Part shown: piece after piece, positions 1 to 64,000 of the stretch
Position numbering within the stretch: position 1 is the first letter of the stretch
Layout of the letters: every line of letters starts with the position of its first letter
Origin: Alphaproteobacteria bacterium
Lineage (GTDB): Bacteria; Pseudomonadota; Alphaproteobacteria; Micropepsales; Micropepsaceae
Assembly (NCBI GenBank): GCA_016783965.1
Contig: JADHVO010000002.1
Coordinates: forward strand, 434,001-498,000
Reading direction: 5' to 3'
DNA length: 64,000 bases
The notes under the pieces: model-generated
What the model saw: only the letters and a program-made list of their open reading frames with translations
The model's database searches: none
Told to the model about the DNA's origin: nothing
Program-made: the position numbers and the translations under genes

Positions 1-782
1 TTGACCGTCGCCGACAGCAGCGCGGTTCCAGCGCCGACAAAGGTTCCGTTTGCGCGGTGCACCCGGGTGATCGTCGCTGCGCCGCTCGAATCCGTCTCGA
101 TGCGGATGCGGTCGCCGGCGGCCAGCACCAGATTGACGGCGCCCGGGCAGCTGATCGCCGAGAAATTCGTTGGCACACTGCCGGCACTGTTCGTGATGGT
201 GAGGCTTGACCCGGACACCCGCGCGTCGACCACACAATTCGCGACCTGGTCGAAATAGTTGATCGTCGTCGTGCCGGTGAGCTGCACCCGCGGCGACAAC
301 ACGCTGCTGCCAAACAGCGTGCACGACGAGGCCGAAGCCACCGAAGCTTCGCTGTAACTCGTGAAGAGCGCTTTAAGCACCTGGAGCGCCGAGCGCGTCG
401 TCGGAACCACCGGGGAGCCGAGGTATTGCAGGAAGTCGCCGGCGTTCGGCGCCAAGCTGGTGTACGAGGTGATCAGGCTGTAGAGCGTCGCCAGCTGGTT
501 GAACACAGCCTGCTGGTAGCCCTGCACCGGCACGATCATGTAGGCGAGGCCGGGATAGGCCGTCGAGCCCGAACCGCCGACATAGTTCGACTGGAGCGTG
601 ATGCCGGTGTCGCTGTTGATGCTCTGGATCGGGCAGAAGTCGATCCGCGTGCCGTTGATCACCATCAGCAGCTGGCCGGCGTTGGCGTTCGCCACCCAGG
701 CCGTGCCCGATCCGGTCACGGCCGCGCTGTTGTTCGTAACGGTGAGCGTGCCGGTGTTGTAGAAGTTCACGGACGTGGTCAT
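1..782 (-). CDS. Tail-fibre-like structural protein, C-terminus cut by window edge
   Basis: The reading frame opens at an ATG at 782, eight bases after the stop of the tip-protein gene, and stays open to the window edge (260 codons visible). The protein starts MTTSVNFYNTGTLTVTN and is rich in Ser, Thr, Val and Gly. Its first ~70 residues (VNFYNTGTLTV, then a segment ending in an Ile/Asp-rich stretch) resemble the N-terminal domains of phage tail-fibre or tip-associated proteins that follow gpJ. No catalytic motif is visible. The position directly downstream of the J-like gene supports a host-contact or tail-tip role; the exact family is not recognised. Confidence 0.7.
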   Translation of the reverse strand, partial: MTTSVNFYNTGTLTVTNNSAAVTGSGTAWVANANAGQLLMVINGTRIDFCPIQSINSDTGITLQSNYVGGSGSTAYPGLAYMIVPVQGYQQAVFNQLATLYSLITSYTSLAPNAGDFLQYLGSPVVPTTRSALQVLKALFTSYSEASVASASSCTLFGSSVLSPRVQLTGTTTINYFDQVANCVVDARVSGSSLTITNSAGSVPTNFSAISCPGAVNLVLAAGDRIRIETDSSGAATITRVHRANGTFVGAGTALLSATV

Positions 783-790
783 GGCTGGTC

Positions 791-3700
791 CTACCGAATG
801 GGCTGTGAGATGCAGATCGAGGCACCGGCCTGGTAGCCGGTGCCCGGCACGGCAATGGTCACCGCGTATTGGACATTGGTGCTCACGTACGAGATGTCAG
901 TCAGCACCAGCGAATAGAGCGCTGTGCCCGGCACCGTTGTGATGACCTCGGAGAACGACAGCGACCCGTCGCTGAAGCTGAGGCTGTGCCCCAGAGCGTT
1001 CTTCGGGGACACGATCGTGATCGTCACGTCGTGGTTCGCACCCGTGGGGTTCACGATCACCAGATTGATCAGTATCTGGATCGGGCTGTTCGCCACCACT
1101 GCGGTCGAGGCGCTAGTTACGAGCGTTGGCGTGCCGGTGATCGGATTGACGTAGCTCCCGAACGTCGTGTTGAACGTGTTGGCGGCGCCGACGGTCAGGT
1201 GGCTCGCGACAATCAGGTTGTTGACGATGATGTTGGCGGCGTTGATCAGTCCGGCCTTGAGCGGGGCCGCGAAATAGGCCGTGCCGCCGGTGATCGAGAA
1301 CAGCGGCAGCGAGCCCGCGGTCGGGTCGTAATAGTTGAAGTCGTTCGCGATGACGGTGAAGCTCGACCGCGTCGCGCCGCCGTCCAGCCGCACCAGCCCG
1401 GTGACGTTGCCGCCTCCGTCGATCGACACGCCCCACATCGCGGCGTAGCCATTGACCGAGCTGACCAGCGAGTTGATCGTGACGGTGTGACCGCTGACCG
1501 TGCTCGACAGTGACAGCTGGAACGCCGACGCGGCGGAGGTCGCCAGGTCGTTCGCCGGAACCCAGTTCGAATTGTCCCAGCGCGTGAGCGTGTTGGCGCT
1601 GGTCGTATTGTTGACCCAGAGATCGCCCAGATGAAGCGGCGTCGGCGCGCTGTTCTGCACGAAGACGCTGATGCCAGAGAGCCCAGGCACTGCCGTCCAC
1701 GCCGCGCCGTTCCAGAAATAGGGCGTGTTGCCATGCCCGGGCGTCGTGTCGAACCACAGGTCGCCCGTCGCGTTTGCAACCGGCGCTGACGTCGCGGTGA
1801 AGATCGTGTTGCGGCCGTTGACCGAGGTGACCAGGCCACCGATCGCCGTCGCGACAGCATTGGCGCCCAGATAGCCAGTCAGCGCCGAATTGACGGTGCT
1901 GATCGCCGAGGCATTGGTCGCGATGTTGCTGTTCGCCACCGAAAGGCCAGTGGTGAGCGTGTTGAACGCGTTCGACACCGCGTTCGCGCCGGAATAGCCG
2001 CTGATCGCCGACTGGATTGCGGTAATGGCAGAGGTGTTCGATGCGATGTTGCTGTTTGCCGCCGACAGGTTGGTCGTCAGCGTCGAGAAAGCGTTGCCGA
2101 CGGCGCTGGCGCCCAGATAGCCGGTCAGCGCTGCGTTGATCGTGGTGACCGCGGACGCGCTGGTCGCGATCAGCGGATTGTCGACCGCAACCCAGGCCGA
2201 ACCGTTCCAGCGCGACATGGTGTTCGCGCCGCCGGTGGTGTTGATCCAGACGTCGCCCACCGCGCCCGCGGTCGGCGTGCTGGTCTGCGCAAAGGTCGTC
2301 GCCTTGTTCAGGTCCGGCCGCGGCACCCAGGCCGAGCCGTTCCAGGTATTGACCGTGTTGCCGTTACTGGTGTCGACCCAGAGGTCGCCGGTCGCGATCG
2401 CCGTCGGCGCCGTTCCCTGGACGAAGGTCGAATTCTTGGCGCTCACGCTGCTGGTCAGCGTCGTAAAGGCATTTGCGACGGCATTGGAGCCGCTATAGCC
2501 GTTGATCGCCGCCTGGATCGACGTGATGGCCGAGGTGTTCGAGGCGATGTTGCTGTTCGCCGTCGACAGGTTGGTCGTCAGGGTCGAGAAGGCGTTTCCG
2601 ACCGCACTGGCGCCCAGATAACCGCTCAGCGCTGCGTTGATGGTGCTGATCGACGACGAATTCGCCGCGATATTACTGTTCGCGGCGGAAAGTCCCGTCG
2701 TCAGCGTGTTGAAAGCAGTCGCCACCGCGCTGGCGCCAGTGTAGCCGGCCAGCGCCGACTGCAACGACGTGATCGCCGAACCCTGCGAGGTTATCGTGCC
2801 GCCCTGCGACGACACCGTCGACGTCAGGCTCGCAAGCGCGCTCGCCACCGTGCTCGACGGGCTGTAGGCCCCGCCGATGGTCGCTGACACCTGGCTGATC
2901 GCCGAAGCATTGGCATTGTCGCGGTCGACGCTGGCGTTGTCGTTGCTGGCCACCAGCGCTGACAGGGTGGCGTTCTCGTTCTCCAGCGTCGCGCCGAGCT
3001 CGGTGATGCGCGTGGCGGTCGCCGTCAGACCTTCCTGCACCTGCGTCGTGATGGTCGAGGTGTAGTACGCGACAGTCGCATTGACCTGTTTGCGCGTGTC
3101 GCTCAGCGCCGACAGAAGGCTTATGAGCGCTTCGGCATTCTGCTCGGCCAACGCCTCGTCGCCGCGCACCGCCGCCGCCGTTTGCTGGATCGTCGCCGCG
3201 GCGCTGCTCGGGTCGAGCGACGCCACGGTGCTCGCCAGCGACGTCACCTGCGCCGCCAGACCGGTGCTCGGCGTGTTGATCTGGCTGTTCAGCGTCGCGA
3301 GATCGGATGCGTTGGCCTTACCGGTCGACAGGCTGGCGGACGTCGCTTCCAGCGTCGTGACGCGCGCGGCCAGCGCCACGTCGGTATTGCCGGTGACGAT
3401 GCCGTTGACGATCGCCGCCAGGTCGAGCCGTGCCTGCGCCTCGGCCGAGATGCCGTCGACGATCTGTTTGGTCAGCGACGACTGCGCGATCGCAATGGCG
3501 CCGGCATTCTGTTGCAGTCCCTGCTGGACCGCATACATGATGCTGATCAGCGCCTGGGCGTTCTGGTTCTCGATCTCCAGAAGGCCACGGATCGAGGTGA
3601 GCGAACTGACGATGCGCGTCTCGTCCGCCGTCGGCAGCGTCGACGCCGGCGTCGTGACCGTCTGCCAGCTCGTCCAGTTCGCGGTGAAGCCCGGAATACC

Positions 3701-5566
3701 GGTCAGCAGCAGCCGGTATTGGTAGGTGGTAAGCGGCTGCGCGTTCGGGATGACCAGCGTTCCCGAGAGGTCGCCGGTCTGGAAATTCGAGACGTTGTCG
3801 CCGTTGATCCGCCATTCCACCAGCGTGCCGGTGGCGCGGTTGTCCTGCGGATCGGCATAGACGATCTTGATCGCTGGCACGACCGAGCCGCCGCCGCCGG
3901 GCTGTGCCAGCGCGGTGGTGGACGTGATCGAGGCCGTCGTGGCGCTCGGCGGCGACGCGCTCGGCAGCACACCGCCCGCAACCGACAGCTCGTCGTTGGC
4001 CGGTACCCAAGAGAAGATCGTGCTGTCGGTTTCAATCAGGTTCAGCACGATGTCGAGGTTCGGCTTCACACTGGCGCCGACCACCAGGAAGGTCTTGGCG
4101 GTATAGCTCCACTGCGCGCTGGTCCAGCTGATCCAGTCGCCGCGCTCGATCACCATGGCCGCGGGCCTGAGCGTGATCGTGTGCGCCAGCTGCCGCCGGT
4201 TGCGCCGGCGGAAGATTTCCATCAGGCGCTGGCCCTGCGTGCCAGAATGCACCATGTCGAACTGGTAGGTATCGCCCAGTTCGATGCCGCCGTCGGTCGC
4301 GATGTCGTCGTTCGACGTGCGCTTAGGCAGCGAAGCAATCGACCAGTTCTGCGACGGGTCGAGGAACGTCCCGAACACAGCGTTCTTGAGGCCATCGAAG
4401 CCGAACTTCGGCGCGTGCTCGTAGGCTTCCAGCGCCATGATGTCGTCGTCGGTAATGCTCACCGCCGCGCTCGCCGACACACCCGGGAACGCCGCGATCG
4501 AGCCGGCGCCGGTGCCGATATAGCCTGCCATCGACGTCGCAACGGTTCCGAGAAACGAGGTCGCATCGCGATTGACGGCCGTCTGGCCGCCGACGCGATA
4601 GCGCAGTTCCGATCCACCCGCCTTGAGCGACACGGACTCGTCGCAGGCATTCATCGCCGCAGTCCAGGACGCCGCCGGCAGTTCGCTCTCGATCGCCGAG
4701 GCGCCATAGAACAGCACACCGCCGACGAAGATGCCCCGCGCGATGTTCTCCGCGATGACGCAGGGGTTCTCGCTGAACGCGTAGGTCGACGGCGTGCCCC
4801 AGCGCTGCGAACCGGAGCCACCATTGGTCGAATCCAGCCGGCGGTCGTACAGCTTGGCGCCGCGCAGGATGAATTCGACGCGCGGAATTCCCGAAAAAAC
4901 GTTCTGATCGTAGATGCAGGTGATACGCGCGTAACAGACGTTCTGACCGACCGACGTCGCCGGCCACTGGCTGCCGAGCGCGGTGTGCAGCCAAGTGTCC
5001 GCCGCCTGCCCATCGGCGCCGGAATAGAACTTGATCCACATCTTGTTGGTGTAGTCGGTTCCCGGCTGGGACGTGACCGGGTCGATGCTGTAGCGCACGC
5101 GCCAGCCCAGCGACGCATCGCGCTGGTTGCTGCCGCCCGGCAGCACAGTGCCCGGGGGCGTGAGCGTGCTGGAGCCCTCGAAGTCGACGCCAACCAGCTG
5201 GCCGTCGACCAGGATGTATTCCAGCCCGTCGCATTCGTGATCGGCAAGCGCGATCACCATCTCCAGCACGCGGTTCTTGTTACTGTCGCCGCCGCCGGTC
5301 GGCAGATGATCGTGCGTGAACTGTGCTGCCAGAGATCCTGCGGTGCGGGCGCGCCCGACGACCAGTTGGCGCGGAAAGCTCGGGTCATAGGCGAGCTGGG
5401 TGTGCACGCCCGCGCCCTTGTTGCCGCCGGCGAGAAACGAAGCCGCCGTGCCCAGGAGCGTGCTGACACCCAGGCCCATCAAGTATGGCGAAGCGAACTG
5501 AAGGCCCGGAACAAATGAAGCCGCAATCTCGGCGGCTCCCAGGGCGGCGTTGGCGATCTTCGACAT
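791..5566 (-). CDS. Tail tip / host-specificity protein (gpJ-like)
   Basis: This 1591-residue protein has the place and size of lambda gpJ, the central tail-tip protein that contacts the host receptor. The first ~530 residues form the hub-like part. A fibronectin-type III-like segment follows at roughly 540-650. A long Ala/Ser/Thr/Gln-rich part then contains repeats in two families (separate entry) and ends in a beta-rich C-terminal domain. The ATG at 5566 overlaps the upstream stop as TGATG, and a TTG one codon earlier is less likely. The last gene of the canonical tail block, it is followed by a fibre-like gene. Confidence 0.85.
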   Translation of the reverse strand: MSKIANAALGAAEIAASFVPGLQFASPYLMGLGVSTLLGTAASFLAGGNKGAGVHTQLAYDPSFPRQLVVGRARTAGSLAAQFTHDHLPTGGGDSNKNRVLEMVIALADHECDGLEYILVDGQLVGVDFEGSSTLTPPGTVLPGGSNQRDASLGWRVRYSIDPVTSQPGTDYTNKMWIKFYSGADGQAADTWLHTALGSQWPATSVGQNVCYARITCIYDQNVFSGIPRVEFILRGAKLYDRRLDSTNGGSGSQRWGTPSTYAFSENPCVIAENIARGIFVGGVLFYGASAIESELPAASWTAAMNACDESVSLKAGGSELRYRVGGQTAVNRDATSFLGTVATSMAGYIGTGAGSIAAFPGVSASAAVSITDDDIMALEAYEHAPKFGFDGLKNAVFGTFLDPSQNWSIASLPKRTSNDDIATDGGIELGDTYQFDMVHSGTQGQRLMEIFRRRNRRQLAHTITLRPAAMVIERGDWISWTSAQWSYTAKTFLVVGASVKPNLDIVLNLIETDSTIFSWVPANDELSVAGGVLPSASPPSATTASITSTTALAQPGGGGSVVPAIKIVYADPQDNRATGTLVEWRINGDNVSNFQTGDLSGTLVIPNAQPLTTYQYRLLLTGIPGFTANWTSWQTVTTPASTLPTADETRIVSSLTSIRGLLEIENQNAQALISIMYAVQQGLQQNAGAIAIAQSSLTKQIVDGISAEAQARLDLAAIVNGIVTGNTDVALAARVTTLEATSASLSTGKANASDLATLNSQINTPSTGLAAQVTSLASTVASLDPSSAAATIQQTAAAVRGDEALAEQNAEALISLLSALSDTRKQVNATVAYYTSTITTQVQEGLTATATRITELGATLENENATLSALVASNDNASVDRDNANASAISQVSATIGGAYSPSSTVASALASLTSTVSSQGGTITSQGSAITSLQSALAGYTGASAVATAFNTLTTGLSAANSNIAANSSSISTINAALSGYLGASAVGNAFSTLTTNLSTANSNIASNTSAITSIQAAINGYSGSNAVANAFTTLTSSVSAKNSTFVQGTAPTAIATGDLWVDTSNGNTVNTWNGSAWVPRPDLNKATTFAQTSTPTAGAVGDVWINTTGGANTMSRWNGSAWVAVDNPLIATSASAVTTINAALTGYLGASAVGNAFSTLTTNLSAANSNIASNTSAITAIQSAISGYSGANAVSNAFNTLTTGLSVANSNIATNASAISTVNSALTGYLGANAVATAIGGLVTSVNGRNTIFTATSAPVANATGDLWFDTTPGHGNTPYFWNGAAWTAVPGLSGISVFVQNSAPTPLHLGDLWVNNTTSANTLTRWDNSNWVPANDLATSAASAFQLSLSSTVSGHTVTINSLVSSVNGYAAMWGVSIDGGGNVTGLVRLDGGATRSSFTVIANDFNYYDPTAGSLPLFSITGGTAYFAAPLKAGLINAANIIVNNLIVASHLTVGAANTFNTTFGSYVNPITGTPTLVTSASTAVVANSPIQILINLVIVNPTGANHDVTITIVSPKNALGHSLSFSDGSLSFSEVITTVPGTALYSLVLTDISYVSTNVQYAVTIAVPGTGYQAGASICISQPIR
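1530..2790 (-). repeat. Two interleaved repeat families inside the tail-tip gene
   Basis: The gene segment encodes about six copies of a ~37-residue unit with the pattern GYxGAxAVxxAFxTLTT followed by ANSNIA and a Ser/Thr turn. Between them lie four copies of a ~40-residue unit with the pattern GDLWxxT, then WNGxAWV. The first looks like coiled-coil or helical stalk repeats; the second looks like a small beta module. Boundaries are approximate. Such arrays are common in receptor-binding proteins and can change length by recombination. Confidence 0.8.
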
Positions 5567-5982
5567 CAACCGACCTCAAAGGCGCGGGTGCAATCCAACC
5601 GCGATACGAACTGCAAACCGTCGGCGCCATAGCCGGCCACGGACTCGCCCAAAACGATGCCGATCGCCCCGAACGGGTCTTCGGCCGACGGCTCGCGGAT
5701 CACGGCCAGGTCGCCGCGCTTCGCCGCCGCTAGAGGCAGCCCCGGAAACAAGTGCGCCAGCAGTTCCGGCGCCGTGCGCGCGTTTAGGCTGAGCAGCACG
5801 CGCGCCGCGCCGCGCTCATCGGCATAGGTGCTACGATACGGAGCCGCCGGATCATCGCCGCGTACCGCCTTCACCGCGTCGGACGCGAGCAGCAGGCAAT
5901 CCGCCTGCCCCCACGCAAACGCGCGCTTGCGGTACGCCTCGATCACTGCGATCAGACGGTCTTCCCAGCCCGGAATGCGCAT
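5566..5982 (-). CDS. Tail assembly peptidase-like protein (DUF6950 / NlpC-P60-like)
   Basis: This 138-residue protein begins MRIPGWEDRLIAVIEAYR and has a GQADCLLLASDAV motif at about residues 25-37. The Cys sits where the NlpC/P60 nucleophile is expected. A later GDLAV segment and an FGAIGIVLG segment fit the beta core of that fold, but I see no clear catalytic His. It occupies the lambda gpK position between the minor tail proteins and gpJ. Members of this group are called DUF6950 or phage cell-wall peptidases; activity is inferred only. Confidence 0.7.
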   Translation of the reverse strand: MRIPGWEDRLIAVIEAYRKRAFAWGQADCLLLASDAVKAVRGDDPAAPYRSTYADERGAARVLLSLNARTAPELLAHLFPGLPLAAAKRGDLAVIREPSAEDPFGAIGIVLGESVAGYGADGLQFVSRLDCTRAFEVG

Positions 5983-5983
5983 G

Positions 5984-6601
5984 TCAGGTGATCGGGCTCG
6001 TGATGCCGCGGATCGACTTGACCGCGTGCGGCGGTTTTGGCTGCTTCACGCCCCAATACATCTGCTGCTCGATCGTCGTGGCGACCTGGCTGAAGAACGT
6101 GTCGGTCGAGAGGCGCTGGCGCTGATCAGCGTCGCTACGCACCGCCGGATTGACCCAGCTGAGCCGCCGCGAGACGTCCTCGCACGACAATTGCAGCGAC
6201 GATTGCTGCTTGCCGCCGCCACGGATCGCCGCCTTGTCCATGCGTCCGGACGCCATCACCACCGGCGTGTCGACCAGGTTGCGGCTTGCATCGAGCAACG
6301 CCAGCAGCACCTGGATGGGGCGCTGGTGCCAGGTGTAGGTGAAAAAGTCGTTCAGCACATCGGTGTCGAGGCCGTTGAGCGTCACGGTGAAATTCGGGAT
6401 CGACAGGTTGGTGACGCCGTCGACCTTCGAAATCTCGCCCAGCTTACCGGTGCCGTAATAGGTGACGCCGCCGATCGACACGGTGCCAAGATCGTTCCAG
6501 AAACCGAACAGACCCTCGTCGACGTAGACGTTGACCAGCGCCCGCACGACCAGAAGGCCGGCGGCGAGCGCGGTCTGCGTGGCGGAGCTCAGCGTGCGCA
6601 T
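5984..6601 (-). CDS. Minor tail protein (gpL position)
   Basis: The predicted start is the ATG at 6601, four bases after the upstream gene's stop, giving 205 residues starting MRTLSSATQTALAAG. An open frame continues upstream to 6778 but runs into the preceding gene and is out of keeping with the compact spacing. The protein has an alternating hydrophobic beta pattern and no Cys-rich cluster. By position it matches lambda gpL or DUF2163-type tail-tip adaptor proteins. I do not recognise the family with certainty. Confidence 0.65.
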   Translation of the reverse strand: MRTLSSATQTALAAGLLVVRALVNVYVDEGLFGFWNDLGTVSIGGVTYYGTGKLGEISKVDGVTNLSIPNFTVTLNGLDTDVLNDFFTYTWHQRPIQVLLALLDASRNLVDTPVVMASGRMDKAAIRGGGKQQSSLQLSCEDVSRRLSWVNPAVRSDADQRQRLSTDTFFSQVATTIEQQMYWGVKQPKPPHAVKSIRGITSPIT

Positions 6602-6605
6602 GGGG

Positions 6606-7274
6606 TCAGACCAGTGTTTGCTGTCCGGTGAACTCGAGGCGCCCATAGCCGGAAGCTTCCAGCTGACGCCGCTTCGAATTCGGTTGCAGAACGAATTTGC
6701 CGGCGGGCTGCGCCAGCAGGATGGTAGCGCTGCCATAGCCCGGCCGGATGTGCGGCCGAACCTCGACATTGATGACACCCGAACCGTTGCCGGTTGCGGC
6801 CGCCATCACCTGATGCAGCGCGCGCGAAGCGCCGGAGTTGTAGTCGAAGGCGAGATAATCGCCCTCGGTCATCACGAACGATGCCGGCAGCCCCGAGATC
6901 TGTGGTGTGACGTTGTCGCTCGCGACTGAGGCCAGGGTCGCTGTGCCGTCGAACGCCGCGCCGCCGATCGCCCGCGTCAGCCCCGTGAAGCCGTTCGGGT
7001 AGGCGATCGGATAGCTGCGCGCGAGGTCATAGGCGTAAAACGTGTTCAGCGACCCATCGAGCGACTTCAGCCACGCATCGACGGTCTTGAAATCCGCCGG
7101 CGACAGCCGCGCACTCTTGAAATTGGCGAGCCACAGCGGTGGCGCCACGTCGCGCACGATCGGCTGCCCACCGCGTGTCGGGGCCGATTCCTGCGTCTCG
7201 TCGATGTCGAAGTCGCAGACCGACAGCCGCGCCAGAAGCGCCGGTGGCAGCGTGCGGGGAAAGCTGATCGTCAT
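6606..7274 (-). CDS. Distal tail / minor tail protein (gpM position)
   Basis: This 222-residue protein starts MTISFPRTLPPALLARLSVC. It overlaps the tape-measure stop by ATGA (7271-7274), so translation is coupled. The N-terminal half contains a WLKSLDGSLNTFYAYD segment that resembles distal tail proteins, followed by a Gly/Ala-rich beta region. It follows the tape measure, as gpM or Dit-type proteins do, and probably joins the tail tube to the tip. The family assignment rests on position and general composition. Confidence 0.65.
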   Translation of the reverse strand: MTISFPRTLPPALLARLSVCDFDIDETQESAPTRGGQPIVRDVAPPLWLANFKSARLSPADFKTVDAWLKSLDGSLNTFYAYDLARSYPIAYPNGFTGLTRAIGGAAFDGTATLASVASDNVTPQISGLPASFVMTEGDYLAFDYNSGASRALHQVMAAATGNGSGVINVEVRPHIRPGYGSATILLAQPAGKFVLQPNSKRRQLEASGYGRLEFTGQQTLV

Positions 7275-9580
7275 GCCATCACGTTGCGCGATCGCGCCTG
7301 GCCCATGATGCCAACTACGGCGCGCGGCAGATGTTCCTCCATGTGCACGCGCAGCACTTCCTGCACCTCGTCTTTCGTCATGCCGGCGCCGTTGATGGTG
7401 ATCGTCGGCGCGTAGTGGACGGCGACACTGCCGCTTCCACCCGACGACGCGACACCCAGCTTGCCATCGGTACCGCGCCGTAGCGGCACCACCGCTTCCG
7501 GGCCGGCCTCGCCCATCATCGACATCGGCACCACGACCCGGTTCTGGATGATTCCGCCGTTGGCGAAAGGCACGACCTGGCCATCCCAGAACGCGTTGCC
7601 GTTCGCCGATCCGATGAGATGGCCGATGATGCTGCCGAACTCGCTCAGGCTGGAACCGCCGTCGATCCAGTCGTTCAGCGACTTTCCGAGCGGGCCGACC
7701 ACCTGCTTTTCTAGCACGATGCGCGCCAGATCGCTCAGGATCGTGCTGACGAGGTGATCGAACGCCTTACCGACGCTCTCGCTACCCTCGGCGATGCCCA
7801 AGAATCCGTCCTCGACCGCCTTCAGACCATCCGCGGCCGTGTCCTTGAACGAGATGTTGAGGTCCTCGTTGGACTTCACGATGAAGTCGTGCAGGCCGCC
7901 CTGCTGTGCCACCGTATCCTCGTAGCGGCGCCGGTTCGCCTCAGCGGTCGCAGCATCCCGGTCGTTCTGAGCCTTGGCCTCGATCGCGGCGAGGGCCGCT
8001 TGATACTCCGCGAACTTCGCCTTGTCGCGCTCCCAGCCCTGCTCCTTGTTCTGGAGAGCCACGATCTGCGCATCCCGCTCCGCGTCGATGGAGTCGATGC
8101 GATCCTTCAACCAGTCCGCGGTCGCGCGCGCCGACGCGTCATAGTATCCCTCTTGGCCGCGCAGCATGGCCAGCTGGGTTTGGTCCTGCGCTTCGATCAT
8201 CTGGGCGTAGGACTTTGCTTGGCCAGATGTGAGTTGCGCCAGATAAGCCCTCTGATCGGCCAGCGCCTTTTCCTGCCGTTCCTTCGTCTGGTCGGCTTGC
8301 TTGCCAAGGCGATTGGCGTTCTGTGAGTCATAGTCACGACCAAGTGCTGACTGCAGCTGATCAAGCAACTTGGGGTCGAGCGCACCCAACCTCTTCCGAA
8401 GGCCATCCTCATCGAGCCCGAAAGGCGTGGCGATGGTCTTCAGATGGTCGGCAATGAAACGGGAGCGAGACCCAGTCGCGCCCGAACGGATGTCGCGTTC
8501 CACATCGCCCAGCGCATCGCGAAGGGCGACGACCAGCGAGTTATCGACGGGCTTTCCTGTCCCGGGTGGCCGCGGTGAAGGCGGCGGGGGCGCATTGTCC
8601 GGCTCCGGCTGCGGCTGGTAGTCGAACCTCGACGCGTCACCCTGATGCTGATGTTGCCAAATCCAGAAGCGGTAAGCCGAGTTGAGGCGGTTTAATGCCT
8701 CCGTTGCGCCATCGAGCGCCTTGGTAACGAGGCCGCCGACACCATCGGTTCGGCCCAGCTCACCGAGCAAATTGGTCCACGCTTCGGTAAGATCGTGCGT
8801 CGCGCCCGTGAGGCCATCGTGCATGGCTGCGGCAACGCCGCGGGTACGTCCCTCCAAGTCATGCAGCAGTTCCGCTTGCGCAGCCTCGAGATCGCCCTCG
8901 CGCTGGAGGTTCTCGATGACAGCGATTTGTGCTGGTTGAAGATCAATATGGGCACGGTGAAGGCGCTTGATGCCCTCGACGGGATTGTCCATCGCCTGGC
9001 CAAGAAGGTCGATATTCGAACGCAGGTCCGTTCCCAGCCATGCCGAGAGATCGGCAGCGACCTGCAAGACGCCTTCGAAAGAGGCCTTTCCGACGTTCTG
9101 AAACCCCAGCAACTCGGCCGCAGCAGCTCGAACATCGACGCTCGACTGCAACGTCGATGCGCTGATGCGCTCCACCATTCCTTCGATGTCGCTTGCGGTA
9201 AGGCCGGAAGCCTCTCCGGAGGCGCGCAGCATCGCCTGGAGATGAATCTGGCTCTGAGACAGCTGCTCTGCGGCCTCAGTCGTCTTGTAGAGGAACGCGA
9301 TGAATGCGCCGCCAGCCGCAGCCGCGGCGAAGAAACCGCCGCCGGTCGTAGCCAGGATGTTTCCCAGCGGGCCCAGTTCGGTCGCGAAGCCGGCCGCAGC
9401 GTGCTGCGCTTCCTCGATCGTAGATGTCCATAGCTTCGCGCCGGACGATGACGAGGTATCGAAGTTGATGCGCTTGAGCGCAGCCTCGCCGTCGGCGCCC
9501 AGCTTCAGCAGCGCGGCACGAACCTGCTCCGCGCCTTCTACGGAGAGCCGGACGGCAACCTTGCGGTCACTATTCGCCAT
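7271..9580 (-). CDS. Tail tape measure protein (gpH-like)
   Basis: This 769-residue protein sets tail length and is thought to be ejected ahead of the DNA. The N-terminal part has a hydrophobic Gly/Ala segment near residues 75-100 (FFAAAAAGGAFIAFLYKTTE). The middle is long, helical and charged. The C-terminus carries FANGGIIQNR and MGEAGPEAVVPLRRG, a hallmark of lambda-family tape measures. The ATG at 9580 follows the T-like chaperone stop by three bases, with AAGAGAA upstream as a plausible ribosome site. Siphophage tape measures of this size are common. Confidence 0.93.
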   Translation of the reverse strand: MANSDRKVAVRLSVEGAEQVRAALLKLGADGEAALKRINFDTSSSSGAKLWTSTIEEAQHAAAGFATELGPLGNILATTGGGFFAAAAAGGAFIAFLYKTTEAAEQLSQSQIHLQAMLRASGEASGLTASDIEGMVERISASTLQSSVDVRAAAAELLGFQNVGKASFEGVLQVAADLSAWLGTDLRSNIDLLGQAMDNPVEGIKRLHRAHIDLQPAQIAVIENLQREGDLEAAQAELLHDLEGRTRGVAAAMHDGLTGATHDLTEAWTNLLGELGRTDGVGGLVTKALDGATEALNRLNSAYRFWIWQHQHQGDASRFDYQPQPEPDNAPPPPSPRPPGTGKPVDNSLVVALRDALGDVERDIRSGATGSRSRFIADHLKTIATPFGLDEDGLRKRLGALDPKLLDQLQSALGRDYDSQNANRLGKQADQTKERQEKALADQRAYLAQLTSGQAKSYAQMIEAQDQTQLAMLRGQEGYYDASARATADWLKDRIDSIDAERDAQIVALQNKEQGWERDKAKFAEYQAALAAIEAKAQNDRDAATAEANRRRYEDTVAQQGGLHDFIVKSNEDLNISFKDTAADGLKAVEDGFLGIAEGSESVGKAFDHLVSTILSDLARIVLEKQVVGPLGKSLNDWIDGGSSLSEFGSIIGHLIGSANGNAFWDGQVVPFANGGIIQNRVVVPMSMMGEAGPEAVVPLRRGTDGKLGVASSGGSGSVAVHYAPTITINGAGMTKDEVQEVLRVHMEEHLPRAVVGIMGQARSRNVMA

Positions 9581-9583
9581 AGA

Positions 9584-10263
9584 TCACTCGTTCTCTTGAA
9601 GGGCGTTGAGGATCGCGCGTTCAGCGCGACCGAGGAGATAGACGGCTATCGTATCGGCGACGCCGGCGGCGCGGGCCTGTGCCAGCATCGCATTCCAGTC
9701 GAGACCGACGACGATGCCGGACAGCCCGGCGCGCTGAAGGACGCCGGGCCGCGAGACGATCGTCCAGATCGCGGACTCATCGAGCGTCCTAGCGTCGTTG
9801 ACGACAAACGGGCACGCTTTCTTGTCGCAGGAACACGCTGCGCAATATTCGCCGCCCCCGCGCCACGCCCAGTGCGCGAGGGCGGCTAGGCGTTTCCCGC
9901 GGCGACCACCGCCGCCGCGCTGGCCGAATACAGTCGCAGGAACGACGAACCGATCGCCGGCACACGCATGAAAGCCTCGACGTGCACGGCGTCGACCGGC
10001 GCGGGACTGCCGTCCTCCGACCCTACACCTTCCCACCCCACGATGCCGTAGTTGCCGAGGGCAATAGCAAAGCGCGAGTTGAAGATGGCGGTGCGCAGAC
10101 TGATGTCCGTGTCCTCGTCGTTCTGGGAGAGCGGCGGCAAGGACTTGCGCGCCTCGGCAATCGCCGCGTCGTAGATCGTCATGTCGAGCGGTTTGACCTG
10201 GACGCGGACGCCGGCAGGAAGATCGAGCCAGAACGGCTCCGTCTTGAGGGAAAGCCGGATCAT
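9584..10263 (-). CDS. Tail assembly chaperone GT fusion made by -1 frameshift
   Basis: This entry is the predicted long product of the gpG/gpT-like pair. Translation starts at 10263, reads 124 codons to a GGGAAAC site and slips back one base. It then reads 102 more codons in the -1 frame (KRLAALAHWAWRGGGEY, then a Cys-rich CAACSCDKKAC segment) to a TGA at 9584, giving 226 residues. The downstream frame has no ATG, GTG or TTG start near the end of gene G, so a frameshift is the simplest way to express it. It lies directly before the tape measure, as in lambda. Confidence 0.8.
9886..10263 (-). CDS. Tail assembly chaperone (gpG-like, unshifted product)
   Basis: The 125-residue protein starts MIRLSLKTEPFWLDLPAGVR and ends two codons after the slippery site at TAG (9886-9888). 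It sits between the tail tube gene and the tape measure, the place of lambda gpG, which binds the tape measure and recruits tail tube protein. Its start overlaps the tail-tube stop as TGATG. Sequence similarity to gpG is low, as is usual for this role, so the call rests on gene order and the frameshift arrangement. Confidence 0.8.
   Translation of the reverse strand: MIRLSLKTEPFWLDLPAGVRVQVKPLDMTIYDAAIAEARKSLPPLSQNDEDTDISLRTAIFNSRFAIALGNYGIVGWEGVGSEDGSPAPVDAVHVEAFMRVPAIGSSFLRLYSASAAAVVAAGNA
9892..9898 (-). other. Programmed -1 ribosomal frameshift heptamer GGGAAAC
   Basis: On the minus strand the zero frame reads GCG GGA AAC GCC TAG. The bases G GGA AAC fit the X XXY YYZ rule exactly, and the stop codon follows one codon later. 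Slipping both tRNAs back one base opens the frame that continues to 9584. This is the same layout as the lambda G-GT site, whose heptamer is GGGAAAG. Confidence 0.8.
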
Positions 10264-11228
10264 CAGTAGCTCGTCACGTCGTTGGTGAGCGTCGCGATCA
10301 GCGACGTGGCGGCGCCGGAGTCGCGGCTGACATGGAACGGCACCTTCGCCATCACGCCGCCCGGTCCGGACAGGGGCGGCGTGAAGTTGCCCAGCACCAG
10401 GCGCGGACAGGCGATCAAGAGCGAGTTGTTGGAGTCGATCGTCCAGCCCCAGGACGCCGAGATGAACGTCTTGGCCACGGCCAGGTCGTACATTGTGGTA
10501 TCGGCGAAGCGCAGCGTGAACTCGCCGTTGATCACCAACTGGCCGGCGTCGCCACCGAGAATCTTGCCGGCGCTCCCGACACCGATCTCGGCGTTCATCT
10601 GGTTGTCGATCGCCAGTGTCGCCGCGGTGATGTTGGCGATGGCGTTTGCTGGGTTCGTCGAGCCGGCGCTGTCCTCGAAGATCGCACCCTGGAGCTGCGA
10701 GAACGGCGTGTAGACCGGCGCAGTGGGCGTTCCGCCGCCCGACGACGTGGCCTTGGTCTGCGACTGGCCGATTGCGTCCATCGACAGGCTGGCGAGGCCG
10801 CTGCCGGCGAAGTTGAACGTGCCCTTGTTGATCATCAGGCCGGAGTGCACAAAATACTTGCCGGTATCGACGTGCCCGAGCTCGGCCGAGAACGAGTTCA
10901 GGTTCGTCGTTTCCTCAGGCTTGAACACGTGCACATAGGGGCCGGTACCGCTGACCGACTCGGTGCCCAACAGCATCGACAGCCAGAAGCCGATGTTGCG
11001 CACGTCGACGGGAACGACGAGCGGTCCCTTGAGGTCGACCGGGCCCTGGCTGGGATCGATGCTCTCGCGATGGCCGAAGCCGATCGCCGGATCGGGCACG
11101 ATGTCATTGGCGATGACGACGTCATAGGACCGCACCGGCATCTTCTGCCAGTTGCCGCTTGGCGCGACGCCATAGCTGGATTCCTTCTTCACGAGCAGCT
11201 GCGAACGCGCGCCCATTTGACGAGGCAT
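10263..11228 (-). CDS. Major tail tube protein
   Basis: This 321-residue protein starts MPRQMGARSQLLVKKESSYG and contains a GTGPYVHVFKP segment near residues 95-110, typical of phage tail tube proteins. The rest is beta-rich with many Gly, Ser and Thr, as expected for a tube subunit forming hexameric rings. It stands between the tail terminator and the chaperone genes, the lambda gpV position. The first ATG at 11228 gives a normal length for this family. Confidence 0.85.
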   Translation of the reverse strand: MPRQMGARSQLLVKKESSYGVAPSGNWQKMPVRSYDVVIANDIVPDPAIGFGHRESIDPSQGPVDLKGPLVVPVDVRNIGFWLSMLLGTESVSGTGPYVHVFKPEETTNLNSFSAELGHVDTGKYFVHSGLMINKGTFNFAGSGLASLSMDAIGQSQTKATSSGGGTPTAPVYTPFSQLQGAIFEDSAGSTNPANAIANITAATLAIDNQMNAEIGVGSAGKILGGDAGQLVINGEFTLRFADTTMYDLAVAKTFISASWGWTIDSNNSLLIACPRLVLGNFTPPLSGPGGVMAKVPFHVSRDSGAATSLIATLTNDVTSY

Positions 11229-11254
11229 ATCGTCACTCCCTTCATGTGTTGGGG

Positions 11255-11686
11255 TCAGCCGACCGCGCTTGTGGCAGTCGTGTATTCGAGTTGGACCTTC
11301 ACTAGTGCGACGCGCACTGTTTCCGAGCCTTCGACCGGCACTTCTTCGACCGCCGGCGCCAGGGTACAGCTGGCGTAGTCGACGGTTCCGCCCAGCGTGC
11401 GATCGAGTGCCAGTTTCGGGTCGATCTTGGCCAGGATTCCATCCACAATCGCTGTGCGATTGTCGCCCACGGCCATGACATGCAGCTCCGCATGCCGCGT
11501 CCAGGCATAACTCGGGCCGCCGATGATCACCTCGGGATCGCCGGGTTCGCCGTCGACCACTACCACCGTGCCGTCCGGCTCGATGTCCACCGCCTTGTCC
11601 GGGTCGCGGGTGACAAACGCCGGCGTCAGGGCCGCTGTCATTGCCGCAGCGAAGGCAGCCACGGCGGCTTCATGCGTGGTCGTCAT
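11255..11686 (-). CDS. Putative tail terminator protein (gpU-like position)
   Basis: The 143-residue protein starts MTTTHEAAVAAFAAAMTAAL, has a helix at the N-terminus and then beta strands including ELHVMAVGDNRTAIVDGIL. This helix-plus-sheet pattern and its place just before the tail tube gene fit a tail terminator or tail completion protein. Its ATG overlaps the upstream stop by ATGA (11683-11686). I recognise the role from position more than from sequence. Confidence 0.65.
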   Translation of the reverse strand: MTTTHEAAVAAFAAAMTAALTPAFVTRDPDKAVDIEPDGTVVVVDGEPGDPEVIIGGPSYAWTRHAELHVMAVGDNRTAIVDGILAKIDPKLALDRTLGGTVDYASCTLAPAVEEVPVEGSETVRVALVKVQLEYTTATSAVG

Positions 11687-12324
11687 GACAGCTCTTCCGC
11701 GAGCTCGGCCGCCATGAGATCGACTGCGCGCTCGCTCTCGGCATTGAGGTCAAGCCGCTTCTTCATCGTCACCTGCTTCACCAGGATGAAGAAGACGAGG
11801 GTCTTCGCATTGCGACCTTGCTGGAGCCGACGCGCGGTCGCGGGACGCACACCCCGCGACCGCGCCGCCACTGCTGCCCCCACAAGAATCGGATGGCCGG
11901 CCTTGGTGCGCGCCAGCTGAAGCTTGATGCCCGTTGTTTGTTCGAACGTAAGCGGCGTCAGCTTCTTGCCGCGGCCGCCCTTCGGCACGTTGTCGGTCGG
12001 AATTGCGAGGTAAAACCCCTTCGACGACGAGATGATCGCGCCGTCTTCGAGCTCACCTAACAGGTTCTCCGGCGTCCCGCGGGCAGCATAGACAAGGCCT
12101 GCAGCGCCAAGACTTGAACCAGACGCCGGATAATTCTGGCTGCGAATGGCGTTTCCGATGCGCGAGGAGAGCCCTGCACCCATCACCCGCGCGCGCCAGG
12201 CGGTTTTGAGCCCGGCCGTGCGCCGACGCACGATCTGTGTGACAGTCTTGGCATCCTCGGCGACCTTGTCCTTAAGGATCGCAGAGATCGAGCCGCTGAC
12301 GATCGAGCGGATTCCGAAGCTCAT
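11683..12324 (-). CDS. DUF6441-type tail completion protein (HK97 gp10-like)
   Basis: The likely start is the ATG at 12324, which overlaps the upstream stop by ATGA, giving 213 residues starting MSFGIRSIVSGSISAILKDK. A basic helical region (LKTAWRARVMGAGLSSRIGN) is followed by LVYAARGTPENLLGELEDG and an AIPTDNVPKGGRGKK loop. This order is characteristic of DUF6441 proteins found in this slot of alphaproteobacterial phages. It is probably a neck or tail completion factor. The reading frame is open well upstream of 12324, but that part is a shadow of the previous gene. Confidence 0.75.
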   Translation of the reverse strand: MSFGIRSIVSGSISAILKDKVAEDAKTVTQIVRRRTAGLKTAWRARVMGAGLSSRIGNAIRSQNYPASGSSLGAAGLVYAARGTPENLLGELEDGAIISSSKGFYLAIPTDNVPKGGRGKKLTPLTFEQTTGIKLQLARTKAGHPILVGAAVAARSRGVRPATARRLQQGRNAKTLVFFILVKQVTMKKRLDLNAESERAVDLMAAELAEELS

Positions 12325-12638
12325 GCCGCGATTTCCAGTGTCCAGGTCAGGCGTTGCGGATCGCGCGCGTAAACATCGATGACCCTGGCAGCCGTCGAGC
12401 CGGCAGGCGCTTCGATCGTGTCGCCCTTCGCCGGGTTTGGAAGGTCGGCCGCCCGTACGCCAACCAGGCGGCGCTGTCGACGCGTGGCGATACCAACAAT
12501 GGGCGCATCCAGGTCCGGCTGCTCGTACCAACCGCGCAATGGCACGGCCGGGGCGTCGCCGGCGGGGTGATAGACAAGATCGACCGACACCACGGACCGC
12601 GTCAGCGTCGCCAGCGCGGTGTCGAACGGGCTTGCCAT
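12321..12638 (-). CDS. Head-tail adaptor-like protein
   Basis: The 105-residue protein starts MASPFDTALATLTRSVVSVD and is a compact beta-rich protein ending DPQRLTWTLEIAA. The GDTIEAPAGSTAARVIDV segment resembles small head-tail joining proteins of the lambda gpFII type. Its start overlaps the upstream stop by one base (TGATG style) and its stop overlaps the next start by ATGA. Function is inferred from order between the capsid and tail genes. Confidence 0.65.
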   Translation of the reverse strand: MASPFDTALATLTRSVVSVDLVYHPAGDAPAVPLRGWYEQPDLDAPIVGIATRRQRRLVGVRAADLPNPAKGDTIEAPAGSTAARVIDVYARDPQRLTWTLEIAA

Positions 12639-12874
12639 CAGTCCGCGTCTTCCGTGGTAAGCGCACGCGCCGCCTCGGCGCCCGTCGGCGTCAGGTTCGG
12701 CTCGCGGCGCGTGCCGTGGACGTATCCCCGCGCACGCAGGTCGGCGAGTGCCGTTTCGAGATCCTCGGACGTGACGTCCTTTGGGTAGGGCCGCAGGACG
12801 TAAGCCGTGCGATTGAGGGCAGAGGTGATGAGCGTTTCGGCGAGCGGCGACAAACCGCTCCGGCGGCGAGCCAT
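12638..12874 (-). CDS. Small head-completion/connector protein, hypothetical
   Basis: The chosen start is the ATG at 12874, which has a strong AAAGGA ribosome site six bases upstream and gives 78 residues (MARRRSGLSPLAETLITSAL). An upstream ATG in the same frame would run into the capsid gene. The protein is helical with a basic N-terminus and no known motif. It lies where lambda encodes gpFI, a head-completion protein, so a head or connector role is likely but not shown. Confidence 0.6.
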   Translation of the reverse strand: MARRRSGLSPLAETLITSALNRTAYVLRPYPKDVTSEDLETALADLRARGYVHGTRREPNLTPTGAEAARALTTEDAD

Positions 12875-12938
12875 TGAAAGTCCTTTGGAAATTGGCAGCG
12901 CAGGAGAGCGAATGCGCCTGCGCTGCGCAGTAGGTTGA

Positions 12939-13991
12939 CTAGGAACCGCGACGGCCGCGGAAAAGGACCTCCGGCCGCGTGCAGACATGAAGCGGATAGG
13001 AATAGACCTCGATGTCCACGAAGGCGTTGCGGTCCTTGTCGGGGACGATCATCGGATAGATCGGCTTGCCGGGCGTATTGACGAAGTCGAAGGTCTCCGC
13101 CGGCGACCAAGCCGCGCGGAAGATGCCAGGCGCGCCGACGGGGAAGAACTTCACCTTGTCGGCGGCGACGCCAACCATCGAGCCATCATCGGTGCCCCGG
13201 TAGTTCACCCACACCACGCCGCCGAACGGGAACTCCTCGAAGGCGTTGCCGTCGCGCAGGCTCTGCGCCTGGAGCCAGTTGAGGTAGGTCTGGCGCACCT
13301 CGCCATGGTTGGTGAGGTCATCGTAGAACGTATCGCTGCACAGCCCGTAAATCTTCGTGGTCGGCAGGAACGAGCCCTTGGCAGCGCGCACCATGGGTCG
13401 CACGACATTGTTCTGGATGAACGGGCGCAGCTTGCCGGCGGAGCCCGCAGACCCGGCGGCATTCGCACCCGTCAAATCAAACGCGATCTCGCTCGGCTGG
13501 CTGATGCCGAACTCGGTGAACCAGTTGTACAGCACCGTGCTGTCGGCGTCGGTCAGGATGCCCTGCACCGCGCCCAGCCGCATATTCTCCCAGGTCAGCT
13601 CTACTTCGCGCATCAGGCCGACAGGTCCGGAAAGACGCCGGGCCACCTCTTGCTGCGCCATCATCAACTCGCTGTTGCTGCCGAAGGCGCGGATGTTGGC
13701 GATCTCGGCCGCCATCAGCCGATCACCCTTGGCGACACGTGACGTGTTGAAGTGCCGCGCCGCCCGCTTCTCTGTCGTGCGCTGGGAAAGCGGGGCACCC
13801 CGGGGCGTGGTCTGGATCAAGTTGAGGACGCCATCGCGTTCCTCGATCCAGACTCCTGTCGTGGTCACCGGCTGGTCGGCGAAGATACCGAGCGAACCGA
13901 GATATGACGGGTTGTAAGGGACCTTTTCGATGCCTTCGAGCATCGAGATGGCGGAGAACGCGTCCCCGCTGAAGACGTTGAAGTCGGCCAT
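12939..13991 (-). CDS. Major capsid protein (gpE family)
   Basis: The protein starts MADFNVFSGDAFSAISMLEG at 13991 (350 residues), with GGAG upstream; an in-frame ATG five codons earlier is possible. It has the lambda gpE-type layout: an N-terminal arm, a central helical spine (AEIANIRAFGSNSELMMAQQ region) and C-terminal FVDIEVYSYPLHVCTRPEVL. The length matches the family (about 340). It follows the decoration gene as in lambda D-E. It forms the icosahedral shell. Confidence 0.93.
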   Translation of the reverse strand: MADFNVFSGDAFSAISMLEGIEKVPYNPSYLGSLGIFADQPVTTTGVWIEERDGVLNLIQTTPRGAPLSQRTTEKRAARHFNTSRVAKGDRLMAAEIANIRAFGSNSELMMAQQEVARRLSGPVGLMREVELTWENMRLGAVQGILTDADSTVLYNWFTEFGISQPSEIAFDLTGANAAGSAGSAGKLRPFIQNNVVRPMVRAAKGSFLPTTKIYGLCSDTFYDDLTNHGEVRQTYLNWLQAQSLRDGNAFEEFPFGGVVWVNYRGTDDGSMVGVAADKVKFFPVGAPGIFRAAWSPAETFDFVNTPGKPIYPMIVPDKDRNAFVDIEVYSYPLHVCTRPEVLFRGRRGS

Positions 13992-14066
13992 GATGAGTGT
14001 CTCCATCGGGTGCGGCCCTTTGCGCCGTCCCGTCGGTTAGAGGTTGAAGCTGGTTGCAGTGTGGGC

Positions 14067-14723
14067 CTAGCGGCCGATGATGCCGACGAGGGCGAGAGCC
14101 GCGTAGGCAGCGGTCTTCTGGTTGTCGGTGGTGACGTTGGTGCCCCACACGAGTTCGCTCTTGTTGACCTCCGCGGCGCGGGTGACGCCGGTGGCGACCG
14201 TGGCCGCAGAGGTGGCATCGCAGTCGTCGTAGAGGATCGCTGCGGCCGTCTGCTCGCCGGTAGCCGCGGTCGGATCGTGCGCGACGTATTGGCCGGCATG
14301 GGCATTGGCCGCGACCGCAAGCGAGAACGTGTCGCCCACCACAAAGTCGCTGGAGCCATCGGCCAGGGTGAACGAGAGACCGCCGCCGCTGAACGCGACG
14401 CCGACCTTGCCTTGCCCGACATGCGCGTTATTCGGGTCGTACACGTCGAACTCACCCGCATTAGTCGCCGCCGCGGTGATCTCGAGCTTGTAGTTGCCGA
14501 CGATCGCGCCGGCGCCCACCGAAACGGTGCCCATAACACCGTTGCCGGTGTTCCCGCCTCCAGCGGTCGAAACGGCGTTCGATGTGCTGCTGAGCAGCTT
14601 GCCCAGCACGGTGCCGGCCTTGAGGCTCTGGCCCGACGCGATGGTGATCTGATCACGCGAGCGCGTGCCGGGGCCTTCGGAGATCATGAAGCCGCCGGCG
14701 TGAAAGGACTCGTTGATGGTCAT
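14067..14723 (-). CDS. Head decoration protein (gpD family)
   Basis: The 218-residue protein starts MTINESFHAGGFMISEGPGT and contains an ITIASGQSLKAGTVLGKL segment typical of gpD-family decoration proteins, which cap and stabilise expanded capsids. The family is usually about 110-130 residues; this one is longer because of a Gly/Ala-rich middle with repeated beta strands. It lies between the protease/scaffold and the major capsid genes, as in lambda. The stop of the protease gene is one base before its start codon's last position. Confidence 0.88.
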   Translation of the reverse strand: MTINESFHAGGFMISEGPGTRSRDQITIASGQSLKAGTVLGKLLSSTSNAVSTAGGGNTGNGVMGTVSVGAGAIVGNYKLEITAAATNAGEFDVYDPNNAHVGQGKVGVAFSGGGLSFTLADGSSDFVVGDTFSLAVAANAHAGQYVAHDPTAATGEQTAAAILYDDCDATSAATVATGVTRAAEVNKSELVWGTNVTTDNQKTAAYAALALVGIIGR

Positions 14724-14724
14724 G

Positions 14725-16371
14725 TTACTTCTCCTTGGCTTTGCCCTGCGCTTGCGCGTGAGCGGTGGCCCAGCTGTCCTTGATGTGCTGGGTGGTGTTG
14801 AGGCCAGCGTCGGCCTGGATGTGGCCTACCGTCTTCCTGGCATCGCTGGCGTCTGCCCGGAGGGTTTGAAGTTTTTCGCGCACCGCCGCGAGGCTTAGCC
14901 CTTCGGCGATGAACTGGGCTGCGAGATCCTGCCGCTCGGCGAGTTTGCAAAGCTCGCCAATCTCACGGGCATCACTCATGAGCTCGCCGCGCACCTCGCC
15001 ACGAAGCTTCTCGCGCATCGCGGAAAGGTCCACCACCTCCGCCGGCGCGGCGGACGTCGGCGACGGCATCGCCGGAATGGCACCCATTACAGGTGCAGCG
15101 GCGCGCGCCAGGTCGGCCCGCAGCGCAGCCATTGCATCGTCAGGCGTCCCCACCTGGTCGGCCAGGCCAGCCGCGACGGCGAGTTCGCCGTGATAGCAGG
15201 CGGCTTCTGTCGCGAGCACGGCGTCGGCGGAGAGGCCGCGATACTTCGCGACCGACCCGGCGAATAGGCCGCGCACGCGGTCGACCTCGGCCTGGATCGC
15301 CGTCTCGGCCTGGTCCGAGAGCGGGCCGTGTGGATTGCCGTCGGCCTTGTGTGCGCCGGCGGTGATGTAGGTGTATTTCAGACCTTCCATCTTGTCGGCG
15401 CCGGACTGGTCGACATGCAGGGCCACGACGCCGATCGAACCGACGCCGCTGGTGCGGCTGACGAACACCTTGGAGCATGCCGACAGCAGCGCGTAGGCCG
15501 CGCTGTAGCTGTCATCTGCGGCCACGCCGTAGACCGGCTTGACCTGCCGGGCCGCGAACACGGCGTCGGAGAGATCGAAGCAGCCATTGACCTCGCCACC
15601 GTAGGAGTCGATCTGGAGCAGGATGCCCTTGACCGCCGGATCGGCGAGTGCCGCGTCGAGGCTGGCCCGCACGTCGCCATATCCCGTGAGCCCCGACAGC
15701 GCCCCCAACCAACTCGACTTGTAGACCAGGGTGCCGTCGACGCAGATCACGGCAATGCCGTCCGGCGTCACGTCGTAGGGCTTGTCCTCGTCATCATCGT
15801 CATCATCCTCGTCGTCGTCCGAGCCGTCGTCGAACCAGGCAGCCAGCGCCACCGCAGGCTGTGCGCCGAGACCGAGGCGCGGCGCCAGCGCCGCCATGAT
15901 CACGTCCAGCTTGCCCTTGGCGATCATCAGCGGCGTGTCAAACATGCGAGTCATGATGCGCGGCAGGTCCGCGCGTCCGCTGCGCGGCGGCCGCGACGCA
16001 GAGCCTGCGGACTTGGCGTCCTTCTTGCCGTCGATCGCATCGAGCAGGCGTCCGGCGGCGGCCTCGATCTCGCTGTCGCCCTGCTGGCCGGCACGGTCCT
16101 TCGCCGCGATCACGCCGGAGCGATAGACCTTCTCGGCGTCGCCATCCGCTTTCGCGCACGGATACGCCCAGCGCGCCTTGGTCATGTCGTCGGCGGAGGT
16201 GTCCTCGCCGAGATGGATGTTGGCATAGCGTTCCCAGTCGTCGCCCTTGTCGCCGAGCAGCTTGTCGCCATCGGCGCCGTCGAACGACCAGGCGGATGTC
16301 TTGTCGACCTTGCCGGACTTGATCAGCCCGTGCAGGTGATCCTCGCCGGCGGTGTTGAGCTTGATAGCCAT
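14725..16371 (-). CDS. Prohead protease S49 with N-terminal extra domain and scaffold tail
   Basis: This 548-residue protein has three parts. Residues 1-115 are a separate small domain (AWSFDGADGDKLLGDKGDDW, later RAGQQGDSEIEAAAGRLLDA). Residues about 135-420 are an S49 (SppA/lambda gpC) protease with Ser290 in SYSAAY and a candidate Lys342. An acidic linker (181-196, nearly all Asp/Glu) separates the start of that domain from its core. The C-terminal ~120 residues are helical and charged, like the Nu3 scaffold that overlaps lambda C. The start ATG overlaps the portal stop. Confidence 0.9.
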   Translation of the reverse strand: MAIKLNTAGEDHLHGLIKSGKVDKTSAWSFDGADGDKLLGDKGDDWERYANIHLGEDTSADDMTKARWAYPCAKADGDAEKVYRSGVIAAKDRAGQQGDSEIEAAAGRLLDAIDGKKDAKSAGSASRPPRSGRADLPRIMTRMFDTPLMIAKGKLDVIMAALAPRLGLGAQPAVALAAWFDDGSDDDEDDDDDDEDKPYDVTPDGIAVICVDGTLVYKSSWLGALSGLTGYGDVRASLDAALADPAVKGILLQIDSYGGEVNGCFDLSDAVFAARQVKPVYGVAADDSYSAAYALLSACSKVFVSRTSGVGSIGVVALHVDQSGADKMEGLKYTYITAGAHKADGNPHGPLSDQAETAIQAEVDRVRGLFAGSVAKYRGLSADAVLATEAACYHGELAVAAGLADQVGTPDDAMAALRADLARAAAPVMGAIPAMPSPTSAAPAEVVDLSAMREKLRGEVRGELMSDAREIGELCKLAERQDLAAQFIAEGLSLAAVREKLQTLRADASDARKTVGHIQADAGLNTTQHIKDSWATAHAQAQGKAKEK

Positions 16372-18005
16372 CAGGCGGCTTCCTCTTCTTCGTCATCGAT
16401 GGTCACGGCGGCGTCCGGATTCTTGTCGTCGTCGCTGGCCGGGTTCGGGTTCGCGGTGTCCGGCGGGTTGCTGGAACCGCGGAAGTCGGTCAGGCGCGGA
16501 TCGCTGTCGAGCACCAGGCCGAGCGCGTCGGACGACGCGTTGCCGGCGGCGATCTCGGAGTCGAGCTGCTCCAGCGTCTTGCCACGCGCCAGAACGACCT
16601 CTTCGCGGCTCTCAAAACCCGAGCGCACCGCGATGCGGTCGGCTTGCACGTCCTTGAGCGGATCGACCCATTCGCGCCGCGGGAGCACCCAGCGGGCGCG
16701 ATTGAACGACTTCGGCGATGCGTTGAATTCGCCTGCCTTGATCGGGAGCTCGCCGGCAATGACGCCTTCACTGATCACCCGGCGATACATCGCTCGGCAC
16801 AGCTGGAACACCATCACGTTGCGCTGGAGCTGCGCGATTGCGGAGCGCATGTCGAGCATCGATGCGCGCTCGCTCGAATAGGTCGCCTTGCTGCGATCTC
16901 CGGTCACGCTCGAATAGGGCAAGTCCATCGAAGCGCAGAGTGCCAGCAGCTGGCGGTACTCGAATGCCTCGTAGTTTCCGCCGACGTCGGCCGGATTCGA
17001 GAATGTGATGTCCTCGCCCTGCAGCAGGACTTGCAGCATGCCGGGCGTGAGGCCAGTAATGCCCTCGCCTGGCGCATTCTGCGACGAGTCCGCCTGCCCG
17101 GCGACCGGCTGATCCTGCGGACCGACTGGCACTGGGAGTTCCGCATCGCTGTCGCCGGTCTTCTTGATGAAACCTGCGAACAACGCTGCGACCTTCTTCC
17201 GCTCCAGCTCGGCGTCGTCGTATTGGTCCAGGATGTAGGCCCGCACGATCGCCGCGGCCAGCCACGACACGCCGCGCACCTGCCCCGGCCGTATCGGCTC
17301 GAACACATGGATCACGTCGGACGCCGGCACGCGCGTCCAGCCGAACTGGTTCGTCGAGACGAGCAGATAGTCGCCGGGATGGACCTTGTAGAACCAGTAG
17401 GCAACGCGCTGGCCGATGCCGTTGAACTCGATGCCGTTGCGGATGATGTTCCCGTTTTCGGCGAAGCGGTTCATGTCATAGGGACAGAACTCGGATTCCA
17501 GCAGCTGCACCTGGACCGGCACCGTCAGGTTGTCGCGCGCATAGCGCGGGCGCACCCGCAGAAAACACTCGCCGGCATCGAACAGCGCGCGCGCGACCAG
17601 CACCTGCATGCCGTAGAAATCGAGCAACCCGTCGGCGTCAGCCTCGTCGGTCCAGTCGTCCCACAGCGTTGCGACGGTGGCCTTCAGCCCGGCATCGTCG
17701 ATACGGGGCACTGGCCGGATTCCGGTGCCCACGAGGTTCGAGACGAACACGCGCTGCGCCTTACGGGCATAGCCGTTGTTGCGGACCAGGGCCCGCGCAC
17801 GCGCCCGCAGCATCGGGCCCGCCGTGAGCAACAGGCTGTTGATCGACGCCTCAGTCGGGCGGAAGCCGAAGAGGCGACGCTGCGCCTGGGCGCCTTCGTA
17901 GCCGCTGCCGAACGTAGCACTGCTCAGCGCAGCAGACGCGCGCGGTGGCGCGATCTGCTCGCCGAGCCTCTTGAGCACGGCGGCAGCCCTGTCGCGAAGT
18001 CCCAT
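16371..18005 (-). CDS. Portal protein, lambda family (gpB-like)
   Basis: The 544-residue protein forms the dodecameric portal through which DNA enters and leaves the head. Its N-terminal part has the family pattern TAGPMLRARARALVRNNGYA, followed by VFVSNLVGTGIRPVP. The central region carries GRSVIHVFEPIRPGQVRGVSW-like sequence (here DVIHVFEPIRPGQVRGVS). The C-terminus is Asp/Glu-rich. Gene order terminase-gpW-portal-protease supports the call strongly. The stop overlaps the next gene's ATG. Confidence 0.95.
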   Translation of the reverse strand: MGLRDRAAAVLKRLGEQIAPPRASAALSSATFGSGYEGAQAQRRLFGFRPTEASINSLLLTAGPMLRARARALVRNNGYARKAQRVFVSNLVGTGIRPVPRIDDAGLKATVATLWDDWTDEADADGLLDFYGMQVLVARALFDAGECFLRVRPRYARDNLTVPVQVQLLESEFCPYDMNRFAENGNIIRNGIEFNGIGQRVAYWFYKVHPGDYLLVSTNQFGWTRVPASDVIHVFEPIRPGQVRGVSWLAAAIVRAYILDQYDDAELERKKVAALFAGFIKKTGDSDAELPVPVGPQDQPVAGQADSSQNAPGEGITGLTPGMLQVLLQGEDITFSNPADVGGNYEAFEYRQLLALCASMDLPYSSVTGDRSKATYSSERASMLDMRSAIAQLQRNVMVFQLCRAMYRRVISEGVIAGELPIKAGEFNASPKSFNRARWVLPRREWVDPLKDVQADRIAVRSGFESREEVVLARGKTLEQLDSEIAAGNASSDALGLVLDSDPRLTDFRGSSNPPDTANPNPASDDDKNPDAAVTIDDEEEEAA

Positions 18006-18008
18006 GCG

Positions 18009-18218
18009 TCAGAGATCCTTGACCGAGAAAACCTTGAGCCGCCGGATCGGGATCTTACCCGCGGCGGCGTTCAGTTCGTTGTTGATCATCGCCAGCGCGC
18101 GCTGCATTTCGTCGAGCGAGCGATAGGTGACCGTTCCGACGGTCGGAAGGTCGACCCGCACGGCACCTGTCGCGATCGCGGCCTTGAGCGCATCGGCGTC
18201 GGCTTGCGAGAAGGCCAT
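18009..18218 (-). CDS. gpW-like head-tail joining protein
   Basis: This small protein lies between terminase and portal, exactly where lambda encodes gpW, which completes heads before tail joining. The ATG at 18218 has GAGG seven bases upstream and gives 69 residues (MAFSQADADALKAAIATGAV); a GTG at 18224 is an alternative. It contains a VTYRSLDEMQRALAMINNEL segment typical of the family, and its length agrees with gpW (68 residues). Confidence 0.88.
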   Translation of the reverse strand: MAFSQADADALKAAIATGAVRVDLPTVGTVTYRSLDEMQRALAMINNELNAAAGKIPIRRLKVFSVKDL

Positions 18219-18225
18219 GGGCACC

Positions 18226-20274
18226 TCAGATGTTCGGCATGATCGTGCGCCGACGTTGCGGTGTCGACGTTCGTGCGGCAGCTGGCGTTTGCAGCGGTTG
18301 CTGTTGTTGTCGAGCGGCGTGGCTCAGAAGGTCGTCGTTGCCGCCCTGGTCAGGTGCCGCGTGCAACGCGCGCCGCGCATCCCATTTCGCAGGCGTGTAA
18401 CGATCCAGACCAAGTTGCGCAGCCATTGCGCGGGCTCCGACCCAGAGGTCCAGCTGCTCGTTGGCCTGCCCGGCCCGTTTGCGCCACACACGCTTCACGA
18501 AGCCGTCGCGGGTCTCGATGGTGTCGAGATATTCCGCGGTAATCTGAAGGAAGAACGCCTCGTCGCAACTCTTCGGGAAGCGAATGCATCCCGCCGGCCA
18601 TATACCCGTGGTCTTGTCGGGCCCGTCGATCGTCTTCTGCAGCGCCGCATACAACGCGCTCTTGAGCGGATAGGTACCGAGAGGCCAGAGCAGCGCGCCG
18701 CCCTTCGCCGTCTTGCCTTTCCAGGTCACATCGACCTTTTTCGGTGTGCCGATGAACGGCCTGGTCGCGCCATCGCGACCGTCTGTGGCGAATACGTTCG
18801 GCCGCTTGCGCGCAAAATTGTAGACCGCGTGGCTCTTGTAACCGGTATCGACGCCGAAGGCCTCGATCGGCCAGCTGCGCCCATATTGGTCTTCGTAAAG
18901 CCGCGTTTGCACCTGCGCCAGCTGCGCCCAGGTCGCGTCATCCTCCGGATCTCCGGGAATGACAGCGAAGTCTACGAGCCAGCTCGTCATGCGCTCGCCG
19001 AAGCCATAGACCGCCCATTCCAGACGGTTCGCCTGGACGTCAGCCATTCCGCAGAGCGCAAGCACGCCGTCCGGCAGCGTTCCCTTCTCGCGGTCCTCGT
19101 CGCGACGGGCCAGCAGCTTCAGATGATCGGGCGCTTCACCGGCCTGCTCGAAGGCTTCCGCGAGCACCTGTTGCGTGAACGTCTTGAGCCGCGCCGCCGA
19201 ATCCTTCGCCGCTAGGTACTCGCCGACGATGCTGTCCCAGCCGGCCAGGTTGCTCTGGCCGCGCCAGAGATGAAATCCCGGCTGACGTCCGCGGCTGGGC
19301 CGCTTGCGCGCCGCATCGAGATGCTCCGGCTCGACGACGACGCCAGGTTCGAGGTCAGTGTCGTCGGCCGCCGGAAACGACTTGATCCAGACCGACCGCG
19401 CGAGCATCGCGCGTTTCTGCCAATGCTCAATCACGCCACCACAGCAAGGCGCCACGATGTGAGCCCCGAATGGCGCGTGCTCCGAATCCCACTTGAGATG
19501 GTCGAAACGGAACGTGAAGTAGTCGCCGCAATGCGAGCACGGCCAATAGAGCCGACGCTGATCGGAAACTTCGTACTTCGCGGTGATGCGGCACTCGCCC
19601 TTCAGCTTTGGCGTCGATGTCCATAACCGCTTCGCGCCGCGCAACTCGAATGTCGAGGAGCGCTGGATGATCTGGTCGACCGGATCGCCGCGGCCACCCA
19701 CGTCGTGGTCCCACTCGCTGATCTCGTCACCCCAGGCGTTGCGGACCGTGATGGCCTGCAAACCCTTCGACGAACCGGTGTGCGTGATCTGGATGAAGCC
19801 GCCGCGGAATTTCTTGAAGCTTGCCGTCGACCCATTCTCGTCGCGGCTCTTGGTCTCCCGAACCTTGTGCTTCAGTGCCGGCGACGCGTCGATCGTCGGC
19901 TGAAGCTTGATCTTGGTGAACTTGTGGGCCTCGTCGATCGACGGCATCGCGATCAGCATGCCGCAGGGCACGATGTCGATCGTATAGCCCGTGAAATTCA
20001 CGCCGACTTCGGACTTGCCCGTCTGGGCAGCGAAGACCAGCGTGACGTCGGTCGACGGATCGTTCGCCGACAGGCAGTCCATCGGCTCGACCAGGTATGG
20101 CGTTAGGTCATTGGACCAGATACCGGGCGAAGCTGTGCCCGTTTCCGCCGGCACAATCCGGTTGCGCGAGGCCCAGACCGACACCGTCATGTCCGGAAGC
20201 GGCGTTAGACCAGCCGCAAGAGCGGAACGCATGAGCGCCCGCGCATCTGCGGCGCGGCTAGGTGTTGCCTCCAT
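18226..20274 (-). CDS. Terminase large subunit (gpA family)
   Basis: The 682-residue packaging motor has an ATPase part with a Walker-like FAAQTGKSEVG at about residues 81-91 and a GDEISEWDHD segment (about 180-190) as the acidic motif. A zinc-binding cluster (WPCSHCG, then APCCGG) follows near 240-280. The nuclease part includes FGVDTGYKSHAVY. These mark the gpA/GpA-like terminase family. The ATG at 20274 overlaps the small subunit gene by 17 bases. Confidence 0.95.
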   Translation of the reverse strand: MEATPSRAADARALMRSALAAGLTPLPDMTVSVWASRNRIVPAETGTASPGIWSNDLTPYLVEPMDCLSANDPSTDVTLVFAAQTGKSEVGVNFTGYTIDIVPCGMLIAMPSIDEAHKFTKIKLQPTIDASPALKHKVRETKSRDENGSTASFKKFRGGFIQITHTGSSKGLQAITVRNAWGDEISEWDHDVGGRGDPVDQIIQRSSTFELRGAKRLWTSTPKLKGECRITAKYEVSDQRRLYWPCSHCGDYFTFRFDHLKWDSEHAPFGAHIVAPCCGGVIEHWQKRAMLARSVWIKSFPAADDTDLEPGVVVEPEHLDAARKRPSRGRQPGFHLWRGQSNLAGWDSIVGEYLAAKDSAARLKTFTQQVLAEAFEQAGEAPDHLKLLARRDEDREKGTLPDGVLALCGMADVQANRLEWAVYGFGERMTSWLVDFAVIPGDPEDDATWAQLAQVQTRLYEDQYGRSWPIEAFGVDTGYKSHAVYNFARKRPNVFATDGRDGATRPFIGTPKKVDVTWKGKTAKGGALLWPLGTYPLKSALYAALQKTIDGPDKTTGIWPAGCIRFPKSCDEAFFLQITAEYLDTIETRDGFVKRVWRKRAGQANEQLDLWVGARAMAAQLGLDRYTPAKWDARRALHAAPDQGGNDDLLSHAARQQQQPLQTPAAARTSTPQRRRTIMPNI

Positions 20275-20785
20275 CTTGTGGCTTGCCGTCGATCGCGCTC
20301 AGCGAGGCGACGAACTTCTCCATCAGGGACCGCTCGCGGTCTCGCACCAGCTGTGCACACACGCGCGGGTCGCGTTCGGCCGCCAGGCGGTCACAAAACG
20401 CCTGGTCCGGGTCCATCAGGGCATCGCGCAGAGTCGATGCCGCCTCCATGACGGCATCACCGACATCGCGGGCGTCGACAACTTCGCCTTTCTGGCGCGC
20501 CAGCTCGATCTCAGCCTGTTCCAGCCGGATTTCTTCGAGCCGCTGCTTGATACCTTTTCGGCCGGTCGATCGCGCAGTCGGTGCCGAAGCCGATTCTCCG
20601 GGGCGCGGCTCCCCAACACGCCAGTTATCGCCCCGATGTTTCTGGAATTCCGTCCAGTCAACGCAGCCATCGGTGCCGATGAGCTCCGGATATTGGCCGA
20701 GATAGCGCGAGACCGAGCTCTTGCCGATCTGAAGGCGCCGCGCCACCTCTGCCGGCTTGATCCGTTCCAGTGCCGCGACCGACAC
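20258..20785 (-). CDS. Terminase small subunit (Nu1-like)
   Basis: The 175-residue protein starts at a GTG (20785). It has an N-terminal winged-helix/HTH region (IKPAEVARRLQIGKSSVSRY), a short linker, then a long charged coiled-coil (KQRLEEIRLEQAEIELARQK). This layout matches Nu1-type small terminases that bind the cos/pac site and recruit the large subunit. The 3' end overlaps the large-subunit start, as usual. Confidence 0.88.
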   Translation of the reverse strand: MSVAALERIKPAEVARRLQIGKSSVSRYLGQYPELIGTDGCVDWTEFQKHRGDNWRVGEPRPGESASAPTARSTGRKGIKQRLEEIRLEQAEIELARQKGEVVDARDVGDAVMEAASTLRDALMDPDQAFCDRLAAERDPRVCAQLVRDRERSLMEKFVASLSAIDGKPQDGGNT

Positions 20786-20997
20786 GTTGCATCGTCCCGC
20801 TTGTTATGACGCAACTCGTTGCATCATTTGCAAAATTACACACTGCTGAGCCGGAACGCGCAGTTTGCCCGTATTGCGTTTTGGCGCCGGAAGGACCCGC
20901 GGTTTCGACCCCGTCTGGAAACGGAGACGCCCGCGCGATCTTTCGACCGGCGGGCGTACTTCAACGTGCGGACTATTGGTCAAGTTTTTGTCGCTGG
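20786..20997. other. Non-coding gap upstream of terminase: candidate cos/pac and late promoter region
   Basis: This 212-bp gap precedes the small terminase gene, the usual place of cos/pac. It contains a direct repeat CGTTGCATC (the first copy at 20785-20793 overlaps the terminase start, the second at 20817-20825), a palindrome GCAACTCGTTGC (20811-20822), and an 18-bp-spaced direct repeat whose minus-strand form is ACTTGACCA (20977-20985 and 20995-21003). The repeats could be terminase or regulator binding sites. A TTG-started frame of 65 codons crosses the gap but looks spurious. Confidence 0.4.
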
Positions 20998-21651
20998 TCA
21001 AGTCCCCTCGTTTTCCAGCCCAAAAGGAAGCTCCTCAGTGAGCCTGTGGGCCCGCAGCTGTTCGATGATTCGCTCGCGCAGCCGGATCAGCGCGGCTCTC
21101 CACAGGCTGTAGTGGGCACGCGCAACGATCACTTCCACCATGTCATCGCCCACCGAGCGGAGCATGTGATAGCCCCAGCGCCGCGTGTTGTCGGTGAACA
21201 CCCGGCGTCCGCGTTCGAAGAGGTAGATCGGTTCAAGGATCGGATCGGGTCGGCGCCGGTGGAACGCGCTGCTAAACACCAGGTTGCGCACATGCACGAC
21301 CTCGCTGGCGTCGGGTCTGACCGCGTTCCAGCTGGCGTTGTTGTTCTCTTGCCGGAGTTCGCAGTCGAACAGACCGCGCGCGTAGCGCATCTCGATCTCT
21401 TCTTGGGACCGCCGCCGTTCCACCGGATCGAGCGCCATCACCGCGCGGTGGATGATGTGGGCGTCCGGCGCCGCGGCGAAGCCAGATCTCGGGCTGCTGT
21501 CGACAGGATCGAGACCGAAGTCCAGCGATGCCAGCTTCGGCAGCGCATAGGTCCGCGACGCCTCGACGGGCACGCCCTCCGGCAACGCGACGTGGACCAT
21601 CTGGTCGCGATAGGCCCATTGCAACGCCTGCTCGATCGAGACGCGCTTCAT
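20998..21651 (-). CDS. Conserved phage hypothetical protein
   Basis: The start ATG at 21651 overlaps the upstream stop by ATGA, giving 217 residues starting MKRVSIEQALQWAYRDQMVH. The central part has PDAHIIHRAVMALDPVERRR and a Trp/Tyr-rich helix (YSLWRAALIRLRERIIEQLR). I recognise this as a protein type found beside replication genes in alphaproteobacterial prophages but know no function for it. Location at the end of the early operon, just before the packaging genes, would allow a late-gene regulator or replication accessory role; this is speculative. Confidence 0.7.
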   Translation of the reverse strand: MKRVSIEQALQWAYRDQMVHVALPEGVPVEASRTYALPKLASLDFGLDPVDSSPRSGFAAAPDAHIIHRAVMALDPVERRRSQEEIEMRYARGLFDCELRQENNNASWNAVRPDASEVVHVRNLVFSSAFHRRRPDPILEPIYLFERGRRVFTDNTRRWGYHMLRSVGDDMVEVIVARAHYSLWRAALIRLRERIIEQLRAHRLTEELPFGLENEGT

Positions 21652-22976
21652 GCCGCACCGCCTTCGACCGCGATCACCAGCGCGTCCACGTCCCAACCTT
21701 CCGCGCCGGCCAACCGCCGCAGCGTCGTCTGGCGATAGGTCTTCTCGATCCAGTTCGCCTCGAACGGTCGCTGCACCAGCAGGCGCCTTGGCGGCCCGGC
21801 ATCGACGAACACGCCGCCGAACCACGCTCGTGCCTCGACATCGCGCAGGCCTGCGCGCAGGAGCGCCGCCTGGTCGATCGGCGGCCAACGCTCCGCCATC
21901 GCCCCGCGCCAGGCCACAACCGCGGGATCGAGCGCCGTCTCCGGCTGCTCGAACCGGTGCCAATGCCGCGAACGCAGGAACGTCGTCGGCCCGATCGGCG
22001 TCGGCGCGCGCGAGCCATTACCCTGCCGCAGCCGCCACGCGAAATACGCCCGCACCGCCGCGCACAGCTGCGCCGCATCCGGCCGTTCGCCCGCGGTTTC
22101 CGTCCAAAGCAACCATGTCCGGTCCAGCCGTGCCCCAACCCAGGCCTCACCGCCAGCCGCCACAAACGCCATAAAATCAGCGTCTTGCGTCCACTCACCC
22201 GCATCAGCCAACCCATCGCGGGCACCCCCCGAAAGGGGGGTAAGGGGGGTTATCTCTTCCTTTTCCTCTCCCTTTAAGAGAGTTTTCCGGTGGAACGGAT
22301 CGTCCGGAGGCGGCTTTTCGTCGTCCGTTCCGGAGGAACGCACCTTATATGTGTCGCCTTCTCCGTCCCGTTCCGGCGGAAAGAGGAGATTTTCCCCCGG
22401 AACACCCTTGCGACCGCGCCCGTTGCGGCGCTCCAGAAACACCGACCAGCCAGCCGCTGGCACCATCTGATCGAGCACATCGAGGTGCCGTGCCGTCGCC
22501 GGATAGTTCAGCCGCGTGAAGCCAGGCACCGTCGGCTCGGGTTTCAGCGCGGTGACGCCCTGCGCCTTCACCTTCGCGTTCGCCTTTCGGATGCGATCGC
22601 ATTCCGCGGCATGGAAGTAGCGCACACGCTCCAGCCACACGGGCCACGCGATCTCGCACACCACGGCGTGATAGAGCCGTCCGTTGTTGCAGGCGATGAA
22701 GCCGCGCAGCGCGCCGGCGCGCAGCTTGCGCCACACGTCTACCGCGAAGCCATAGCCAGCGAGCTTGGCCAAGTTGACGTCGTCGCTGGGCACCGAGCCT
22801 GCCGGCACCTGGTGCCAGCTCGCCGCCCACAGCATCGTGCCAGCGCGATATTCGTCGCCAGTGACCGTGGCCGCGAACGTCGACTCGCGCAGCCGCACGA
22901 CGTCGAGCGGCATGGTCTTGAATCCCGTGAGGTCGACATCGTTCGGAATCGGAGGCAACGGAAGAGTGGTGCTCAA
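21648..22976 (-). CDS. DUF1376-domain replication-type protein
   Basis: The 442-residue protein starts at TTG (22976); the next in-frame ATG is at 22913 (MPLDVVRLRESTFAA). Residues ~20-120 resemble DUF1376 (WAASWHQVPAGSVPSDD, then ACNNGRLYHAVVCEIAW), a domain of YdaU-like phage proteins linked to replication initiation. A basic, low-complexity linker follows. The C-terminal third has a Trp-rich region ending TYRQTTLRRLAGAEGWDVDA. Role in phage DNA replication is inferred from the domain and position. Confidence 0.7.
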   Translation of the reverse strand: MSTTLPLPPIPNDVDLTGFKTMPLDVVRLRESTFAATVTGDEYRAGTMLWAASWHQVPAGSVPSDDVNLAKLAGYGFAVDVWRKLRAGALRGFIACNNGRLYHAVVCEIAWPVWLERVRYFHAAECDRIRKANAKVKAQGVTALKPEPTVPGFTRLNYPATARHLDVLDQMVPAAGWSVFLERRNGRGRKGVPGENLLFPPERDGEGDTYKVRSSGTDDEKPPPDDPFHRKTLLKGEEKEEITPLTPLSGGARDGLADAGEWTQDADFMAFVAAGGEAWVGARLDRTWLLWTETAGERPDAAQLCAAVRAYFAWRLRQGNGSRAPTPIGPTTFLRSRHWHRFEQPETALDPAVVAWRGAMAERWPPIDQAALLRAGLRDVEARAWFGGVFVDAGPPRRLLVQRPFEANWIEKTYRQTTLRRLAGAEGWDVDALVIAVEGGAA

Positions 22977-22996
22977 GGTGACGGCGCTCGCTGTGC

Positions 22997-23002
22997 TATG
23001 GT
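22997..23002 (+). promoter_or_regulatory. -10 element TATGGT of a leaderless-type promoter
   Basis: TATGGT, within GTGCTATGGT, ends six bases before the ATG at 23009, so transcription would begin at or next to the start codon. No clear -35 box is seen. The same GTGCTA core precedes the genes at 38108 (minus) and near 38180 (plus). Confidence 0.45.
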
Positions 23003-23008
23003 CGCCGC

Positions 23009-23695
23009 ATGCAGAAGAACGATCTTTACCTGCTCGCTGCGGTGATCCTGGTCTGGGGCTGCTTCGAGATCGTGGCTCTGAAGCTCGCAGGCGCTACGGG
23101 GAGCGACGTGGCGGCTTGGGTTCAGGCAATAGGAACGGTCGGCGCCGTGGGTGCGGCCATTTACTGGGCGCGACGTGAGGAGCACGGCCGCGCCGAGAAG
23201 GTCGAACGCACGGCCACGCTGATTGTCGCCGCCCAGACAGCCGATTGGTTGAGGACGACTGTCGAGCGCATCGCGGAAACCCGGCTGGCCATCGCCTCGA
23301 ACGGTCACCAGGGGCAAATGCTCCTGGATGTCGCGGAATTCGCGTTCACCAACAATTTGGCCATCGTTGCAGACCTCACGCCGCGGCTCGCGGTCGTCGC
23401 TTTGCGCCTGAAGGAAACACGAGAGCGGCTGAACAGCCTGATGATGGGTGACTTCGATGGCGAGGATGAGGCCATCAATTTCGCATTCCGCGAGGTCCCG
23501 AAACTCTTTGCGCGCGTGCGGGAGTTCTATTGGCAGATCGCTGCCGCTGCACACATCCCGGGTGACCCCAATCAGAGATGGGAGATTGATCAGATTGTAG
23601 CGGCCTGGAATTCGACTTGCTCCCAGGGCTCCCCGCAGCTTCTCGGGAGCGCGGAAGAGTTGGACAGGCTGCTCAGCATCAGTATGCGGGTTTAG
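23009..23695 (+). CDS. Membrane-anchored protein of unknown function, oriented against the operon
   Basis: The 228-residue protein has an N-terminal hydrophobic segment (DLYLLAAVILVWGCFEIVAL), a second one (WVQAIGTVGAVGAAIYWARR), then a helical cytoplasmic region. It is the only plus-strand gene within the minus-strand early block and carries its own promoter-like -10 box with no leader. It ends two bases before the end of the methylase gene. This is the pattern of a moron gene expressed in the lysogen; superinfection exclusion or other phage defence is possible but unproven. The family is not recognised. Confidence 0.75.
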   Translation: MQKNDLYLLAAVILVWGCFEIVALKLAGATGSDVAAWVQAIGTVGAVGAAIYWARREEHGRAEKVERTATLIVAAQTADWLRTTVERIAETRLAIASNGHQGQMLLDVAEFAFTNNLAIVADLTPRLAVVALRLKETRERLNSLMMGDFDGEDEAINFAFREVPKLFARVREFYWQIAAAAHIPGDPNQRWEIDQIVAAWNSTCSQGSPQLLGSAEELDRLLSISMRV

Positions 23696-23697
23696 GG

Positions 23698-24645
23698 TCA
23701 TACCGCCTCAGCCACCTCAAGCGGCAGATCGTCCTGCCGTTCGGTCAGCGCGCGCCGGCGCTCGGCGCCGAGGCGGTCCCAGCAGTGCGGGTTCAGCCAC
23801 AGCACCTCGGTGCGATCGCGCGCGCCGTCGGCATGCGCCGGGATCTCGTCGCGATGCCATGCCCTCAGCCGCTCGTCATAGAGCGGATGCGGATAGCCGC
23901 TCAGCACCACGCTGCCTTCGAGCCTGTCAAGGAAGTCCAGCAGCTTCACATGCGCCGCATCGTCCATCTCGTGCGCATAGCCGCGATACTGCGCATCGTA
24001 AGGGTTGCCATGGGCGCGGGTGGCGTGCACGTAGGGCGGATCGACGTAATGGAGGGTCTCCGGACCATCCATCTGCGCCATCACCTCGCAGGCGTCGCGA
24101 TTCTCCACGATCACGCCGCGCAGGCGCTCGATCATCGCCGGCACGCAGTCCGGATAGTTGCGCCAGTCCATCGCCGGCGTCGTGCCCGAGCGGGTCGAGT
24201 TGTTGCGGAATCCCGTCGGCACCCGCGCATGCGCGTTCGATCCGAAGCCCATGTACGACAGCACGATCAGCCGTCGTGCACGCTCCACCGGTTCGTCGCA
24301 CAGGTCGTAGGCCGCGGTCAGTTCATCACGCGCGAAGGGCGTGAGTTCGAGCTGGGCGATCAGCCTGGCGGCCAGCGCATCGTCGCGCAGCACGCGGAAC
24401 ACGTTGACGATCTCGCCGTCCAGATCGTTCCAGACTTCGGCATGGCTGCGCGGCTTACGCATCAGCACGCTCCCGCCGCCCCCGAACGGCTCGACGTAGC
24501 AGCGATGCTTCGGGAAGCGTGCGATGATCTTGTGCGCCAGCTTCCACTTGCCGCCGTACCAGCGGACGATGGGCCGCGTCGGTGCGGCAGCCGCGCTGAC
24601 TGCCCCCCCCCTACGCGATCTGCGGCCCGGCCGGTTCAGGGTCAT
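23698..24645 (-). CDS. DNA N6-adenine methyltransferase, D12/Dam class
   Basis: The start at 24645 overlaps the upstream stop by ATGA and gives 315 residues. Motif I-like WYGGKWKLAHKII is followed by FPKHRCYVEPFGGGGSVLM, and the catalytic motif IV appears as HYVDPPYVHA. This order is that of Dam-type (D12) enzymes that methylate adenine in short palindromes. The target sequence cannot be read from the protein. It may protect phage DNA from host nucleases or alter transcription. A run of nine G residues near the start codon is a possible slippage spot. Confidence 0.9.
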   Translation of the reverse strand: MTLNRPGRRSRRGGAVSAAAAPTRPIVRWYGGKWKLAHKIIARFPKHRCYVEPFGGGGSVLMRKPRSHAEVWNDLDGEIVNVFRVLRDDALAARLIAQLELTPFARDELTAAYDLCDEPVERARRLIVLSYMGFGSNAHARVPTGFRNNSTRSGTTPAMDWRNYPDCVPAMIERLRGVIVENRDACEVMAQMDGPETLHYVDPPYVHATRAHGNPYDAQYRGYAHEMDDAAHVKLLDFLDRLEGSVVLSGYPHPLYDERLRAWHRDEIPAHADGARDRTEVLWLNPHCWDRLGAERRRALTERQDDLPLEVAEAV

Positions 24646-25337
24646 GCTGCCGCCCCTTCCAGCACCTGCACCACCCATCGGCAGATGCGCTCGGGCGCTT
24701 CGCCGCGCACGCCGTCCCATGCGCCGACGAAAATCCGGGCCGTTGCCGCGCGCCTCGGTGTGAAAGCTAACCTGGCCGGTCGGGAGCTCGACATAGAGCA
24801 CTTGCTGGTGGAATTCCTGCGCCGGATCGGTCGCCCAGCCCCAGATGAGCCCGATCGCTGCGCCATGTTCGAGCAGCACCGCACCCCATCGAGGTTATCC
24901 AGCGACCATTGCTTGCGCCGGTAAGCCTCGCGCTTCTGCGATCCACGGCGATAATCCTTGGCCCGCTCGGAACACTTGCACGCCCGGAACAAGTTCGAAG
25001 CGACGAACCCAACCGGTCCCAGCGCATTGAGCCGTTGGTAAAGTGCCTTCGTCTTGTCGCCATTCGATCCCAGATAGACGCCCATCACCTCGTCGTAGAG
25101 CGTGCGCAAATAACCAAGGCTTTGAGCAATCTGCTCGGGACCTTCGTGCCGCCAATATGGCACCACGACCCCGCGCACCGTAGAGCCATCCGTCAGGCTC
25201 GCCCACCCGATCGAGGCGTCATAGGCGAGCACCCGCTTGCCCATGTCGACGCCGTCGATCAGCACGCCGATCCGCGCGCAGAGGAAGGCGTTCGCCTTGG
25301 TCGCCCGCAGGGCCTGCGGCAGTGGTTGCGCGGTCAT
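24642..25337 (-). CDS. Phage protein of unknown function with two compensating frameshifts
   Basis: The open frame encodes 231 residues starting MTAQPLPQALRATKANAFLC, with ATGA overlaps at both ends. Between about 24730 and 24885 the plausible protein lies in another frame: it reads LLEHGAAIGLIWGW and LPTGQVSFHTEARGNGPDF, far more protein-like than the zero-frame Arg/Ser-rich stretch. Adding one G to the G4 run at 24884-24887 and removing one T from the T4 run at 24730-24733 restores one smooth protein. So the middle is either mis-sequenced or truly altered. No function is known. Confidence 0.65.
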   Translation of the reverse strand: MTAQPLPQALRATKANAFLCARIGVLIDGVDMGKRVLAYDASIGWASLTDGSTVRGVVVPYWRHEGPEQIAQSLGYLRTLYDEVMGVYLGSNGDKTKALYQRLNALGPVGFVASNLFRACKCSERAKDYRRGSQKREAYRRKQWSLDNLDGVRCCSNMAQRSGSSGAGRPIRRRNSTSKCSMSSSRPARLAFTPRRAATARIFVGAWDGVRGEAPERICRWVVQVLEGAAA

Positions 25338-25510
25338 GCCAGCACCGCCGGATTGTGGACGGTGATGGAGACGCCGCGTTCCAGTTCCTGCTTGCGCGCC
25401 AGCGCGGAGTCGATCTTCTCCTGGTCGCCGCGCGCCGCCGCGCGGTCATAGTCGCGCACGGCCCACATATAGGCCTGCGCGAATTCGCGATGCAGGTTGC
25501 GCTCGCTCAT
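25334..25510 (-). CDS. Small hypothetical protein (58 aa)
   Basis: The frame from ATG 25510 to TGA 25334 encodes MSERNLHREFAQAYMWAVRD followed by a charged helix and ends VHNPAVLA. It overlaps the next gene's start by ATGA and begins four bases after the ParB-like gene ends, so it fits the operon spacing. It is mostly helical, with no recognised domain. Confidence 0.65.
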   Translation of the reverse strand: MSERNLHREFAQAYMWAVRDYDRAAARGDQEKIDSALARKQELERGVSITVHNPAVLA

Positions 25511-25514
25511 GCCG

Positions 25515-26387
25515 CTATCGCCCCGCCATCAACCGCGACATCGGCACACCCTTGGTGCGCGCGGCGGCGGCAATCCGCGCCTCGGCGAGTTCCATGAAGT
25601 TCTTCCAGTCGGTGCCCCCGCGCGTGGCGCGCCGCGAAGCGGTCTCGTTCACCAGCTTCGCCAAGCCCCCCCCGGTGCGCGTCAGCGCCTCACCGACGCT
25701 GGCCGCATCACGATGCCATTCCGGATGTTTTGGCGCCAGCTCGCACATCCCACGCACGGCCACGCCGGCGAGACCGACCATCGGATCGGCCGCACGCAGC
25801 GCCATCAGCGCGGTGGTCAGCACCTCGCCACCATGCATCTTGAAGCAGCGACGCACCGCCGACAGCGCGCAAGTCTCGCCCGCCTTCAGCAGCTCCAGTG
25901 GCTTCGGGCTCGGCGCCATCACCACGCCGGCTTCGGCACAGGCCTTGACGATGCCGACGGCTTCGAGATCTCCGCCGGCGACCGCGGCGCGGAAGCTCTG
26001 GAGCGGATTGATGCGTGTGGTGTTGTGGTTGATCGCCGCGAAGGCGCGGGCCTCCTCGGCCAGCGAGCGCTCCAGCACCAGGCACGGCACGCTGTCGATG
26101 CCGCCATGGCACAGCGCCGCGGTGGCGCGGTGCTGCCCGTCGATCACCGCATAGACGTTGCGCGAGCGCTTGGCGACGTCGAGTACGCCGAACTTTGCCC
26201 AGGAGAACTCTTCCACCATGCGCCGGATGTTGGCTTTGCCGGAATCGAGAATGGCGCGCTGATAGATCGGGTCGACGTAGAGGTGCTTGAGCGGAAGCCA
26301 CACCAGTTCGCCCTTCGCACCGATGTCGCGCGACGGCACCGGCTTGACCGAGAACGTGAGCGTCTGGAGTGCCAGCAGTTCGCTCAT
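25515..26387 (-). CDS. ParB/Srx-fold domain protein
   Basis: The ATG at 26387 overlaps the preceding small gene by ATGA and gives 290 residues. Residues ~30-110 contain VDPIYQRAILDSGKANIRRM, then FGVLDVAKRSRNVYAVIDGQ and HRATAALCHGG. This is the ParB N-terminal (nuclease-like) motif set, with a DGQHR signature. No ParA gene is near, so a plasmid-type partition role is unlikely. Related phage proteins are suspected DNA-binding or CTP/nucleotide-using factors. It is one of two ParB-domain proteins in this operon. Confidence 0.75.
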   Translation of the reverse strand: MSELLALQTLTFSVKPVPSRDIGAKGELVWLPLKHLYVDPIYQRAILDSGKANIRRMVEEFSWAKFGVLDVAKRSRNVYAVIDGQHRATAALCHGGIDSVPCLVLERSLAEEARAFAAINHNTTRINPLQSFRAAVAGGDLEAVGIVKACAEAGVVMAPSPKPLELLKAGETCALSAVRRCFKMHGGEVLTTALMALRAADPMVGLAGVAVRGMCELAPKHPEWHRDAASVGEALTRTGGGLAKLVNETASRRATRGGTDWKNFMELAEARIAAAARTKGVPMSRLMAGR

Positions 26388-26482
26388 CCGAACACCGCCT
26401 CGCATGCCAGCGCGAACCCGATGCCGCCCAGCCACGCCAGGCAAGCCCAGAACATGCGGGAACGGAGGAGGACCGCGATCAC
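26384..26482 (-). CDS. Tiny membrane peptide (32 aa)
   Basis: A GTG at 26482 overlaps the methyltransferase stop as GTGA, and the stop overlaps the next start as ATGA. The 32-residue product is almost one transmembrane segment (SRMFWACLAWLGGIGFALAC). Coupling at both ends strongly suggests that it is translated. Function is unknown. Confidence 0.6.
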   Translation of the reverse strand: MIAVLLRSRMFWACLAWLGGIGFALACEAVFG

Positions 26483-28473
26483 GCAATTGCTCCCGGAAGT
26501 GAAACGGCGATAGCGATTGGCTGCACCCAGATCGCTTCGTTCGAAAGATCGAAGGTCTGGCCGGTCCATGCGCCGAGCAGCGCTTTTCCCATGACGCCGG
26601 CGATGGCCTGCGCCGACGGCGGCGGCACCGCGTTACCGATGCGCTCGCGCCAGGCGCTGTCGCTGAGGCCAAACAATTCAAGATGCTCTTCGGGGTCGAC
26701 CAAGCCCTGGAGTGCGGCCAGTTCCAGCGTCGTCAGAGGCCGGTGCCAGGTGTTGTCGAGCGCACGGATGATGCAGACGAGGTTCTCGCTAGACGCAGGC
26801 ATCCGTGCCGCAGCGCTCGCGGCGCCATCATCACCTGGCGCGCGCGGATCGGCGACGCTATTGAAGCCATTGTTATTCTTCGCATGGCCCGAAACCGCCA
26901 GCGATATGTCGTTCCAGTCCAGCACACCGTAGTGGCCGCCAGTCTGGTAGCTGGCCTTGCCGTCTCTGAACGCCCGCGGGCGCACGTCGTTGATCCGGTC
27001 ATCTGCCACTGCGAACGCGCCAGTGCCCGTGGTGCTGGCGGCGATCACCGCGCCCGTTGCTTCATCCATGGCGGTGACGCGGTATTTCGTCTGCTTGTAA
27101 CCATCATCACGCGGGCCAGAACGCGGATCGGCCACACCGACGCCGCTGGCCGGTCCGCCCGGCCCTGCAACGGCCGGGTAATGTTTTGTCCAATCGACGA
27201 TGCGGAAAATGTTGTTGAACGGCTTGCGGTCCACGATGCGTGGATCGGCGATGGCGTTCGGACCCGCACCTGGCGCCATATTGCGACGGATGACAGGCGC
27301 GCTCTGCGACCAGCCGCGAACGCCGAGCTGCACCGACTTGTGGTGGCCGTCGATCCGCGCATCCGCGATTGAGAAGGCACCGTTGGTCGGGAAGCTTTCG
27401 CCCTGGACGGTGCCACTGTGCTCGTTCCACTCGCGCACGCCCAGCGTGGACGCGCGATCGCGACCGGAGATCCTGGGATCGGCAACCGCATTCGCGCCGC
27501 TGGATGGTTGGTTCTTCGAAGTGACGGTGTTGGCATGATCGGTCCAATGACCGACGCCATACGCGCCGTTGAACCATTCGCCGTCGGGCGCGATGCCGTA
27601 GTCGCGGAGCTGGCCGTTCTCCACCGCCAACCGGTTGAGCGAGCGCCAATCGCTCCCCGCTTCGACGAGCGCGAGCCGGAGCCACGTCTTCCACTGTAGC
27701 GCCGGCATGCGGTGCATCGGGCCGGCCGGCGTCTCCCATGGTCCTGGCATTGGCAGGCGTTCCAGCACCTCGCCCACGCCACGCAGGCGATGCTTGGTCG
27801 GCTGGTAGAGGAAGTTCGGCACTTTCTTAGTATGCCGCGCCACCAGCAGAAGGCGCTTTCGGCTCTGCGCCAGGTCGCCGATCTCTCCGCAGTCGTGCAC
27901 CGTCTCGGCGACCGCGTAGTCATAGGCGCGGAAGAGCTGAACGATCTCGTCGAGGAAGTGTCGGCCACGCGTGCCGATGCGTGGCACGTTCTCGAAAACG
28001 AACAGTTCGACCGGGTCGTCCTTGTAGGCTTCGAGTGCCAGCCACACGCCGCGCAGGGTGAGCCGGTTCAGCGCCTGGTATTTGAGCGTCTTGCTCTTAT
28101 TCTCCGACAACAGGCCGGAGAAGCCCTTGCACGGCGCCGACAGGAAAATGATGTGCGGCCGCTCGAAACTGAAGGCGCGCCGCACGTCGTCCGGGCCGGC
28201 CTGTGACCAACCGGGCGGCGGTTCCTTGCCGTGGAACGCGCGGTACTGGTCGAGGTCAAACAGGTCCAGCAGCGTGCCTGCGACACCGGCCAGCGTCGCG
28301 AAGTCCGCTATTGCGCCTGGATCGTTGTCGATGCCACCTAGACAACGAAAGCGCGCGCGCAGGTTGCCAACGCGCGCGTCGCCACGGTTGAACCCGCGCG
28401 CGCCACCGCCCAAACCACAGAAGAAATGCGCGTGGCGAATCTCGATGTTGGTGACGGGGTTATGAACTGTCAC
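26479..28473 (-). CDS. DNA cytosine-5 methyltransferase with six internal repeats
   Basis: The 664-residue enzyme starts at GTG 28473 (GTGA overlap). C5-methyltransferase motifs appear in order: HFFCGLGGGARGF (I, residues 16-28), SAPCKGFSG with the catalytic Cys115 (IV), FENVP (VI, 160-164), QSRKRLLLVA (VIII, 203-212) and GNAVPPP (X, 613-619). Motif IV reads PCK rather than the usual PCQ. Residues 305-544 hold six copies of a ~30-residue unit (separate entry) where one target-recognition/motif IX region is expected. The target sequence is unknown. Confidence 0.92.
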   Translation of the reverse strand: MTVHNPVTNIEIRHAHFFCGLGGGARGFNRGDARVGNLRARFRCLGGIDNDPGAIADFATLAGVAGTLLDLFDLDQYRAFHGKEPPPGWSQAGPDDVRRAFSFERPHIIFLSAPCKGFSGLLSENKSKTLKYQALNRLTLRGVWLALEAYKDDPVELFVFENVPRIGTRGRHFLDEIVQLFRAYDYAVAETVHDCGEIGDLAQSRKRLLLVARHTKKVPNFLYQPTKHRLRGVGEVLERLPMPGPWETPAGPMHRMPALQWKTWLRLALVEAGSDWRSLNRLAVENGQLRDYGIAPDGEWFNGAYGVGHWTDHANTVTSKNQPSSGANAVADPRISGRDRASTLGVREWNEHSGTVQGESFPTNGAFSIADARIDGHHKSVQLGVRGWSQSAPVIRRNMAPGAGPNAIADPRIVDRKPFNNIFRIVDWTKHYPAVAGPGGPASGVGVADPRSGPRDDGYKQTKYRVTAMDEATGAVIAASTTGTGAFAVADDRINDVRPRAFRDGKASYQTGGHYGVLDWNDISLAVSGHAKNNNGFNSVADPRAPGDDGAASAAARMPASSENLVCIIRALDNTWHRPLTTLELAALQGLVDPEEHLELFGLSDSAWRERIGNAVPPPSAQAIAGVMGKALLGAWTGQTFDLSNEAIWVQPIAIAVSLPGAIA
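26842..27561 (-). repeat. Six tandem motif-IX-like repeats in the cytosine methyltransferase
   Basis: Residues 305-334, 344-373, 383-412, 423-451, 464-493 and 515-544 share the pattern Y/LGVxxW, then V about eight residues on, a Gly, and A-I/V-ADPR. The period is about 39-51 residues. Each unit resembles the Trp...Thr-Val...Gly...ADPR stretch near motif IX of typical C5 methyltransferases. The copies differ a lot from one another, so they are old. Confidence 0.85.
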
Positions 28474-30365
28474 CGTTTGGCCTTCTTCTTCGCTGCCTTT
28501 GACGGTTTACGCTTCGGCTTGGCGGCGGGGCCGTCATAGGCGAGCGGGCGCAGCTCAGCGGGCAGCCAGGTGTCGGGAATCTCGCGCAGCGCGGTCTCGA
28601 CCAGCGTGGCCTTGTCCATGCCGGCGAGCGTCTCGGCGTCGGGCGCGTTCTTGCCCATGCCCTCGGCGATCGCCGTCGCGGACATCGCCTTGGGCACGGC
28701 CTTGAAGTAGTCGTCCGGGTCGAACGCCAGCTTCAGCGCCTTGGCCAGGTCCTTCGGGTTCATCGCGTTCACCACCGCGGCGGTGTCGGCGTCGTCCAGC
28801 GCGCGGTGCTCGGCACTGTGGGCGTGGAACGAGAGTGACGCCGCGGCAATCTCCGCCAGCAGCTTCAGCCGCTGGTCCATCTTCATCCGCACGACGCGGC
28901 CGAGCGCCTTGGCAAAGGTCTCGTCTGACCAGGTCAGCCCGCGCGAGCCCGCGCCGTCATGCATCAACCTTACCGCCGCGGTGGAGGAGTTCTGCATCAG
29001 CCCGGCGATGACGACGCACAGCGCCAGGTTGGGATCGGCCCGCAGTGTCTGCGCCGATGCTGTGGTCAGAGCCGCCGCCAGCCGTGTCGCCAGCGCACCG
29101 GAGATCCGCGGCTCGGGCTCCGGCTCGTTCAGCGGCGCAGGATCGGCCGCGATGACCTTGCCCGTCGGTGCTGCGGCTGGCGGCGGAGGTTCAACCGCCT
29201 TCGGCTCCGGCTTGATCAGGCCGAAGTACCGGACCAGCTTCCCCTGCGCGCCGATCTCCACCGCGACACCCGATTTCGCGCGCTGCCGCGGCGACATCGC
29301 GTCATAAGCCGCCTTGGCTTGCAGCGATTCCATCGCGGACCGCGCATCCGGATAGGCGTCGGTATCGTCGTTCTCCGTGCGCGCCATGATCGCTTCGTAT
29401 TCCGCGATCTTGGCCTTCTGCTCGTCGGTGTAGGTGACCTTCGGTTTCGACTGGTCCCAGCCGTGCCAATCCGCCGGCAGCGACGACGCCGGCGCGACCC
29501 ACTTCCAGCCCTCCTCGGCCATCAGGCGCTCGCACTCCGCCGCCAGCTTTTCCTCCGCCATTGCCTTGGCGAGCGCGGCGTCGCTGACGCCATGACGCTG
29601 CTGGAACAGGTCGCGGATCACCTGGCCGCCGCGCGCCTCATAGGCCTCGACGCCGACGAACTCGACCAGCGACGCCACCTCCTCGCCCTGCGCGGGCAGG
29701 AACTTGGCGCGCACGCTGTGCGCCTGGAGCGCGTGCGTCTTGTCGAGCTGCTCGAACACCTTGTTCTGGCGCTTGAAGTCGTTGGCGGCGAGCGTGAAGG
29801 CCTCGGCCGTCACCTGGTCGATCGCGCCGCCGCGCCAGGCATCGAGCACCTTGGGCGACAGGGCGCCCAGCGCGCGCCGCTGGCGCACCTTCGCGGGTGT
29901 GATGCCATAGCGCGCGGCGATGTCGTCGTCGCCGGCGCCGGTGTGCGCCGCGATCTCGAACGCGACGTACTGGTCGACCGGATGCGGCGGCAGCGTGGTG
30001 AACACCTCGGCCGCCGCGATCGCGAAGGCCTGCTCGCGCGTCAGGTTCTCATAGACGACGCATGGCACGTCGCGGTCGTTGAGCACCGGGCTCTCCTCGG
30101 CCAGGAGGCGCAGGTTCTCCACCCGCGAATTGCCGACGATGGCATAGACCAGAACCTCGCCGTCGCAGCTGGTGCAGATCAGCGGCTGGAGCACCCACTT
30201 GTCGCGCAGAGACGCCAGCAGGTCGGGCCGTGGCTGGCTTCGTCCGGCGACGCGCATGTTGTAGTCGGCGAGCGGATGCTCCTGCCCCAGCGCAATCTGC
30301 GCGAGCTTGAGCGAGGTCAGCCGCGGGACCGGAAGACCCGTCAAGGCAGCGGGGCGGATGTTCAT
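28470..30365 (-). CDS. ParB-like protein with long C-terminal region
   Basis: The 631-residue protein starts MNIRPAALTGLPVPRLTSLK. The N-terminal ~180 residues match the ParB/RepB/Spo0J core: a GNSRVENLRLL motif, a DVPCVVYENLTREQAFAIAA segment and an HTH (DDIAARYGITPAKVRQRRAL). Long charged regions, a Pro/Ala-rich linker near 385-415 and a basic Lys/Arg tail follow. Lacking a ParA partner, it may act as a regulator or DNA-modification accessory. ATGA overlaps link it to neighbours on both sides. Confidence 0.82.
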   Translation of the reverse strand: MNIRPAALTGLPVPRLTSLKLAQIALGQEHPLADYNMRVAGRSQPRPDLLASLRDKWVLQPLICTSCDGEVLVYAIVGNSRVENLRLLAEESPVLNDRDVPCVVYENLTREQAFAIAAAEVFTTLPPHPVDQYVAFEIAAHTGAGDDDIAARYGITPAKVRQRRALGALSPKVLDAWRGGAIDQVTAEAFTLAANDFKRQNKVFEQLDKTHALQAHSVRAKFLPAQGEEVASLVEFVGVEAYEARGGQVIRDLFQQRHGVSDAALAKAMAEEKLAAECERLMAEEGWKWVAPASSLPADWHGWDQSKPKVTYTDEQKAKIAEYEAIMARTENDDTDAYPDARSAMESLQAKAAYDAMSPRQRAKSGVAVEIGAQGKLVRYFGLIKPEPKAVEPPPPAAAPTGKVIAADPAPLNEPEPEPRISGALATRLAAALTTASAQTLRADPNLALCVVIAGLMQNSSTAAVRLMHDGAGSRGLTWSDETFAKALGRVVRMKMDQRLKLLAEIAAASLSFHAHSAEHRALDDADTAAVVNAMNPKDLAKALKLAFDPDDYFKAVPKAMSATAIAEGMGKNAPDAETLAGMDKATLVETALREIPDTWLPAELRPLAYDGPAAKPKRKPSKAAKKKAKR

Positions 30366-30703
30366 GCAGCACTCCTGTCTTCGAGATCGTCAAGCACGCT
30401 GTCGATCAGACCGTCATCCACGACGGTTTCGACGATGCGGCGAGCGAGCGAGTTGGGATGAATTCCGCGGCGCGCGGCGTGTGGTGCCAGCGCCCGCAAC
30501 ACATCTTGCGAGAAGAGCACCGTGCGCTGGGTCTCCTGGATTTGTGTTCGGCGCTTGGAGGCGCTGTGCTCCAGCGCCGTGACCGTTCCGCCATCGATAC
30601 CGATGCGGCGTCCGATTTCGGCGGTTCCGAGGCCCTGCGCACGCAACGCCAGAACAGCGTCTGTGCGCGATGCGTAACCCAAAGTCGGCTTGCGCGGTGG
30701 CAT
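30362..30703 (-). CDS. Small HTH DNA-binding protein
   Basis: The ATG at 30703 overlaps the methyltransferase stop (TGATG), giving 113 residues. A helix-turn-helix is likely at about residues 13-40 (DAVLALRAQGLGTAEIGRRI, then GIDGGTVTAL), followed by a basic stretch and a C-terminal helix pair (ALAPHAARRGIHPNSLARRI). The second half resembles ribbon-helix-helix-like tails. A regulator role in the early operon is probable; no family is recognised. Confidence 0.65.
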   Translation of the reverse strand: MPPRKPTLGYASRTDAVLALRAQGLGTAEIGRRIGIDGGTVTALEHSASKRRTQIQETQRTVLFSQDVLRALAPHAARRGIHPNSLARRIVETVVDDGLIDSVLDDLEDRSAA

Positions 30704-31365
30704 CACTGCCTCCCGCGCGGCGGCTGCCGCAGGATGCGGGGCGAGCCGGTGTGGCCCTGCTCCCAGATGAACCAGCAGAAATCGATGGTGCCGCTATCGG
30801 TCTTGGGACCGGTGTAGCCCTCGCGATGCATCGTCTTCCAACGATGGTTCGGCAGCACGATGCGCGCGAACGGAATGCGCGTGGACGTCCAGATCGCGCG
30901 CTTAATGCCGTCGCCGAACGCGTCGATCAGGTGGAACGGCGCCAGATAACGCAGGCGCAGGAGCATCGCGACGTAATCGAAGCGCTGCGTCGCTGCCAGG
31001 ATAAACTCGTCGTCCAGGTTGAACGGAGGGTTCGATACGAACGCGCGCTGCGCAGCCCTGGGCGGCAAGGGCAGCCGTGCGAAGGCCTTGGGATCGAGGA
31101 AATCGGCGACGATGCCGTTCGGGCAGCCGCGATCAATGACGTCCGATGCCACCACGTCGAAGCCCGCGCGCCGCAGAGGCCTGACCAGGTCACCGGCGCC
31201 GCACGCGCCCTCGCAGATCGCACGATAGCGTTGCAGAGCGGCCCGCTCGATCGACAGCAGGCAGTCGATCGCTTCCGGCCGCGAACGATGGAAATCGTGT
31301 GTCGCATCCTTCGGCGTGTCGCGCCGCTCATGCTCACTGTTCGGCTTGCGCCGCGCTAACGCCAT
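30703..31365 (-). CDS. Putative DNA N6-adenine methyltransferase (SAM-dependent)
   Basis: The 220-residue protein has a SAM-binding motif (ICEGACGAGDLVRPLRRAGF, residues ~50-69), an acidic strand end (VVASDV) and the catalytic motif SNPPFNLDD near 111-119. NPPF is the form used by N6-adenine methyltransferases. It is short and lacks an obvious target-recognition domain. With the D12 enzyme and the C5 enzyme it is the third DNA methyltransferase in this operon. It could also modify another substrate, though the NPPF motif favours DNA or RNA adenine. Confidence 0.75.
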   Translation of the reverse strand: MALARRKPNSEHERRDTPKDATHDFHRSRPEAIDCLLSIERAALQRYRAICEGACGAGDLVRPLRRAGFDVVASDVIDRGCPNGIVADFLDPKAFARLPLPPRAAQRAFVSNPPFNLDDEFILAATQRFDYVAMLLRLRYLAPFHLIDAFGDGIKRAIWTSTRIPFARIVLPNHRWKTMHREGYTGPKTDSGTIDFCWFIWEQGHTGSPRILRQPPRGRQ

Positions 31366-31366
31366 C

Positions 31367-31925
31367 TCAGAACTCCGGAATGGCGATGTGGACGGCGGCC
31401 GAGCGTTCGCGCCAGTGCTCCCAGCGCTTCACGTTGGCGACCGAGGCAGGATTGGCGCGCGACTTCGCCAGGTGGAATTCGCAGTAGGAGTGCCCTTCCA
31501 GCTGCTCGTTGCCGCAGTAGTGGAAGTCGGTCTCGCCCACGTCGCCGATCGGCCAACGGCAGTCGCGCGCCTTCAGCGCCATGGTCGAGACCAACGATCC
31601 GTCGGCGGTCATCCGCGCGGCCGGCTCGGGGATCGGCGTCGGCGCCTCCACTGGCGCGGGCACAACCCGTTTGCGCAGCGGCCGGACATTGCCGCCCGTT
31701 GGATGATCCGTGGCGCGCGTCATGGTGCCGCCGCCGAAATGCAATCCGAGGCGCGATGCCTTGCCGATGACGGCGTTGCGGGACAGCCCGCCCCCCTAGA
31801 GCGCGCGCAACTTCACTGGCGCTAAGGCCTTCGGCCACAAGCGAGCGCAGCTGCTCGACGCGGTCACCGCTCCAGTCGAAGCGATGGAGATCACGGCCCA
31901 CCACCGAAGGTTCTGCCCAGCCCAT
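31367..31925 (-). pseudogene. GcrA-like cell cycle regulator, frameshifted
   Basis: The N-terminal frame (ATG 31925) encodes WSGDRVEQLRSLVAEGLSAS-type sequence, the GcrA HTH. After the G6 run at 31791-31796 the matching continuation lies in another frame: removing one G gives RNAVIGKASRLGL, the GcrA signature, and then DCRWPIGDVGETDFHYCGNE with YCEFHLAKSR, the GcrA C-terminal domain. GcrA binds sigma70-RNA polymerase at methylated GANTC promoters in Alphaproteobacteria. Here the gene is split by one extra base: a sequencing error, a broken gene or slippage-controlled expression. Confidence 0.85.
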
Positions 31926-31944
31926 TTCCAGCCCCGTTGCCGCG

Positions 31945-32289
31945 TCACAGCGCGGCGTAGACGTGTCCCTTGTTGCCCCGGCGCCGCGGTTGCGGCTCCG
32001 GCCTGAAGTCCGATTGCAGCGCCTCGCGCAGCCCGATCAGTTCCCTCGCGATCGCAACGCGACGCTCGGCCGTCGCCTCCAGCGCCTCGCGCAGGAGCGC
32101 CCTGCCCGCTCGCGCCAGGTCGCCCTTGCGCTGCCGGCCATGTGTCTCCCAGTTCGTCTTCGGGATCTGCTCCGCCTCACGCGCGAACATCTGCCGCGCC
32201 ACCGGCTGGTCGATCTGCGCTGCCGCGGCGCCGAATACCAACAACAGCCGACGCGCAGGATTGCGCTTGAGGTCGTGGCGGCGCTTCAT
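31945..32289 (-). CDS. Hypothetical basic protein (114 aa)
   Basis: The frame starts at ATG 32289, overlapping the upstream stop by ATGA. The protein (MKRRHDLKRNPARRLLLVFG) is rich in Arg and helix-forming residues, with a long helix around RALLREALEATAERRVAIAR. No motif is recognised. Operon position is the only context. Confidence 0.6.
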   Translation of the reverse strand: MKRRHDLKRNPARRLLLVFGAAAAQIDQPVARQMFAREAEQIPKTNWETHGRQRKGDLARAGRALLREALEATAERRVAIARELIGLREALQSDFRPEPQPRRRGNKGHVYAAL

Positions 32290-32591
32290 GGCGCACCGCC
32301 CTTCGCGCCGGCGAGGCGTCCGTCGATCTCGTCGGCGGCATCGCGCAGCGACTTCGCCTGCTCGCCCAGCGCATCGGTCATCTTGCCGAAGTCGTAGGTC
32401 GCGCCGTTGTTGCCGAAGCGCTCTTCGTAACGCCGTGCTGCGCTCGACAACGCGATGTTCACATAGGCCTTGCGGTCCATCGCGATGTCAGCCTCGCGCG
32501 AGCGCACGGTCTCCAGCGGCTCCCGCACCTCGCTGCCATCCATGCGGCGCAGCGGGTCGAGCGTCGGCGCCGCCGGCACGTTGCCGCTCAT
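32286..32591 (-). CDS. Hypothetical charged helical protein (101 aa)
   Basis: The 101-residue protein starts MSGNVPAAPTLDPLRRMDGS and is joined by ATGA overlaps to genes on both sides. It contains a predicted helical hairpin (DRKAYVNIALSSAARRYEER and TDALGEQAKSLRDAADEIDG). No family is recognised. Confidence 0.6.
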   Translation of the reverse strand: MSGNVPAAPTLDPLRRMDGSEVREPLETVRSREADIAMDRKAYVNIALSSAARRYEERFGNNGATYDFGKMTDALGEQAKSLRDAADEIDGRLAGAKGGAP

Positions 32592-32746
32592 GTGCGCCTC
32601 CCGAAAAGTGGCCGGACGCTAGAGGACGCCCGGCCGAGTTCAGGGAGGAAACGCCCAAGCGGTAGTCTGCCTGGTGATGTCCGCGGGGGGGAAGCCGCGA
32701 GGACCTGGTGACGCTGCTCGCGCAGCGAATGGGTAAGGCGCGTCAT
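32588..32746 (-). CDS. Small basic protein (52 aa), coupled at both ends
   Basis: The ATG at 32746 overlaps the upstream stop (ATGA), and the TGA at 32588 overlaps the next start (ATGA). The product starts MTRLTHSLREQRHQVLAASP and is rich in Arg, Pro and Leu. All three frames of this stretch are open for most of its length, and an inverted repeat (GGCCGG at 32611-32616 with CCGGCC at 32630-32635) lies inside it, so the DNA may act at another level too. Confidence 0.5.
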   Translation of the reverse strand: MTRLTHSLREQRHQVLAASPPRTSPGRLPLGRFLPELGRASSSVRPLFGRRT

Positions 32747-33225
32747 GCGCCACCGTCTTCGATCACGTCACGCGCGGCGTGGCGCAGAGCGATCAGCGAC
32801 TCGATCAGCGCGTCGGTCTCGCGCATCACCATCGCGGCGTTGGCCTTGGTGAGATGGCCGTGCGCGACATCTTCCGCCGCCGTCGACAGCAGCGCGCCGG
32901 TCTCCTGCGTGATGCGGCCGAGCACGATCGCGGGCGGCAAGTTCGACGGCGCCGTGATCTTGTCGATGACGAGACCCTGGCTGAGCGCCATGTGCGTCGT
33001 GACGATCGGCTGGCCGCAATGCTTCTCAAGCTGCGCGATCAGCGCGCCCGACATGTTGCGCTCGGGCTGGTCGGGATCGACGTAGCGGCCGATCACCGCC
33101 GTCGACAGGCCGCTGATCTTTGCGACCGCCTCGAGGCCGCCGCAGGCCTGCACCAGCGCCGAGATCGCCGTCGTCAGCGATCCATACAGCCGCGGCTTCA
33201 TGTAGCTGCCCGCCGCCATGCTCAT
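32743..33225 (-). CDS. Putative phage regulatory protein (CII-like position)
   Basis: The 160-residue protein starts MSMAAGSYMKPRLYGSLTTA. Residues ~18-50 hold an HTH-like segment (QACGGLEAVAKISGLSTAVI, then GRYVDP), followed by AQLEKHCGQPIVTTHMAL and a helical C-terminal half. As the second gene after cro, it sits where lambdoid phages encode CII or similar switch proteins. The family is not certain. Its start overlaps the cro stop by ATGA. Confidence 0.65.
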   Translation of the reverse strand: MSMAAGSYMKPRLYGSLTTAISALVQACGGLEAVAKISGLSTAVIGRYVDPDQPERNMSGALIAQLEKHCGQPIVTTHMALSQGLVIDKITAPSNLPPAIVLGRITQETGALLSTAAEDVAHGHLTKANAAMVMRETDALIESLIALRHAARDVIEDGGA

Positions 33226-33536
33226 GTGCGCACCGCCCTAGCGCGTTGCTGCGGACGGAGAGCCGCGCAGCGACGTTCACCGTGCCGCGCGCGCACATGA
33301 TCGGCATGGTCCTCAGGCGGGTAGATGTCAGGGCGAAACTGTTGACGACCGATCTTCTGGCCCTTTGCCTCGGTGGCGCGCTCCAGCGGAATGCACCATT
33401 CCGCAGGGACCTTCTTCGAGGTGTTAAAGACGTAGTTGACCGCCGGCTGCGTCACACCGACGACCGCGGCAATCGCCGCTTCCGTTCCGCCGAGGATGGT
33501 TTTGGCCCTGCGCAGGGCATCGATGCCGGTGTCCAT
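33222..33536 (-). CDS. Cro-like repressor (YdaS-type HTH)
   Basis: The N-terminal ~60 residues (ALRRAKTILGGTEAAIAAVV, then GVTQPAVNYVFNTSKKVP) form a Cro/YdaS-type HTH, and a basic Arg-rich tail follows. The start is set at ATG 33536 (104 residues) because the predicted transcription start lies near 33539; an ATG at 33545 sits directly at the -10 box. It is divergent from the cI gene across three operator-like sites and heads the early operon. It probably turns off repressor synthesis and tunes early transcription. Confidence 0.78.
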   Translation of the reverse strand: MDTGIDALRRAKTILGGTEAAIAAVVGVTQPAVNYVFNTSKKVPAEWCIPLERATEAKGQKIGRQQFRPDIYPPEDHADHVRARHGERRCAALRPQQRARAVRT

Positions 33537-33545
33537 AACCGGCAT

Positions 33546-33573
33546 CTAATAAGATTTCTTATTGGGTTGTCAA
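33546..33573 (-). promoter_or_regulatory. Early (cro) promoter, near-leaderless
   Basis: On the minus strand a perfect TTGACA (33573-33568) is followed after 16 bases by TATTAG (33551-33546). Transcription would start near 33539, only about three bases before the ATG at 33536. The inverted repeat O1 lies between the two boxes and over the -10, so a bound repressor would block this promoter. Confidence 0.7.
33548..33563. promoter_or_regulatory. Operator O1
   Basis: AATAAG-ATTT-CTTATT is a perfect inverted repeat with a 4-base centre. It overlaps the -10 box of the cro promoter. It is the best of three similar sites spaced 24-25 bp apart. Confidence 0.75.
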
Positions 33574-33586
33574 TAAGAAGACTTTT
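33572..33586. promoter_or_regulatory. Operator O2
   Basis: AATAAG-AAGA-CTTTT matches O1 with one mismatch in the right arm. Its centre is 24 bp from that of O1, and it abuts the -35 box of the cro promoter. Confidence 0.65.
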
Positions 33587-33597
33587 CGGGCGCGTGT

Positions 33598-33611
33598 ATA
33601 AGTTATTTTAT
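33598..33611. promoter_or_regulatory. Operator O3
   Basis: ATAAG-TTAT-TTTAT matches the consensus ATAAG-N4-CTTAT with one mismatch. Its centre is 25 bp from that of O2, and it overlaps the -10 box (TATAAT) of the repressor promoter. Confidence 0.6.
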
Positions 33612-33614
33612 AAT
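33609..33614 (+). promoter_or_regulatory. -10 box of the cI (repressor) promoter
   Basis: A perfect TATAAT lies ten bases before the cI ATG at 33625, so the leader would be about four bases. No good -35 box is present at the right distance. This fits a maintenance promoter that needs activation by repressor bound at the neighbouring operator, as in lambda PRM. Confidence 0.6.
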
Positions 33615-33624
33615 CTCTAACCCT

Positions 33625-34347
33625 ATGACGACGTTTGGAAACAGGGTCCGTATCGCCCGCGAAACTGCGGGAATGAGCCAAGCTCAGCTGGCCAAATTGC
33701 TGGGAATAACCCAGCCCGCGCTTCATCAGATTGAGACGGGGCCGGCCACGAGATCGAAGCACATCACCGGAATTGCTCGGCACACCGGGGCTACCACCGA
33801 TTGGTTAGAGTCGGAAAAAGGCGCGCCGCCAATGCCGGGTGACGCCCCAGGGATTGAGGGCGCCGACGATCGCGTGGTTGACCCACGTGTCAGCACGGCC
33901 TTGCACGAAAACGAAACCCTCTTTCGTGATGCGATGCCGCGCGATATTCCGGTCTATGGCAGCGGCCAAGGCGGTTCAGACGGCTCCTTCGAATTCAACA
34001 CCGGCGACCCGATCGACTTTGTTCGCCGCCCTCCCCGCCTGGCCGGCATGCGAGACGCCTATGCGATCTATCTTACTGGCGAATCGATGGTGCCATGGCG
34101 CGAAGAGGGCCAGCCTGTCTATGCCGTCCCCAGTCTGCCTGTTCGCGTGATGGACTATGTGGTGCTCCAGCTGAAGCCGCGGCACCCGGGCGATGCGCCG
34201 TTCGCCTATGTAAAGCGGCTCCTCAAACGCACAGGGACGCAGCTTATCGTCGAACAATTCAACCCGCCCAAGAAGCTCTCTTTCCCGATGGACAAGGTCC
34301 ACACTGTCCATCGAATCATGGACTGGAGCGATCTGCTCGGACTGTGA
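33625..34347 (+). CDS. Phage repressor (cI-type, XRE HTH plus S24 peptidase)
   Basis: The 240-residue protein has an XRE HTH at residues ~5-60 (RIARETAGMSQAQLAKLLGI). A linker follows, then an S24/LexA-like peptidase domain with the nucleophile Ser154 in GESMVPW and the general-base Lys197 in AYVKRLL. It should hold the prophage silent by binding the three sites upstream. The usual Ala-Gly or Cys-Gly cleavage pair about 35 residues before the Ser is not obvious, so self-cleavage during the SOS response is uncertain. Confidence 0.92.
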   Translation: MTTFGNRVRIARETAGMSQAQLAKLLGITQPALHQIETGPATRSKHITGIARHTGATTDWLESEKGAPPMPGDAPGIEGADDRVVDPRVSTALHENETLFRDAMPRDIPVYGSGQGGSDGSFEFNTGDPIDFVRRPPRLAGMRDAYAIYLTGESMVPWREEGQPVYAVPSLPVRVMDYVVLQLKPRHPGDAPFAYVKRLLKRTGTQLIVEQFNPPKKLSFPMDKVHTVHRIMDWSDLLGL

Positions 34348-34368
34348 ATACCAAGGACTGATGCTGCC

Positions 34369-34560
34369 ATGGACCTCTTGTTTATGTTTCTTCTCGTCTG
34401 CGGCGGCATCGCGGTCTATCTGCTGCCCACGGCCGTCGCAATGCTCAGGCGCATCAGAAACCAAATGGGCGTCTTTCTCCTGAACTTCCTGCTCGGATGG
34501 ACCTTCCTGGGCTGGGTCGGCGCATTGATCTGGGCCGTCGTTGAGAGCCCCGAGGGCTAG
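34369..34560 (+). CDS. Superinfection immunity membrane protein
   Basis: The 63-residue protein consists of two transmembrane segments, the first from MDLLFMFLLVCGGIAVYLLP and the second with the signature NFLLGWTFLGWVGALIWA. This signature marks the superinfection immunity family (like T4 Imm), inner-membrane proteins that block DNA entry of related phages. It lies 21 bases after the repressor gene and is probably co-transcribed with it in the lysogen. Confidence 0.85.
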   Translation: MDLLFMFLLVCGGIAVYLLPTAVAMLRRIRNQMGVFLLNFLLGWTFLGWVGALIWAVVESPEG

Positions 34561-34586
34561 TCCGGCGACGCTAATAATAATTTCTA

Positions 34587-34616
34587 TTGACGTTCATAAG
34601 TAATCTTATTTATCGT
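34587..34616 (+). promoter_or_regulatory. Rightward early promoter with operator
   Basis: TTGACG (34587-34592) is followed after 18 bases by TATCGT (34611-34616). In the spacer lies ATAAG-TAAT-CTTAT (34596-34609), a perfect copy of the cro/cI operator consensus. A weaker copy (ATAAT-AATT-TCTAT, 34574-34587) lies 22 bp upstream. The repressor should therefore shut this operon in the lysogen. Confidence 0.7.
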
Positions 34617-34645
34617 GCCCCTTATCGAACAAAGGGAGCACGGGC

Positions 34646-34963
34646 ATGCGTTACACCGGTTTCAATTTTCAGAGCCCGCAGGCGTTTCGCCGTGACAGCC
34701 GCGATGCTGCCCGCGCGCGCCGGCAAACCGCCGAGCGCGAACTCGCCCGCGAGACCGCGCGCGTCGCCGCGCTCGGCAATGGCGAGATCCGCAAGCTGAT
34801 GGCGGCGGTGATCGTCGAGAAGGCGCTCGACGGCCGCGAGGTACTGCGCATCGACTTCACCCGCAAGGGTATCCCGAACGATCGCATCGATGCCAACCTC
34901 GCCGAAGCCGCCGCGATCGCGCGCAAGGCAAGCCCCAAGGTCGACCAGATCGGGGCGTACTGA
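34646..34963 (+). CDS. Hypothetical charged protein (105 aa)
   Basis: The first gene of the rightward operon, with GGGAG upstream of ATG 34646. The protein (MRYTGFNFQSPQAFRRDSRD) has a long Arg/Glu/Ala helix and a small beta segment (GREVLRIDFTRKGIPNDRID). It probably binds DNA or RNA judging by charge, but no domain is recognised. Its stop overlaps the next start as TGATG. Confidence 0.65.
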   Translation: MRYTGFNFQSPQAFRRDSRDAARARRQTAERELARETARVAALGNGEIRKLMAAVIVEKALDGREVLRIDFTRKGIPNDRIDANLAEAAAIARKASPKVDQIGAY

Positions 34964-35121
34964 TGCGCGGCACTTGCTACGTGCCGCCGCCGACGCAGCG
35001 CCGCGCGACGACCGACGAGGTGATCGAGTGGCTCGGCCATGGCGTTGCCGGCATCGCGCTGGCCGTCGCGATCGTCACCACGATCATCGTTCTCTTTGCC
35101 GCGTCGGGACCTCACGCATGA
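34963..35121 (+). CDS. Small single-span membrane protein (52 aa)
   Basis: The ATG at 34963 overlaps the preceding stop and the TGA overlaps the next ATG. The N-terminal ~22 residues are polar (MRGTCYVPPPTQRRATTDEV) and a transmembrane segment follows (VAGIALAVAIVTTIIVLFAA). No function is known. Confidence 0.6.
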   Translation: MRGTCYVPPPTQRRATTDEVIEWLGHGVAGIALAVAIVTTIIVLFAASGPHA

Positions 35122-35756
35122 TGATGCCCATTCTCTCCATGGGCTCGCCGCGCGCGCGCTGCGTGGTGCTGCACTCCGGCCGGCGCGTCGACCTCACCGA
35201 TCCGCCGGAGGAGTTGCTGATCGCCGACCTCTTCCGACGCCTGTCTCATTGGACCGCCGACCCGTCGGCGTTCGGATTCTATTCGATGGCCCAGCGCACC
35301 GCGCTTCTCGCCGAAGGCTGCGCGCGGCGCTGGGGCGGTCCGGAGGCCGGGCTGCACGCCATCGCCATGGCGATGCCCTTCGCCCTGGTCGGCAGCGTCG
35401 AGCCCGAGCTGTTCTGGGCACTCGGCTGCGAGCAGCCCAGCTTCTCGCCGATCTACACCCGCATGCTGCTGATCGCGCACAAGCTGCTCGGCCTCGACTG
35501 GCCGATGCGGCCGAGTGTCGGCGTTGCGGTATCAGAGTGCCTGCCGCGCCTGCGCCTGGCGGAGCTGCGCTGCCTGCGCCGGGGCGTCGAGCCGGAGATC
35601 GCCGCACTCGAAGCCGACGGTCACACGCCGCTGATGCCCAAGATCAATCCGCAGTGCTCTGCCGACGCGCAGGACCGGCTGGAGTCGGTTGCCACCAACC
35701 TGCTGCTCCAGGCCGGACGTCCGCGCACGCCACTGTGGCAAGGCGTGCGCACATGA
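35118..35756 (+). CDS. Hypothetical phage protein (212 aa)
   Basis: The start is the ATG at 35118 (ATGA overlap). The protein starts MMMPILSMGSPRARCVVLHS and has a helical middle (LLIADLFRRLSHW, then LHAIAMAMPFALVGSVEPEL) and a Leu/Arg-rich C-terminal half (ECLPRLRLAELRCLRRGVEP). Trp, Cys and Arg are frequent. No family or motif is recognised. Confidence 0.65.
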   Translation: MMMPILSMGSPRARCVVLHSGRRVDLTDPPEELLIADLFRRLSHWTADPSAFGFYSMAQRTALLAEGCARRWGGPEAGLHAIAMAMPFALVGSVEPELFWALGCEQPSFSPIYTRMLLIAHKLLGLDWPMRPSVGVAVSECLPRLRLAELRCLRRGVEPEIAALEADGHTPLMPKINPQCSADAQDRLESVATNLLLQAGRPRTPLWQGVRT

Positions 35757-35884
35757 CCGCCCGCGGAGTCGTCTGGTTCCGGCGCAACCGCGCGTTCCAC
35801 ATCGTGTCGCCGCGCGGCTGGTCGTTCCTCGGCTGCATCGCGTTCTGGAGCGCCATCGCGCTCGCCGTCGCGCATTTCCTGTGA
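35753..35884 (+). CDS. Tiny membrane protein (43 aa)
   Basis: The ATG at 35753 overlaps the upstream stop by ATGA. A basic N-terminus (MTARGVVWFRRNRAFHIVSP) precedes one transmembrane segment (LGCIAFWSAIALAVAHFL). Function is unknown; coupling supports expression. Confidence 0.6.
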   Translation: MTARGVVWFRRNRAFHIVSPRGWSFLGCIAFWSAIALAVAHFL

Positions 35885-35892
35885 GAGGTCGC

Positions 35893-36174
35893 ATGAAGCG
35901 CCAGCAAACGCTCAACGCCGCCCGTAAGGCCGTCGGTTCGCGCCACCGGCGCTACGGCACGCCCACCGCGAACTTCGAGGCGATCGCACGCCTATGGGGC
36001 GCGCACCTCACGACCAAACTCGGCACGCCGGTCGAGATCACGCCAACCGACGTCGCGCTGATGTTCGTTTACACCAAGGGCGCGCGCCTCCAGCACGACC
36101 AGGCGCATGCCGACAGCTGGATCGACATCGCCGGCTATGCCGCCTGCGGCGCCGAAGCGGCGGAGGCGAAGTGA
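35893..36174 (+). CDS. DUF6378 phage protein
   Basis: The 93-residue protein has GAGAGG upstream of ATG 35893. The HRRYGTPTANFEAIARLWGA segment, EITPTDVALMFVYTKGARLQ and the C-terminal HADSWIDIAGYAACG are the conserved features of DUF6378, a small phage-encoded domain of unknown function. Its stop overlaps the next start. Confidence 0.82.
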   Translation: MKRQQTLNAARKAVGSRHRRYGTPTANFEAIARLWGAHLTTKLGTPVEITPTDVALMFVYTKGARLQHDQAHADSWIDIAGYAACGAEAAEAK

Positions 36175-36767
36175 TGCTCGACGCCGCCATGCGCCCGCAG
36201 GCCACGCTGCGCGAGGTGCAGCAGGTCACTGCCGACTTCTGCCGCGTCAGCGTCGCCGAGTTACTCTCGCAGGATCGCGCCCGCTGCGTGGCGCGTCCGC
36301 GCCAGATGGCGATGCAGATGTGCCGCGAGTTCACCAATCTCTCGCTGCCGCAGATCGGGCGCCAGTTCGGCAACCGCGACCACACGACTGTCCTGCACGC
36401 CTCGCGCCGCATGGCGCAGCTGGAGAACGAAGACCCACTGATCCGCGACGAGCTCGGCCAGCTGCGCCGCTTCCTGGGCGACCGGTTCGCCACGGCGCAT
36501 GACGGCGACGCGCGCGCCATCGCGCGCCGCCAGGAGCTCGCTGCGGCCAGAGCAATCGCGCACTTCGCGCGGCGTCTGGGCGGCAACGCGCCGCCGCTGT
36601 CCGATGACATCGACATCAGCACGCCCTATGCCGTCGAGCGCGCCGCGGCGCTAGCCGTTGCCGCGTTTCTCATTCACGTCGGGCGCCAGCCCATCCGCGA
36701 CGTGACAGGCATCCGCGCGCCCTCGCGCGAGGAAGTGTTGCGTCGGTTGTTTGTGGGCACCGCATGA
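36174..36767 (+). CDS. Stand-alone DnaA domain IV protein
   Basis: The ATG at 36174 overlaps the upstream stop (TGATG) and gives 197 residues. Residues ~13-90 match the C-terminal DNA-binding domain of DnaA: FCRVSVAELLSQDRARCVAR, RQMAMQMCREFTNLSLPQIG and the signature GNRDHTTVLHASRRM. No AAA+ ATPase region is present. A free domain IV could bind DnaA boxes at the phage or host origin or in promoters. The remaining ~100 residues are helical and unrecognised. Confidence 0.88.
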   Translation: MLDAAMRPQATLREVQQVTADFCRVSVAELLSQDRARCVARPRQMAMQMCREFTNLSLPQIGRQFGNRDHTTVLHASRRMAQLENEDPLIRDELGQLRRFLGDRFATAHDGDARAIARRQELAAARAIAHFARRLGGNAPPLSDDIDISTPYAVERAAALAVAAFLIHVGRQPIRDVTGIRAPSREEVLRRLFVGTA

Positions 36768-37024
36768 CCGACTTCGAGACATTCCCCCTTCAGCTACTGA
36801 ATGCGACGCATGATGCCGCTCTGTTCAGTGTGCCGGGACGAGGCCCGACTTGGGTTCCACTGGTGGCGCTGCATGAAGACGATCGCGGTGACCTCATTCG
36901 GGAGAATCGTGGGCAGAGGTTCACCGTGCGCATCGACGCTGCCACGGCGAAACAGAAGGGGCTTACGCCAGGTCGCGTCGATGGTGGCGCGTCTGGCGAC
37001 TTGTTCGAAGGACAAGCCCCATGA
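36764..37024 (+). CDS. Hypothetical acidic protein (86 aa)
   Basis: The 86-residue product starts MTDFETFPLQLLNATHDAAL and is linked by ATGA overlaps to both neighbours. It looks like a small beta protein (PTWVPLVALHEDDRGDLIRE) with a Gly/Asp-rich tail. It is not recognised. Confidence 0.6.
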   Translation: MTDFETFPLQLLNATHDAALFSVPGRGPTWVPLVALHEDDRGDLIRENRGQRFTVRIDAATAKQKGLTPGRVDGGASGDLFEGQAP

Positions 37025-37506
37025 CACACCGTCTCGCTCTGCCTCTCTCGCTCACACTGATGCTCGCCGCCACGCGCGCCGACGCCGGTCCCTATATCGG
37101 AGCCAGCGCCCAGTACACCACCTTCGGATTCCGCGACTACAACGGACTACCTCAACATGGTGGAGGCTTCACCGTGCACGCGGGCTGGCGCATCGGACAC
37201 GCCGCGATCGAGGGCGGCTACGAAGCCGCCGGCGCCGATCACGTCTCGCTCGGCGGAGAGACCGCAGACATCCTCGCGTTCTGGAGCCGCGGCACCGTCT
37301 CGCCGTTCCTGACCGCCGGCGTCGCGAACCTCGACGCGGAATCGCGTGCGCCCGGGAACCTGTTCCACGAAAGCGGCCTAGCCTGGCGCCTGGGCGCCGG
37401 CATGCAGTTCCACGCCGCGCGCCTCACCGCGCGCTACGAGGGCATGGGCTTCCACGACACCCACTACGCCATCACCGTCAACCTCGGGCTGGAGCTGGGG
37501 CCATGA
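37021..37506 (+). CDS. Outer-membrane beta-barrel protein, phage-borne
   Basis: The 161-residue protein begins with a signal peptide (LPLSLTLMLAATRADA, cleavage after ADA). It then shows alternating strands typical of small barrels: YIGASAQYTTFGFRDYNG, FTVHAGWRIGHAAIEGGYEA, FLTAGVANLD, and a C-terminal YAITVNLGLELGP. A mature protein of about 140 residues would form roughly an 8-strand barrel. It is the last gene of the rightward operon and may alter the host surface, possibly blocking receptors (lysogenic conversion). Confidence 0.75.
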   Translation: MTHRLALPLSLTLMLAATRADAGPYIGASAQYTTFGFRDYNGLPQHGGGFTVHAGWRIGHAAIEGGYEAAGADHVSLGGETADILAFWSRGTVSPFLTAGVANLDAESRAPGNLFHESGLAWRLGAGMQFHAARLTARYEGMGFHDTHYAITVNLGLELGP

Positions 37507-37517
37507 CCTTCGTTCGA

Positions 37518-38108
37518 TCAGCCGACCTTGCGCCGCAACCAGGTCTCCAGCGACGTGGCTTCGCCTTCGAGCGCTGCCAGTCGCGCAAGCCAGCGCTGCT
37601 GCAACGCGGTCCAGCCGCTAGGCTGGAGGTCACCGCCTGTCAGCGCCTCGCTGAACCGGAGATTGTTATAGTCCCAGATGGCCGTCGCCATCGCCGCTAC
37701 CCTGAGGTAGTCGCGCCGCACAAGGTCGCCAGGAACCCATCCACGGTTCGCCTGCATGTAGTGTTCATAGAACCTCGGCAGTGTCAGAGCGATCTGGTTG
37801 ACGAACGTTGGACCACCGCCCGGCCCAATGGCCGTTTCCCCTGCGAGCCATGCCTGTCGCGACCGGATGTTCGCGAGAACATCGCGCAGGCCAATCTGCG
37901 CATTCAGAAGAAAGACGCGGGTATTTTTGTGCCGGCGCCGGATGGCTTGAAGCGTGCGCCATGCCCAACGAAGGCCCAGACCGACCGCCGTCAGCGCAGC
38001 ACCGCCGACCGCAAGACCTACTGCCGTCAGCGTGCTGGATGTCGCCGGCCAGCACTCCAGCAGGCGCATGATGTAGTTCGGCGCAGCGCCGCAGGCGTCC
38101 CAGCTCAT
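37518..38108 (-). CDS. Membrane-anchored protein of unknown function
   Basis: The ATG at 38108 gives 196 residues. An N-terminal hydrophobic segment (LTAVGLAVGGAALTAVGLGL) is followed by a basic patch and a mostly helical cytoplasmic part with Trp-rich ends (EATSLETWLRRKVG). A -10-like TAGGCT lies five bases before the ATG, within the same GTGCTA core seen upstream of 23009. It faces the recombinase gene and may be expressed in the lysogen. No family is recognised. Confidence 0.65.
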   Translation of the reverse strand: MSWDACGAAPNYIMRLLECWPATSSTLTAVGLAVGGAALTAVGLGLRWAWRTLQAIRRRHKNTRVFLLNAQIGLRDVLANIRSRQAWLAGETAIGPGGGPTFVNQIALTLPRFYEHYMQANRGWVPGDLVRRDYLRVAAMATAIWDYNNLRFSEALTGGDLQPSGWTALQQRWLARLAALEGEATSLETWLRRKVG

Positions 38109-38262
38109 GACGCAGCCTAGCACGGCCTCTGCGACTCGAAGGCGCCCCAGCGATCTCCCGCCTGTGGACCCGGCTGTGCTACGATTCGTGGAAGCGCTCG
38201 CCCGCGACATGGCCCGCCGGGACCATGAGCGCGCCGTGCGCGGCGAACCGGAGCCCACGTGA
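38107..38262 (+). CDS. Small protein coupled to the recombinase
   Basis: An open frame from ATG 38107 to TGA 38262 encodes 51 residues, including LPPVDPAVLRFVEALARDMA and a charged helix. Its stop overlaps the recombinase GTG start as GTGA. A GTGCTACGAT box inside the frame (TACGAT, 38180-38185) suggests that a shorter form starting later could be the real product. Similar short helical ORFs occur before serine recombinases in related genomes, to my memory. Confidence 0.5.
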   Translation: MTQPSTASATRRRPSDLPPVDPAVLRFVEALARDMARRDHERAVRGEPEPT

Positions 38263-39848
38263 AGCGCGCTGTCCTCTACGCCCGCTATTCCAGCGATCTC
38301 CAGAACCCGCGCTCCGTCGAAGACCAGCTGGCGCTCTGCCGCGCCCATTGCGAGCGCAACGACCTGGCCGTGGTTGGCGAGTTCTCCGACCGCGCCATCT
38401 CCGGAGCGTCACTTCACGGCCGCGACGGCATTGAACAATTGCTGGCCTTTGCCCGCGCTCGCAGCTGCGATGTCGTGGTGGTGGAGGCGCTCGATCGCGT
38501 CTCGCGAGATATGGGCGACCTCGCCACAGTGCACAAGCAGCTGCGTTTTGCCGATGTCGGACTTCTGACGGTCCACGACGGGCTAGCGGACCAGGTGCAA
38601 ATCGGTCTGCGCGGTCTGATGGCCTCGATGTTCCTAACTGACCTCGCGCACAAGGTGCGCCGCGGCGCCGCCGGCAAGATCCGCGCCGGCCAGCGTGCAG
38701 GCGGCGTGGCCTATGGCTATCGGCCGGTGCCGGGCAAACCGGGCGAGAGCGTGATCCATGAACCGGAGGCTGCGATCGTGCGGCGCATCTTCGCCGCCTA
38801 TGGCGCCGGCGACACACCGCGCGCTATCGCCGCCGCACTGAACACCGACGGCGTGCCTGCACCACGCGGAGGCATCTGGCGCGCATCGACGATCGGCGGC
38901 GGCCGACGCCGCGCTGACGGCATCCTGTCCAACGAGGTCTATGCCGGCACGATCGTTTGGAATCGGGTGGGCAAGCGGAAGGACCCCAACACCGGCCGCC
39001 GCGTCTCAAAGCCGAACGCACCGTCGGAATGGCAGCGCGCCGACGCGCAGCATCTGCGCATCGTGGACGAGGCCATCTGGGGCGCCTGTGCCGTGCGCCG
39101 CGCCGAACGCAGCAACGGTCCGGCGCACAACCATCGCAAGCCGAAGCGTCTGCTCAGCGGACTGATCCGCTGCGGCGCCTGCGGGTCGGGCATGTCGGCA
39201 GCCGGGCACTTCCGCGGACGTCCCCGCGCACGCTGCTCGCGCTTCACCGAGAGCGGCGATTGCACCAACCGGCGCCACATTCCGCTCGATATGCTGGAAA
39301 CCGGCGTGCTGGACGTGCTGCGTGAGCATCTGAAGCACCCCGAGCTGCTGGGCGCCTTTGCCCGTGCCTACCACGAAGAACGGCGCAAGCTGTCCGCTGA
39401 GCGGGCCAGCGCCCGCACGTTGAATGAGAAGCGTCTCGGGGAGGTGCGGCGGCAGCTCAAGCGCCTGATAGACGGGGTCGCCGACGGAGCCCTCGATCCC
39501 GCGATCGTTGGCACGAAGATGCGCGAGCTCGAGGCCGACCGCCTGCGGCTGGAGGAAGCGCTGGAGGCGCTGCCAATGGCCGACGTGGTGACGTTGCACC
39601 CCGCAGCAATCGACCGCTATCTGCGCCTGGTCGACGACCTGGCTGGCGGACTGGAGCGGGGAGAGATCGGGGACGCGTCCAAGGCCCAGTTCCGAGAGCT
39701 CGTTAAAGCCGTCGTGGTCGAACCGCGGGACCCGGGCCAACCCCTGCAATTCGAGCTGAGAGGCCGCCTAGCCGGCCTTTTTCAGCCGTGGAGGGATCAT
39801 CCAGGACACCTTCTGGGCACCACTCTTCCAACACGCGGGTTCCGTTAG
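38259..39848 (+). CDS. Large serine recombinase (integrase)
   Basis: The 529-residue enzyme starts at GTG 38259. The resolvase domain is residues ~3-140, with catalytic Ser11 in LYARYSSDLQ, an Arg-containing ALDRVSRDMGD and the FLTDLAHKVRRG helix. The recombinase domain is ~160-260 (GYRPVPGKPGESVIHEPEAA). The zinc ribbon is near 295-335 (IRCGACGSG, then CSRFTESGDC). A long coiled coil follows (KRLGEVRRQLKRLIDGVADG). It should catalyse prophage integration and excision. The last ~25 codons run through a terminator-like hairpin. Confidence 0.93.
   Translation: MKRAVLYARYSSDLQNPRSVEDQLALCRAHCERNDLAVVGEFSDRAISGASLHGRDGIEQLLAFARARSCDVVVVEALDRVSRDMGDLATVHKQLRFADVGLLTVHDGLADQVQIGLRGLMASMFLTDLAHKVRRGAAGKIRAGQRAGGVAYGYRPVPGKPGESVIHEPEAAIVRRIFAAYGAGDTPRAIAAALNTDGVPAPRGGIWRASTIGGGRRRADGILSNEVYAGTIVWNRVGKRKDPNTGRRVSKPNAPSEWQRADAQHLRIVDEAIWGACAVRRAERSNGPAHNHRKPKRLLSGLIRCGACGSGMSAAGHFRGRPRARCSRFTESGDCTNRRHIPLDMLETGVLDVLREHLKHPELLGAFARAYHEERRKLSAERASARTLNEKRLGEVRRQLKRLIDGVADGALDPAIVGTKMRELEADRLRLEEALEALPMADVVTLHPAAIDRYLRLVDDLAGGLERGEIGDASKAQFRELVKAVVVEPRDPGQPLQFELRGRLAGLFQPWRDHPGHLLGTTLPTRGFR
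39761..39782 (+). terminator. Terminator-like hairpin inside the recombinase 3' end
   Basis: AGGCCG (39761-39766), a six-base loop and CGGCCT (39773-39778) form a 6-bp stem followed by TTTT. It lies about 65 bases before the recombinase stop at 39848, which is unusual and could mark the phage-host junction region. Read the other way it has a run of A, so it could serve both strands. Confidence 0.45.
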
Positions 39849-39929
39849 TTCCGGCGGCTTCTTGCCGGCTCCGGGAACTGCTTTCCTCTCCACAGGTTGC
39901 CAAGACGCCGGGGCAAAGCGAGGAACACG

Positions 39930-40829
39930 ATGGCCGCACACCGGAAGAAGACAGCAGAGCATCATCATGCGGCGCCGGCCCACACCGGCGGCGCGCGCCG
40001 CGGCCGACCGACATGGTCGGGCCATCTGCGCCTGTCGCTGGTGAGCTGTCCCGTCGCGCTCTACGGCGCCACGACCCGCACCGCCGATGTCTCGTTCCAC
40101 CTGCTCAATCCCGAGACCAACAACCGCATCCGCATGGTCCCGACCGACCCCGACACCGGGCCGGTCGAGCGCAAGGATCTGGTGAAGGGCTACGAGATCG
40201 AGAAGAACAAGTACGTCATCGTCACCAATGAAGAACTGCAATCCGTCAGGCTGGAAACCACAAAGACGATCGACATCGAACGCTTCGTCGATGCGGACGA
40301 AATCGATCGCCTCTACTGGAACGATCCCTACTTCCTGCTGCCCGACGGCAAGACCGGTGCCGAGGCCTATGTCGTGATCCGCGACGCGCTGGCCGAGACC
40401 GGCCGCATCGCGATCGGCCGCGTGGTGATGCACACCCGCGAGCGCATGGTGGCGCTGGAGCCGCGCGACAAGGGCATCGTCGCCTACACGCTGCGCGCGG
40501 AAGACGAAGTGCTCAGCGCCAAGCACGCCTTCGCCGACATCCCATCCGGGCATGCCAGCAAGGAGATGGTGCAGATCGCGGAAAAGATCATCGACCAGAA
40601 GGAAGGCGACTTCGACCCGGCGATGTTCCAGGACCGCTACGAGAAGGCGCTGAAAGAGCTGATCCGCGCGAAACAGAAGGGTCACAAGCCGGTAAGGGCC
40701 GAGCCGGTCGAGGACACCAACGTCGTCGACCTGATGGAGGCTCTGAAGAGGAGCCTGAAGGGCAAGGCCGCGGCACCGCGGGCGCACGCCAACAGCAATG
40801 CAAGGCCGAAGAAGCGGGCGCACCGCTAG
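39930..40829 (+). CDS. ku: Ku protein, non-homologous end joining
   Basis: The 299-residue protein starts at ATG 39930 with GAGGAA upstream. The Ku core covers residues ~20-250: HLRLSLVSCPVALYGATTRT, then KGYEIEKNKYVIVTNEEL and AIGRVVMHTRERMVALEPRD. The tail is rich in Lys/Arg/Pro. Bacterial Ku binds DNA ends as a homodimer and recruits LigD. The ligD genes converge on it from the right with only six bases between stops. It is the first chromosomal gene after the prophage. Confidence 0.95.
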   Translation: MAAHRKKTAEHHHAAPAHTGGARRGRPTWSGHLRLSLVSCPVALYGATTRTADVSFHLLNPETNNRIRMVPTDPDTGPVERKDLVKGYEIEKNKYVIVTNEELQSVRLETTKTIDIERFVDADEIDRLYWNDPYFLLPDGKTGAEAYVVIRDALAETGRIAIGRVVMHTRERMVALEPRDKGIVAYTLRAEDEVLSAKHAFADIPSGHASKEMVQIAEKIIDQKEGDFDPAMFQDRYEKALKELIRAKQKGHKPVRAEPVEDTNVVDLMEALKRSLKGKAAAPRAHANSNARPKKRAHR

Positions 40830-40835
40830 GCGTGC

Positions 40836-42728
40836 TCATAGCACTTTCTTCAATGCGGGTCCGAGCGCCCTGGCGCTCTTCGCCAAACCAGCCCAGGGAT
40901 CGGTTTTCCTGAGAAGCGGCCCGGCGGTGTGGATCGTCCACCTGGATGGATCGAGCCCCTTCCTGACCTGCGCCCAGGTGATCGGCACGGCTATGGGCGC
41001 GCCGTCTCGGGCACGAGGACTCCAGGGCGCAACACCCGTCGAGGTGCGGTCGTTGCGCAGGTAATCGACAAAGATCTTTCCCGTCCGCGCCTTCTTGGCA
41101 ACCGTCGTCGTGTAGCGATCGGGCTGATCATCCGCGAGCTGCACGGCAATCGCTTTCGCAAACGCCTTCGCCTCCTGCCAGTCGGCGCCCTTGATCGCGA
41201 TCACGACGTGCAGCCCCTTGCCGCCGGTGGTCTTCACGAACGGTGTGAAGCCGAGACTGGTGAGGCGCTTGCGCAAATCCTGCGCACCTTCGATCACACG
41301 ATCGAACGGCACATCCGGTGCGGGATCAAGATCGAAGATCACGCGCTCCGGCTCATTGGGCTTGCCGGGCTTCGAGCCCCAGGGATGGATTTCTGTTACG
41401 CCCTGCTGTGCCAGCGCGACCAGCGCCGCGGCGGTATCGATGCCGAGGAACGGCTCTTCCTCGCCCGCCCCCGGCACCCTGATCGCCAGCACCGGCGCCT
41501 GCGTGCCCTTCAAAGCGTGGCGTTGATAGAAGGTCTCGCCCTTGATCCCGTCGGGCGTGCGCACGATGGAGATCGGGCGGTCCGCCACGTGCGGCAGCAT
41601 CCTCTGCGCCGCCGCTGCCATGTAATGCGCGAGATCGCGCTTCGTGACCGCGGGGCCGCTCCCCGATTTCGGCCACAGTTCCTTGTCGGGATGGCTGATC
41701 TTCACGCCCAGCACGACGTCGTCGGCCGCCGTCGCACCCTTGCCGCCTTTTGCTGCGGCCTTCGCGACCTTGTTTGCCATGGCATTCTTCTCCTTCACCG
41801 GTGCATCCACCGGCACTTCAGGCACAACAGATGCCGCCGGCTTATCCGCGCGCAATCCCTTGAACGCCGCCTGCCGGAAGATGCCGTCCGAGGTAACGTT
41901 CTCGTACTCGATCTCGGCCACCAGCTTGGGCTCGACCCAGTTGAGGTCGCGCTCGCGCGGCGGGTTTACAAACGCAGGTGTGCTGCGCCGGAGAGGCTTG
42001 AGCTTCCTGAGCAGGTCAGCCGCCACGCTGGCGGTGTAGCCCGTGCCGACGCGCCCCATGTAGACGAACTTGCCCTCCTTATGCGTGCCGACCATCAGCG
42101 AGCGCATGGTGTTCTGGTCTCCGCGCCAACCACCGATCACCACCTCCTGTCCACCGCGGCACTTGGATTTGGTCCAATAGTCGGCGCGGCCGGAGACATA
42201 AGGGGCATCGGCCTTCTTCGAGATGATCCCTTCCATGCCCGCCTTGCAGGCGGCTTTCAGCATTGCCGCACCGTTCTCCGCAAAATGCGGCACGTAGCGA
42301 AGGCGTTTGCTTTTGGTCTTCTTGAGCAGCGCTTCAAGAGCTGCCTTGCGTTCCGTCAGCGGCAACTGGCGCAGATCACGGCCGCCGGCAAACAGGCCGT
42401 CGAACAGGAAGAACACGAGGTCGGCGGTCTTGTGCTCAGACAGCGCGAGTTGCAGCCTGCCGAAGTCCGCCGAACCATTGGCAGTCGGCGCGCAGATCTC
42501 GCCGTCAATGATGCAGTCGGGCAGCTCGCGGCCATCTGCCGCGATCTCAGGAAACTTGTCAGTCCAGTCCAACCCCTTGCGCGTGCGCAGAACGGCGCGG
42601 CCCTTTTCCACGCGCATCTGGAGCCGGTAGCCGTCGAATTTGACTTCATGCACCCAGCCGTCGGTGCTCGGTGGGTTCTCCACCAGCCGCGCCAGCTGCG
42701 GCGCGATGAAATCCGGAAGGCGGCTCAC
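40836..42728 (-). CDS. ligD: LigD ligase-polymerase protein (no phosphoesterase domain)
   Basis: The likely start is GTG 42728, overlapping the upstream stop as GTGA, giving 630 residues. The ATP-dependent ligase domain comes first (residues ~1-320), with adenylation Lys30 in EVKFDGYR and PYVSGRADYWTKSKCR downstream. A Lys/Ala-rich linker follows. The archaeal-primase-like polymerase domain then extends from ~350 (KISHPDKELWP) and includes FDLDPAPDVPF and TTGGKGLHVVI. Order LIG-POL matches the rest of a Pseudomonas-type LigD, but the PE domain is a separate gene. Confidence 0.92.
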   Translation of the reverse strand: MSRLPDFIAPQLARLVENPPSTDGWVHEVKFDGYRLQMRVEKGRAVLRTRKGLDWTDKFPEIAADGRELPDCIIDGEICAPTANGSADFGRLQLALSEHKTADLVFFLFDGLFAGGRDLRQLPLTERKAALEALLKKTKSKRLRYVPHFAENGAAMLKAACKAGMEGIISKKADAPYVSGRADYWTKSKCRGGQEVVIGGWRGDQNTMRSLMVGTHKEGKFVYMGRVGTGYTASVAADLLRKLKPLRRSTPAFVNPPRERDLNWVEPKLVAEIEYENVTSDGIFRQAAFKGLRADKPAASVVPEVPVDAPVKEKNAMANKVAKAAAKGGKGATAADDVVLGVKISHPDKELWPKSGSGPAVTKRDLAHYMAAAAQRMLPHVADRPISIVRTPDGIKGETFYQRHALKGTQAPVLAIRVPGAGEEEPFLGIDTAAALVALAQQGVTEIHPWGSKPGKPNEPERVIFDLDPAPDVPFDRVIEGAQDLRKRLTSLGFTPFVKTTGGKGLHVVIAIKGADWQEAKAFAKAIAVQLADDQPDRYTTTVAKKARTGKIFVDYLRNDRTSTGVAPWSPRARDGAPIAVPITWAQVRKGLDPSRWTIHTAGPLLRKTDPWAGLAKSARALGPALKKVL

Positions 42729-43447
42729 GCGCGGCGCTTGGCTTTCTTCGCCGTCTTCTTGCGCTTGACGGGCGACTTCTTGTTTGCGGCGGGCGCGGCG
42801 CGTTTCTTTGGCACCTTCACATCCGCTTCGGTCGAACGGTTCGAACTCCACACCTTGCTCGGCTTCGCGGCAATCTCGTCCAGCGTGCGGCCGGTCTTCA
42901 CCGAGGTCACTTCGCTGGCCAACGCGTCACCGGCGGCGCCGCGCCTTGCCTCGTCATCCACTTCCTTGATCAGCAGCCAGTTGTGACGCACGCGCCGGCC
43001 CGAGCTTTCGTCGCGATCGCGCATGCGGACCAGCGCCCACTTGCCGTGCATCCGCTCGCCGTCCATCACGATCTTCAGGCTGCCGCGCTTCAGGTCGCCT
43101 TCCGGATCGTCGGTCTGCGACGTCCAGGTACCGCGATCCCAAAGCTGCACCGTGCCACCGCCGTACTGCCCTACCGGGATCGTACCTTCGAAGGTGCCAT
43201 ATTCGAGCGGATGGTCTTCGACCTCGACCGCCAGCCGTTTCACTGCGGGATCGAGCGACGGCGTCTTGGTCACGGCCCATGACTTGTAGACCCCACCGAG
43301 CTCCAGCCGCAGGTCATAGTGCAGCCGCGTCGCATCGTGCCGCTGGATAACGAAGCGACGCCCGCTCTTGCCGCGCGCTACCTTGCCCCGGGGCTCGCGC
43401 GTGACGCCGAAATCGCGCTTCGAATTATAGGTGTTGAGCGAAGCCAT
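42725..43447 (-). CDS. LigD 3'-phosphoesterase domain protein, separate gene
   Basis: Starting at ATG 43447 (MASLNTYNSKRDFGVTREP), this 240-residue protein covers the PE domain of LigD: RRFVIQRHDATRLHYDLRLE contains the His and Asp of the metal site, and DHPLEYGTFEGTIPVGQYGG completes it. The C-terminal ~30 residues are Lys/Arg/Ala-rich, like the linker that normally joins PE to the ligase. The stop overlaps the ligase GTG (GTGA), so the two chains are made together. Confidence 0.9.
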   Translation of the reverse strand: MASLNTYNSKRDFGVTREPRGKVARGKSGRRFVIQRHDATRLHYDLRLELGGVYKSWAVTKTPSLDPAVKRLAVEVEDHPLEYGTFEGTIPVGQYGGGTVQLWDRGTWTSQTDDPEGDLKRGSLKIVMDGERMHGKWALVRMRDRDESSGRRVRHNWLLIKEVDDEARRGAAGDALASEVTSVKTGRTLDEIAAKPSKVWSSNRSTEADVKVPKKRAAPAANKKSPVKRKKTAKKAKRRA

Positions 43448-43606
43448 GGCGCATACTGCGGAATTTCGTAGAGGCAACGTCGGCAAGCGTGCCAAGTTCC
43501 GTTGCGATTTGCCAAATGACAGCTATTTCAGCAGCTTAGCATCCACCTTCAAGGGCGCCACTGCGATCCCTATGTTTGGTAGCGTTAAGGCGCTCGGGAG
43601 CAAGGC

Positions 43607-43930
43607 ATGATCGTCACCACTACGGAGAACGTGCGCGGGCAGCGCGTGAAGCAGGTGCTAGGACAGGTGTTTGGCGTCGTGGTCCGATCGCGCGGCCTTG
43701 GCGGCAATATCGTCGCCGGGCTGCGCTCGATCGTCGGCGGCGAGATCCACGAGTACACTCAACTCCTCGAAGAAACCCGCAAGCAGGCCATTGACCGCAT
43801 GGTGCGCAACGCGACCGCGATGGGCGCAAATGGCGTCGTGATGATGCGATTCGATTCGTCCGAAATCGGACAGACCATGAGCGAGATCGTCGCGTATGGC
43901 ACCGCGGTCGTACTGGAGCCGGAGGCGTAG
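43607..43930 (+). CDS. YbjQ family protein (UPF0145)
   Basis: The 107-residue protein starts MIVTTTENVRGQRVKQVLGQ and contains VRSRGLGGNIVAGLRSIVGG plus MGANGVVMMRFDSSEI, the conserved parts of the YbjQ/UPF0145 family. These small proteins form pentamers and are often called heavy-metal-binding, but their role is not established. GGGAG lies upstream of the ATG. A membrane protein gene follows after one base. Confidence 0.9.
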   Translation: MIVTTTENVRGQRVKQVLGQVFGVVVRSRGLGGNIVAGLRSIVGGEIHEYTQLLEETRKQAIDRMVRNATAMGANGVVMMRFDSSEIGQTMSEIVAYGTAVVLEPEA

Positions 43931-43931
43931 C

Positions 43932-44213
43932 ATGCGCACTGCCCTGATCGTGATCGGCGCCGTCGGGCTGGTGTGCGGCCTGGCATCGCTTGCCTTCGGT
44001 GTCTTCCCGCCGATGTTCGTGTTCGGATTCTGGGGCGTTATTTTGGTTATCGGCACTATATTCGAGCGGGTCATCTACAAGCCCAACCTCGCCGAGCGAC
44101 CGGGACCGGGCTATCAGCGCACCACCGAGCGCTTCATCGACGACCAGACCGGCGAGACCGTGACGGTTTATGTCGAGCCCGCGACAGGCGAGCGCGCCTA
44201 TGTCCGGGACTAG
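43932..44213 (+). CDS. Small membrane protein (93 aa)
   Basis: The ATG at 43932 follows the YbjQ stop by one base, so the two genes form an operon. Two transmembrane segments (ALIVIGAVGLVCGLASLAFG and MFVFGFWGVILVIGTIFERV) precede a polar C-terminal tail (TERFIDDQTGETVTVYVEPA). The family is not recognised; co-expression with YbjQ is likely. Confidence 0.7.
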   Translation: MRTALIVIGAVGLVCGLASLAFGVFPPMFVFGFWGVILVIGTIFERVIYKPNLAERPGPGYQRTTERFIDDQTGETVTVYVEPATGERAYVRD

Positions 44214-44263
44214 GCGCTAAAACGGGCTTTCCGGCCGGCTCTGCCCCCGCTAGAAACGGGCCC

Positions 44264-45223
44264 ATGAGCACGTCCCTCGTTACGGTTTTCGGCGGTTCCG
44301 GCTTTATCGGCCGCCACACGGTCCGCGCCCTCGCCAAGGCGGGCAAACGCATCCGCGTCGCGGTGCGCCATCCCGCCAAGGGCTTCTTCCTGCCGCCCAA
44401 CGGCACTGTCGGCCAGATCGCCGTGGTGAAGTGCAATGCGCTGGAGGCGGACCAGGTCGAGGCCGCGGTGCACGGCGCAGACGCCGTGATCAACCTCGCG
44501 GGGGTGCTGCACTCTAGCGGTGAGAACACCTTCGAAGCGGTGCACTGTGACGCGGCGGAGAATATCGCCAGCGCAGCGAAGGCAGCAGGCGCACGCACGC
44601 TGGTGCACGTCTCGGCCATCGGCGCCGACAAGGATTCCGACAGCGCCTATGCCGCAACCAAGGGCGAAGGCGAGGCACGGGTGCATGAAGCCTTTCCCGA
44701 AGCGGCGATCGTGCGGCCTTCTCTAGTGTTCGGACCGGAAGACGATTTCTTCAACCGCTTTGCCGCAATGGCGCGTTTCGCGCCTGCGCTTCCGCTGATC
44801 GGCGGCGGGCATACGAAATTCCAGCCGGTCTTCGTTGGTGACGTAGCGGCGGCGATTGTGGAGCTGGTGCGCGACCCGGCCCCGGGCGGCAAGGTCTACG
44901 AACTCGGCGGGCCGAATGTCTATTCGTTCAAGGAGCTTATGGAGTTGATGCTGGACGCCATCTGCCGCAAGCGGCCGCTGGTACCCCTGCCCTTCGCGCT
45001 CGCGACCATCCCCGCCTTCGTACTGCAATTCCTGCCCAAGCCGCTGCTGACGCCCGACCAGGTAACGCTGCTCAAGAGCGACAATGTCGTGACCGGCGCG
45101 AACACGCTGGCGACGCTCGGTATCGTACCCACGTCGGTCGAGGCGGAGGTGCCAGCCTATCTGTGGCGCTTCCGTCCCAAGGGCCAGTACGACGACTTCG
45201 TGCGCGACCGCGTGCAGGCCTAG
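44264..45223 (+). CDS. NAD(P)-binding NDUFA9-like protein
   Basis: The 319-residue protein is an atypical short-chain dehydrogenase/epimerase. The Rossmann motif is VTVFGGSGFIGRHTVRAL at the N-terminus, with VAVRHPAKGFFL next. The catalytic Tyr-Lys pair appears as AYAATKGEGEARVHEAF. The C-terminal region includes VYELGGPNVYSFKELMEL. This group is homologous to the NDUFA9 accessory subunit of complex I in Alphaproteobacteria. It may bind NADPH to stabilise complex I or act on quinone biosynthesis; the exact role is open. Confidence 0.88.
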   Translation: MSTSLVTVFGGSGFIGRHTVRALAKAGKRIRVAVRHPAKGFFLPPNGTVGQIAVVKCNALEADQVEAAVHGADAVINLAGVLHSSGENTFEAVHCDAAENIASAAKAAGARTLVHVSAIGADKDSDSAYAATKGEGEARVHEAFPEAAIVRPSLVFGPEDDFFNRFAAMARFAPALPLIGGGHTKFQPVFVGDVAAAIVELVRDPAPGGKVYELGGPNVYSFKELMELMLDAICRKRPLVPLPFALATIPAFVLQFLPKPLLTPDQVTLLKSDNVVTGANTLATLGIVPTSVEAEVPAYLWRFRPKGQYDDFVRDRVQA

Positions 45224-45571
45224 GTCAGACAACGTGCGTTAGCACAGCGCGCCCAGCGCAATGCCGTGGCGATGCGGTGCCAGCCGGATGGCTTCAGTCC
45301 GTAGTGGCTGAGAGGGGCGATGACGCTCAAAGGGATAGCGTTAAGAACATCGTTCATACGTCGCTACCCGCCCCTGCGCTCACTAGACAGCGAAAACACC
45401 CAGAAGACCCGGGGCTCGAGCGGTTTTTGGAGCAACAGATGCCCCGCTCCGTAGGCAATTCAATTCGAATTGCGGAACCACAGGTAAATTCGGATCAACG
45501 TTTGGCCGTGAGTATGACGCAAATCGCGTTTGTATGAAGCGCGAGGGTCAACACTTTCACCGGGGCTTACA
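45224..45571. other. Intergenic region, no gene seen
   Basis: This 348-bp stretch has no convincing coding frame. It is more A/T-rich at the right end (from about 45440), which presumably holds the promoter of the pilin gene, but I cannot pick a clear -35/-10 pair. No RNA gene or strong hairpin is recognised. Confidence 0.5.
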
Positions 45572-45736
45572 ATGAACAAGCTGATTTCACACTTCCTTCG
45601 TAGTGAATCGGGCGCGACCGCAATTGAATATGGACTGATCGCCGCCCTCATCGCTGTCGTGATCATCGGCGCCGTCCAGGTCGTCGGCACGAGCCTGAGC
45701 GGCACGTTCACGACCATCGGCGGCAGCGTCAAGTAA
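45572..45736 (+). CDS. Flp/Fap-type pilin
   Basis: The ATG at 45572 gives a 54-residue prepilin: MNKLISHFLRSESGATAIEY, then a hydrophobic segment (GLIAALIAVVIIGAVQVVGT) and a short Gly/Ser tail. The ESGATAIEYGLIAALI motif is the Flp pilin cleavage and assembly signature; the prepilin peptidase cuts after the Gly. It forms tad-type pili for surface attachment. The tad assembly genes are not in this window, so this is an orphan pilin locus here. Confidence 0.92.
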   Translation: MNKLISHFLRSESGATAIEYGLIAALIAVVIIGAVQVVGTSLSGTFTTIGGSVK

Positions 45737-45776
45737 CGAGTTTCCCGCGCATTGCGCGCAGCACGCCGTTGGGCGC

Positions 45777-45782
45777 TATGCT
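45777..45782 (+). promoter_or_regulatory. -10 element TATGCT before mtgA, leaderless-type
   Basis: TATGCT ends six bases before the mtgA ATG at 45789. A TTGCGC at 45752-45757 is a possible -35 box with a long 19-base spacer. The layout resembles the promoters at 22997 and 38114. Confidence 0.4.
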
Positions 45783-45788
45783 GCGCGC

Positions 45789-46559
45789 ATGGCTGGGGAT
45801 GATTTGCCCGACAAGCAGAGGCCGAGAGGATGGCTTGGTGCCTTCCTCCACAGCCTTTGGCACGGGCGGGCGGGCGCCAGAACGCCGTGGGTCCGCCGCA
45901 TTGTGTCCGTGCTATTCCTTTTTGCCTTTCCAGCACCTGTCCTTCTGCTCCTGATGCTGCGCTTCCTGCCGGTGCCGTTCACACCGTCGATGGCGTTCGA
46001 CATCCTGACCTTGCAGCCGGTGCACTACTCCTGGCGCAGCGCAGACGCGATCTCGCCTTATCTGGCACGCGCGGTGATCGGCTCGGAAGACCAGAATTTC
46101 TGCGTCCACAACGGCTTTGACTGGAAGGCGATCGACGACGCCTATCGGGACTACACGCTGCGCCACAAGAAATTGCGCGGCGCGAGCACCATCAGCCAGC
46201 AGACGGCACGCGAGCTCTTCCTCGCCTATTCGGGCGGCTTTGTTCGCAAGGCGGTCGAGGCATACCTCACCGTGCTGATCGAGGCGTTGTGGCCCAAGAA
46301 GCGGATCATGACCGCTTACCTGAATGTCGTGGACTGGGGCCATGGCAACTACGGCGCGGAGGCTGCAGCGGAAGGCTATTTCGGCGTGAGCGCCGCGGCC
46401 CTGAGTCCGGCGCAGGCGGCTCGGCTCGCCGCGGTGCTGCCCAGCCCCGACAAATGGAAAGCGGCAAATCCCGGCCGCTATGTCCGCCGGCGGACCGGAA
46501 CGCTGATGGGCCGCGAGCGCCAGGTCGTGGGCGCCGGCATCGACTGGTGCGTGCGCTAG
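45789..46559 (+). CDS. mtgA: Monofunctional peptidoglycan glycosyltransferase
   Basis: The 256-residue GT51 enzyme polymerises lipid II into glycan strands. It has one N-terminal membrane anchor (VLFLFAFPAPVLLLLMLRFL). The donor-site motif follows as GSEDQNFCVHNGFDW, then RGASTISQQTARELFL and the EAYLTVLIEALWPKKRIMTA helix. The C-terminal part lacks a transpeptidase domain, so it is the MtgA type. It overlaps the downstream convergent gene by four bases at the stop. Confidence 0.93.
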   Translation: MAGDDLPDKQRPRGWLGAFLHSLWHGRAGARTPWVRRIVSVLFLFAFPAPVLLLLMLRFLPVPFTPSMAFDILTLQPVHYSWRSADAISPYLARAVIGSEDQNFCVHNGFDWKAIDDAYRDYTLRHKKLRGASTISQQTARELFLAYSGGFVRKAVEAYLTVLIEALWPKKRIMTAYLNVVDWGHGNYGAEAAAEGYFGVSAAALSPAQAARLAAVLPSPDKWKAANPGRYVRRRTGTLMGRERQVVGAGIDWCVR

Positions 46560-48556
46560 CCTACAGGGCGCTCGTGTGGTTTGGCCGCCGCCGACGGCGC
46601 CGAGCGGAAGCCAATGCGGGCGTGCGTACCGTCACAGAACGGCTTGTTTGCCGATCCGCCGCAACGGCAGAGGCGCGCGTTCTCCACGCGTGAGATCGTG
46701 CGGCCCGTGCCAGAGCAGATCTCGAGGCTTCCATTGACCTGAAGCGGACCATCCTCCAACGGCGTTATGGCGAGGGCGCCATCGCGCTGCTGGAGCGGAT
46801 CGGTCTCGATCGTCGCCGGCTCGCCGGTGGCGGCGAAGCCTTCGTCGCGATGGGTGTTGTCGCAAAACGGTTTGTTCCGGGACTTTCCGCAGCGGCAGAG
46901 CGTCGCGCGGAACATGTTCCCCTGCCCGCCCAGCGCAATCGTGGCATGAACCGCGTAAGGGCCGTTCTCGCGGATGTGAAGCACATTGACCTTCGGCGGC
47001 TCCTCTTGTGGCCCACCATCGTGCCGCTCATAGGTGATGGCCCCTGATGGGCAGTTGTGCGCGACGGCGGCACATTCCTCCACGGACACCGATTCGGGAT
47101 GCAGCCAAGGTCCCTTCACATTGGCGAGGAAGACGCTGGGCGCACCGAGGACGCAGTGACGCGAATGGATGCAGCGCTGGCCATTGAAGCGCAGCGTGAC
47201 CTTCGTCGTACGAGCAATGTTGGGGTCGTCAGTCGCGGACGCTGTTGTGGCTGCCGGCAGACGGGCCTTGGGCTGAACAAGGGCTTCAGTGGCGGTGGTG
47301 AGGTGCTCTTCGAATTGCACGTGCAGGTCGGCGAGGCGCGCTGCAACGGCTTCCAGGCGCTTGCCGGCCCCCATCAGGGGAACCGTTTCTTCAAGCTTCG
47401 TCGCGGCCCCGGCAAGTTCGGCAACCCGCTCGGATAGGATCTGCGCGGCACAGCGCTGTACAAGCTGGCCGGACGACATTGGCAGTGCGAAGGTAAGGCC
47501 CCCGGTCTTGCCGGCGTGCGCTGGACCAACGGGAAGTCTGGTCGCCGCCTCCCCCACCGCGCTCATCGCGTACATCAGTTCCGTCGTGGTCAGGGAAAGC
47601 CCGACGCGCAGCTCGCGCGGCAAAGGCGCCGGTGAGAACACCTGCGCGAAGGTGCGCATCATCAGCGCATAGAGCGCATTGCCGAGATCGATGACCTTGG
47701 ACGTCAACGGGTCGCAGATGACGCTCAGTTCCTGGCGTTCGCGCGGATTGTCAAGCGCCGGGTTCTCGACCACGGGCCGTGCCGGCCGGAAATCCGGGCG
47801 CGCCTCCTTCAGCCGGTCGTACTCCCGTCCAATCGCTGCGAAGCGGGCATAGTGCGAGGTCTCGTTGTGTGCCGGCGCGCCCTCGCCCTGAGTGACGATC
47901 TCCTCGATAGCGCGCCGCGCGTCGGCGAGATTGTTGACCTTGAACAGGCCGGGCAGGCCGAACTCGGCGGCACCGACCTGTGCCTCACCGTGGCCGACGA
48001 AGACCTTCGCTTCGCCGTGCTGCTCCACCAGCCTCGCGAGGCCCTGGATGATCGCATGATAGAGCTGGCCCTGGCTCGCATAGTCGCGCGGTGTCGGCGA
48101 CAGCAGGTCGGGACGCGCGACACGCGGATGCCGCGAGGGATGATCGAAGCCCGCGCCGTCGGACATGTCGATGCCTTCAGGCCGTTCGATGAACAGGAAG
48201 TGATCGATCGTGCCTTTTTCAAAGGGCGACAGCCGCATGATCACGTCGGACGGAAACCAGCCAGACGCCACCGGGAACGGCGGGCGCCAGAGATGGGGCG
48301 AAGCGCCGGTCGCCGCGAGCAGGTTGTTCACCAGCGACAGGTGCAGCATCTCCTCGAGCGCAACCTGCCTGAGCGAACGGCGCCAGCCGTCGATGGCGGT
48401 GAGTTCCTCTGCCGTCACCCCTTCCGAGACGTCCCGCTTCAGCGTCCACATCGCGTAGAGGTAGCTGCACATGACGGCGTGCTCGAACTCGGCCGCCTCG
48501 CAGAGGAGAAAAAACAGCTCCTCCCTGTCTTGAATGACAATGTCGCCAAGGCTCAT
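46556..48556 (-). CDS. Ferritin-like / ferredoxin / double CDGSH multidomain protein
   Basis: The 666-residue protein starts MSLGDIVIQDREELFFLLCE. A ferritin-like helical domain (EFEHAVMCSYLYAMWTLKRD, with EEMLHLSLVNNLL; residues ~1-230) resembles VioB-type iminophenylpyruvate dimer synthase. A ferredoxin-like 4Fe-4S part lies at ~460-520 (CIHSRHCVLGAPSVF, then HNCPSGAI). Two CDGSH zinc-finger-type clusters end the chain (LCRCGKSRNKPFCDNTH and LCRCGGSANKPFCDGTH). It is probably a redox or iron protein; the substrate is unknown. Confidence 0.85.
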   Translation of the reverse strand: MSLGDIVIQDREELFFLLCEAAEFEHAVMCSYLYAMWTLKRDVSEGVTAEELTAIDGWRRSLRQVALEEMLHLSLVNNLLAATGASPHLWRPPFPVASGWFPSDVIMRLSPFEKGTIDHFLFIERPEGIDMSDGAGFDHPSRHPRVARPDLLSPTPRDYASQGQLYHAIIQGLARLVEQHGEAKVFVGHGEAQVGAAEFGLPGLFKVNNLADARRAIEEIVTQGEGAPAHNETSHYARFAAIGREYDRLKEARPDFRPARPVVENPALDNPRERQELSVICDPLTSKVIDLGNALYALMMRTFAQVFSPAPLPRELRVGLSLTTTELMYAMSAVGEAATRLPVGPAHAGKTGGLTFALPMSSGQLVQRCAAQILSERVAELAGAATKLEETVPLMGAGKRLEAVAARLADLHVQFEEHLTTATEALVQPKARLPAATTASATDDPNIARTTKVTLRFNGQRCIHSRHCVLGAPSVFLANVKGPWLHPESVSVEECAAVAHNCPSGAITYERHDGGPQEEPPKVNVLHIRENGPYAVHATIALGGQGNMFRATLCRCGKSRNKPFCDNTHRDEGFAATGEPATIETDPLQQRDGALAITPLEDGPLQVNGSLEICSGTGRTISRVENARLCRCGGSANKPFCDGTHARIGFRSAPSAAAKPHERPVG

Positions 48557-48647
48557 GGGCTATCCTTTTGCACCACCCTAAGGGGATTGGACCGCGGGGA
48601 TAAGGGTACATTTCTATGCCAATCTCTTTGCTCTAGATTGCCCATCC

Positions 48648-49292
48648 ATGCGCAAACTGATTCACCTGACACTGTCGCCGGCCTCGCGTCTGGCGCGGCT
48701 GCTGATCGGCGAAAAGCGGCTCACGTGCGACCCGGTCCTGTCGGAAGACAGCCAGCTTCACCTGCCGGTATTCACCGACCTCGATGGCACGACGGTGACC
48801 GGCCTGTGGGCCCTGGTGGACCACCTCGAGGGCACCTACTCCGACCATCCCCTGATGCCGGAGGACCCGGCGGCGCGCAGCCTCGCGTTGCGCTGGCTGG
48901 ACTGGGCCTTCGGGCCGTTCCAGGACCAGGTGACACGACGAGTCGTGTTCGAGAAGGGCGGGCAACGCTTCACCGGCGCCGTGCAGCGCTCCGCGCCGGA
49001 CATGAATATCATCCGCCAGGGCCGCGAGGCGCTGAAGATCGCGCTCAAGAAGATCGGCGATGCTGCCGACGCCAACGGCAATCTTGCAGCGCGCGAGTGC
49101 ACCATCGCCGATCTTGCCGTCACAGCGCACCTTTCCGCACTCGACTATTTTGGCGAGGTGCCGTGGAGCGAGTTTCCGCAAACCGCGGAGTGGTACATCC
49201 GGATCAAGTCGCGACCAGCCTTTCGCACTCTTTTGAACGACAAGGTGCCGGGCCAGCCGCCGACGGCCAGCTATGCCGAGCTCGATTTCTAG
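48648..49292 (+). CDS. Glutathione S-transferase family protein
   Basis: The 214-residue protein has an N-terminal thioredoxin-fold part (MRKLIHLTLSPASRLARLLI, then LPVFTDLDGTTVTGLWALVD) and a helical C-terminal domain with ECTIADLAVTAHLSALDYF, the GST N-capping region. The canonical catalytic residue is not clear (Ser11 is a candidate). Its 3' end overlaps queG by 20 bases, and this GST-queG pair recurs in Alphaproteobacteria to my memory. Confidence 0.87.
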   Translation: MRKLIHLTLSPASRLARLLIGEKRLTCDPVLSEDSQLHLPVFTDLDGTTVTGLWALVDHLEGTYSDHPLMPEDPAARSLALRWLDWAFGPFQDQVTRRVVFEKGGQRFTGAVQRSAPDMNIIRQGREALKIALKKIGDAADANGNLAARECTIADLAVTAHLSALDYFGEVPWSEFPQTAEWYIRIKSRPAFRTLLNDKVPGQPPTASYAELDF

Positions 49293-50391
49293 GACCGACC
49301 CAAAGACCGGCATCCGCAAGCGCGCGCTGGCCGAAGGCTTCGACGTCGTGCGCTTCGGCACCTCCGATGCGCCGATGCTGGCGGGCGAACGGCTGAGTGC
49401 GTTCTTGGCAGAAGGGCGGCAGGGCGACATGGACTGGATGGAACGCACCGCCGACCGGCGCGCCGACCCCAGGGTGCTGTGGCCCGAGGCAAGGAGCGTC
49501 GTTGTCCTTGGGATGAACTACGGACCAGCACACGATCCGCTGGAGGCCGTGGCGCGGCGCGATGCGGGCGCGATCTCAGTGTACGCGCAGGGCGTTGACT
49601 ATCACGACGTGATCAAGGCCCGGCTCAAAAACGTCGCCCGCACGATCGCGCAGGATTGTCAGTGTGAAGTGAGGGTGTTTGTCGACACGGCGCCGGTCAT
49701 GGAGAAACCCATCGCGCAGGGCGCCGGCGTCGGCTGGCAGGGAAAGCACACGAACCTGGTTAGCCGCGATTTCGGATCATGGCTGTTCCTGGGATCGATC
49801 TTCACGACGCTCCTACTCGAACCTGACGCTGCCGAGAGCGACCATTGCGGGCAATGCTCGCGATGCCTGGACATTTGTCCGACGAAGGCGTTTCCGGCAC
49901 CCTATCAACTCGATGCACGGCGGTGCATCTCCTATCTCACCATCGAGCACAAGGGCCACATCCCGCGTGAATTCCGGGAAGCGATCGGCAACCGGATCTA
50001 TGGCTGCGACGACTGCCTCGCTGTCTGCCCCTGGAACAAGTTCGCCCAACTGGCGGATGAAACCCGCTTCCATCCGCGTGCGGTGTTGCAGGCGCCGCTG
50101 CTGCGCGAACTGGCGCGGCTGGACAATGCCGCTTTCCGCGAATTCTTTCGCAAATCGCCCGTCAAGCGCATCGGGCGCGACCGCTTCGTACGCAATGTGC
50201 TGATTGCCATTGGCAACTCCGGCGTCCCGTGTCTTGCGGTCGAGGCAGAGCGCCTGCTCGACGATCTCTCCCCGCTCGTGCGGGCGATGGCGGTGTGGGC
50301 GCTGGGTCGCCTGGGCGTGGCGGCGCAGCACCGGCATCGGGCGCTTACCGAGGCAGACGACGCCGTTCGCGCCGAATGGGCGCTCACTTAG
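49273..50391 (+). CDS. queG: Epoxyqueuosine reductase
   Basis: The 372-residue enzyme performs the last step of queuosine synthesis, reducing epoxyqueuosine in tRNA with a cobalamin cofactor. Key segments are VVVLGMNYGPAHD, DTAPVMEKPIAQGAGVGWQG with the catalytic Asp, and two 4Fe-4S clusters (CGQCSRCLDICPTKAF and CDDCLAVCPWNKF). A HEAT-like C-terminal region (SPLVRAMAVWALGRLG) follows. The length fits the family. It overlaps the GST gene, so they are translated together. Confidence 0.95.
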   Translation: MPSSISRTDPKTGIRKRALAEGFDVVRFGTSDAPMLAGERLSAFLAEGRQGDMDWMERTADRRADPRVLWPEARSVVVLGMNYGPAHDPLEAVARRDAGAISVYAQGVDYHDVIKARLKNVARTIAQDCQCEVRVFVDTAPVMEKPIAQGAGVGWQGKHTNLVSRDFGSWLFLGSIFTTLLLEPDAAESDHCGQCSRCLDICPTKAFPAPYQLDARRCISYLTIEHKGHIPREFREAIGNRIYGCDDCLAVCPWNKFAQLADETRFHPRAVLQAPLLRELARLDNAAFREFFRKSPVKRIGRDRFVRNVLIAIGNSGVPCLAVEAERLLDDLSPLVRAMAVWALGRLGVAAQHRHRALTEADDAVRAEWALT

Positions 50392-51151
50392 CCGGGATCG
50401 AGTCTTCCAGATGCTGGCGGGCGCTTTCGGCTGCAGCCGTCCCCGGAGCAATTGCCACGACGCGCTCCCAATCGGCGCGCGCGCCCGCGACGTCGCCGTC
50501 CTCGAGTTTCGCGGTCCCGCGTTCGACGAGAGCATCTGGGTTGTTCGGCTGGACCTTCAACGCATGATCGAAATCAGCACGCGCGTCGGCCCGCCGCCCC
50601 ATGCCGTGCCGGGCGCTGCCGCGCAGCACATAAAGGTCTGCCCGGTCCGGATTGACCATCAAGGCGGCCGTCAGGTCCGACTCGGCCTTGGCCCAGTTCT
50701 TCTTGAAGGCGTTGGCCCGGGCGCGGTCGGCCAGCAGATCGGCATCCAGTGGATCGATGGCCAGCGCCGCGCTGAAAGAAGCCACGGCACGATCAGCCTG
50801 CCCAGCCAATAGCCAGGCGTTGCCGGCCTGGTCGTAAATCGCTGTACGCATGTCGGCGTCCCCGGTCGCCGCCGACCGGCCCAGCGCGTCGAGCCTGGTT
50901 CCGGCCTCCGCGAACTGGCGCAAACCGACCAAGGCGACCGCAGCGCAATGTTCGGCCGGCGCCCCACCGCCGGACTTCGCCCAGGATGTGGCCAGCATCA
51001 GCGCTCCGGAAGGGTCGGTTTGTGCCCGCTGCAGGCAGGCTTCGTACTGGCTGGCCGATGGGGTGGCTGCGGTTACTGCATCCGCACACAACGTGACCGC
51101 CGCGATCACGCAGCAGGTCACAGCGAACACCCGACACATCTTCACGCTCAT
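50384..51151 (-). CDS. Periplasmic TPR protein
   Basis: The start is taken as ATG 51151 (MSVKMCRVFAVTCCVIAAVT; 255 residues); an ATG at 51172 is an alternative. A signal peptide ends near CADAVTAA. Several TPR units follow, for example AGNAWLLAGQADRAVASFSA, KAESDLTAALMVNPDRADLY and RADFDHALKVQPNNPDALVE. TPRs mediate protein contacts; no enzyme domain is present. Its stop overlaps the queG end by eight bases on the other strand. Confidence 0.85.
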   Translation of the reverse strand: MSVKMCRVFAVTCCVIAAVTLCADAVTAATPSASQYEACLQRAQTDPSGALMLATSWAKSGGGAPAEHCAAVALVGLRQFAEAGTRLDALGRSAATGDADMRTAIYDQAGNAWLLAGQADRAVASFSAALAIDPLDADLLADRARANAFKKNWAKAESDLTAALMVNPDRADLYVLRGSARHGMGRRADARADFDHALKVQPNNPDALVERGTAKLEDGDVAGARADWERVVAIAPGTAAAESARQHLEDSIPAK

Positions 51152-51201
51152 GGGGAGTTGGTTAACATGCATTTGCCCAGAGGACCCTTGGAGTGATTGT
51201 C

Positions 51202-51465
51202 ATGAAAACGATTTTACCGCTCGCCTTGGCTGGCGGACTGCTTTTCGCGGGTTCCGCCGCTACCGCGTCAGTGATCGCGCCGCCGGCGCCGCATGCGTCC
51301 GTCAATGTAATACAGGTGCGCGACGGATGTGGCCGCGGCTTCCACGCGAACCGCTGGGGACACTGTGTATCGGACAGATCCGATTGGGGACGCCGTTGGG
51401 GCGGTGACGGCTGCGGCCGCTACTATCATCGCAATCGTCGCGGCCACTGCGTCCGCAACTGGTAG
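51202..51465 (+). CDS. Secreted small Gly/Cys-rich protein (GCG_CRPN-like)
   Basis: The 87-residue product starts at ATG 51202 with GGAG upstream. It has a signal peptide (MKTILPLALAGGLLFAGSAA). The mature part contains DGCGRGFHANRWGHCVSDRS and GCGRYYHRNRRGHCV, two copies of the GCG...H...GHCV pattern typical of the GCG_CRPN short secreted proteins. Their role is unknown. The divergent partner is the TPR gene. Confidence 0.75.
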   Translation: MKTILPLALAGGLLFAGSAATASVIAPPAPHASVNVIQVRDGCGRGFHANRWGHCVSDRSDWGRRWGGDGCGRYYHRNRRGHCVRNW

Positions 51466-51670
51466 CCACACTCGGCGATCACTGTTCTTGAACACGCCGG
51501 ATCGACCGATCCGGTGTGGGCTGACGCGCAGTGGCCAGTTTTCATCATCGGCACACACGCTGTCTCGGCACAAGGTTTTGCGACATCCTGTGCGCATAGC
51601 TCGTCAGCGTTGCCGAGGCAAACTGGCAGGTTGCGAGCCATGTCGGTAAGGTCCCGCAAGGGAGATCTTC

Positions 51671-53029
51671 ATGGCAAAATTCCTGCCGCTGCTCGCGGCT
51701 TTGGTGTTCGCATTTTTCGCGTTATCGGCACCGGCTGCGGCACAGCAGAGCGGCCCGGCCGCCGCGCCGACCGCGACGATCGATCGTCATGAGTTGCCGC
51801 CTATCGGCACTCCGCAGGGCGCATTCGATCCGCAGAAGGCGACGGCAGCCTACCTCGCCCAGGTGAGCGGCACGGCGCGCGAGCGATCCGATGCCTATTT
51901 CGAGGGTCACGACGAAGTGCTGCCCTTCGTCGACGCGCTGTACATGATTGCGATCTGCGGTCTGGTGTTGTGGTTCCGCGTTTCGGCTGCGCTCCGCGAC
52001 TTCGCGGTCCGCCAGACGCGCTCGCGGTTCTGGCAAGCGTCGCTCTACGTCGGGCCGATGATCCTGATCCTGGCGGTCGCGACGTTCCCTCTGACGCTCT
52101 ACGAGAGCTTCTTCCGCGAGAAGTCGTACGGGCTGATGAACCAGACCTTCCTCGCGTGGTTCAAGGATCAGTTGATCGGGCTGGGCCTCCTGCTGATCAT
52201 CGGCCTGATCGCGTTGACGATCCTCTATGCCATCATCCGCCGCGCGCCGCGCACCTGGTGGGTTTGGTGCGCCGCTGTTGCGATCGGCTTCTCAGCTTTC
52301 GGCACCATGATTGAACCGGTCGTGATTGCGCCGTTGTTCAACCACTACTCGCCGCTGCCGGAGAGCCCGCTCAAGACCGACATCCTGAGGATCGCGCGCG
52401 GCGAAGGCATTCCGGCGGACAACGTTTACCTGGTGGATGCGTCGCGGCAATCCGACCGCATTTCGGCCAACGTGTCCGGCTTCATGGGAACGACACGTGT
52501 CACCCTTAATGACAACCTGTTGCACAAGGGCACGCACGACGAGGTGCTGGCCGTGCTGGGGCACGAGATGGGGCATTACGTCCTCGATCACGCGTTGTGG
52601 GGCCTGGTTCTGGGCGGGCTGGTGATCGTGCTGACATTCGGCTTCTTGCAGGGCGCGTTCGGCGGACTCGCGAACCTGTTCGGCGGCAATTGGGACGTGC
52701 GCGAAGTATCCGACCCCGCCGGCTTTCCTCTCCTTGTCGCCTTGTTCACGGCATTCAGCCTGCTGATGACGCCGGTCAATAACTGGATCACGCGCTCCGC
52801 GGCGATCCAGGCCGACATGTTCGGCATCAACGCGGTGCGCAAGCCCGACGCATTCTCCTCGGTCGTGCTGAAGCTCGCGAATTACCGAAAGCTCGATCCC
52901 AGTCCGTGGGAGGAGTTCATCTTCTATGACCATCCTTCCGGGCATACGCGCATCTGGGAGATGATGCGCTGGAAGGCGCAGCACCTCGACGATCCCGACA
53001 TCAAGGCGGGGCCGGTCTCGCCGCAATGA
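51671..53029 (+). CDS. M48 (Ste24-type) metallopeptidase with a missing zinc ligand
   Basis: The 452-residue integral membrane protease has a signal-like N-terminus and several transmembrane segments (ASLYVGPMILILAVATFPLT, LIGLGLLLIIGLIALTILYA, ALWGLVLGGLVIVLTFGFL). The zinc motif is LGHEMGHYVLDH. The third ligand, normally Glu in a TR-x-x-E-x-x-AD segment, is Ala here (the segment reads TRSAAIQADMFG). The end EEFIFYDHPSGHTRI is the family hallmark. Activity may be lost or changed. Confidence 0.9.
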   Translation: MAKFLPLLAALVFAFFALSAPAAAQQSGPAAAPTATIDRHELPPIGTPQGAFDPQKATAAYLAQVSGTARERSDAYFEGHDEVLPFVDALYMIAICGLVLWFRVSAALRDFAVRQTRSRFWQASLYVGPMILILAVATFPLTLYESFFREKSYGLMNQTFLAWFKDQLIGLGLLLIIGLIALTILYAIIRRAPRTWWVWCAAVAIGFSAFGTMIEPVVIAPLFNHYSPLPESPLKTDILRIARGEGIPADNVYLVDASRQSDRISANVSGFMGTTRVTLNDNLLHKGTHDEVLAVLGHEMGHYVLDHALWGLVLGGLVIVLTFGFLQGAFGGLANLFGGNWDVREVSDPAGFPLLVALFTAFSLLMTPVNNWITRSAAIQADMFGINAVRKPDAFSSVVLKLANYRKLDPSPWEEFIFYDHPSGHTRIWEMMRWKAQHLDDPDIKAGPVSPQ

Positions 53030-54159
53030 GCTTCTTTTCGCGCACCTTCGGGCGCGCGGACGCCCCACTGCATGTTGCGGCACACAGCCATCATCCGTGG
53101 CCCGACGTTTCCTATGACGCGCAGATCGCCGCATGGGAAGACGCGGCGCGGCTGCTCGACCGCAAATGGGACCACGTTTTCGAGCACGTGATCCCGAAGG
53201 CTCGGGCACATATCGCGCGCCAACTCAACCTGCCCGATCCCGCCACCATCGCCTTCGGACCCAACACGCATGCTTTCCTCATGCGTATCCTGTCGTGCCT
53301 CCCGCAGCGGCCGGTGCGCGTGCTGACTACGGGCTCGGAGTTCATGAGCTTCTCGCGCCAGATGGCGCGGCTGAAGGAAGACGGGCTGGTGTCCGTCACG
53401 CAGATATCGACCGAGCCGTTCGAGGATTTCGCAGAGCGGTTCGCCCATGCGGCGTCGCGCGGCGGGCACAATCTGGTTTTTCTGAGCCAGGTGTTCTTTG
53501 ACTCCGGCTTCGCGGTGCACGACCTCGCCAAGATCGTCCGGGCGGTGCCACATCGCGAAACCTTCGTGGTGATCGACGGCTATCACGGCTTCATGGCCCT
53601 GCCGACAGACCTTGCAGCAATTGCGGACCGCGCATTCTACCTGGCGGGTGGCTATAAATACGCGATGGCCGGCGAAGGCGCGTGCTTCCTGCATTGCCCG
53701 CCATCCTATGGGCAGCGGCCGCTCGATACGGGCTGGTATGCCGGGTTCAGCGCGCTGGAGAGCGGCGGCAAGGGCGAGGTCGCCTACGCGACCGACGGCA
53801 GCCGCTTCCTCGGCGCGACGTTCGACGTCAGCGCGCTCTATCGCTTCAACGCCGTTCAGGACTGGCTGGCCGGCCTCGAGCTCAGCGTCGACAAGATGCT
53901 GCTCTACGTGCGGGCGCTGGAGCGGGCCTTTCTGCGCGAGACGAAATCTGATGACGTAAGTGCGGCGACACTGGTCGTCCCCAATGAAACGGAGCGCGGT
54001 CGCTTCCTGTGCTTCCGTACGCCCAAGGCCGGCGCGATCGTGGCGCGGCTCGCCGAGCAGAACATCATCGCCGACCACCGCGGCGACAGGCTGCGCATCG
54101 GATTCGGGCTGTACCACTCCCAGGACGCTGTGCGGCGGCTGGCTGCAGCGCTCGGCTGA
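53026..54159 (+). CDS. PLP-dependent aminotransferase class V-fold enzyme
   Basis: The ATG overlaps the protease stop (ATGA), giving 377 residues. The fold-type I PLP site shows VVIDGYHGFMALPTDL with the Asp-x-x-His pattern, followed by the Schiff-base Lys in YLAGGYKYAMAGEGACFLHC. This is kynureninase/cysteine-desulfurase-like. The substrate is not known: kynureninase itself is longer, and the surrounding genes give no clue. The C-terminal segment (IADHRGDRLRIGFGLYHS) fits the small domain. Confidence 0.85.
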   Translation: MSFFSRTFGRADAPLHVAAHSHHPWPDVSYDAQIAAWEDAARLLDRKWDHVFEHVIPKARAHIARQLNLPDPATIAFGPNTHAFLMRILSCLPQRPVRVLTTGSEFMSFSRQMARLKEDGLVSVTQISTEPFEDFAERFAHAASRGGHNLVFLSQVFFDSGFAVHDLAKIVRAVPHRETFVVIDGYHGFMALPTDLAAIADRAFYLAGGYKYAMAGEGACFLHCPPSYGQRPLDTGWYAGFSALESGGKGEVAYATDGSRFLGATFDVSALYRFNAVQDWLAGLELSVDKMLLYVRALERAFLRETKSDDVSAATLVVPNETERGRFLCFRTPKAGAIVARLAEQNIIADHRGDRLRIGFGLYHSQDAVRRLAAALG

Positions 54160-54213
54160 CGGAACCGACCGCGCCCCGCCGCATTTCCTCAGCAGTCAGT
54201 TTCGGGGAAACCG

Positions 54214-54369
54214 ATGACGCTGCTGATCATCATCATCCTGCTTGTGTTGCTGTTTGGCGGCGGTGGGTTCGGCTACAGCCAATACGGCTATGGCGGCGGC
54301 CTAGGCTGCGTCGGAACCGTCCTCCTGATCTTCCTTGGTCTCTGGCTGCTGGGCGTGGTGCGCGTCTAG
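54214..54369 (+). CDS. DUF3309-like small membrane protein
   Basis: The 51-residue product starts MTLLIIIILLVLLFGGGGFG, has a Gly/Tyr-rich middle and ends with a second hydrophobic segment (VLLIFLGLWLLGVVRV). This is the DUF3309 pattern. The stop overlaps the convergent hisG stop by four bases. Function is unknown. Confidence 0.75.
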   Translation: MTLLIIIILLVLLFGGGGFGYSQYGYGGGLGCVGTVLLIFLGLWLLGVVRV

Positions 54370-55343
54370 CCCAGGGCAGCCGATAGCGCCGCGTAGAGCG
54401 GGTTCGCGGTGTCGAACACATAGTCGGCATCCTGGGTCGTGGCAGGCGCGTCACAACCACGCGCGCGCAGGGCCGCGATGGCGTTCATCAGCTTCGGTCG
54501 CGGACAGAGCAGCGCATATTCGCCGGCCGCACCCGTCGGCTTCGACAGCACCGTCGCGCCCGCCTCGCGCGCAAGAATGGCAACCATCTCTTCGGCGTTG
54601 GTGTCGAGGCGAACACGCAGGATTTGCGCGTTCTTCGCGCGATCACGGGCGCCCAAGCGCTCCAGCAGGGCGGACGCTGCGGCGCGGGCTTCGGGCGTCC
54701 AGTCGGCGTCGAGGGAGGCAGCGAGCTGCGCCTGGCTCTTCAGGATGATGCCGTCGTCCAGCACCTTGAGGCCGTTGGCGTCGAGCGTGCTGCCGGTCGT
54801 CGTGATGTCGACGATGATCTCGGCTGTGCCGGCGGCGGGTGCGGCTTCGGTAGCGCCGGCGCTTTCGACGATCCGATAGTCGGAGATTCCCATGCGGGCG
54901 AAGTAATCGCGCGTGAGCTGGATGTACTTGGTTGCGACACGCAGGCGGCGGCGATGCTTCTGCGCAAAGGCGGCACAGACGTCGTCGAGGTCGGCCATGG
55001 TGGCGACGTCGATCCAGTAGCGCGGCACCGCGACCACGACGTTGGCAAAGCCGAAGCCGAGCGGGCGGATCAGGTGGACGCGGCTCTCCAGCTCCGGCGC
55101 CTGTTCGCGCAGGAGGTCTTCGCCCGAGACGCCGAAATGCACATCGCCCGCGATCAGCGAGGCGGCAATCTCCGACGCGGAGAGCAGCATCACCTCGATA
55201 TCCGGGAAACCGGACAGCGTGGCGCGGTAGCCGCGATCGCCGGAGGTCTGCTTCAGCGTCGCGCCGGCGTCGCCGAGATAGGCTTCGACGCCTTCCTTGA
55301 GACGTCCCTTGGACGGGATCGCAAGCGTGAGCGCCGCCATCAT
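54366..55343 (-). CDS. hisG: ATP phosphoribosyltransferase catalytic subunit
   Basis: The 325-residue enzyme catalyses the first step of histidine synthesis. It carries LTLAIPSKGRLKEGVEAYLG, HFGVSGEDLLRE and the PRPP-binding EIIVDITTTGSTLDANGLKV. It is longer than typical short HisG and has an alphaproteobacterial layout with HisZ next door. The start at 55343 overlaps the hisZ stop by ATGA. It should assemble with HisZ into the active and regulated complex. Confidence 0.93.
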   Translation of the reverse strand: MMAALTLAIPSKGRLKEGVEAYLGDAGATLKQTSGDRGYRATLSGFPDIEVMLLSASEIAASLIAGDVHFGVSGEDLLREQAPELESRVHLIRPLGFGFANVVVAVPRYWIDVATMADLDDVCAAFAQKHRRRLRVATKYIQLTRDYFARMGISDYRIVESAGATEAAPAAGTAEIIVDITTTGSTLDANGLKVLDDGIILKSQAQLAASLDADWTPEARAAASALLERLGARDRAKNAQILRVRLDTNAEEMVAILAREAGATVLSKPTGAAGEYALLCPRPKLMNAIAALRARGCDAPATTQDADYVFDTANPLYAALSAALG

Positions 55344-56500
55344 GCACCTCCGGCGGCGCGGCGCGCGCCCAGGATGGTTTCGGTGCGCAGCGCGCAGCCG
55401 ACGGCGGGGACAGAGCACCCTGCCCCGATGGCTTCCATCAGCGTGTCGTAACGGCCGCCGCCCGCGATCTCGACCGCGCCGGACTGATCGCGCGACCAGA
55501 GTTCGAAGACGAAGCCGGTGTAGTACTCAAGATTGCGGCCGAAGTGGGTGGCGAAGCTCACGCGCTCTTTCGCAACACCCATCTTGTACAGTGCGTCGAG
55601 GCGAACCTGCATCGCATCGAGCGGGCCGGACAGGTCGATGTTCGCGATCTTCGTCAGGCGCGCGATTTCGGCCAGTGCGGGGCCGGCCTCGCCGGAGACG
55701 TCGAGCAGGCCGGTCATGGTTCGCACCACGCCCGCGTCGAGATGCGAGGCAGCTTCGTCGGCCGCCTGCTCCAACAGACGCTCCACGATCTCATCGCGGG
55801 TGCGCGCGCCCTGCGGCGCGTCGGCGACCATGTCGAGCAGGCCTTCGATGGCCTTGCGGGTTTCCTCGTCGGACAGGCCGGTGAGCGAGGACAGCAGGCG
55901 CTGCATGTCGGTCGACCTGGCGCGGGTCAGCCGGTTCAGCAATTCCTCGAAATAGCCGGCGCGCCAGAAATGGCGCTTCAGCCGCGCGCGCCAATGCGGC
56001 GCAAGATCGAGCGCGTCGACCAGCGCGGAGAAGAAGGCGAGGTCACCGACCTTCACCTCGATGTCCCTCAGCCCCGCGGCCTTCACGGCATCGATGGCCA
56101 CTTCCATTATCTCGACGTCACCCTTGGCCGCGTCGTCCGCACCAAGGAGCTCTGCACCCGCCTGGAAGAACTGCGTCGGCTGGGCGCCGGCCTGATAGCG
56201 AAAGGCAAGGCCGTTGTAGCAGAGACGCGCGGGCAACGACGCCCTGGTGTCGACCGCATGCTTGCAGATCGGGATCGTGAGATCGGGACGCAGGCATAGC
56301 TCGCGGCCCGACGGATCGGACAGCGTGAACGTGCGGCGGCGGATTTCCTCGCCGGAGCGGTCAAGGAAGATGTCAGCCGGTTGCAGGATGCTGGGCTCGT
56401 GGCGCGTGTAGCCGTGCGATGCGAAGCTCTTCAGGATCGCGATAGCCTGGTCGTTCAACGCCTGGATTTGCGTCGTGTCGTAGTAGGGAAAGGCAACCAT
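55340..56500 (-). CDS. hisZ: ATP phosphoribosyltransferase regulatory subunit
   Basis: The 386-residue protein is a HisRS paralogue without tRNA charging activity. The class II fold features remain: RTFTLSDPSGRELCLRPDLT, then YNGLAFRYQAG and GAELLGADDAAKGDVEIME. It binds HisG and confers histidine feedback. It lies between hisS and hisG with 2-base and ATGA junctions, so the three are one operon. Confidence 0.93.
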   Translation of the reverse strand: MVAFPYYDTTQIQALNDQAIAILKSFASHGYTRHEPSILQPADIFLDRSGEEIRRRTFTLSDPSGRELCLRPDLTIPICKHAVDTRASLPARLCYNGLAFRYQAGAQPTQFFQAGAELLGADDAAKGDVEIMEVAIDAVKAAGLRDIEVKVGDLAFFSALVDALDLAPHWRARLKRHFWRAGYFEELLNRLTRARSTDMQRLLSSLTGLSDEETRKAIEGLLDMVADAPQGARTRDEIVERLLEQAADEAASHLDAGVVRTMTGLLDVSGEAGPALAEIARLTKIANIDLSGPLDAMQVRLDALYKMGVAKERVSFATHFGRNLEYYTGFVFELWSRDQSGAVEIAGGGRYDTLMEAIGAGCSVPAVGCALRTETILGARRAAGGA

Positions 56501-56502
56501 GG

Positions 56503-57999
56503 TCAGTGCTCGCGGGCGAGCGCGCGGCGGACTTCCGCCACGAGGTTGGTACGCAGCGCGCTGAACTGCGCCTCGCGATTGCCGACCCAGGCGGCGCGGC
56601 TTTCAACGGACTTCGCAAGTTCGGCGCCGAGCGCGAGGTCCTTGATCGTGACTTCGCCTTTCGCACGCTCGTCGGGTCCCTCGATGATGGCCAGCGCGGC
56701 GCCACGCTTGTCGGCGTATTTGAACTGGTCGCCCATCTTGCCCGTGCCGACATACGCCTCGGCGCGGATTTTCGCGGCGCGCAGCTCGCGCACAATATCG
56801 AACGCCGGCGCCGCATCGTTCTTGTCGAACACCGTGACGACGACTAGCGGGGCGGTTTCGACCGTTGTGGTCTTGCGCATCAGGAGCGCGGTGAGCAGGC
56901 GGCTCACGCCGATCGAGAACCCGACCGCCGGCGTTTTCTGGCCGGTGAAGCGCGCGACGAGATCGTCATAGCGCCCGCCGCCGCCGACGGAGCCGAACAC
57001 CACCGTCTGGCCCTTCTCGTTCTGCACCGGGAAGGTGAGCTGCGCCTCGAACACGGCGCCGGTGTAGTAGTCGAGGCCACGCACGATGCCGGTGTCGAGC
57101 TGAACCCGGTTGTGCTCATAGCCCGAGGCGGTGACGAGATTCATGATCGCCCTCACCTCTTTCAGGCCCTCTTCGCCCGTGGCGCTGCCTTCGACGGCGC
57201 GGGCGATGGTGGCAAAGTGGCTCTCGAGATTGTTGGCGGCGCCGGATGGCGCGATAAAGGAGACGATGCGCTCCGCCTGGCCGATGTCGAGCTCGGCGCC
57301 CCTGGTGAAGTCGCCGGATTCGTCCTTGCGGCCCTTGCCGAGAAGATCTCGCACGCCGTGCGGACCGACGCGGTCGAGCTTGTCCATCGCGCGCAGCACG
57401 GTGCCACGACGCTCGCGGATCTCGTCCGAACCGGTGACCGGCAGGCCGGCGGCTTCCAGCACGCCGTCAAGCAGCTTGCGGCTGTTCACCTTGATCGCGT
57501 AGTCGCCGCGCGCGAGGCCGAGCGCCTCCAGTGTGTCGGCGAACATCATCACCATCTCGGCGTCGGCCGAAGGCGAAGCGGTGCCGACGGTGTCGGCGTC
57601 GCACTGGATGAACTCGCGGTAGCGGCCGGGACCGGGCTTGTCGTTCCGGAACACCGTGCCGATCTGGTAGCGGCGGAAGGGGCGCGGCAGGAACTGCTGG
57701 TTCTCGGCGACGTAGCGCGCGAGCGGCGCCGTCAGATCGTAGCGCAGCGAGACCCACTGCTCGTCCTCGTCGCGGAACGAGAACACGCCGGCGTTCGGGC
57801 GGTCGACATCGGGCAGAAACTTGCCGAGTGCGTCGGTGTATTCGACGAACGGCGTCTCCAGCGCATCGAACCCGTAGGACTCGTAGGTGCGGCGGATGGT
57901 GTCCAGCATCGCCCGCTCGGCCGCGAGTTCGCCCGCGGCGCGGTCGCGGAAACCGCGAACCGTCCGTGCCTTGGGCCGGGACTGCTTATCGCTCGCCAT
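56503..57999 (-). CDS. hisS: Histidyl-tRNA synthetase
   Basis: The 498-residue class II synthetase starts at ATG 57999. Motif 1 region TVRGFRDRAAGELAAERAML, motif 2 region FRRYQIGTVFRNDKPGPGRY with REFIQCDADTVG, and the active-site RGLDYYTGAVFEAQLTF are present. The anticodon-binding domain occupies the last ~100 residues. It is longer than E. coli HisRS (about 420), typical of the alphaproteobacterial/eukaryotic-like branch. It is transcribed with hisZ and hisG from upstream of 58000. Confidence 0.95.
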   Translation of the reverse strand: MASDKQSRPKARTVRGFRDRAAGELAAERAMLDTIRRTYESYGFDALETPFVEYTDALGKFLPDVDRPNAGVFSFRDEDEQWVSLRYDLTAPLARYVAENQQFLPRPFRRYQIGTVFRNDKPGPGRYREFIQCDADTVGTASPSADAEMVMMFADTLEALGLARGDYAIKVNSRKLLDGVLEAAGLPVTGSDEIRERRGTVLRAMDKLDRVGPHGVRDLLGKGRKDESGDFTRGAELDIGQAERIVSFIAPSGAANNLESHFATIARAVEGSATGEEGLKEVRAIMNLVTASGYEHNRVQLDTGIVRGLDYYTGAVFEAQLTFPVQNEKGQTVVFGSVGGGGRYDDLVARFTGQKTPAVGFSIGVSRLLTALLMRKTTTVETAPLVVVTVFDKNDAAPAFDIVRELRAAKIRAEAYVGTGKMGDQFKYADKRGAALAIIEGPDERAKGEVTIKDLALGAELAKSVESRAAWVGNREAQFSALRTNLVAEVRRALAREH

Positions 58000-58270
58000 T
58001 CAATGCCTATGTGCGCCGCACCAACCGGGGCATGCCCCATAAGACAAGGACTTGGCCGTGTACAGCGAGGGGCGGGCAAAATCTCAAAAGTCGAATTCAA
58101 TTCGCTCCTAAGCCATTATAAAACCTCAAGAATATCCTTCCGCCGAGCCGATCGGATCGAGAGAAAATGCAAGCCGAACGCCATTGTTCGCAACGCCCAA
58201 GTGTCCGCTTCAACCCAGCACAACCAGTGGAACAAAATAGGAACTAACAGTGCGGGTTACAAGGGGCGAC

Positions 58271-59059
58271 TCAATGCGTCGGCTTGCTTTCGCTTTGTGG
58301 CGTGGTCTGCGGCTGCACCGGCGCGAGGCCGCCGGGCTGGCGCTCGCCACCGGCCTTGAGTTTCTCGATGTACGCGAGTTCGTGGAGCGCGCGATCGTTG
58401 TTCGGTTCGATCTCCAGCGACTTATGATAGGCGGCTTCCGCTTCGAGCAGACGGCCCTGCTCGGTCAGGATGAAGCCGCGGCTTCGCCAGATGCGGGCCT
58501 GCGTCGCCTTGTCGAGGTTTGGCAGTTTCTCGATCTCGTCATACGCCGCCAACACCTCGCCGTAGCGCTTGAGCGCGACAAGCGCGGCGCCGCGTTCGTA
58601 CATAAGGTCTGCCCAATGATCACCCAGATGGAGGTCGCCGGTCACGAACAGGGTGAGGCCGAGCGTCATCACGCGCAGCGCGTCTTCCGACTGGCCCACC
58701 TCATTGTAATAACTGCCGAGATAGAGCGCGAGGACGGGATAGGGATTGGCGACCGAGATCGCGTTCTTGCCGCTCTTCGACGAGATCGCCATCGCGGTGA
58801 TCGTCTCGCCCAAGCCATCGGTCAGCATCGTGCCGTGCGCAGCGGCATCGTCGATGGCCTGCCGGCCGCCGGCTAGCGCCCGCTCGATGTCGGCGACATG
58901 CGGTCTAAGGCCAAGGATGCCGCCGGACTGTGCATCGGCCAGCGCAGCGTGGGCCAACGCCGTCGCTGCCTGATACGGCGGCACGTCAGCTGCGTGCGCC
59001 GGCGGCAACGCTGCCGCGAAGAGTCTGACAACAAACGCGGCGATCATTGCGAGGCGCAT
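58271..59059 (-). CDS. Periplasmic TPR protein
   Basis: The 262-residue protein has a signal peptide ending PPAHAADV, AAGGAG-like sequence upstream of ATG 59059, and TPR-like units (GSYYNEVGQSEDALRVMTLG, ERGAALVALKRYGEVLAAYD, GFILTEQGRLLEAEAAYHKS). It follows the PQQ dehydrogenase with nine bases between, so they share an operon. It may serve as an accessory to that dehydrogenase; this is an inference from context. Confidence 0.82.
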   Translation of the reverse strand: MRLAMIAAFVVRLFAAALPPAHAADVPPYQAATALAHAALADAQSGGILGLRPHVADIERALAGGRQAIDDAAAHGTMLTDGLGETITAMAISSKSGKNAISVANPYPVLALYLGSYYNEVGQSEDALRVMTLGLTLFVTGDLHLGDHWADLMYERGAALVALKRYGEVLAAYDEIEKLPNLDKATQARIWRSRGFILTEQGRLLEAEAAYHKSLEIEPNNDRALHELAYIEKLKAGGERQPGGLAPVQPQTTPQSESKPTH

Positions 59060-59068
59060 GCGGTCTCC

Positions 59069-61339
59069 TTAGGGTGGTGACGACGTGCCGGACGGGCTTT
59101 GCCTCGTTGGAGGCACTGGCGTGGCCGGATGCCTTTGGGCATGGAGCGCTTGTGCCTGTTGCAGGGCGTACGCTCGGACGGCCTTCACATCGGTTTCGCT
59201 CAGGATGTCCTTGAACGAGGCCATACCGGAATCCTGCAAGGCGCCGTCGAGCACGATCTCGTCGTACTGGTTCCATATCTCGGGCGCGACGGTACGCAGG
59301 TCCGGCACCTCGCCCGACGATACCATCAGCACGCCATGGCACACGGCGCAGTTGTGATGGAAGATCGTGAAGCCGCTGGCCGCCAGTTTCGGATCGACCG
59401 TCTCGGCCGGCGGCGCGGGGACGGTGGCCGGCACCTCGCTGGGCATCGGGTTGACCACTTTGTTGCCGCCGATCTTGAAGGCGAAGATGCGGCCCTGGTT
59501 GTTGCCGTATTTCTGGAGCGCCGTGTTCGGGTCGGACGTCGCGCCGAGACCGCCGGAGCCGCCGAACGCGGCGGCGATGGCGATGTATTGCTCACCGTCG
59601 ACGGTGTAGGTGATGGCCGGCGCACTCATGCCGGTCTTCAGGTCGATGGCCCATAGCTTCGCGCCGGTCTTTGCGTCATAGGCGCCGAACATGCCGTCGG
59701 AGCCGCCGAAGAACACCAGCCCGCCGGCCGTCGAGAGGAGGCCGCTGTTCCAGCCGCCGCTCATCTCCACCTGCCATACCATCTTCTGCGTCACGGGATC
59801 CCAGGCCCGGATGTAGCCCTTGGCTGGCGGCGGGATCTGGCCCTTTGCGATATCGGCGGCGATCATCTGCCCGAGCTGCGCGAAGTCGCTCGTGTTCCAC
59901 GCGCCGGGCTTGTAGCTGAGCTGGCGCTGCTGGGCGTAGATGAAATTGCTGTCGATGACGGGGATATACACGAGGCCGGTCTCGGGATCGTAGGACATCG
60001 GTTGCCAGTTGTGTGCACCGACCGGCCCGGGAATCTGGATCGACGGGTTCCTGCCATAACGCACACCGGGATTTTCTATCGGGCGGCCGGTCGCCATGTC
60101 GACGCCCCGGGCCCAGGTGATCGTGGTGTAGGGCTGCGCCGAGATCAGCTTTCCGGTGGCGCGGTCGATCACGTAGAAGAAGCCGTTCTTGGGCGCCTGC
60201 ATCAGCACCTTGCGCAGCACGCCGTCGATCATGAGGTCGGCGAGAATGATGTGCTGGGTCGCGGTGTAGTCCCAGTCGTCGCCGGGTGTGGTCTGGTAGT
60301 ACCAGACGAGTTCGCCGGTATCGGGCTTCAGCGCGACGATGGACGAGAGATAGAGATTGTCGCCGCCGCCCGGCGAACGCAGGTTGCGGTTCCACGACCC
60401 GCCATTGCCGGTACCGACATAAAGCAGGTCGAGATCGGGATCGTAGGCCATCGAATCCCACGGCGTGCCGCCGCCGCCCTGGTCCCACCAGTGGTTCGCG
60501 GTGCCGCCGGTCGACCATGTGTGCATGGCGTCAGCCATCGCCTTGTCTTCCGGCGGCAGCGCCGGATTGCCCGGCACGACATAGAAGCGCCAGATCTGGC
60601 GGCCGGTGTCGGCGTCGTACGCCGTGATGTAGCCGCGCACGCCGTATTCGGCGCCGCCATTGCCGATCAGCACCATCCCCTTCACCACGCGCGGCGCACC
60701 GGTGATGGTGTAGGGCCGGTTGCGGTCGATGGTGTTGATGTCCCAGACCGGCTTGCCGGTCCTGGCATCGAGCTTCACGAGGCGGCCGTCGAGCGTGCCG
60801 ACATAGACCGCGCCCTTCCACACTGCGACACCGCGATTGACGACGTCGCAGCAGGCGTAGCGGCCCCATTTCCCCGGCACTTCCGGATCGTAAAACCAGA
60901 GCTGGCGCCCCGTCCTGGCGTCCAGCGCCCAGACCTTCGACCATGAGCCGGTCACGAACATGACTCCGTTCGAGACGATCGGCGTGCTCTCCAGCCCGCG
61001 CGTGGTGTTGGTGCGGAATTCCCACGCAACGCCGAGTTGCTTGACGTTGTCCCGGTTGATGTCCTTGAGCGGCGAGAAGCGCTGCTCCGAATAGGTGCGG
61101 CCATAGCTCAGCCAGTCGCCCGGCGTGTTGTCGGCATGGATGATGCGGTCGCCGTCGACATCGGCGGCATTGTCCAGGCGCGCGGCGCCATCGCCGCTAT
61201 CGGGTGCGGGCGCCGTGGGTGCAGGCCTGGACGTCGTGGAGCCGGCGTTCTTGGGACCGTCATTGCCATCCGGACCGCAGGCGGCGAGTAAAAGGAGAAG
61301 CGCCGCCGCAATGAACCCGGCCTGGACCCACGAACCCAT
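59069..61339 (-). CDS. PQQ-dependent alcohol dehydrogenase with cytochrome c domain
   Basis: The start ATG at 61339 has AGGGGG upstream, giving 756 residues. The N-terminus is a lipoprotein signal (ALLLLLAACGPDG; Cys lipobox), so it should be anchored in a membrane. The eight-bladed propeller carries the adjacent Cys pair (GRYACCDVVNRG), the catalytic Asp region GGGGTPWDSMAYDP, and QAPKNGFFYVIDRATGKL. The C-terminal cytochrome c has CAVCHG. This is the quinohaemoprotein ethanol dehydrogenase type, passing electrons to the respiratory chain. Confidence 0.93.
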   Translation of the reverse strand: MGSWVQAGFIAAALLLLLAACGPDGNDGPKNAGSTTSRPAPTAPAPDSGDGAARLDNAADVDGDRIIHADNTPGDWLSYGRTYSEQRFSPLKDINRDNVKQLGVAWEFRTNTTRGLESTPIVSNGVMFVTGSWSKVWALDARTGRQLWFYDPEVPGKWGRYACCDVVNRGVAVWKGAVYVGTLDGRLVKLDARTGKPVWDINTIDRNRPYTITGAPRVVKGMVLIGNGGAEYGVRGYITAYDADTGRQIWRFYVVPGNPALPPEDKAMADAMHTWSTGGTANHWWDQGGGGTPWDSMAYDPDLDLLYVGTGNGGSWNRNLRSPGGGDNLYLSSIVALKPDTGELVWYYQTTPGDDWDYTATQHIILADLMIDGVLRKVLMQAPKNGFFYVIDRATGKLISAQPYTTITWARGVDMATGRPIENPGVRYGRNPSIQIPGPVGAHNWQPMSYDPETGLVYIPVIDSNFIYAQQRQLSYKPGAWNTSDFAQLGQMIAADIAKGQIPPPAKGYIRAWDPVTQKMVWQVEMSGGWNSGLLSTAGGLVFFGGSDGMFGAYDAKTGAKLWAIDLKTGMSAPAITYTVDGEQYIAIAAAFGGSGGLGATSDPNTALQKYGNNQGRIFAFKIGGNKVVNPMPSEVPATVPAPPAETVDPKLAASGFTIFHHNCAVCHGVLMVSSGEVPDLRTVAPEIWNQYDEIVLDGALQDSGMASFKDILSETDVKAVRAYALQQAQALHAQRHPATPVPPTRQSPSGTSSPP

Positions 61340-61551
61340 AATACCCCCTGAAAAGCTCCGTGCTTGCGCCGCACGAGCCCGCCGCGAGGCTACACGCGCG
61401 GCACCGTGCGCGGGAGGGGATATTTCGGCGCGGCTTACGAGGCGCTGGTCTTTCAACCGATCAATCCGAACAGGATCATCGCGACGGGGATGCCGCCGAC
61501 AACACCGCTCACCTGCCCTACGGTCTCGAGCTGCCAGTTTCTCTGCCGCAC

Positions 61552-61579
61552 CCGCATCACACCGCACGAAGTGATGCGG
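61552..61579. repeat. Inverted repeat between SRPBCC and dehydrogenase genes
   Basis: CCGCATCAC (61552-61560) and GTGATGCGG (61571-61579) form a perfect 9-bp stem with a 10-base loop, just after the SRPBCC stop. There is no U-tract, so it may be a processed 3' hairpin or a protein site rather than a strict terminator. Confidence 0.5.
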
Positions 61580-61595
61580 ACAGCGGCGGATGTTT

Positions 61596-61994
61596 CTATT
61601 GCTCCAATGCGATTTTCATGTGGCGGACACCTTCACTCATCTGGCCGTCGATGTAGGGAGCGATGGCGTCGGGCAGTACGTCCGTTGTCCAGATGAAGCG
61701 GCAGCGGTGGTCACCCTCGGCTACGACTTCGGCCGAGGCATTGTGATGCGCGACGCGCTCGTTCGCGGCGATGAAATAGACCAGGCGACGGTTCGCGGCA
61801 TCGGCGGTCACCAGCATTTCCTTTGCCTTGGTGCCGTTTGCAAAGTGGACGACGCGGGCATGGTCGCCATCGGGCTCGCTGCCGAGCAGGAAGCCCGGTG
61901 CGACACGGATGTGGACGTTCTGGAAGTCGGCAAGCGCGTTCCATACTTTCTGCGCCGGCGCATTCAGTTCGATGACCTTGCGGATGGTGGCCAT
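61596..61994 (-). CDS. SRPBCC family protein
   Basis: The 132-residue protein starts MATIRKVIELNAPAQKVWNA, the usual SRPBCC/PYR1-like opening, with a TKAKEMLVTADAANRRLVYF strand pair and VLPDAIAPYIDGQMSEGVRH in the C-terminal helix. Such proteins bind hydrophobic ligands in a START-like cavity. The ligand is unknown. It lies 70 bases after the WYL regulator gene in the same direction. Confidence 0.88.
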   Translation of the reverse strand: MATIRKVIELNAPAQKVWNALADFQNVHIRVAPGFLLGSEPDGDHARVVHFANGTKAKEMLVTADAANRRLVYFIAANERVAHHNASAEVVAEGDHRCRFIWTTDVLPDAIAPYIDGQMSEGVRHMKIALEQ

Positions 61995-62064
61995 GTCGTT
62001 CTCCTCGTTTTGGTTGAACGAGATATGGCACTGAGCCCTGCCTCGCGCTGGCTGTTTTCGGCCC

Positions 62065-63033
62065 CTATCGGCTGTAGCGCTTTGCGGTCTGGCGCAGCGT
62101 GTCGATCAGGCGCTCGCGCAACGCGGGCGGACCGACGACTTCGATATCGTCGCCCAGGCGCAGGAATTCACGCACCGCATGGCTGTGGGATTCGATCGGC
62201 ACGGAGCAAAGCGTCCAACCCTGGTTGTCACGCTTGGCGGTCTTCATGGCAGCTTCGGTCACATAGGGGCCGAGCAGTTCCAGCAGTGCAAAGCCGCGCG
62301 GCGAAAGGCGGATGTCGGCGCGTTCGCGATAGAGGCCGCTTTCGTAGGCGCGGGAGGATTGCTCCCAGTGCGCGGCGAGGTCGAAATCCTTCGGCCGCTT
62401 GAACTGTTCGTCCGTCACGACCGCGTCGCTGATCAGGCCGACGCGATAGGTGCGTGTTGCCTTGCCGGACATCGCGACGAGATACCAGGTGCCGCCTTTC
62501 AGCACGAGGCCGAGCGGGGCGAGCTTGCGCGCGTAGGGCTCGGCATCTTTGTTGGTACGATAGTTCAGCTTCACGCAGTGACCGCTCCACACCGCGCGGG
62601 CCACGGGCTGAAGCGATGGCAGCGGATCAGCGCCGCGAAACCATGTCGTCGGATCGAGATGGAAGCGCGACGCAATGCGCTCCGCGCTCGGCTGCAACGA
62701 TGCCGGTAATGCCGCCGTCAGCTTCAGACGCGCGGCGGCGAGCGTGTCGGCCAATCCCAGCTGCGCCGCGGGCCCGGGAAGACCGGTGAGGAAGACGGCT
62801 TCCGCTTCCGGTTGGGTCATGCCCGTCAGCCTGGTGCGGTAGCCATCCATCAGCTGGAAGCCGCCGCTGCGGCCGCGGTCCGCAAAGACCGGCACACCGG
62901 CGGCGCTCAGCTGGTCGATGTCCCGGTGGATGGTGCGGACCGAGACCTCAAATTCCTTCGCCAGTTCGCTCGCGCTCATGCGGCCACGGGTTTGCAGCAA
63001 CATGAGGATGGTCAGGAGGCGGCTCGCCAACAT
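62065..63033 (-). CDS. HTH-WYL transcriptional regulator (YafY-like)
   Basis: The 322-residue regulator begins with a winged HTH (LASRLLTILMLLQTRGRMSA, then LAKEFEVSVRTIHRDIDQLS) and ends with a WYL-type ligand domain (GLVLKGGTWYLVAMSGKATR, then TYRVGLIS) and the WCX tail. WYL proteins sense nucleic acids or small ligands. It is divergent from a Tat-exported protein across a strong palindrome, which it probably binds and through which it may also regulate itself and the SRPBCC gene. Confidence 0.9.
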   Translation of the reverse strand: MLASRLLTILMLLQTRGRMSASELAKEFEVSVRTIHRDIDQLSAAGVPVFADRGRSGGFQLMDGYRTRLTGMTQPEAEAVFLTGLPGPAAQLGLADTLAAARLKLTAALPASLQPSAERIASRFHLDPTTWFRGADPLPSLQPVARAVWSGHCVKLNYRTNKDAEPYARKLAPLGLVLKGGTWYLVAMSGKATRTYRVGLISDAVVTDEQFKRPKDFDLAAHWEQSSRAYESGLYRERADIRLSPRGFALLELLGPYVTEAAMKTAKRDNQGWTLCSVPIESHSHAVREFLRLGDDIEVVGPPALRERLIDTLRQTAKRYSR

Positions 63034-63051
63034 TTTTCGAATATACCGGCT

Positions 63052-63078
63052 TAATCATGACATTCGATGTCATGATTA
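63052..63078. promoter_or_regulatory. Perfect 27-bp palindrome, probable WYL regulator operator
   Basis: The arm TAATCATGACAT (63052-63063), a centre TCG and the exact complement (63067-63078) make a perfect inverted repeat between the divergent start codons at 63033 and 63121. Symmetry and position point to a dimeric regulator site. Confidence 0.75.
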
Positions 63079-63120
63079 GCGCCGTACAAACCGCCTCGCA
63101 AGTTCTCAACGAGGCTGCCC

Positions 63121-63699
63121 ATGACCGCTCACCCCGACCGCCGCCGCGTGATGCAGGGCGCCGCCCTGCTCGCGGCTGCATCGGCCCTTCCTTCAACCAC
63201 CTTCGCGATGGAGAACCCCATGACCGACGCCGTACACGACTTCGACTTCTTCCACGGCTCGTGGAGCGTGAAGCACCGCTACCTGAAAGAGCGGCTCAAG
63301 AACTGCCACGAGTGGATCGAGTTCACCGGCACCAGCGTCTGCGTCCCGACGATGGCCGGCGCCGGCAACATGGACGACAACGTCATCAACAAGCCCGATC
63401 TCACCTATCGCGCGATGACGGTGCGAACCTACGACCCGGCGACCAGACTCTGGGCCATCTGGTGGTTCGACGGGCGCATTCCGCATGGGCCGAAGGATCC
63501 GCCGCTGAAAGGCAGCTTCAAGGACGGCGTCGGCACCTTCCTGGCTCCCGATGACAGCTGGGACGGCCAGAAGGTGATGTCGCGCTTCCTGTGGTCTGAC
63601 ATCACCAGGACGTCGTGCCGCTGGGAGCAGTCGTTCTCGACGGATGGCGGCCAGACCTGGGAAGTGAACTGGGTGATGGAGAACACCCGGACGGGCTAA
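63121..63699 (+). CDS. Tat-exported DUF1579-like protein
   Basis: The 192-residue protein starts with a twin-arginine-type signal (MTAHPDRRRVMQGAALLAAA, cleavage near FAMEN). The mature part has DFDFFHGSWSVKHRYLKERL, WIEFTGTSVCVPTMAGAGNM and a C-terminal WEVNWVMENTRTG; this is the DUF1579-like lipocalin-type pattern. Function is unknown. It is divergent from the WYL regulator and shares the palindrome. Confidence 0.75.
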   Translation: MTAHPDRRRVMQGAALLAAASALPSTTFAMENPMTDAVHDFDFFHGSWSVKHRYLKERLKNCHEWIEFTGTSVCVPTMAGAGNMDDNVINKPDLTYRAMTVRTYDPATRLWAIWWFDGRIPHGPKDPPLKGSFKDGVGTFLAPDDSWDGQKVMSRFLWSDITRTSCRWEQSFSTDGGQTWEVNWVMENTRTG

Positions 63700-64000
63700 T
63701 CTGCATGTAGAAGCCCGATAAGGACGATCTACATCATCTTGACAATTGTTTTGCTCGAATGAGGTGTTTCTTGCATTCGAACCAAAAGAAAAGTGATTGG
63801 GGCCCCCTCGCCTCTGTCCCAAGAAGAGCTCTTTGAGACGACGAAAGGGCGCCGATGACGACGCCCTTTCCATCGCACGTGGTAATCCGCGGGTGCCCAT
63901 TCAAGGGGCATTGTGAATTCTTCCGCCCGGCGACGAGACGATCCCTTGACCAACGGTCCGGTATGTTCAACGGGGCAACGGCCAAACATGAAAGTCGGGG
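63700..64000. other. Terminal intergenic stretch, no gene seen
   Basis: I see no convincing coding frame in these 301 bases. The open frames here are short and lack family features. Two inverted repeats are present: ATGTAGA (63705-63711) with TCTACAT (63728-63734), and the stronger hairpin at 63843-63870. Confidence 0.5.
63843..63870. terminator. Hairpin, possible terminator
   Basis: GAAAGGGCG (63843-63851) and CGCCCTTTC (63862-63870) form a perfect 9-bp stem with a 10-base loop. There is no long U-tract, so it may end transcription weakly or act as a 3' stabilising hairpin. Confidence 0.45.

Follow-up and report, generated by a model that had tools for sequence, protein, structure and literature searches.

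Why would a prophage of an alphaproteobacterium carry a GcrA-like gene, a free DnaA DNA-binding domain and three DNA methyltransferases, a set that recalls the DnaA, GcrA and CcrM circuit of its host? The first-pass annotation of the window (the whole stretch of 64,000 nucleotides analysed here) had placed all these genes in one prophage and suggested that the phage may couple its replication or its promoters to the host circuit, or hijack it. Profile searches identified the element as a prophage, encoding terminase, portal, protease, capsid, tape measure and tail fibre, together with CI-like, CII-like and YdaS/Cro-like regulators and a serine integrase. Its left end was looked for and not found, and a search of 50,697 phage records gave no DNA-level relative of positions 30300–33800. 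The D12, NPPF and C5 methyltransferases and a lone Bac_DnaA_C domain are all present, but the GcrA-like gene is interrupted and split over two reading frames. The explanation that we tentatively favour, with confidence somewhat short of even, is that these genes form the early region of a temperate phage of the lambda type and act on the host: a GANTC writer and a DnaA-box binder would loosen replication and cell-cycle transcription from host control, the GcrA reader being broken. The surrounding genes are as follows.

33625–34347, plus strand: CI-like repressor (HTH_3; phrog_4)
33222–33545, minus strand: Cro/YdaS-like regulator, which opens the pR-like early operon
32743–33225, minus strand: CII-like activator (PF06892, phrog_101)
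31945–32289, minus strand: small conserved protein, encoded between the CII and GcrA genes, with homologues in loci L118, L046, L006 and L061
28470–30365, minus strand: ParB-like protein (phrog_7783; phrog_1033)
25515–26681, minus strand: second ParB-like protein (phrog_1033; DUF6551 slightly under the cut-off)
21648–22976, minus strand: DUF1376 replication protein (phrog_22470)
34646–34963, plus strand: protein whose gene opens the pL-like operon of the DnaA domain, with homologues in L005, L077 and L046
37021–37506, plus strand: outer-membrane beta-barrel protein, closing the gene run that contains the DnaA-domain gene
38259–39848, plus strand: serine integrase

Repeats at 20700–25600 were considered as a phage origin, and this candidate was rejected for want of convincing iterons.

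The early promoters carry the following elements.

33549–33562, no strand: operator-like palindrome ATAAGN4CTTAT, exact
33573–33586, no strand: operator-like palindrome, one mismatch
33598–33611, no strand: operator-like palindrome, one mismatch
34587–34616, plus strand: sigma70-like promoter TTGACG-18-TATCGT upstream of the DnaA-domain operon; an exact operator (34596–34609) lies inside it

With up to two mismatches allowed, the palindrome matches nine times in the window against 2.67 expected; the promoter-like site before the DnaA-domain operon was found once, against 0.8 expected in shuffles. Since the same palindromes lie at the promoters of both the DnaA-domain operon and the GcrA-methyltransferase operon, both are predicted to be repressor-controlled early operons. 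In addition, all six relatives examined have phage-specific operator-like repeats at both early operons, each with its own sequence. These repeats point to a lambda-like switch, in which a pair of divergent early promoters would share matching operators, the predicted targets of CI and Cro. Cro, CII, GcrA, a GANTC-type adenine methyltransferase, the C5 and D12 enzymes and the ParB-like proteins would be made from one operon, and the free DnaA-box-binding domain from its divergent counterpart.

The three methyltransferases are as follows.

30703–31365, minus strand: NPPF adenine methyltransferase, candidate GANTC enzyme (phrog_799, E 1.4e-32)
23698–24879, minus strand: D12 adenine methyltransferase (phrog_56; Pfam E 3.6e-17)
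26479–28473, minus strand: C5 cytosine methyltransferase with internal repeats (E 2e-14)

A Pfam search of the NPPF enzyme gave no match. Its family, phrog_799, also includes PhiLM21_p027, Phi2LM21_p21 and Phi3LM21_p21, whose GANTC specificity is reported in section 3.4 of PMC5537653; there, the Phi3 enzyme protects fully and the Phi2 enzyme partially against HinfI, and the specificity of PhiLM21_p027 is cited from an earlier paper. The window enzyme aligns with these phage enzymes at a profile–profile probability of 99.9% (E 9.2e-36). Hence, phrog_799 membership makes it a likely GANTC writer, although its specificity may differ from that of the three, given an identity of just 26–31%. The GANTC specificity reported for these phage enzymes is that of CcrM, which supports this part of the first reading. 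None of the three phage methyltransferases is a CcrM homologue, as a CcrM profile found no match in the window; the sole PF01555 match in the genome is a CcrM-type N6_N4 methyltransferase of the host (C12:370699). In Caulobacter, host CcrM is active only briefly in each cell cycle. Once the phage is induced or infects a cell, the NPPF enzyme would methylate GANTC outside that brief period.

The C5 and D12 enzymes, counted at first among the circuit parts, do not look circuit-like. Of 491 C5 relatives in viral contigs, 80 loci were kept, and GcrA occurs in one of them and DnaA_C in two. Placement of the C5 enzyme in the relaxed “CC” group of Phi2LM21_p23 was rejected (BLASTP E 0.30). The numerous C5 relatives, mostly without GcrA or DnaA_C, fit an alternative that we hold possible but doubtful, namely that these are ordinary early phage genes. 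The methyltransferases would then counter restriction, the DnaA domain would help phage replication or regulate phage transcription at non-canonical sites, GcrA would be a decaying acquisition, and the likeness to the circuit would be a by-product of picking up alphaproteobacterial genes.

The GcrA-like gene, whose broken frame also suits this alternative, lies directly before the NPPF gene, the ATG of the latter being one base past the GcrA-frame stop.

31356–31925, minus strand: GcrA-like, first part of the DNA-binding domain (profile 2–66); the frame breaks near 31790
31367–31744, minus strand: GcrA-like, sigma-interacting domain in another frame (PF07750 87–141, E 9.6e-14)

The break falls inside the DNA-binding domain, so that this domain and the sigma-interacting domain (PF07750) occupy two frames and not one protein; the same split was seen in a whole-genome search. 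A programmed frameshift was considered and rejected. The only other two-frame split gene in the set (L170) breaks at a different place, which makes decay or an assembly error likelier. The host has its own GcrA, separate from the prophage copy (C1:358033). At sigma70 promoters, an intact phage GcrA would recognise GANTC methylation; because the prophage copy is broken, this reader arm is probably lost here, or cut down to a sigma-binding fragment. Such a fragment, a sigma-interacting domain on its own, might still bind sigma70 but not DNA, and so compete with host GcrA or serve as an anti-GcrA factor. The sigma-binding frame is open and conserved (its CRWPIGD motif aligns), and GcrA-like ORFs without a profile-detected DNA-binding part occur elsewhere (L016, L017, L041, L100, L179, L180, L182). 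Moreover, the GcrA SID (residues 108–173) is described as binding sigma region 2, with a separate crystal complex, 5yix (available text of PMC7403470). We nevertheless consider this role quite unlikely: internal starts have no clear ribosome-binding site by eye, relatives of the phage group (L118, L005, L006 and L077) retain the DNA-binding part, and decay or misassembly may explain the break.

The DnaA-like protein is encoded in the divergent operon.

36171–36767, plus strand: free DnaA domain IV (residues 12–102) with a C-terminal extension without assigned fold (Bac_DnaA_C, E 5.8e-25)

The domain starts at residue 12 of a 198-aa protein and matches 1J1V (E 2.4e-24). The AAA+ ATPase domain III was not found in the gene, PF08299 being the only match in the containing ORF. 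All nine E. coli positions checked are identical (R399, R407, Q408, R432, D433, H434, T435, T436 and H439), which we take to be the DnaA-box contact residues. The free DNA-binding domain announced by the first reading is thus borne out, and conservation of these residues suggests a DnaA-box binder. A single-sequence structure prediction was set aside (mean pLDDT 41.8). The host encodes its own DnaA (C7:291772). In the favoured explanation, this DnaA domain, having no ATPase part, would sit on DnaA boxes of the host, at the origin and at promoters such as that of ccrM. Together with GANTC methylation, this occupancy would loosen replication and cell-cycle transcription from host control.

Where, then, are the target sites? 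GANTC is absent from eight of the ten intergenic gaps examined, including the four likely early control gaps (20786–20997, 32592–32742, 33546–33624 and 34561–34645); one site each was found in the within-operon gaps 25338–25514 and 35757–35871. DnaA boxes are no more frequent in the window than chance predicts, and the phage early region contains no DnaA-box cluster. In contrast, eight GANTC sites lie within 200 nt at the ccrM promoter of the host, together with an exact DnaA box 176 nt upstream. Six to eight GANTC sites were counted at this promoter in 30 of 30 genus loci examined, against a background of 0.22 per 200 nt, whereas the exact box occurs in only 4 of 30. A count of exact DnaA boxes across the host genome gave 12, and the reversed control pattern gave 15; chance could therefore account for the box upstream of ccrM.

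This distribution makes the host a likelier target than the timing of phage genes. That the phage links its replication or promoters to the circuit, its promoters responding to GANTC methylation, GcrA and DnaA, is very improbable. A GcrA-dependent prophage-like operon in Brevundimonas subvibrioides (PMC7987155, available text) speaks for it; the chance-level boxes and empty control gaps speak against it, as does the statement, in the available part of PMC9437464, that predicted GcrA and DnaA sites were not asymmetrically distributed in the phage genomes analysed. The hijack of the host circuit fares better, with a likely GANTC writer, a DnaA-box binder and a target-rich host ccrM promoter, but its GcrA part is broken and its D12 and C5 parts fall away. 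The missing box cluster also argues against the ordinary-gene alternative. Loci with a lone DnaA_C hold 1.25 times the expected number of boxes, a slight excess that this alternative would allow. They are richer than the GcrA-only (0.98) and ParB1 (0.87) loci but no richer than the C5 loci (1.22), and none of them has three boxes within 400 nt.

Do these genes keep company in other phages? We scored adjacency as one strand and under 500 nt apart in non-redundant viral loci. Pairs among GcrA, DnaA_C and adenine methyltransferase are adjacent in 38/99 cases versus 16/99 for control pairs (Fisher p 0.0007), which counts against ordinary early genes. The values are 11/28 for GcrA–DnaA_C, 13/36 for GcrA–adenine methyltransferase and 14/35 for DnaA_C–adenine methyltransferase; controls vary (GcrA–CII 6/14, DnaA–ParB2 3/5). 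N6_N4 methyltransferases occur in 15/35 loci with a GcrA/DnaA pair, compared with 11/65 GcrA-only (p 0.005), 14/80 C5 (p 0.005) and 18/62 DnaA-only loci (p 0.12). No CcrM C-terminal extension was found among those near pairs, and they were counted as adenine methyltransferases, not as CcrM.

Pairwise adjacency thus exceeds the control level, but the full trio of GcrA, DnaA domain and adenine methyltransferase is uncommon, and C5 and D12 lie outside it. GcrA and DnaA_C are both present in 1/58 NPPF-anchored and 0/44 ParB1-anchored loci, and are not associated there. GcrA occurs in 18/80 DnaA-anchored and 10/58 NPPF-anchored loci, without significant excess in the former (p 0.52), and DnaA_C shows no such excess in GcrA-anchored loci over those anchored on NPPF (p 0.35) or ParB1 (p 0.32). 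The phrog_799 enzyme occurs in 3/80 GcrA-anchored loci, fewer than in C5 loci (9/80). A CII-anchored baseline was unusable (only nine loci, 9/9 with GcrA). By these profiles, neither GcrA nor DnaA_C lies near a ParB1 relative in any of 32 Rhizobiales/Hyphomicrobiales genome loci, which counts against a fixed module.

Each part is known from other phages. In the Sinorhizobium phages phiLM21, phi2LM21 and phi3LM21, the phrog_799 methyltransferase lies downstream of CI/Cro, as in the window (Decewicz 2017, PMC5537653, available text). GcrA is not annotated in the stretches of these phages examined, whereas the window has a broken one. In phi2LM21, a C5 methylase two genes beyond the methyltransferase is unrelated to the window C5 by BLASTP. 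A 104-aa phiLM21 gene annotated DnaA is weakly similar to the window domain (39 residues, E 8e-4) but lies on the methyltransferase side, and not in a divergent operon. For the GcrA homologue gp222 of Caulobacter phage phiCbK, an alteration of the host replicative state was proposed (Gill 2012, PMC3556154, available text). The phiCbK-type records are large (about 205–216 kb) and have no DnaA-domain match, while the window GcrA is broken. Aurantimonas phage AmM-1 has, near CI, a phrog_799 methyltransferase immediately followed by a gene annotated as DnaA C-terminal domain, with the domain in a 396-aa protein within the methyltransferase operon and GcrA neither annotated nor matched. The DnaA-like genes near methyltransferase and replication genes in phiLM21, AmM-1 and RHph_N28_2 also suit the ordinary-gene alternative. 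YfdR, from an E. coli prophage, is presumably not a DnaA domain, unlike the window protein. This prophage gene acts on DnaA-dependent initiation and, by the title of the source, binds the DnaA protein (PMC4776307).

It is the combination and its predicted regulation that are new. Phage GcrA and phage GANTC methyltransferases were previously described separately, each suggested to mimic or alter host control. More generally, though we rate this as somewhat unlikely, temperate phages of Alphaproteobacteria may mix and match a GANTC writer, a GcrA reader and a DnaA-box binder, switched together by a repressor and acting at host sites (ccrM promoter, origin), and so uncouple replication and methylation from the cell cycle. 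With target sites absent from phage control regions and abundant at the host ccrM promoter, a vague idea becomes testable: GcrA, a GANTC-type enzyme and DnaA domain IV, as repeated neighbours across diverse phages and in predicted repressor-controlled early operons, would make phage control of the cell cycle directly accessible to experiment.

The window, at G000:C7:434001-498000, belongs to a host genome of alphaproteobacterial type (4.29 Mb), and the prophage fills it as far as 39848; its left end was looked for past the tail fibre gene and was not found.

Genes and palindromes of the prophage
minus strand: tail fibre, tape measure, capsid, protease, portal, large and small terminase genes
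early region: replication and methylation genes
23698-24879: D12 methyltransferase, open frame
26479-28473: C5 methyltransferase, open frame
30703-31365, minus strand: NPPF methyltransferase, open frame
32743-33225, minus strand: CII-like regulator
33222-33545, minus strand: YdaS/Cro-like regulator
33549: exact palindrome ATAAGN4CTTAT between CI and Cro, with one-mismatch copies at 33573 and 33598
33625-34347, plus strand: CI-like repressor
34596: exact copy of the palindrome, inside a sigma70-like promoter 5' of genes including the DnaA domain
36171-36767: DnaA domain gene, open frame
elsewhere in the prophage: serine integrase

With up to two mismatches, the palindrome occurs nine times in the window versus 2.67 expected, and 0/100 shuffles gave nine; outside the early region there is one copy with one mismatch (8243) and four with two. 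The analysis was then extended to six relatives that share the divergent layout (loci L005, L006, L032, L046, L061 and L077; L086 and L162 were excluded). All six have their own palindrome, in patterns derived from the repeats themselves and without shuffle control, with copies 5' of CI and again past CI, before the DnaA-side genes. CI was found by profile in five of them (L005, L006, L046, L061 and L077). The two groups lie ~1.1-1.5 kb apart, with a few looser matches elsewhere in L061 and L077. With the palindromes as putative repressor-binding sites, this layout corresponds to pL and pR of lambda and predicts that the two operons are off in a lysogen and active early in the lytic cycle. The last gene of the run containing the DnaA domain encodes an outer-membrane beta-barrel (37021-37506), which could modify the cell surface.

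The first-pass annotation had grouped the GcrA-like gene, the DnaA domain and the D12, NPPF and C5 methyltransferases as a toolkit mimicking the host circuit of DnaA, GcrA and the GANTC adenine methyltransferase CcrM. The theme is real, but the strict five-gene set fails: the C5 and D12 enzymes seem ordinary, the GcrA frame is interrupted, and the other three genes do not make up a fixed module. The C5 enzyme has internal repeats, mostly with VADPR-like ends, whose number varies among three aligned homologues (window 26479-28473; L126 10822-13260; L171 15402-17822).

The GcrA-like gene is not one open frame. ORF 31356-31925 holds profile positions 2-66, and ORF 31367-31744, in a different frame, holds 87-141; the break falls near 31790, in a G-rich stretch within the DNA-binding domain. 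In alignment, homologues from L118 and L020 match frame 1 before the break and frame 2 beyond it, and intact homologues were found; the break probably reflects decay or an assembly error. The domains of GcrA have been described (PMC7403470), phage GcrA is already known (PMC3556154), and a prophage operon dependent on GcrA has been reported (PMC7987155). Seven loci (L016, L017, L041, L100, L179, L180 and L182) hold GcrA-like ORFs with a sigma-interacting domain and no DNA-binding domain by profile, possibly minimal sigma70-binding proteins.

None of the window's three methyltransferases belongs to the CcrM family (PF01555); a genome-wide search for that family matched a single protein, the host's own enzyme (C12:370699). 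Decewicz et al. 2017 (PMC5537653) reported GANTC methylation by phage enzymes of the NPPY/F/W type, which have no relationship to CcrM: Phi3LM21_p21 gave full protection from HinfI and Phi2LM21_p21 partial protection; PhiLM21_p027 is cited there from an earlier paper. In tblastn, the window NPPF enzyme matches those of phi2LM21 (E 2e-11), phi3LM21 (2e-7) and phiLM21 (4e-6). Its alignment with the three runs through the NPP motif and C-terminal half, at 26-31% identity. Its profile-profile probability is 99.9% against a profile of these three enzymes and three further phage enzymes, and PHROG family 799 is common to it and all three. Because of this homology and shared membership with reported GANTC enzymes, the NPPF enzyme is likely GANTC-specific. 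Its ATG lies one base beyond the TGA of the second GcrA frame.

The best solved-structure match of the DnaA domain is 1J1V (E. coli DnaA domain IV, E 2.4e-24), a complex with a DnaA box. At nine checked positions, presumably base or backbone contacts in E. coli DnaA, the window domain is identical to E. coli. In a set of 25 DnaA domains, 19 of them from GcrA-anchored loci picked without a DnaA motif, identity to E. coli holds at R407 in 25, D433 in 23, R432 in 22, H434 in 21, T435 and T436 in 19 each, R399 in 18, Q408 in 13 and H439 in 11. The protein lacks an ATPase domain and has no assigned family in PHROGs; related genes occur in the phage records AmM-1 and RHph_N28_2 and in Bradyrhizobium prophages. 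Many of the 96 genomes of the host's order also encode a free DnaA domain of diverged sequence, in an ORF of ~100-190 aa (most matches at E 1e-10 to 1e-17; host copy G000:C11:84934-85134), and a single viral contig has four consecutive DnaA-domain ORFs downstream of a GcrA gene (L114 14157-16070). Apparent bacterial dnaA genes in phage-labelled records (~50% identity in Campylobacter- and Salmonella-labelled ones, 34% in Staphylococcus-, Listeria- and Enterococcus-labelled ones) are probably host sequence.

Viral-contig loci were gathered by six anchors and scored with iterated profiles, including that of DnaA domain IV (DnaA_C).

Genes found in viral-contig loci, by anchor
DnaA (best 80 of 332): GcrA 18/80, phrog_799 enzyme 10/80
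GcrA (best 80 of 89): DnaA_C 15/80, phrog_799 enzyme 3/80
C5, baseline (best 80 of 491): GcrA 1/80, DnaA_C 2/80, phrog_799 enzyme 9/80
ParB1 (a ParB-like protein of the prophage), baseline: GcrA 2/44, DnaA_C 5/44, phrog_799 enzyme 17/44
NPPF, baseline: GcrA 10/58, DnaA_C 7/58
CII, baseline: GcrA 9/9, DnaA_C 0/9

For GcrA and DnaA_C respectively, the differences are clear against the C5 baseline (p 3e-5 and 0.001), mixed against ParB1 (0.01 and 0.32) and not clear against NPPF (0.52 and 0.35), and there is no GcrA-DnaA_C association inside the ParB1 and NPPF sets. The phrog_799 counts across anchors therefore indicate no enrichment with GcrA as such. GcrA and DnaA_C occur together in 35/350 viral loci (some overlapping or on the same contig), accompanied by the phrog_799 enzyme in 5 and an N6_N4 enzyme in 15. 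Of the 96 genomes, three (the host G000, G027 and G042) have a lone DnaA_C on the contig of their second GcrA, in the same divergent layout; the contigs of eight other second-GcrA matches have no lone DnaA_C. Neither gene was found in 32 named genome contigs carrying a ParB1 relative. A gene-function table for phiLM21-like prophages lists GcrA regulator (5) and DnaA (1) (PMC12429752).

Adjacency was scored as domains <500 nt apart on the same strand, in non-redundant viral loci holding both genes, with phrog_799 or N6_N4 as the adenine methyltransferase. GcrA and DnaA_C are adjacent in 11/28 (2.1 expected from random placement), GcrA and the methyltransferase in 13/36 (3.2 expected; GcrA upstream in 12/13), and DnaA_C and the methyltransferase in 14/35 (2.9 expected). 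Since early genes cluster, random placement is a lenient null, and GcrA and DnaA_C were therefore also counted against eight other phage genes. These control pairs are adjacent in 16/99 pooled (GcrA 11/50, DnaA_C 5/49), with high values for GcrA-CII (6/14) and DnaA-ParB2, the second ParB-like protein (3/5). The three circuit pairs are adjacent in 38/99, versus 16/99 for the controls (p 0.0007, a rough value because pairs share loci). In the window, GcrA adjoins the methyltransferase, with 113 nt between domains, and the DnaA domain is in the other operon.

The first-pass suggestion that the phage ties its own replication or promoters to the circuit found no support in its sites. With at most one mismatch, the DnaA box TTATCCACA occurs once in the 64-kb window (5032, within the tail-fibre gene); with at most two, 60 times versus 55.6 expected. 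Relative to expectation, box content is 1.25 in lone-DnaA_C loci (98 vs 78.1, n=63 loci), 1.22 in C5, 0.98 in GcrA-only and 0.87 in ParB1 loci, and none of the 63 lone-DnaA_C loci has three boxes inside 400 nt. GANTC occurs 84 times in the window, 57 of these in 1-39900, versus 294 expected for the whole window. It is absent from 8/10 intergenic gaps examined, among them four that probably control early expression (20786-20997, 32592-32742, 33546-33624 and 34561-34645); two gaps within operons have one each.

The host ccrM promoter (L184 1233-1423; G000:C12, upstream of ccrM at 370621) packs eight GANTC into 200 nt and also carries, at -176, an exact DnaA box. Across 30 genus loci (L414-L443, out of 41 matches in 46 genomes), 30/30 have 6-8 GANTC per 200 nt upstream of ccrM versus 0.22 downstream, and 21/30 match the DnaA box within 300 nt with no more than one mismatch (background over the loci 0.10 per 300 nt), the match being exact in 4/30 and variable in location. 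This is a dense, conserved and putatively methylation-responsive promoter. Thus one host cell-cycle promoter offers sites for all three activities, which the probable early control gaps of the phage lack. CtrA control of phages has been reported, together with no asymmetry of predicted GcrA or DnaA sites in the phage genomes analysed (PMC9437464).

None of the open-access titles and abstract openings surveyed describes GcrA grouped with a DnaA domain and a methyltransferase in a single phage. Overall, what holds is that a likely GANTC writer, GcrA and a putative DnaA-box binder are all predicted to be expressed early under repressor control and recur as pairs in phages, and that their sites in this genome lie at a host promoter. 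Ordinary early functions are a somewhat less likely alternative to action directed at the host, a reading to which we give a little under an even chance.
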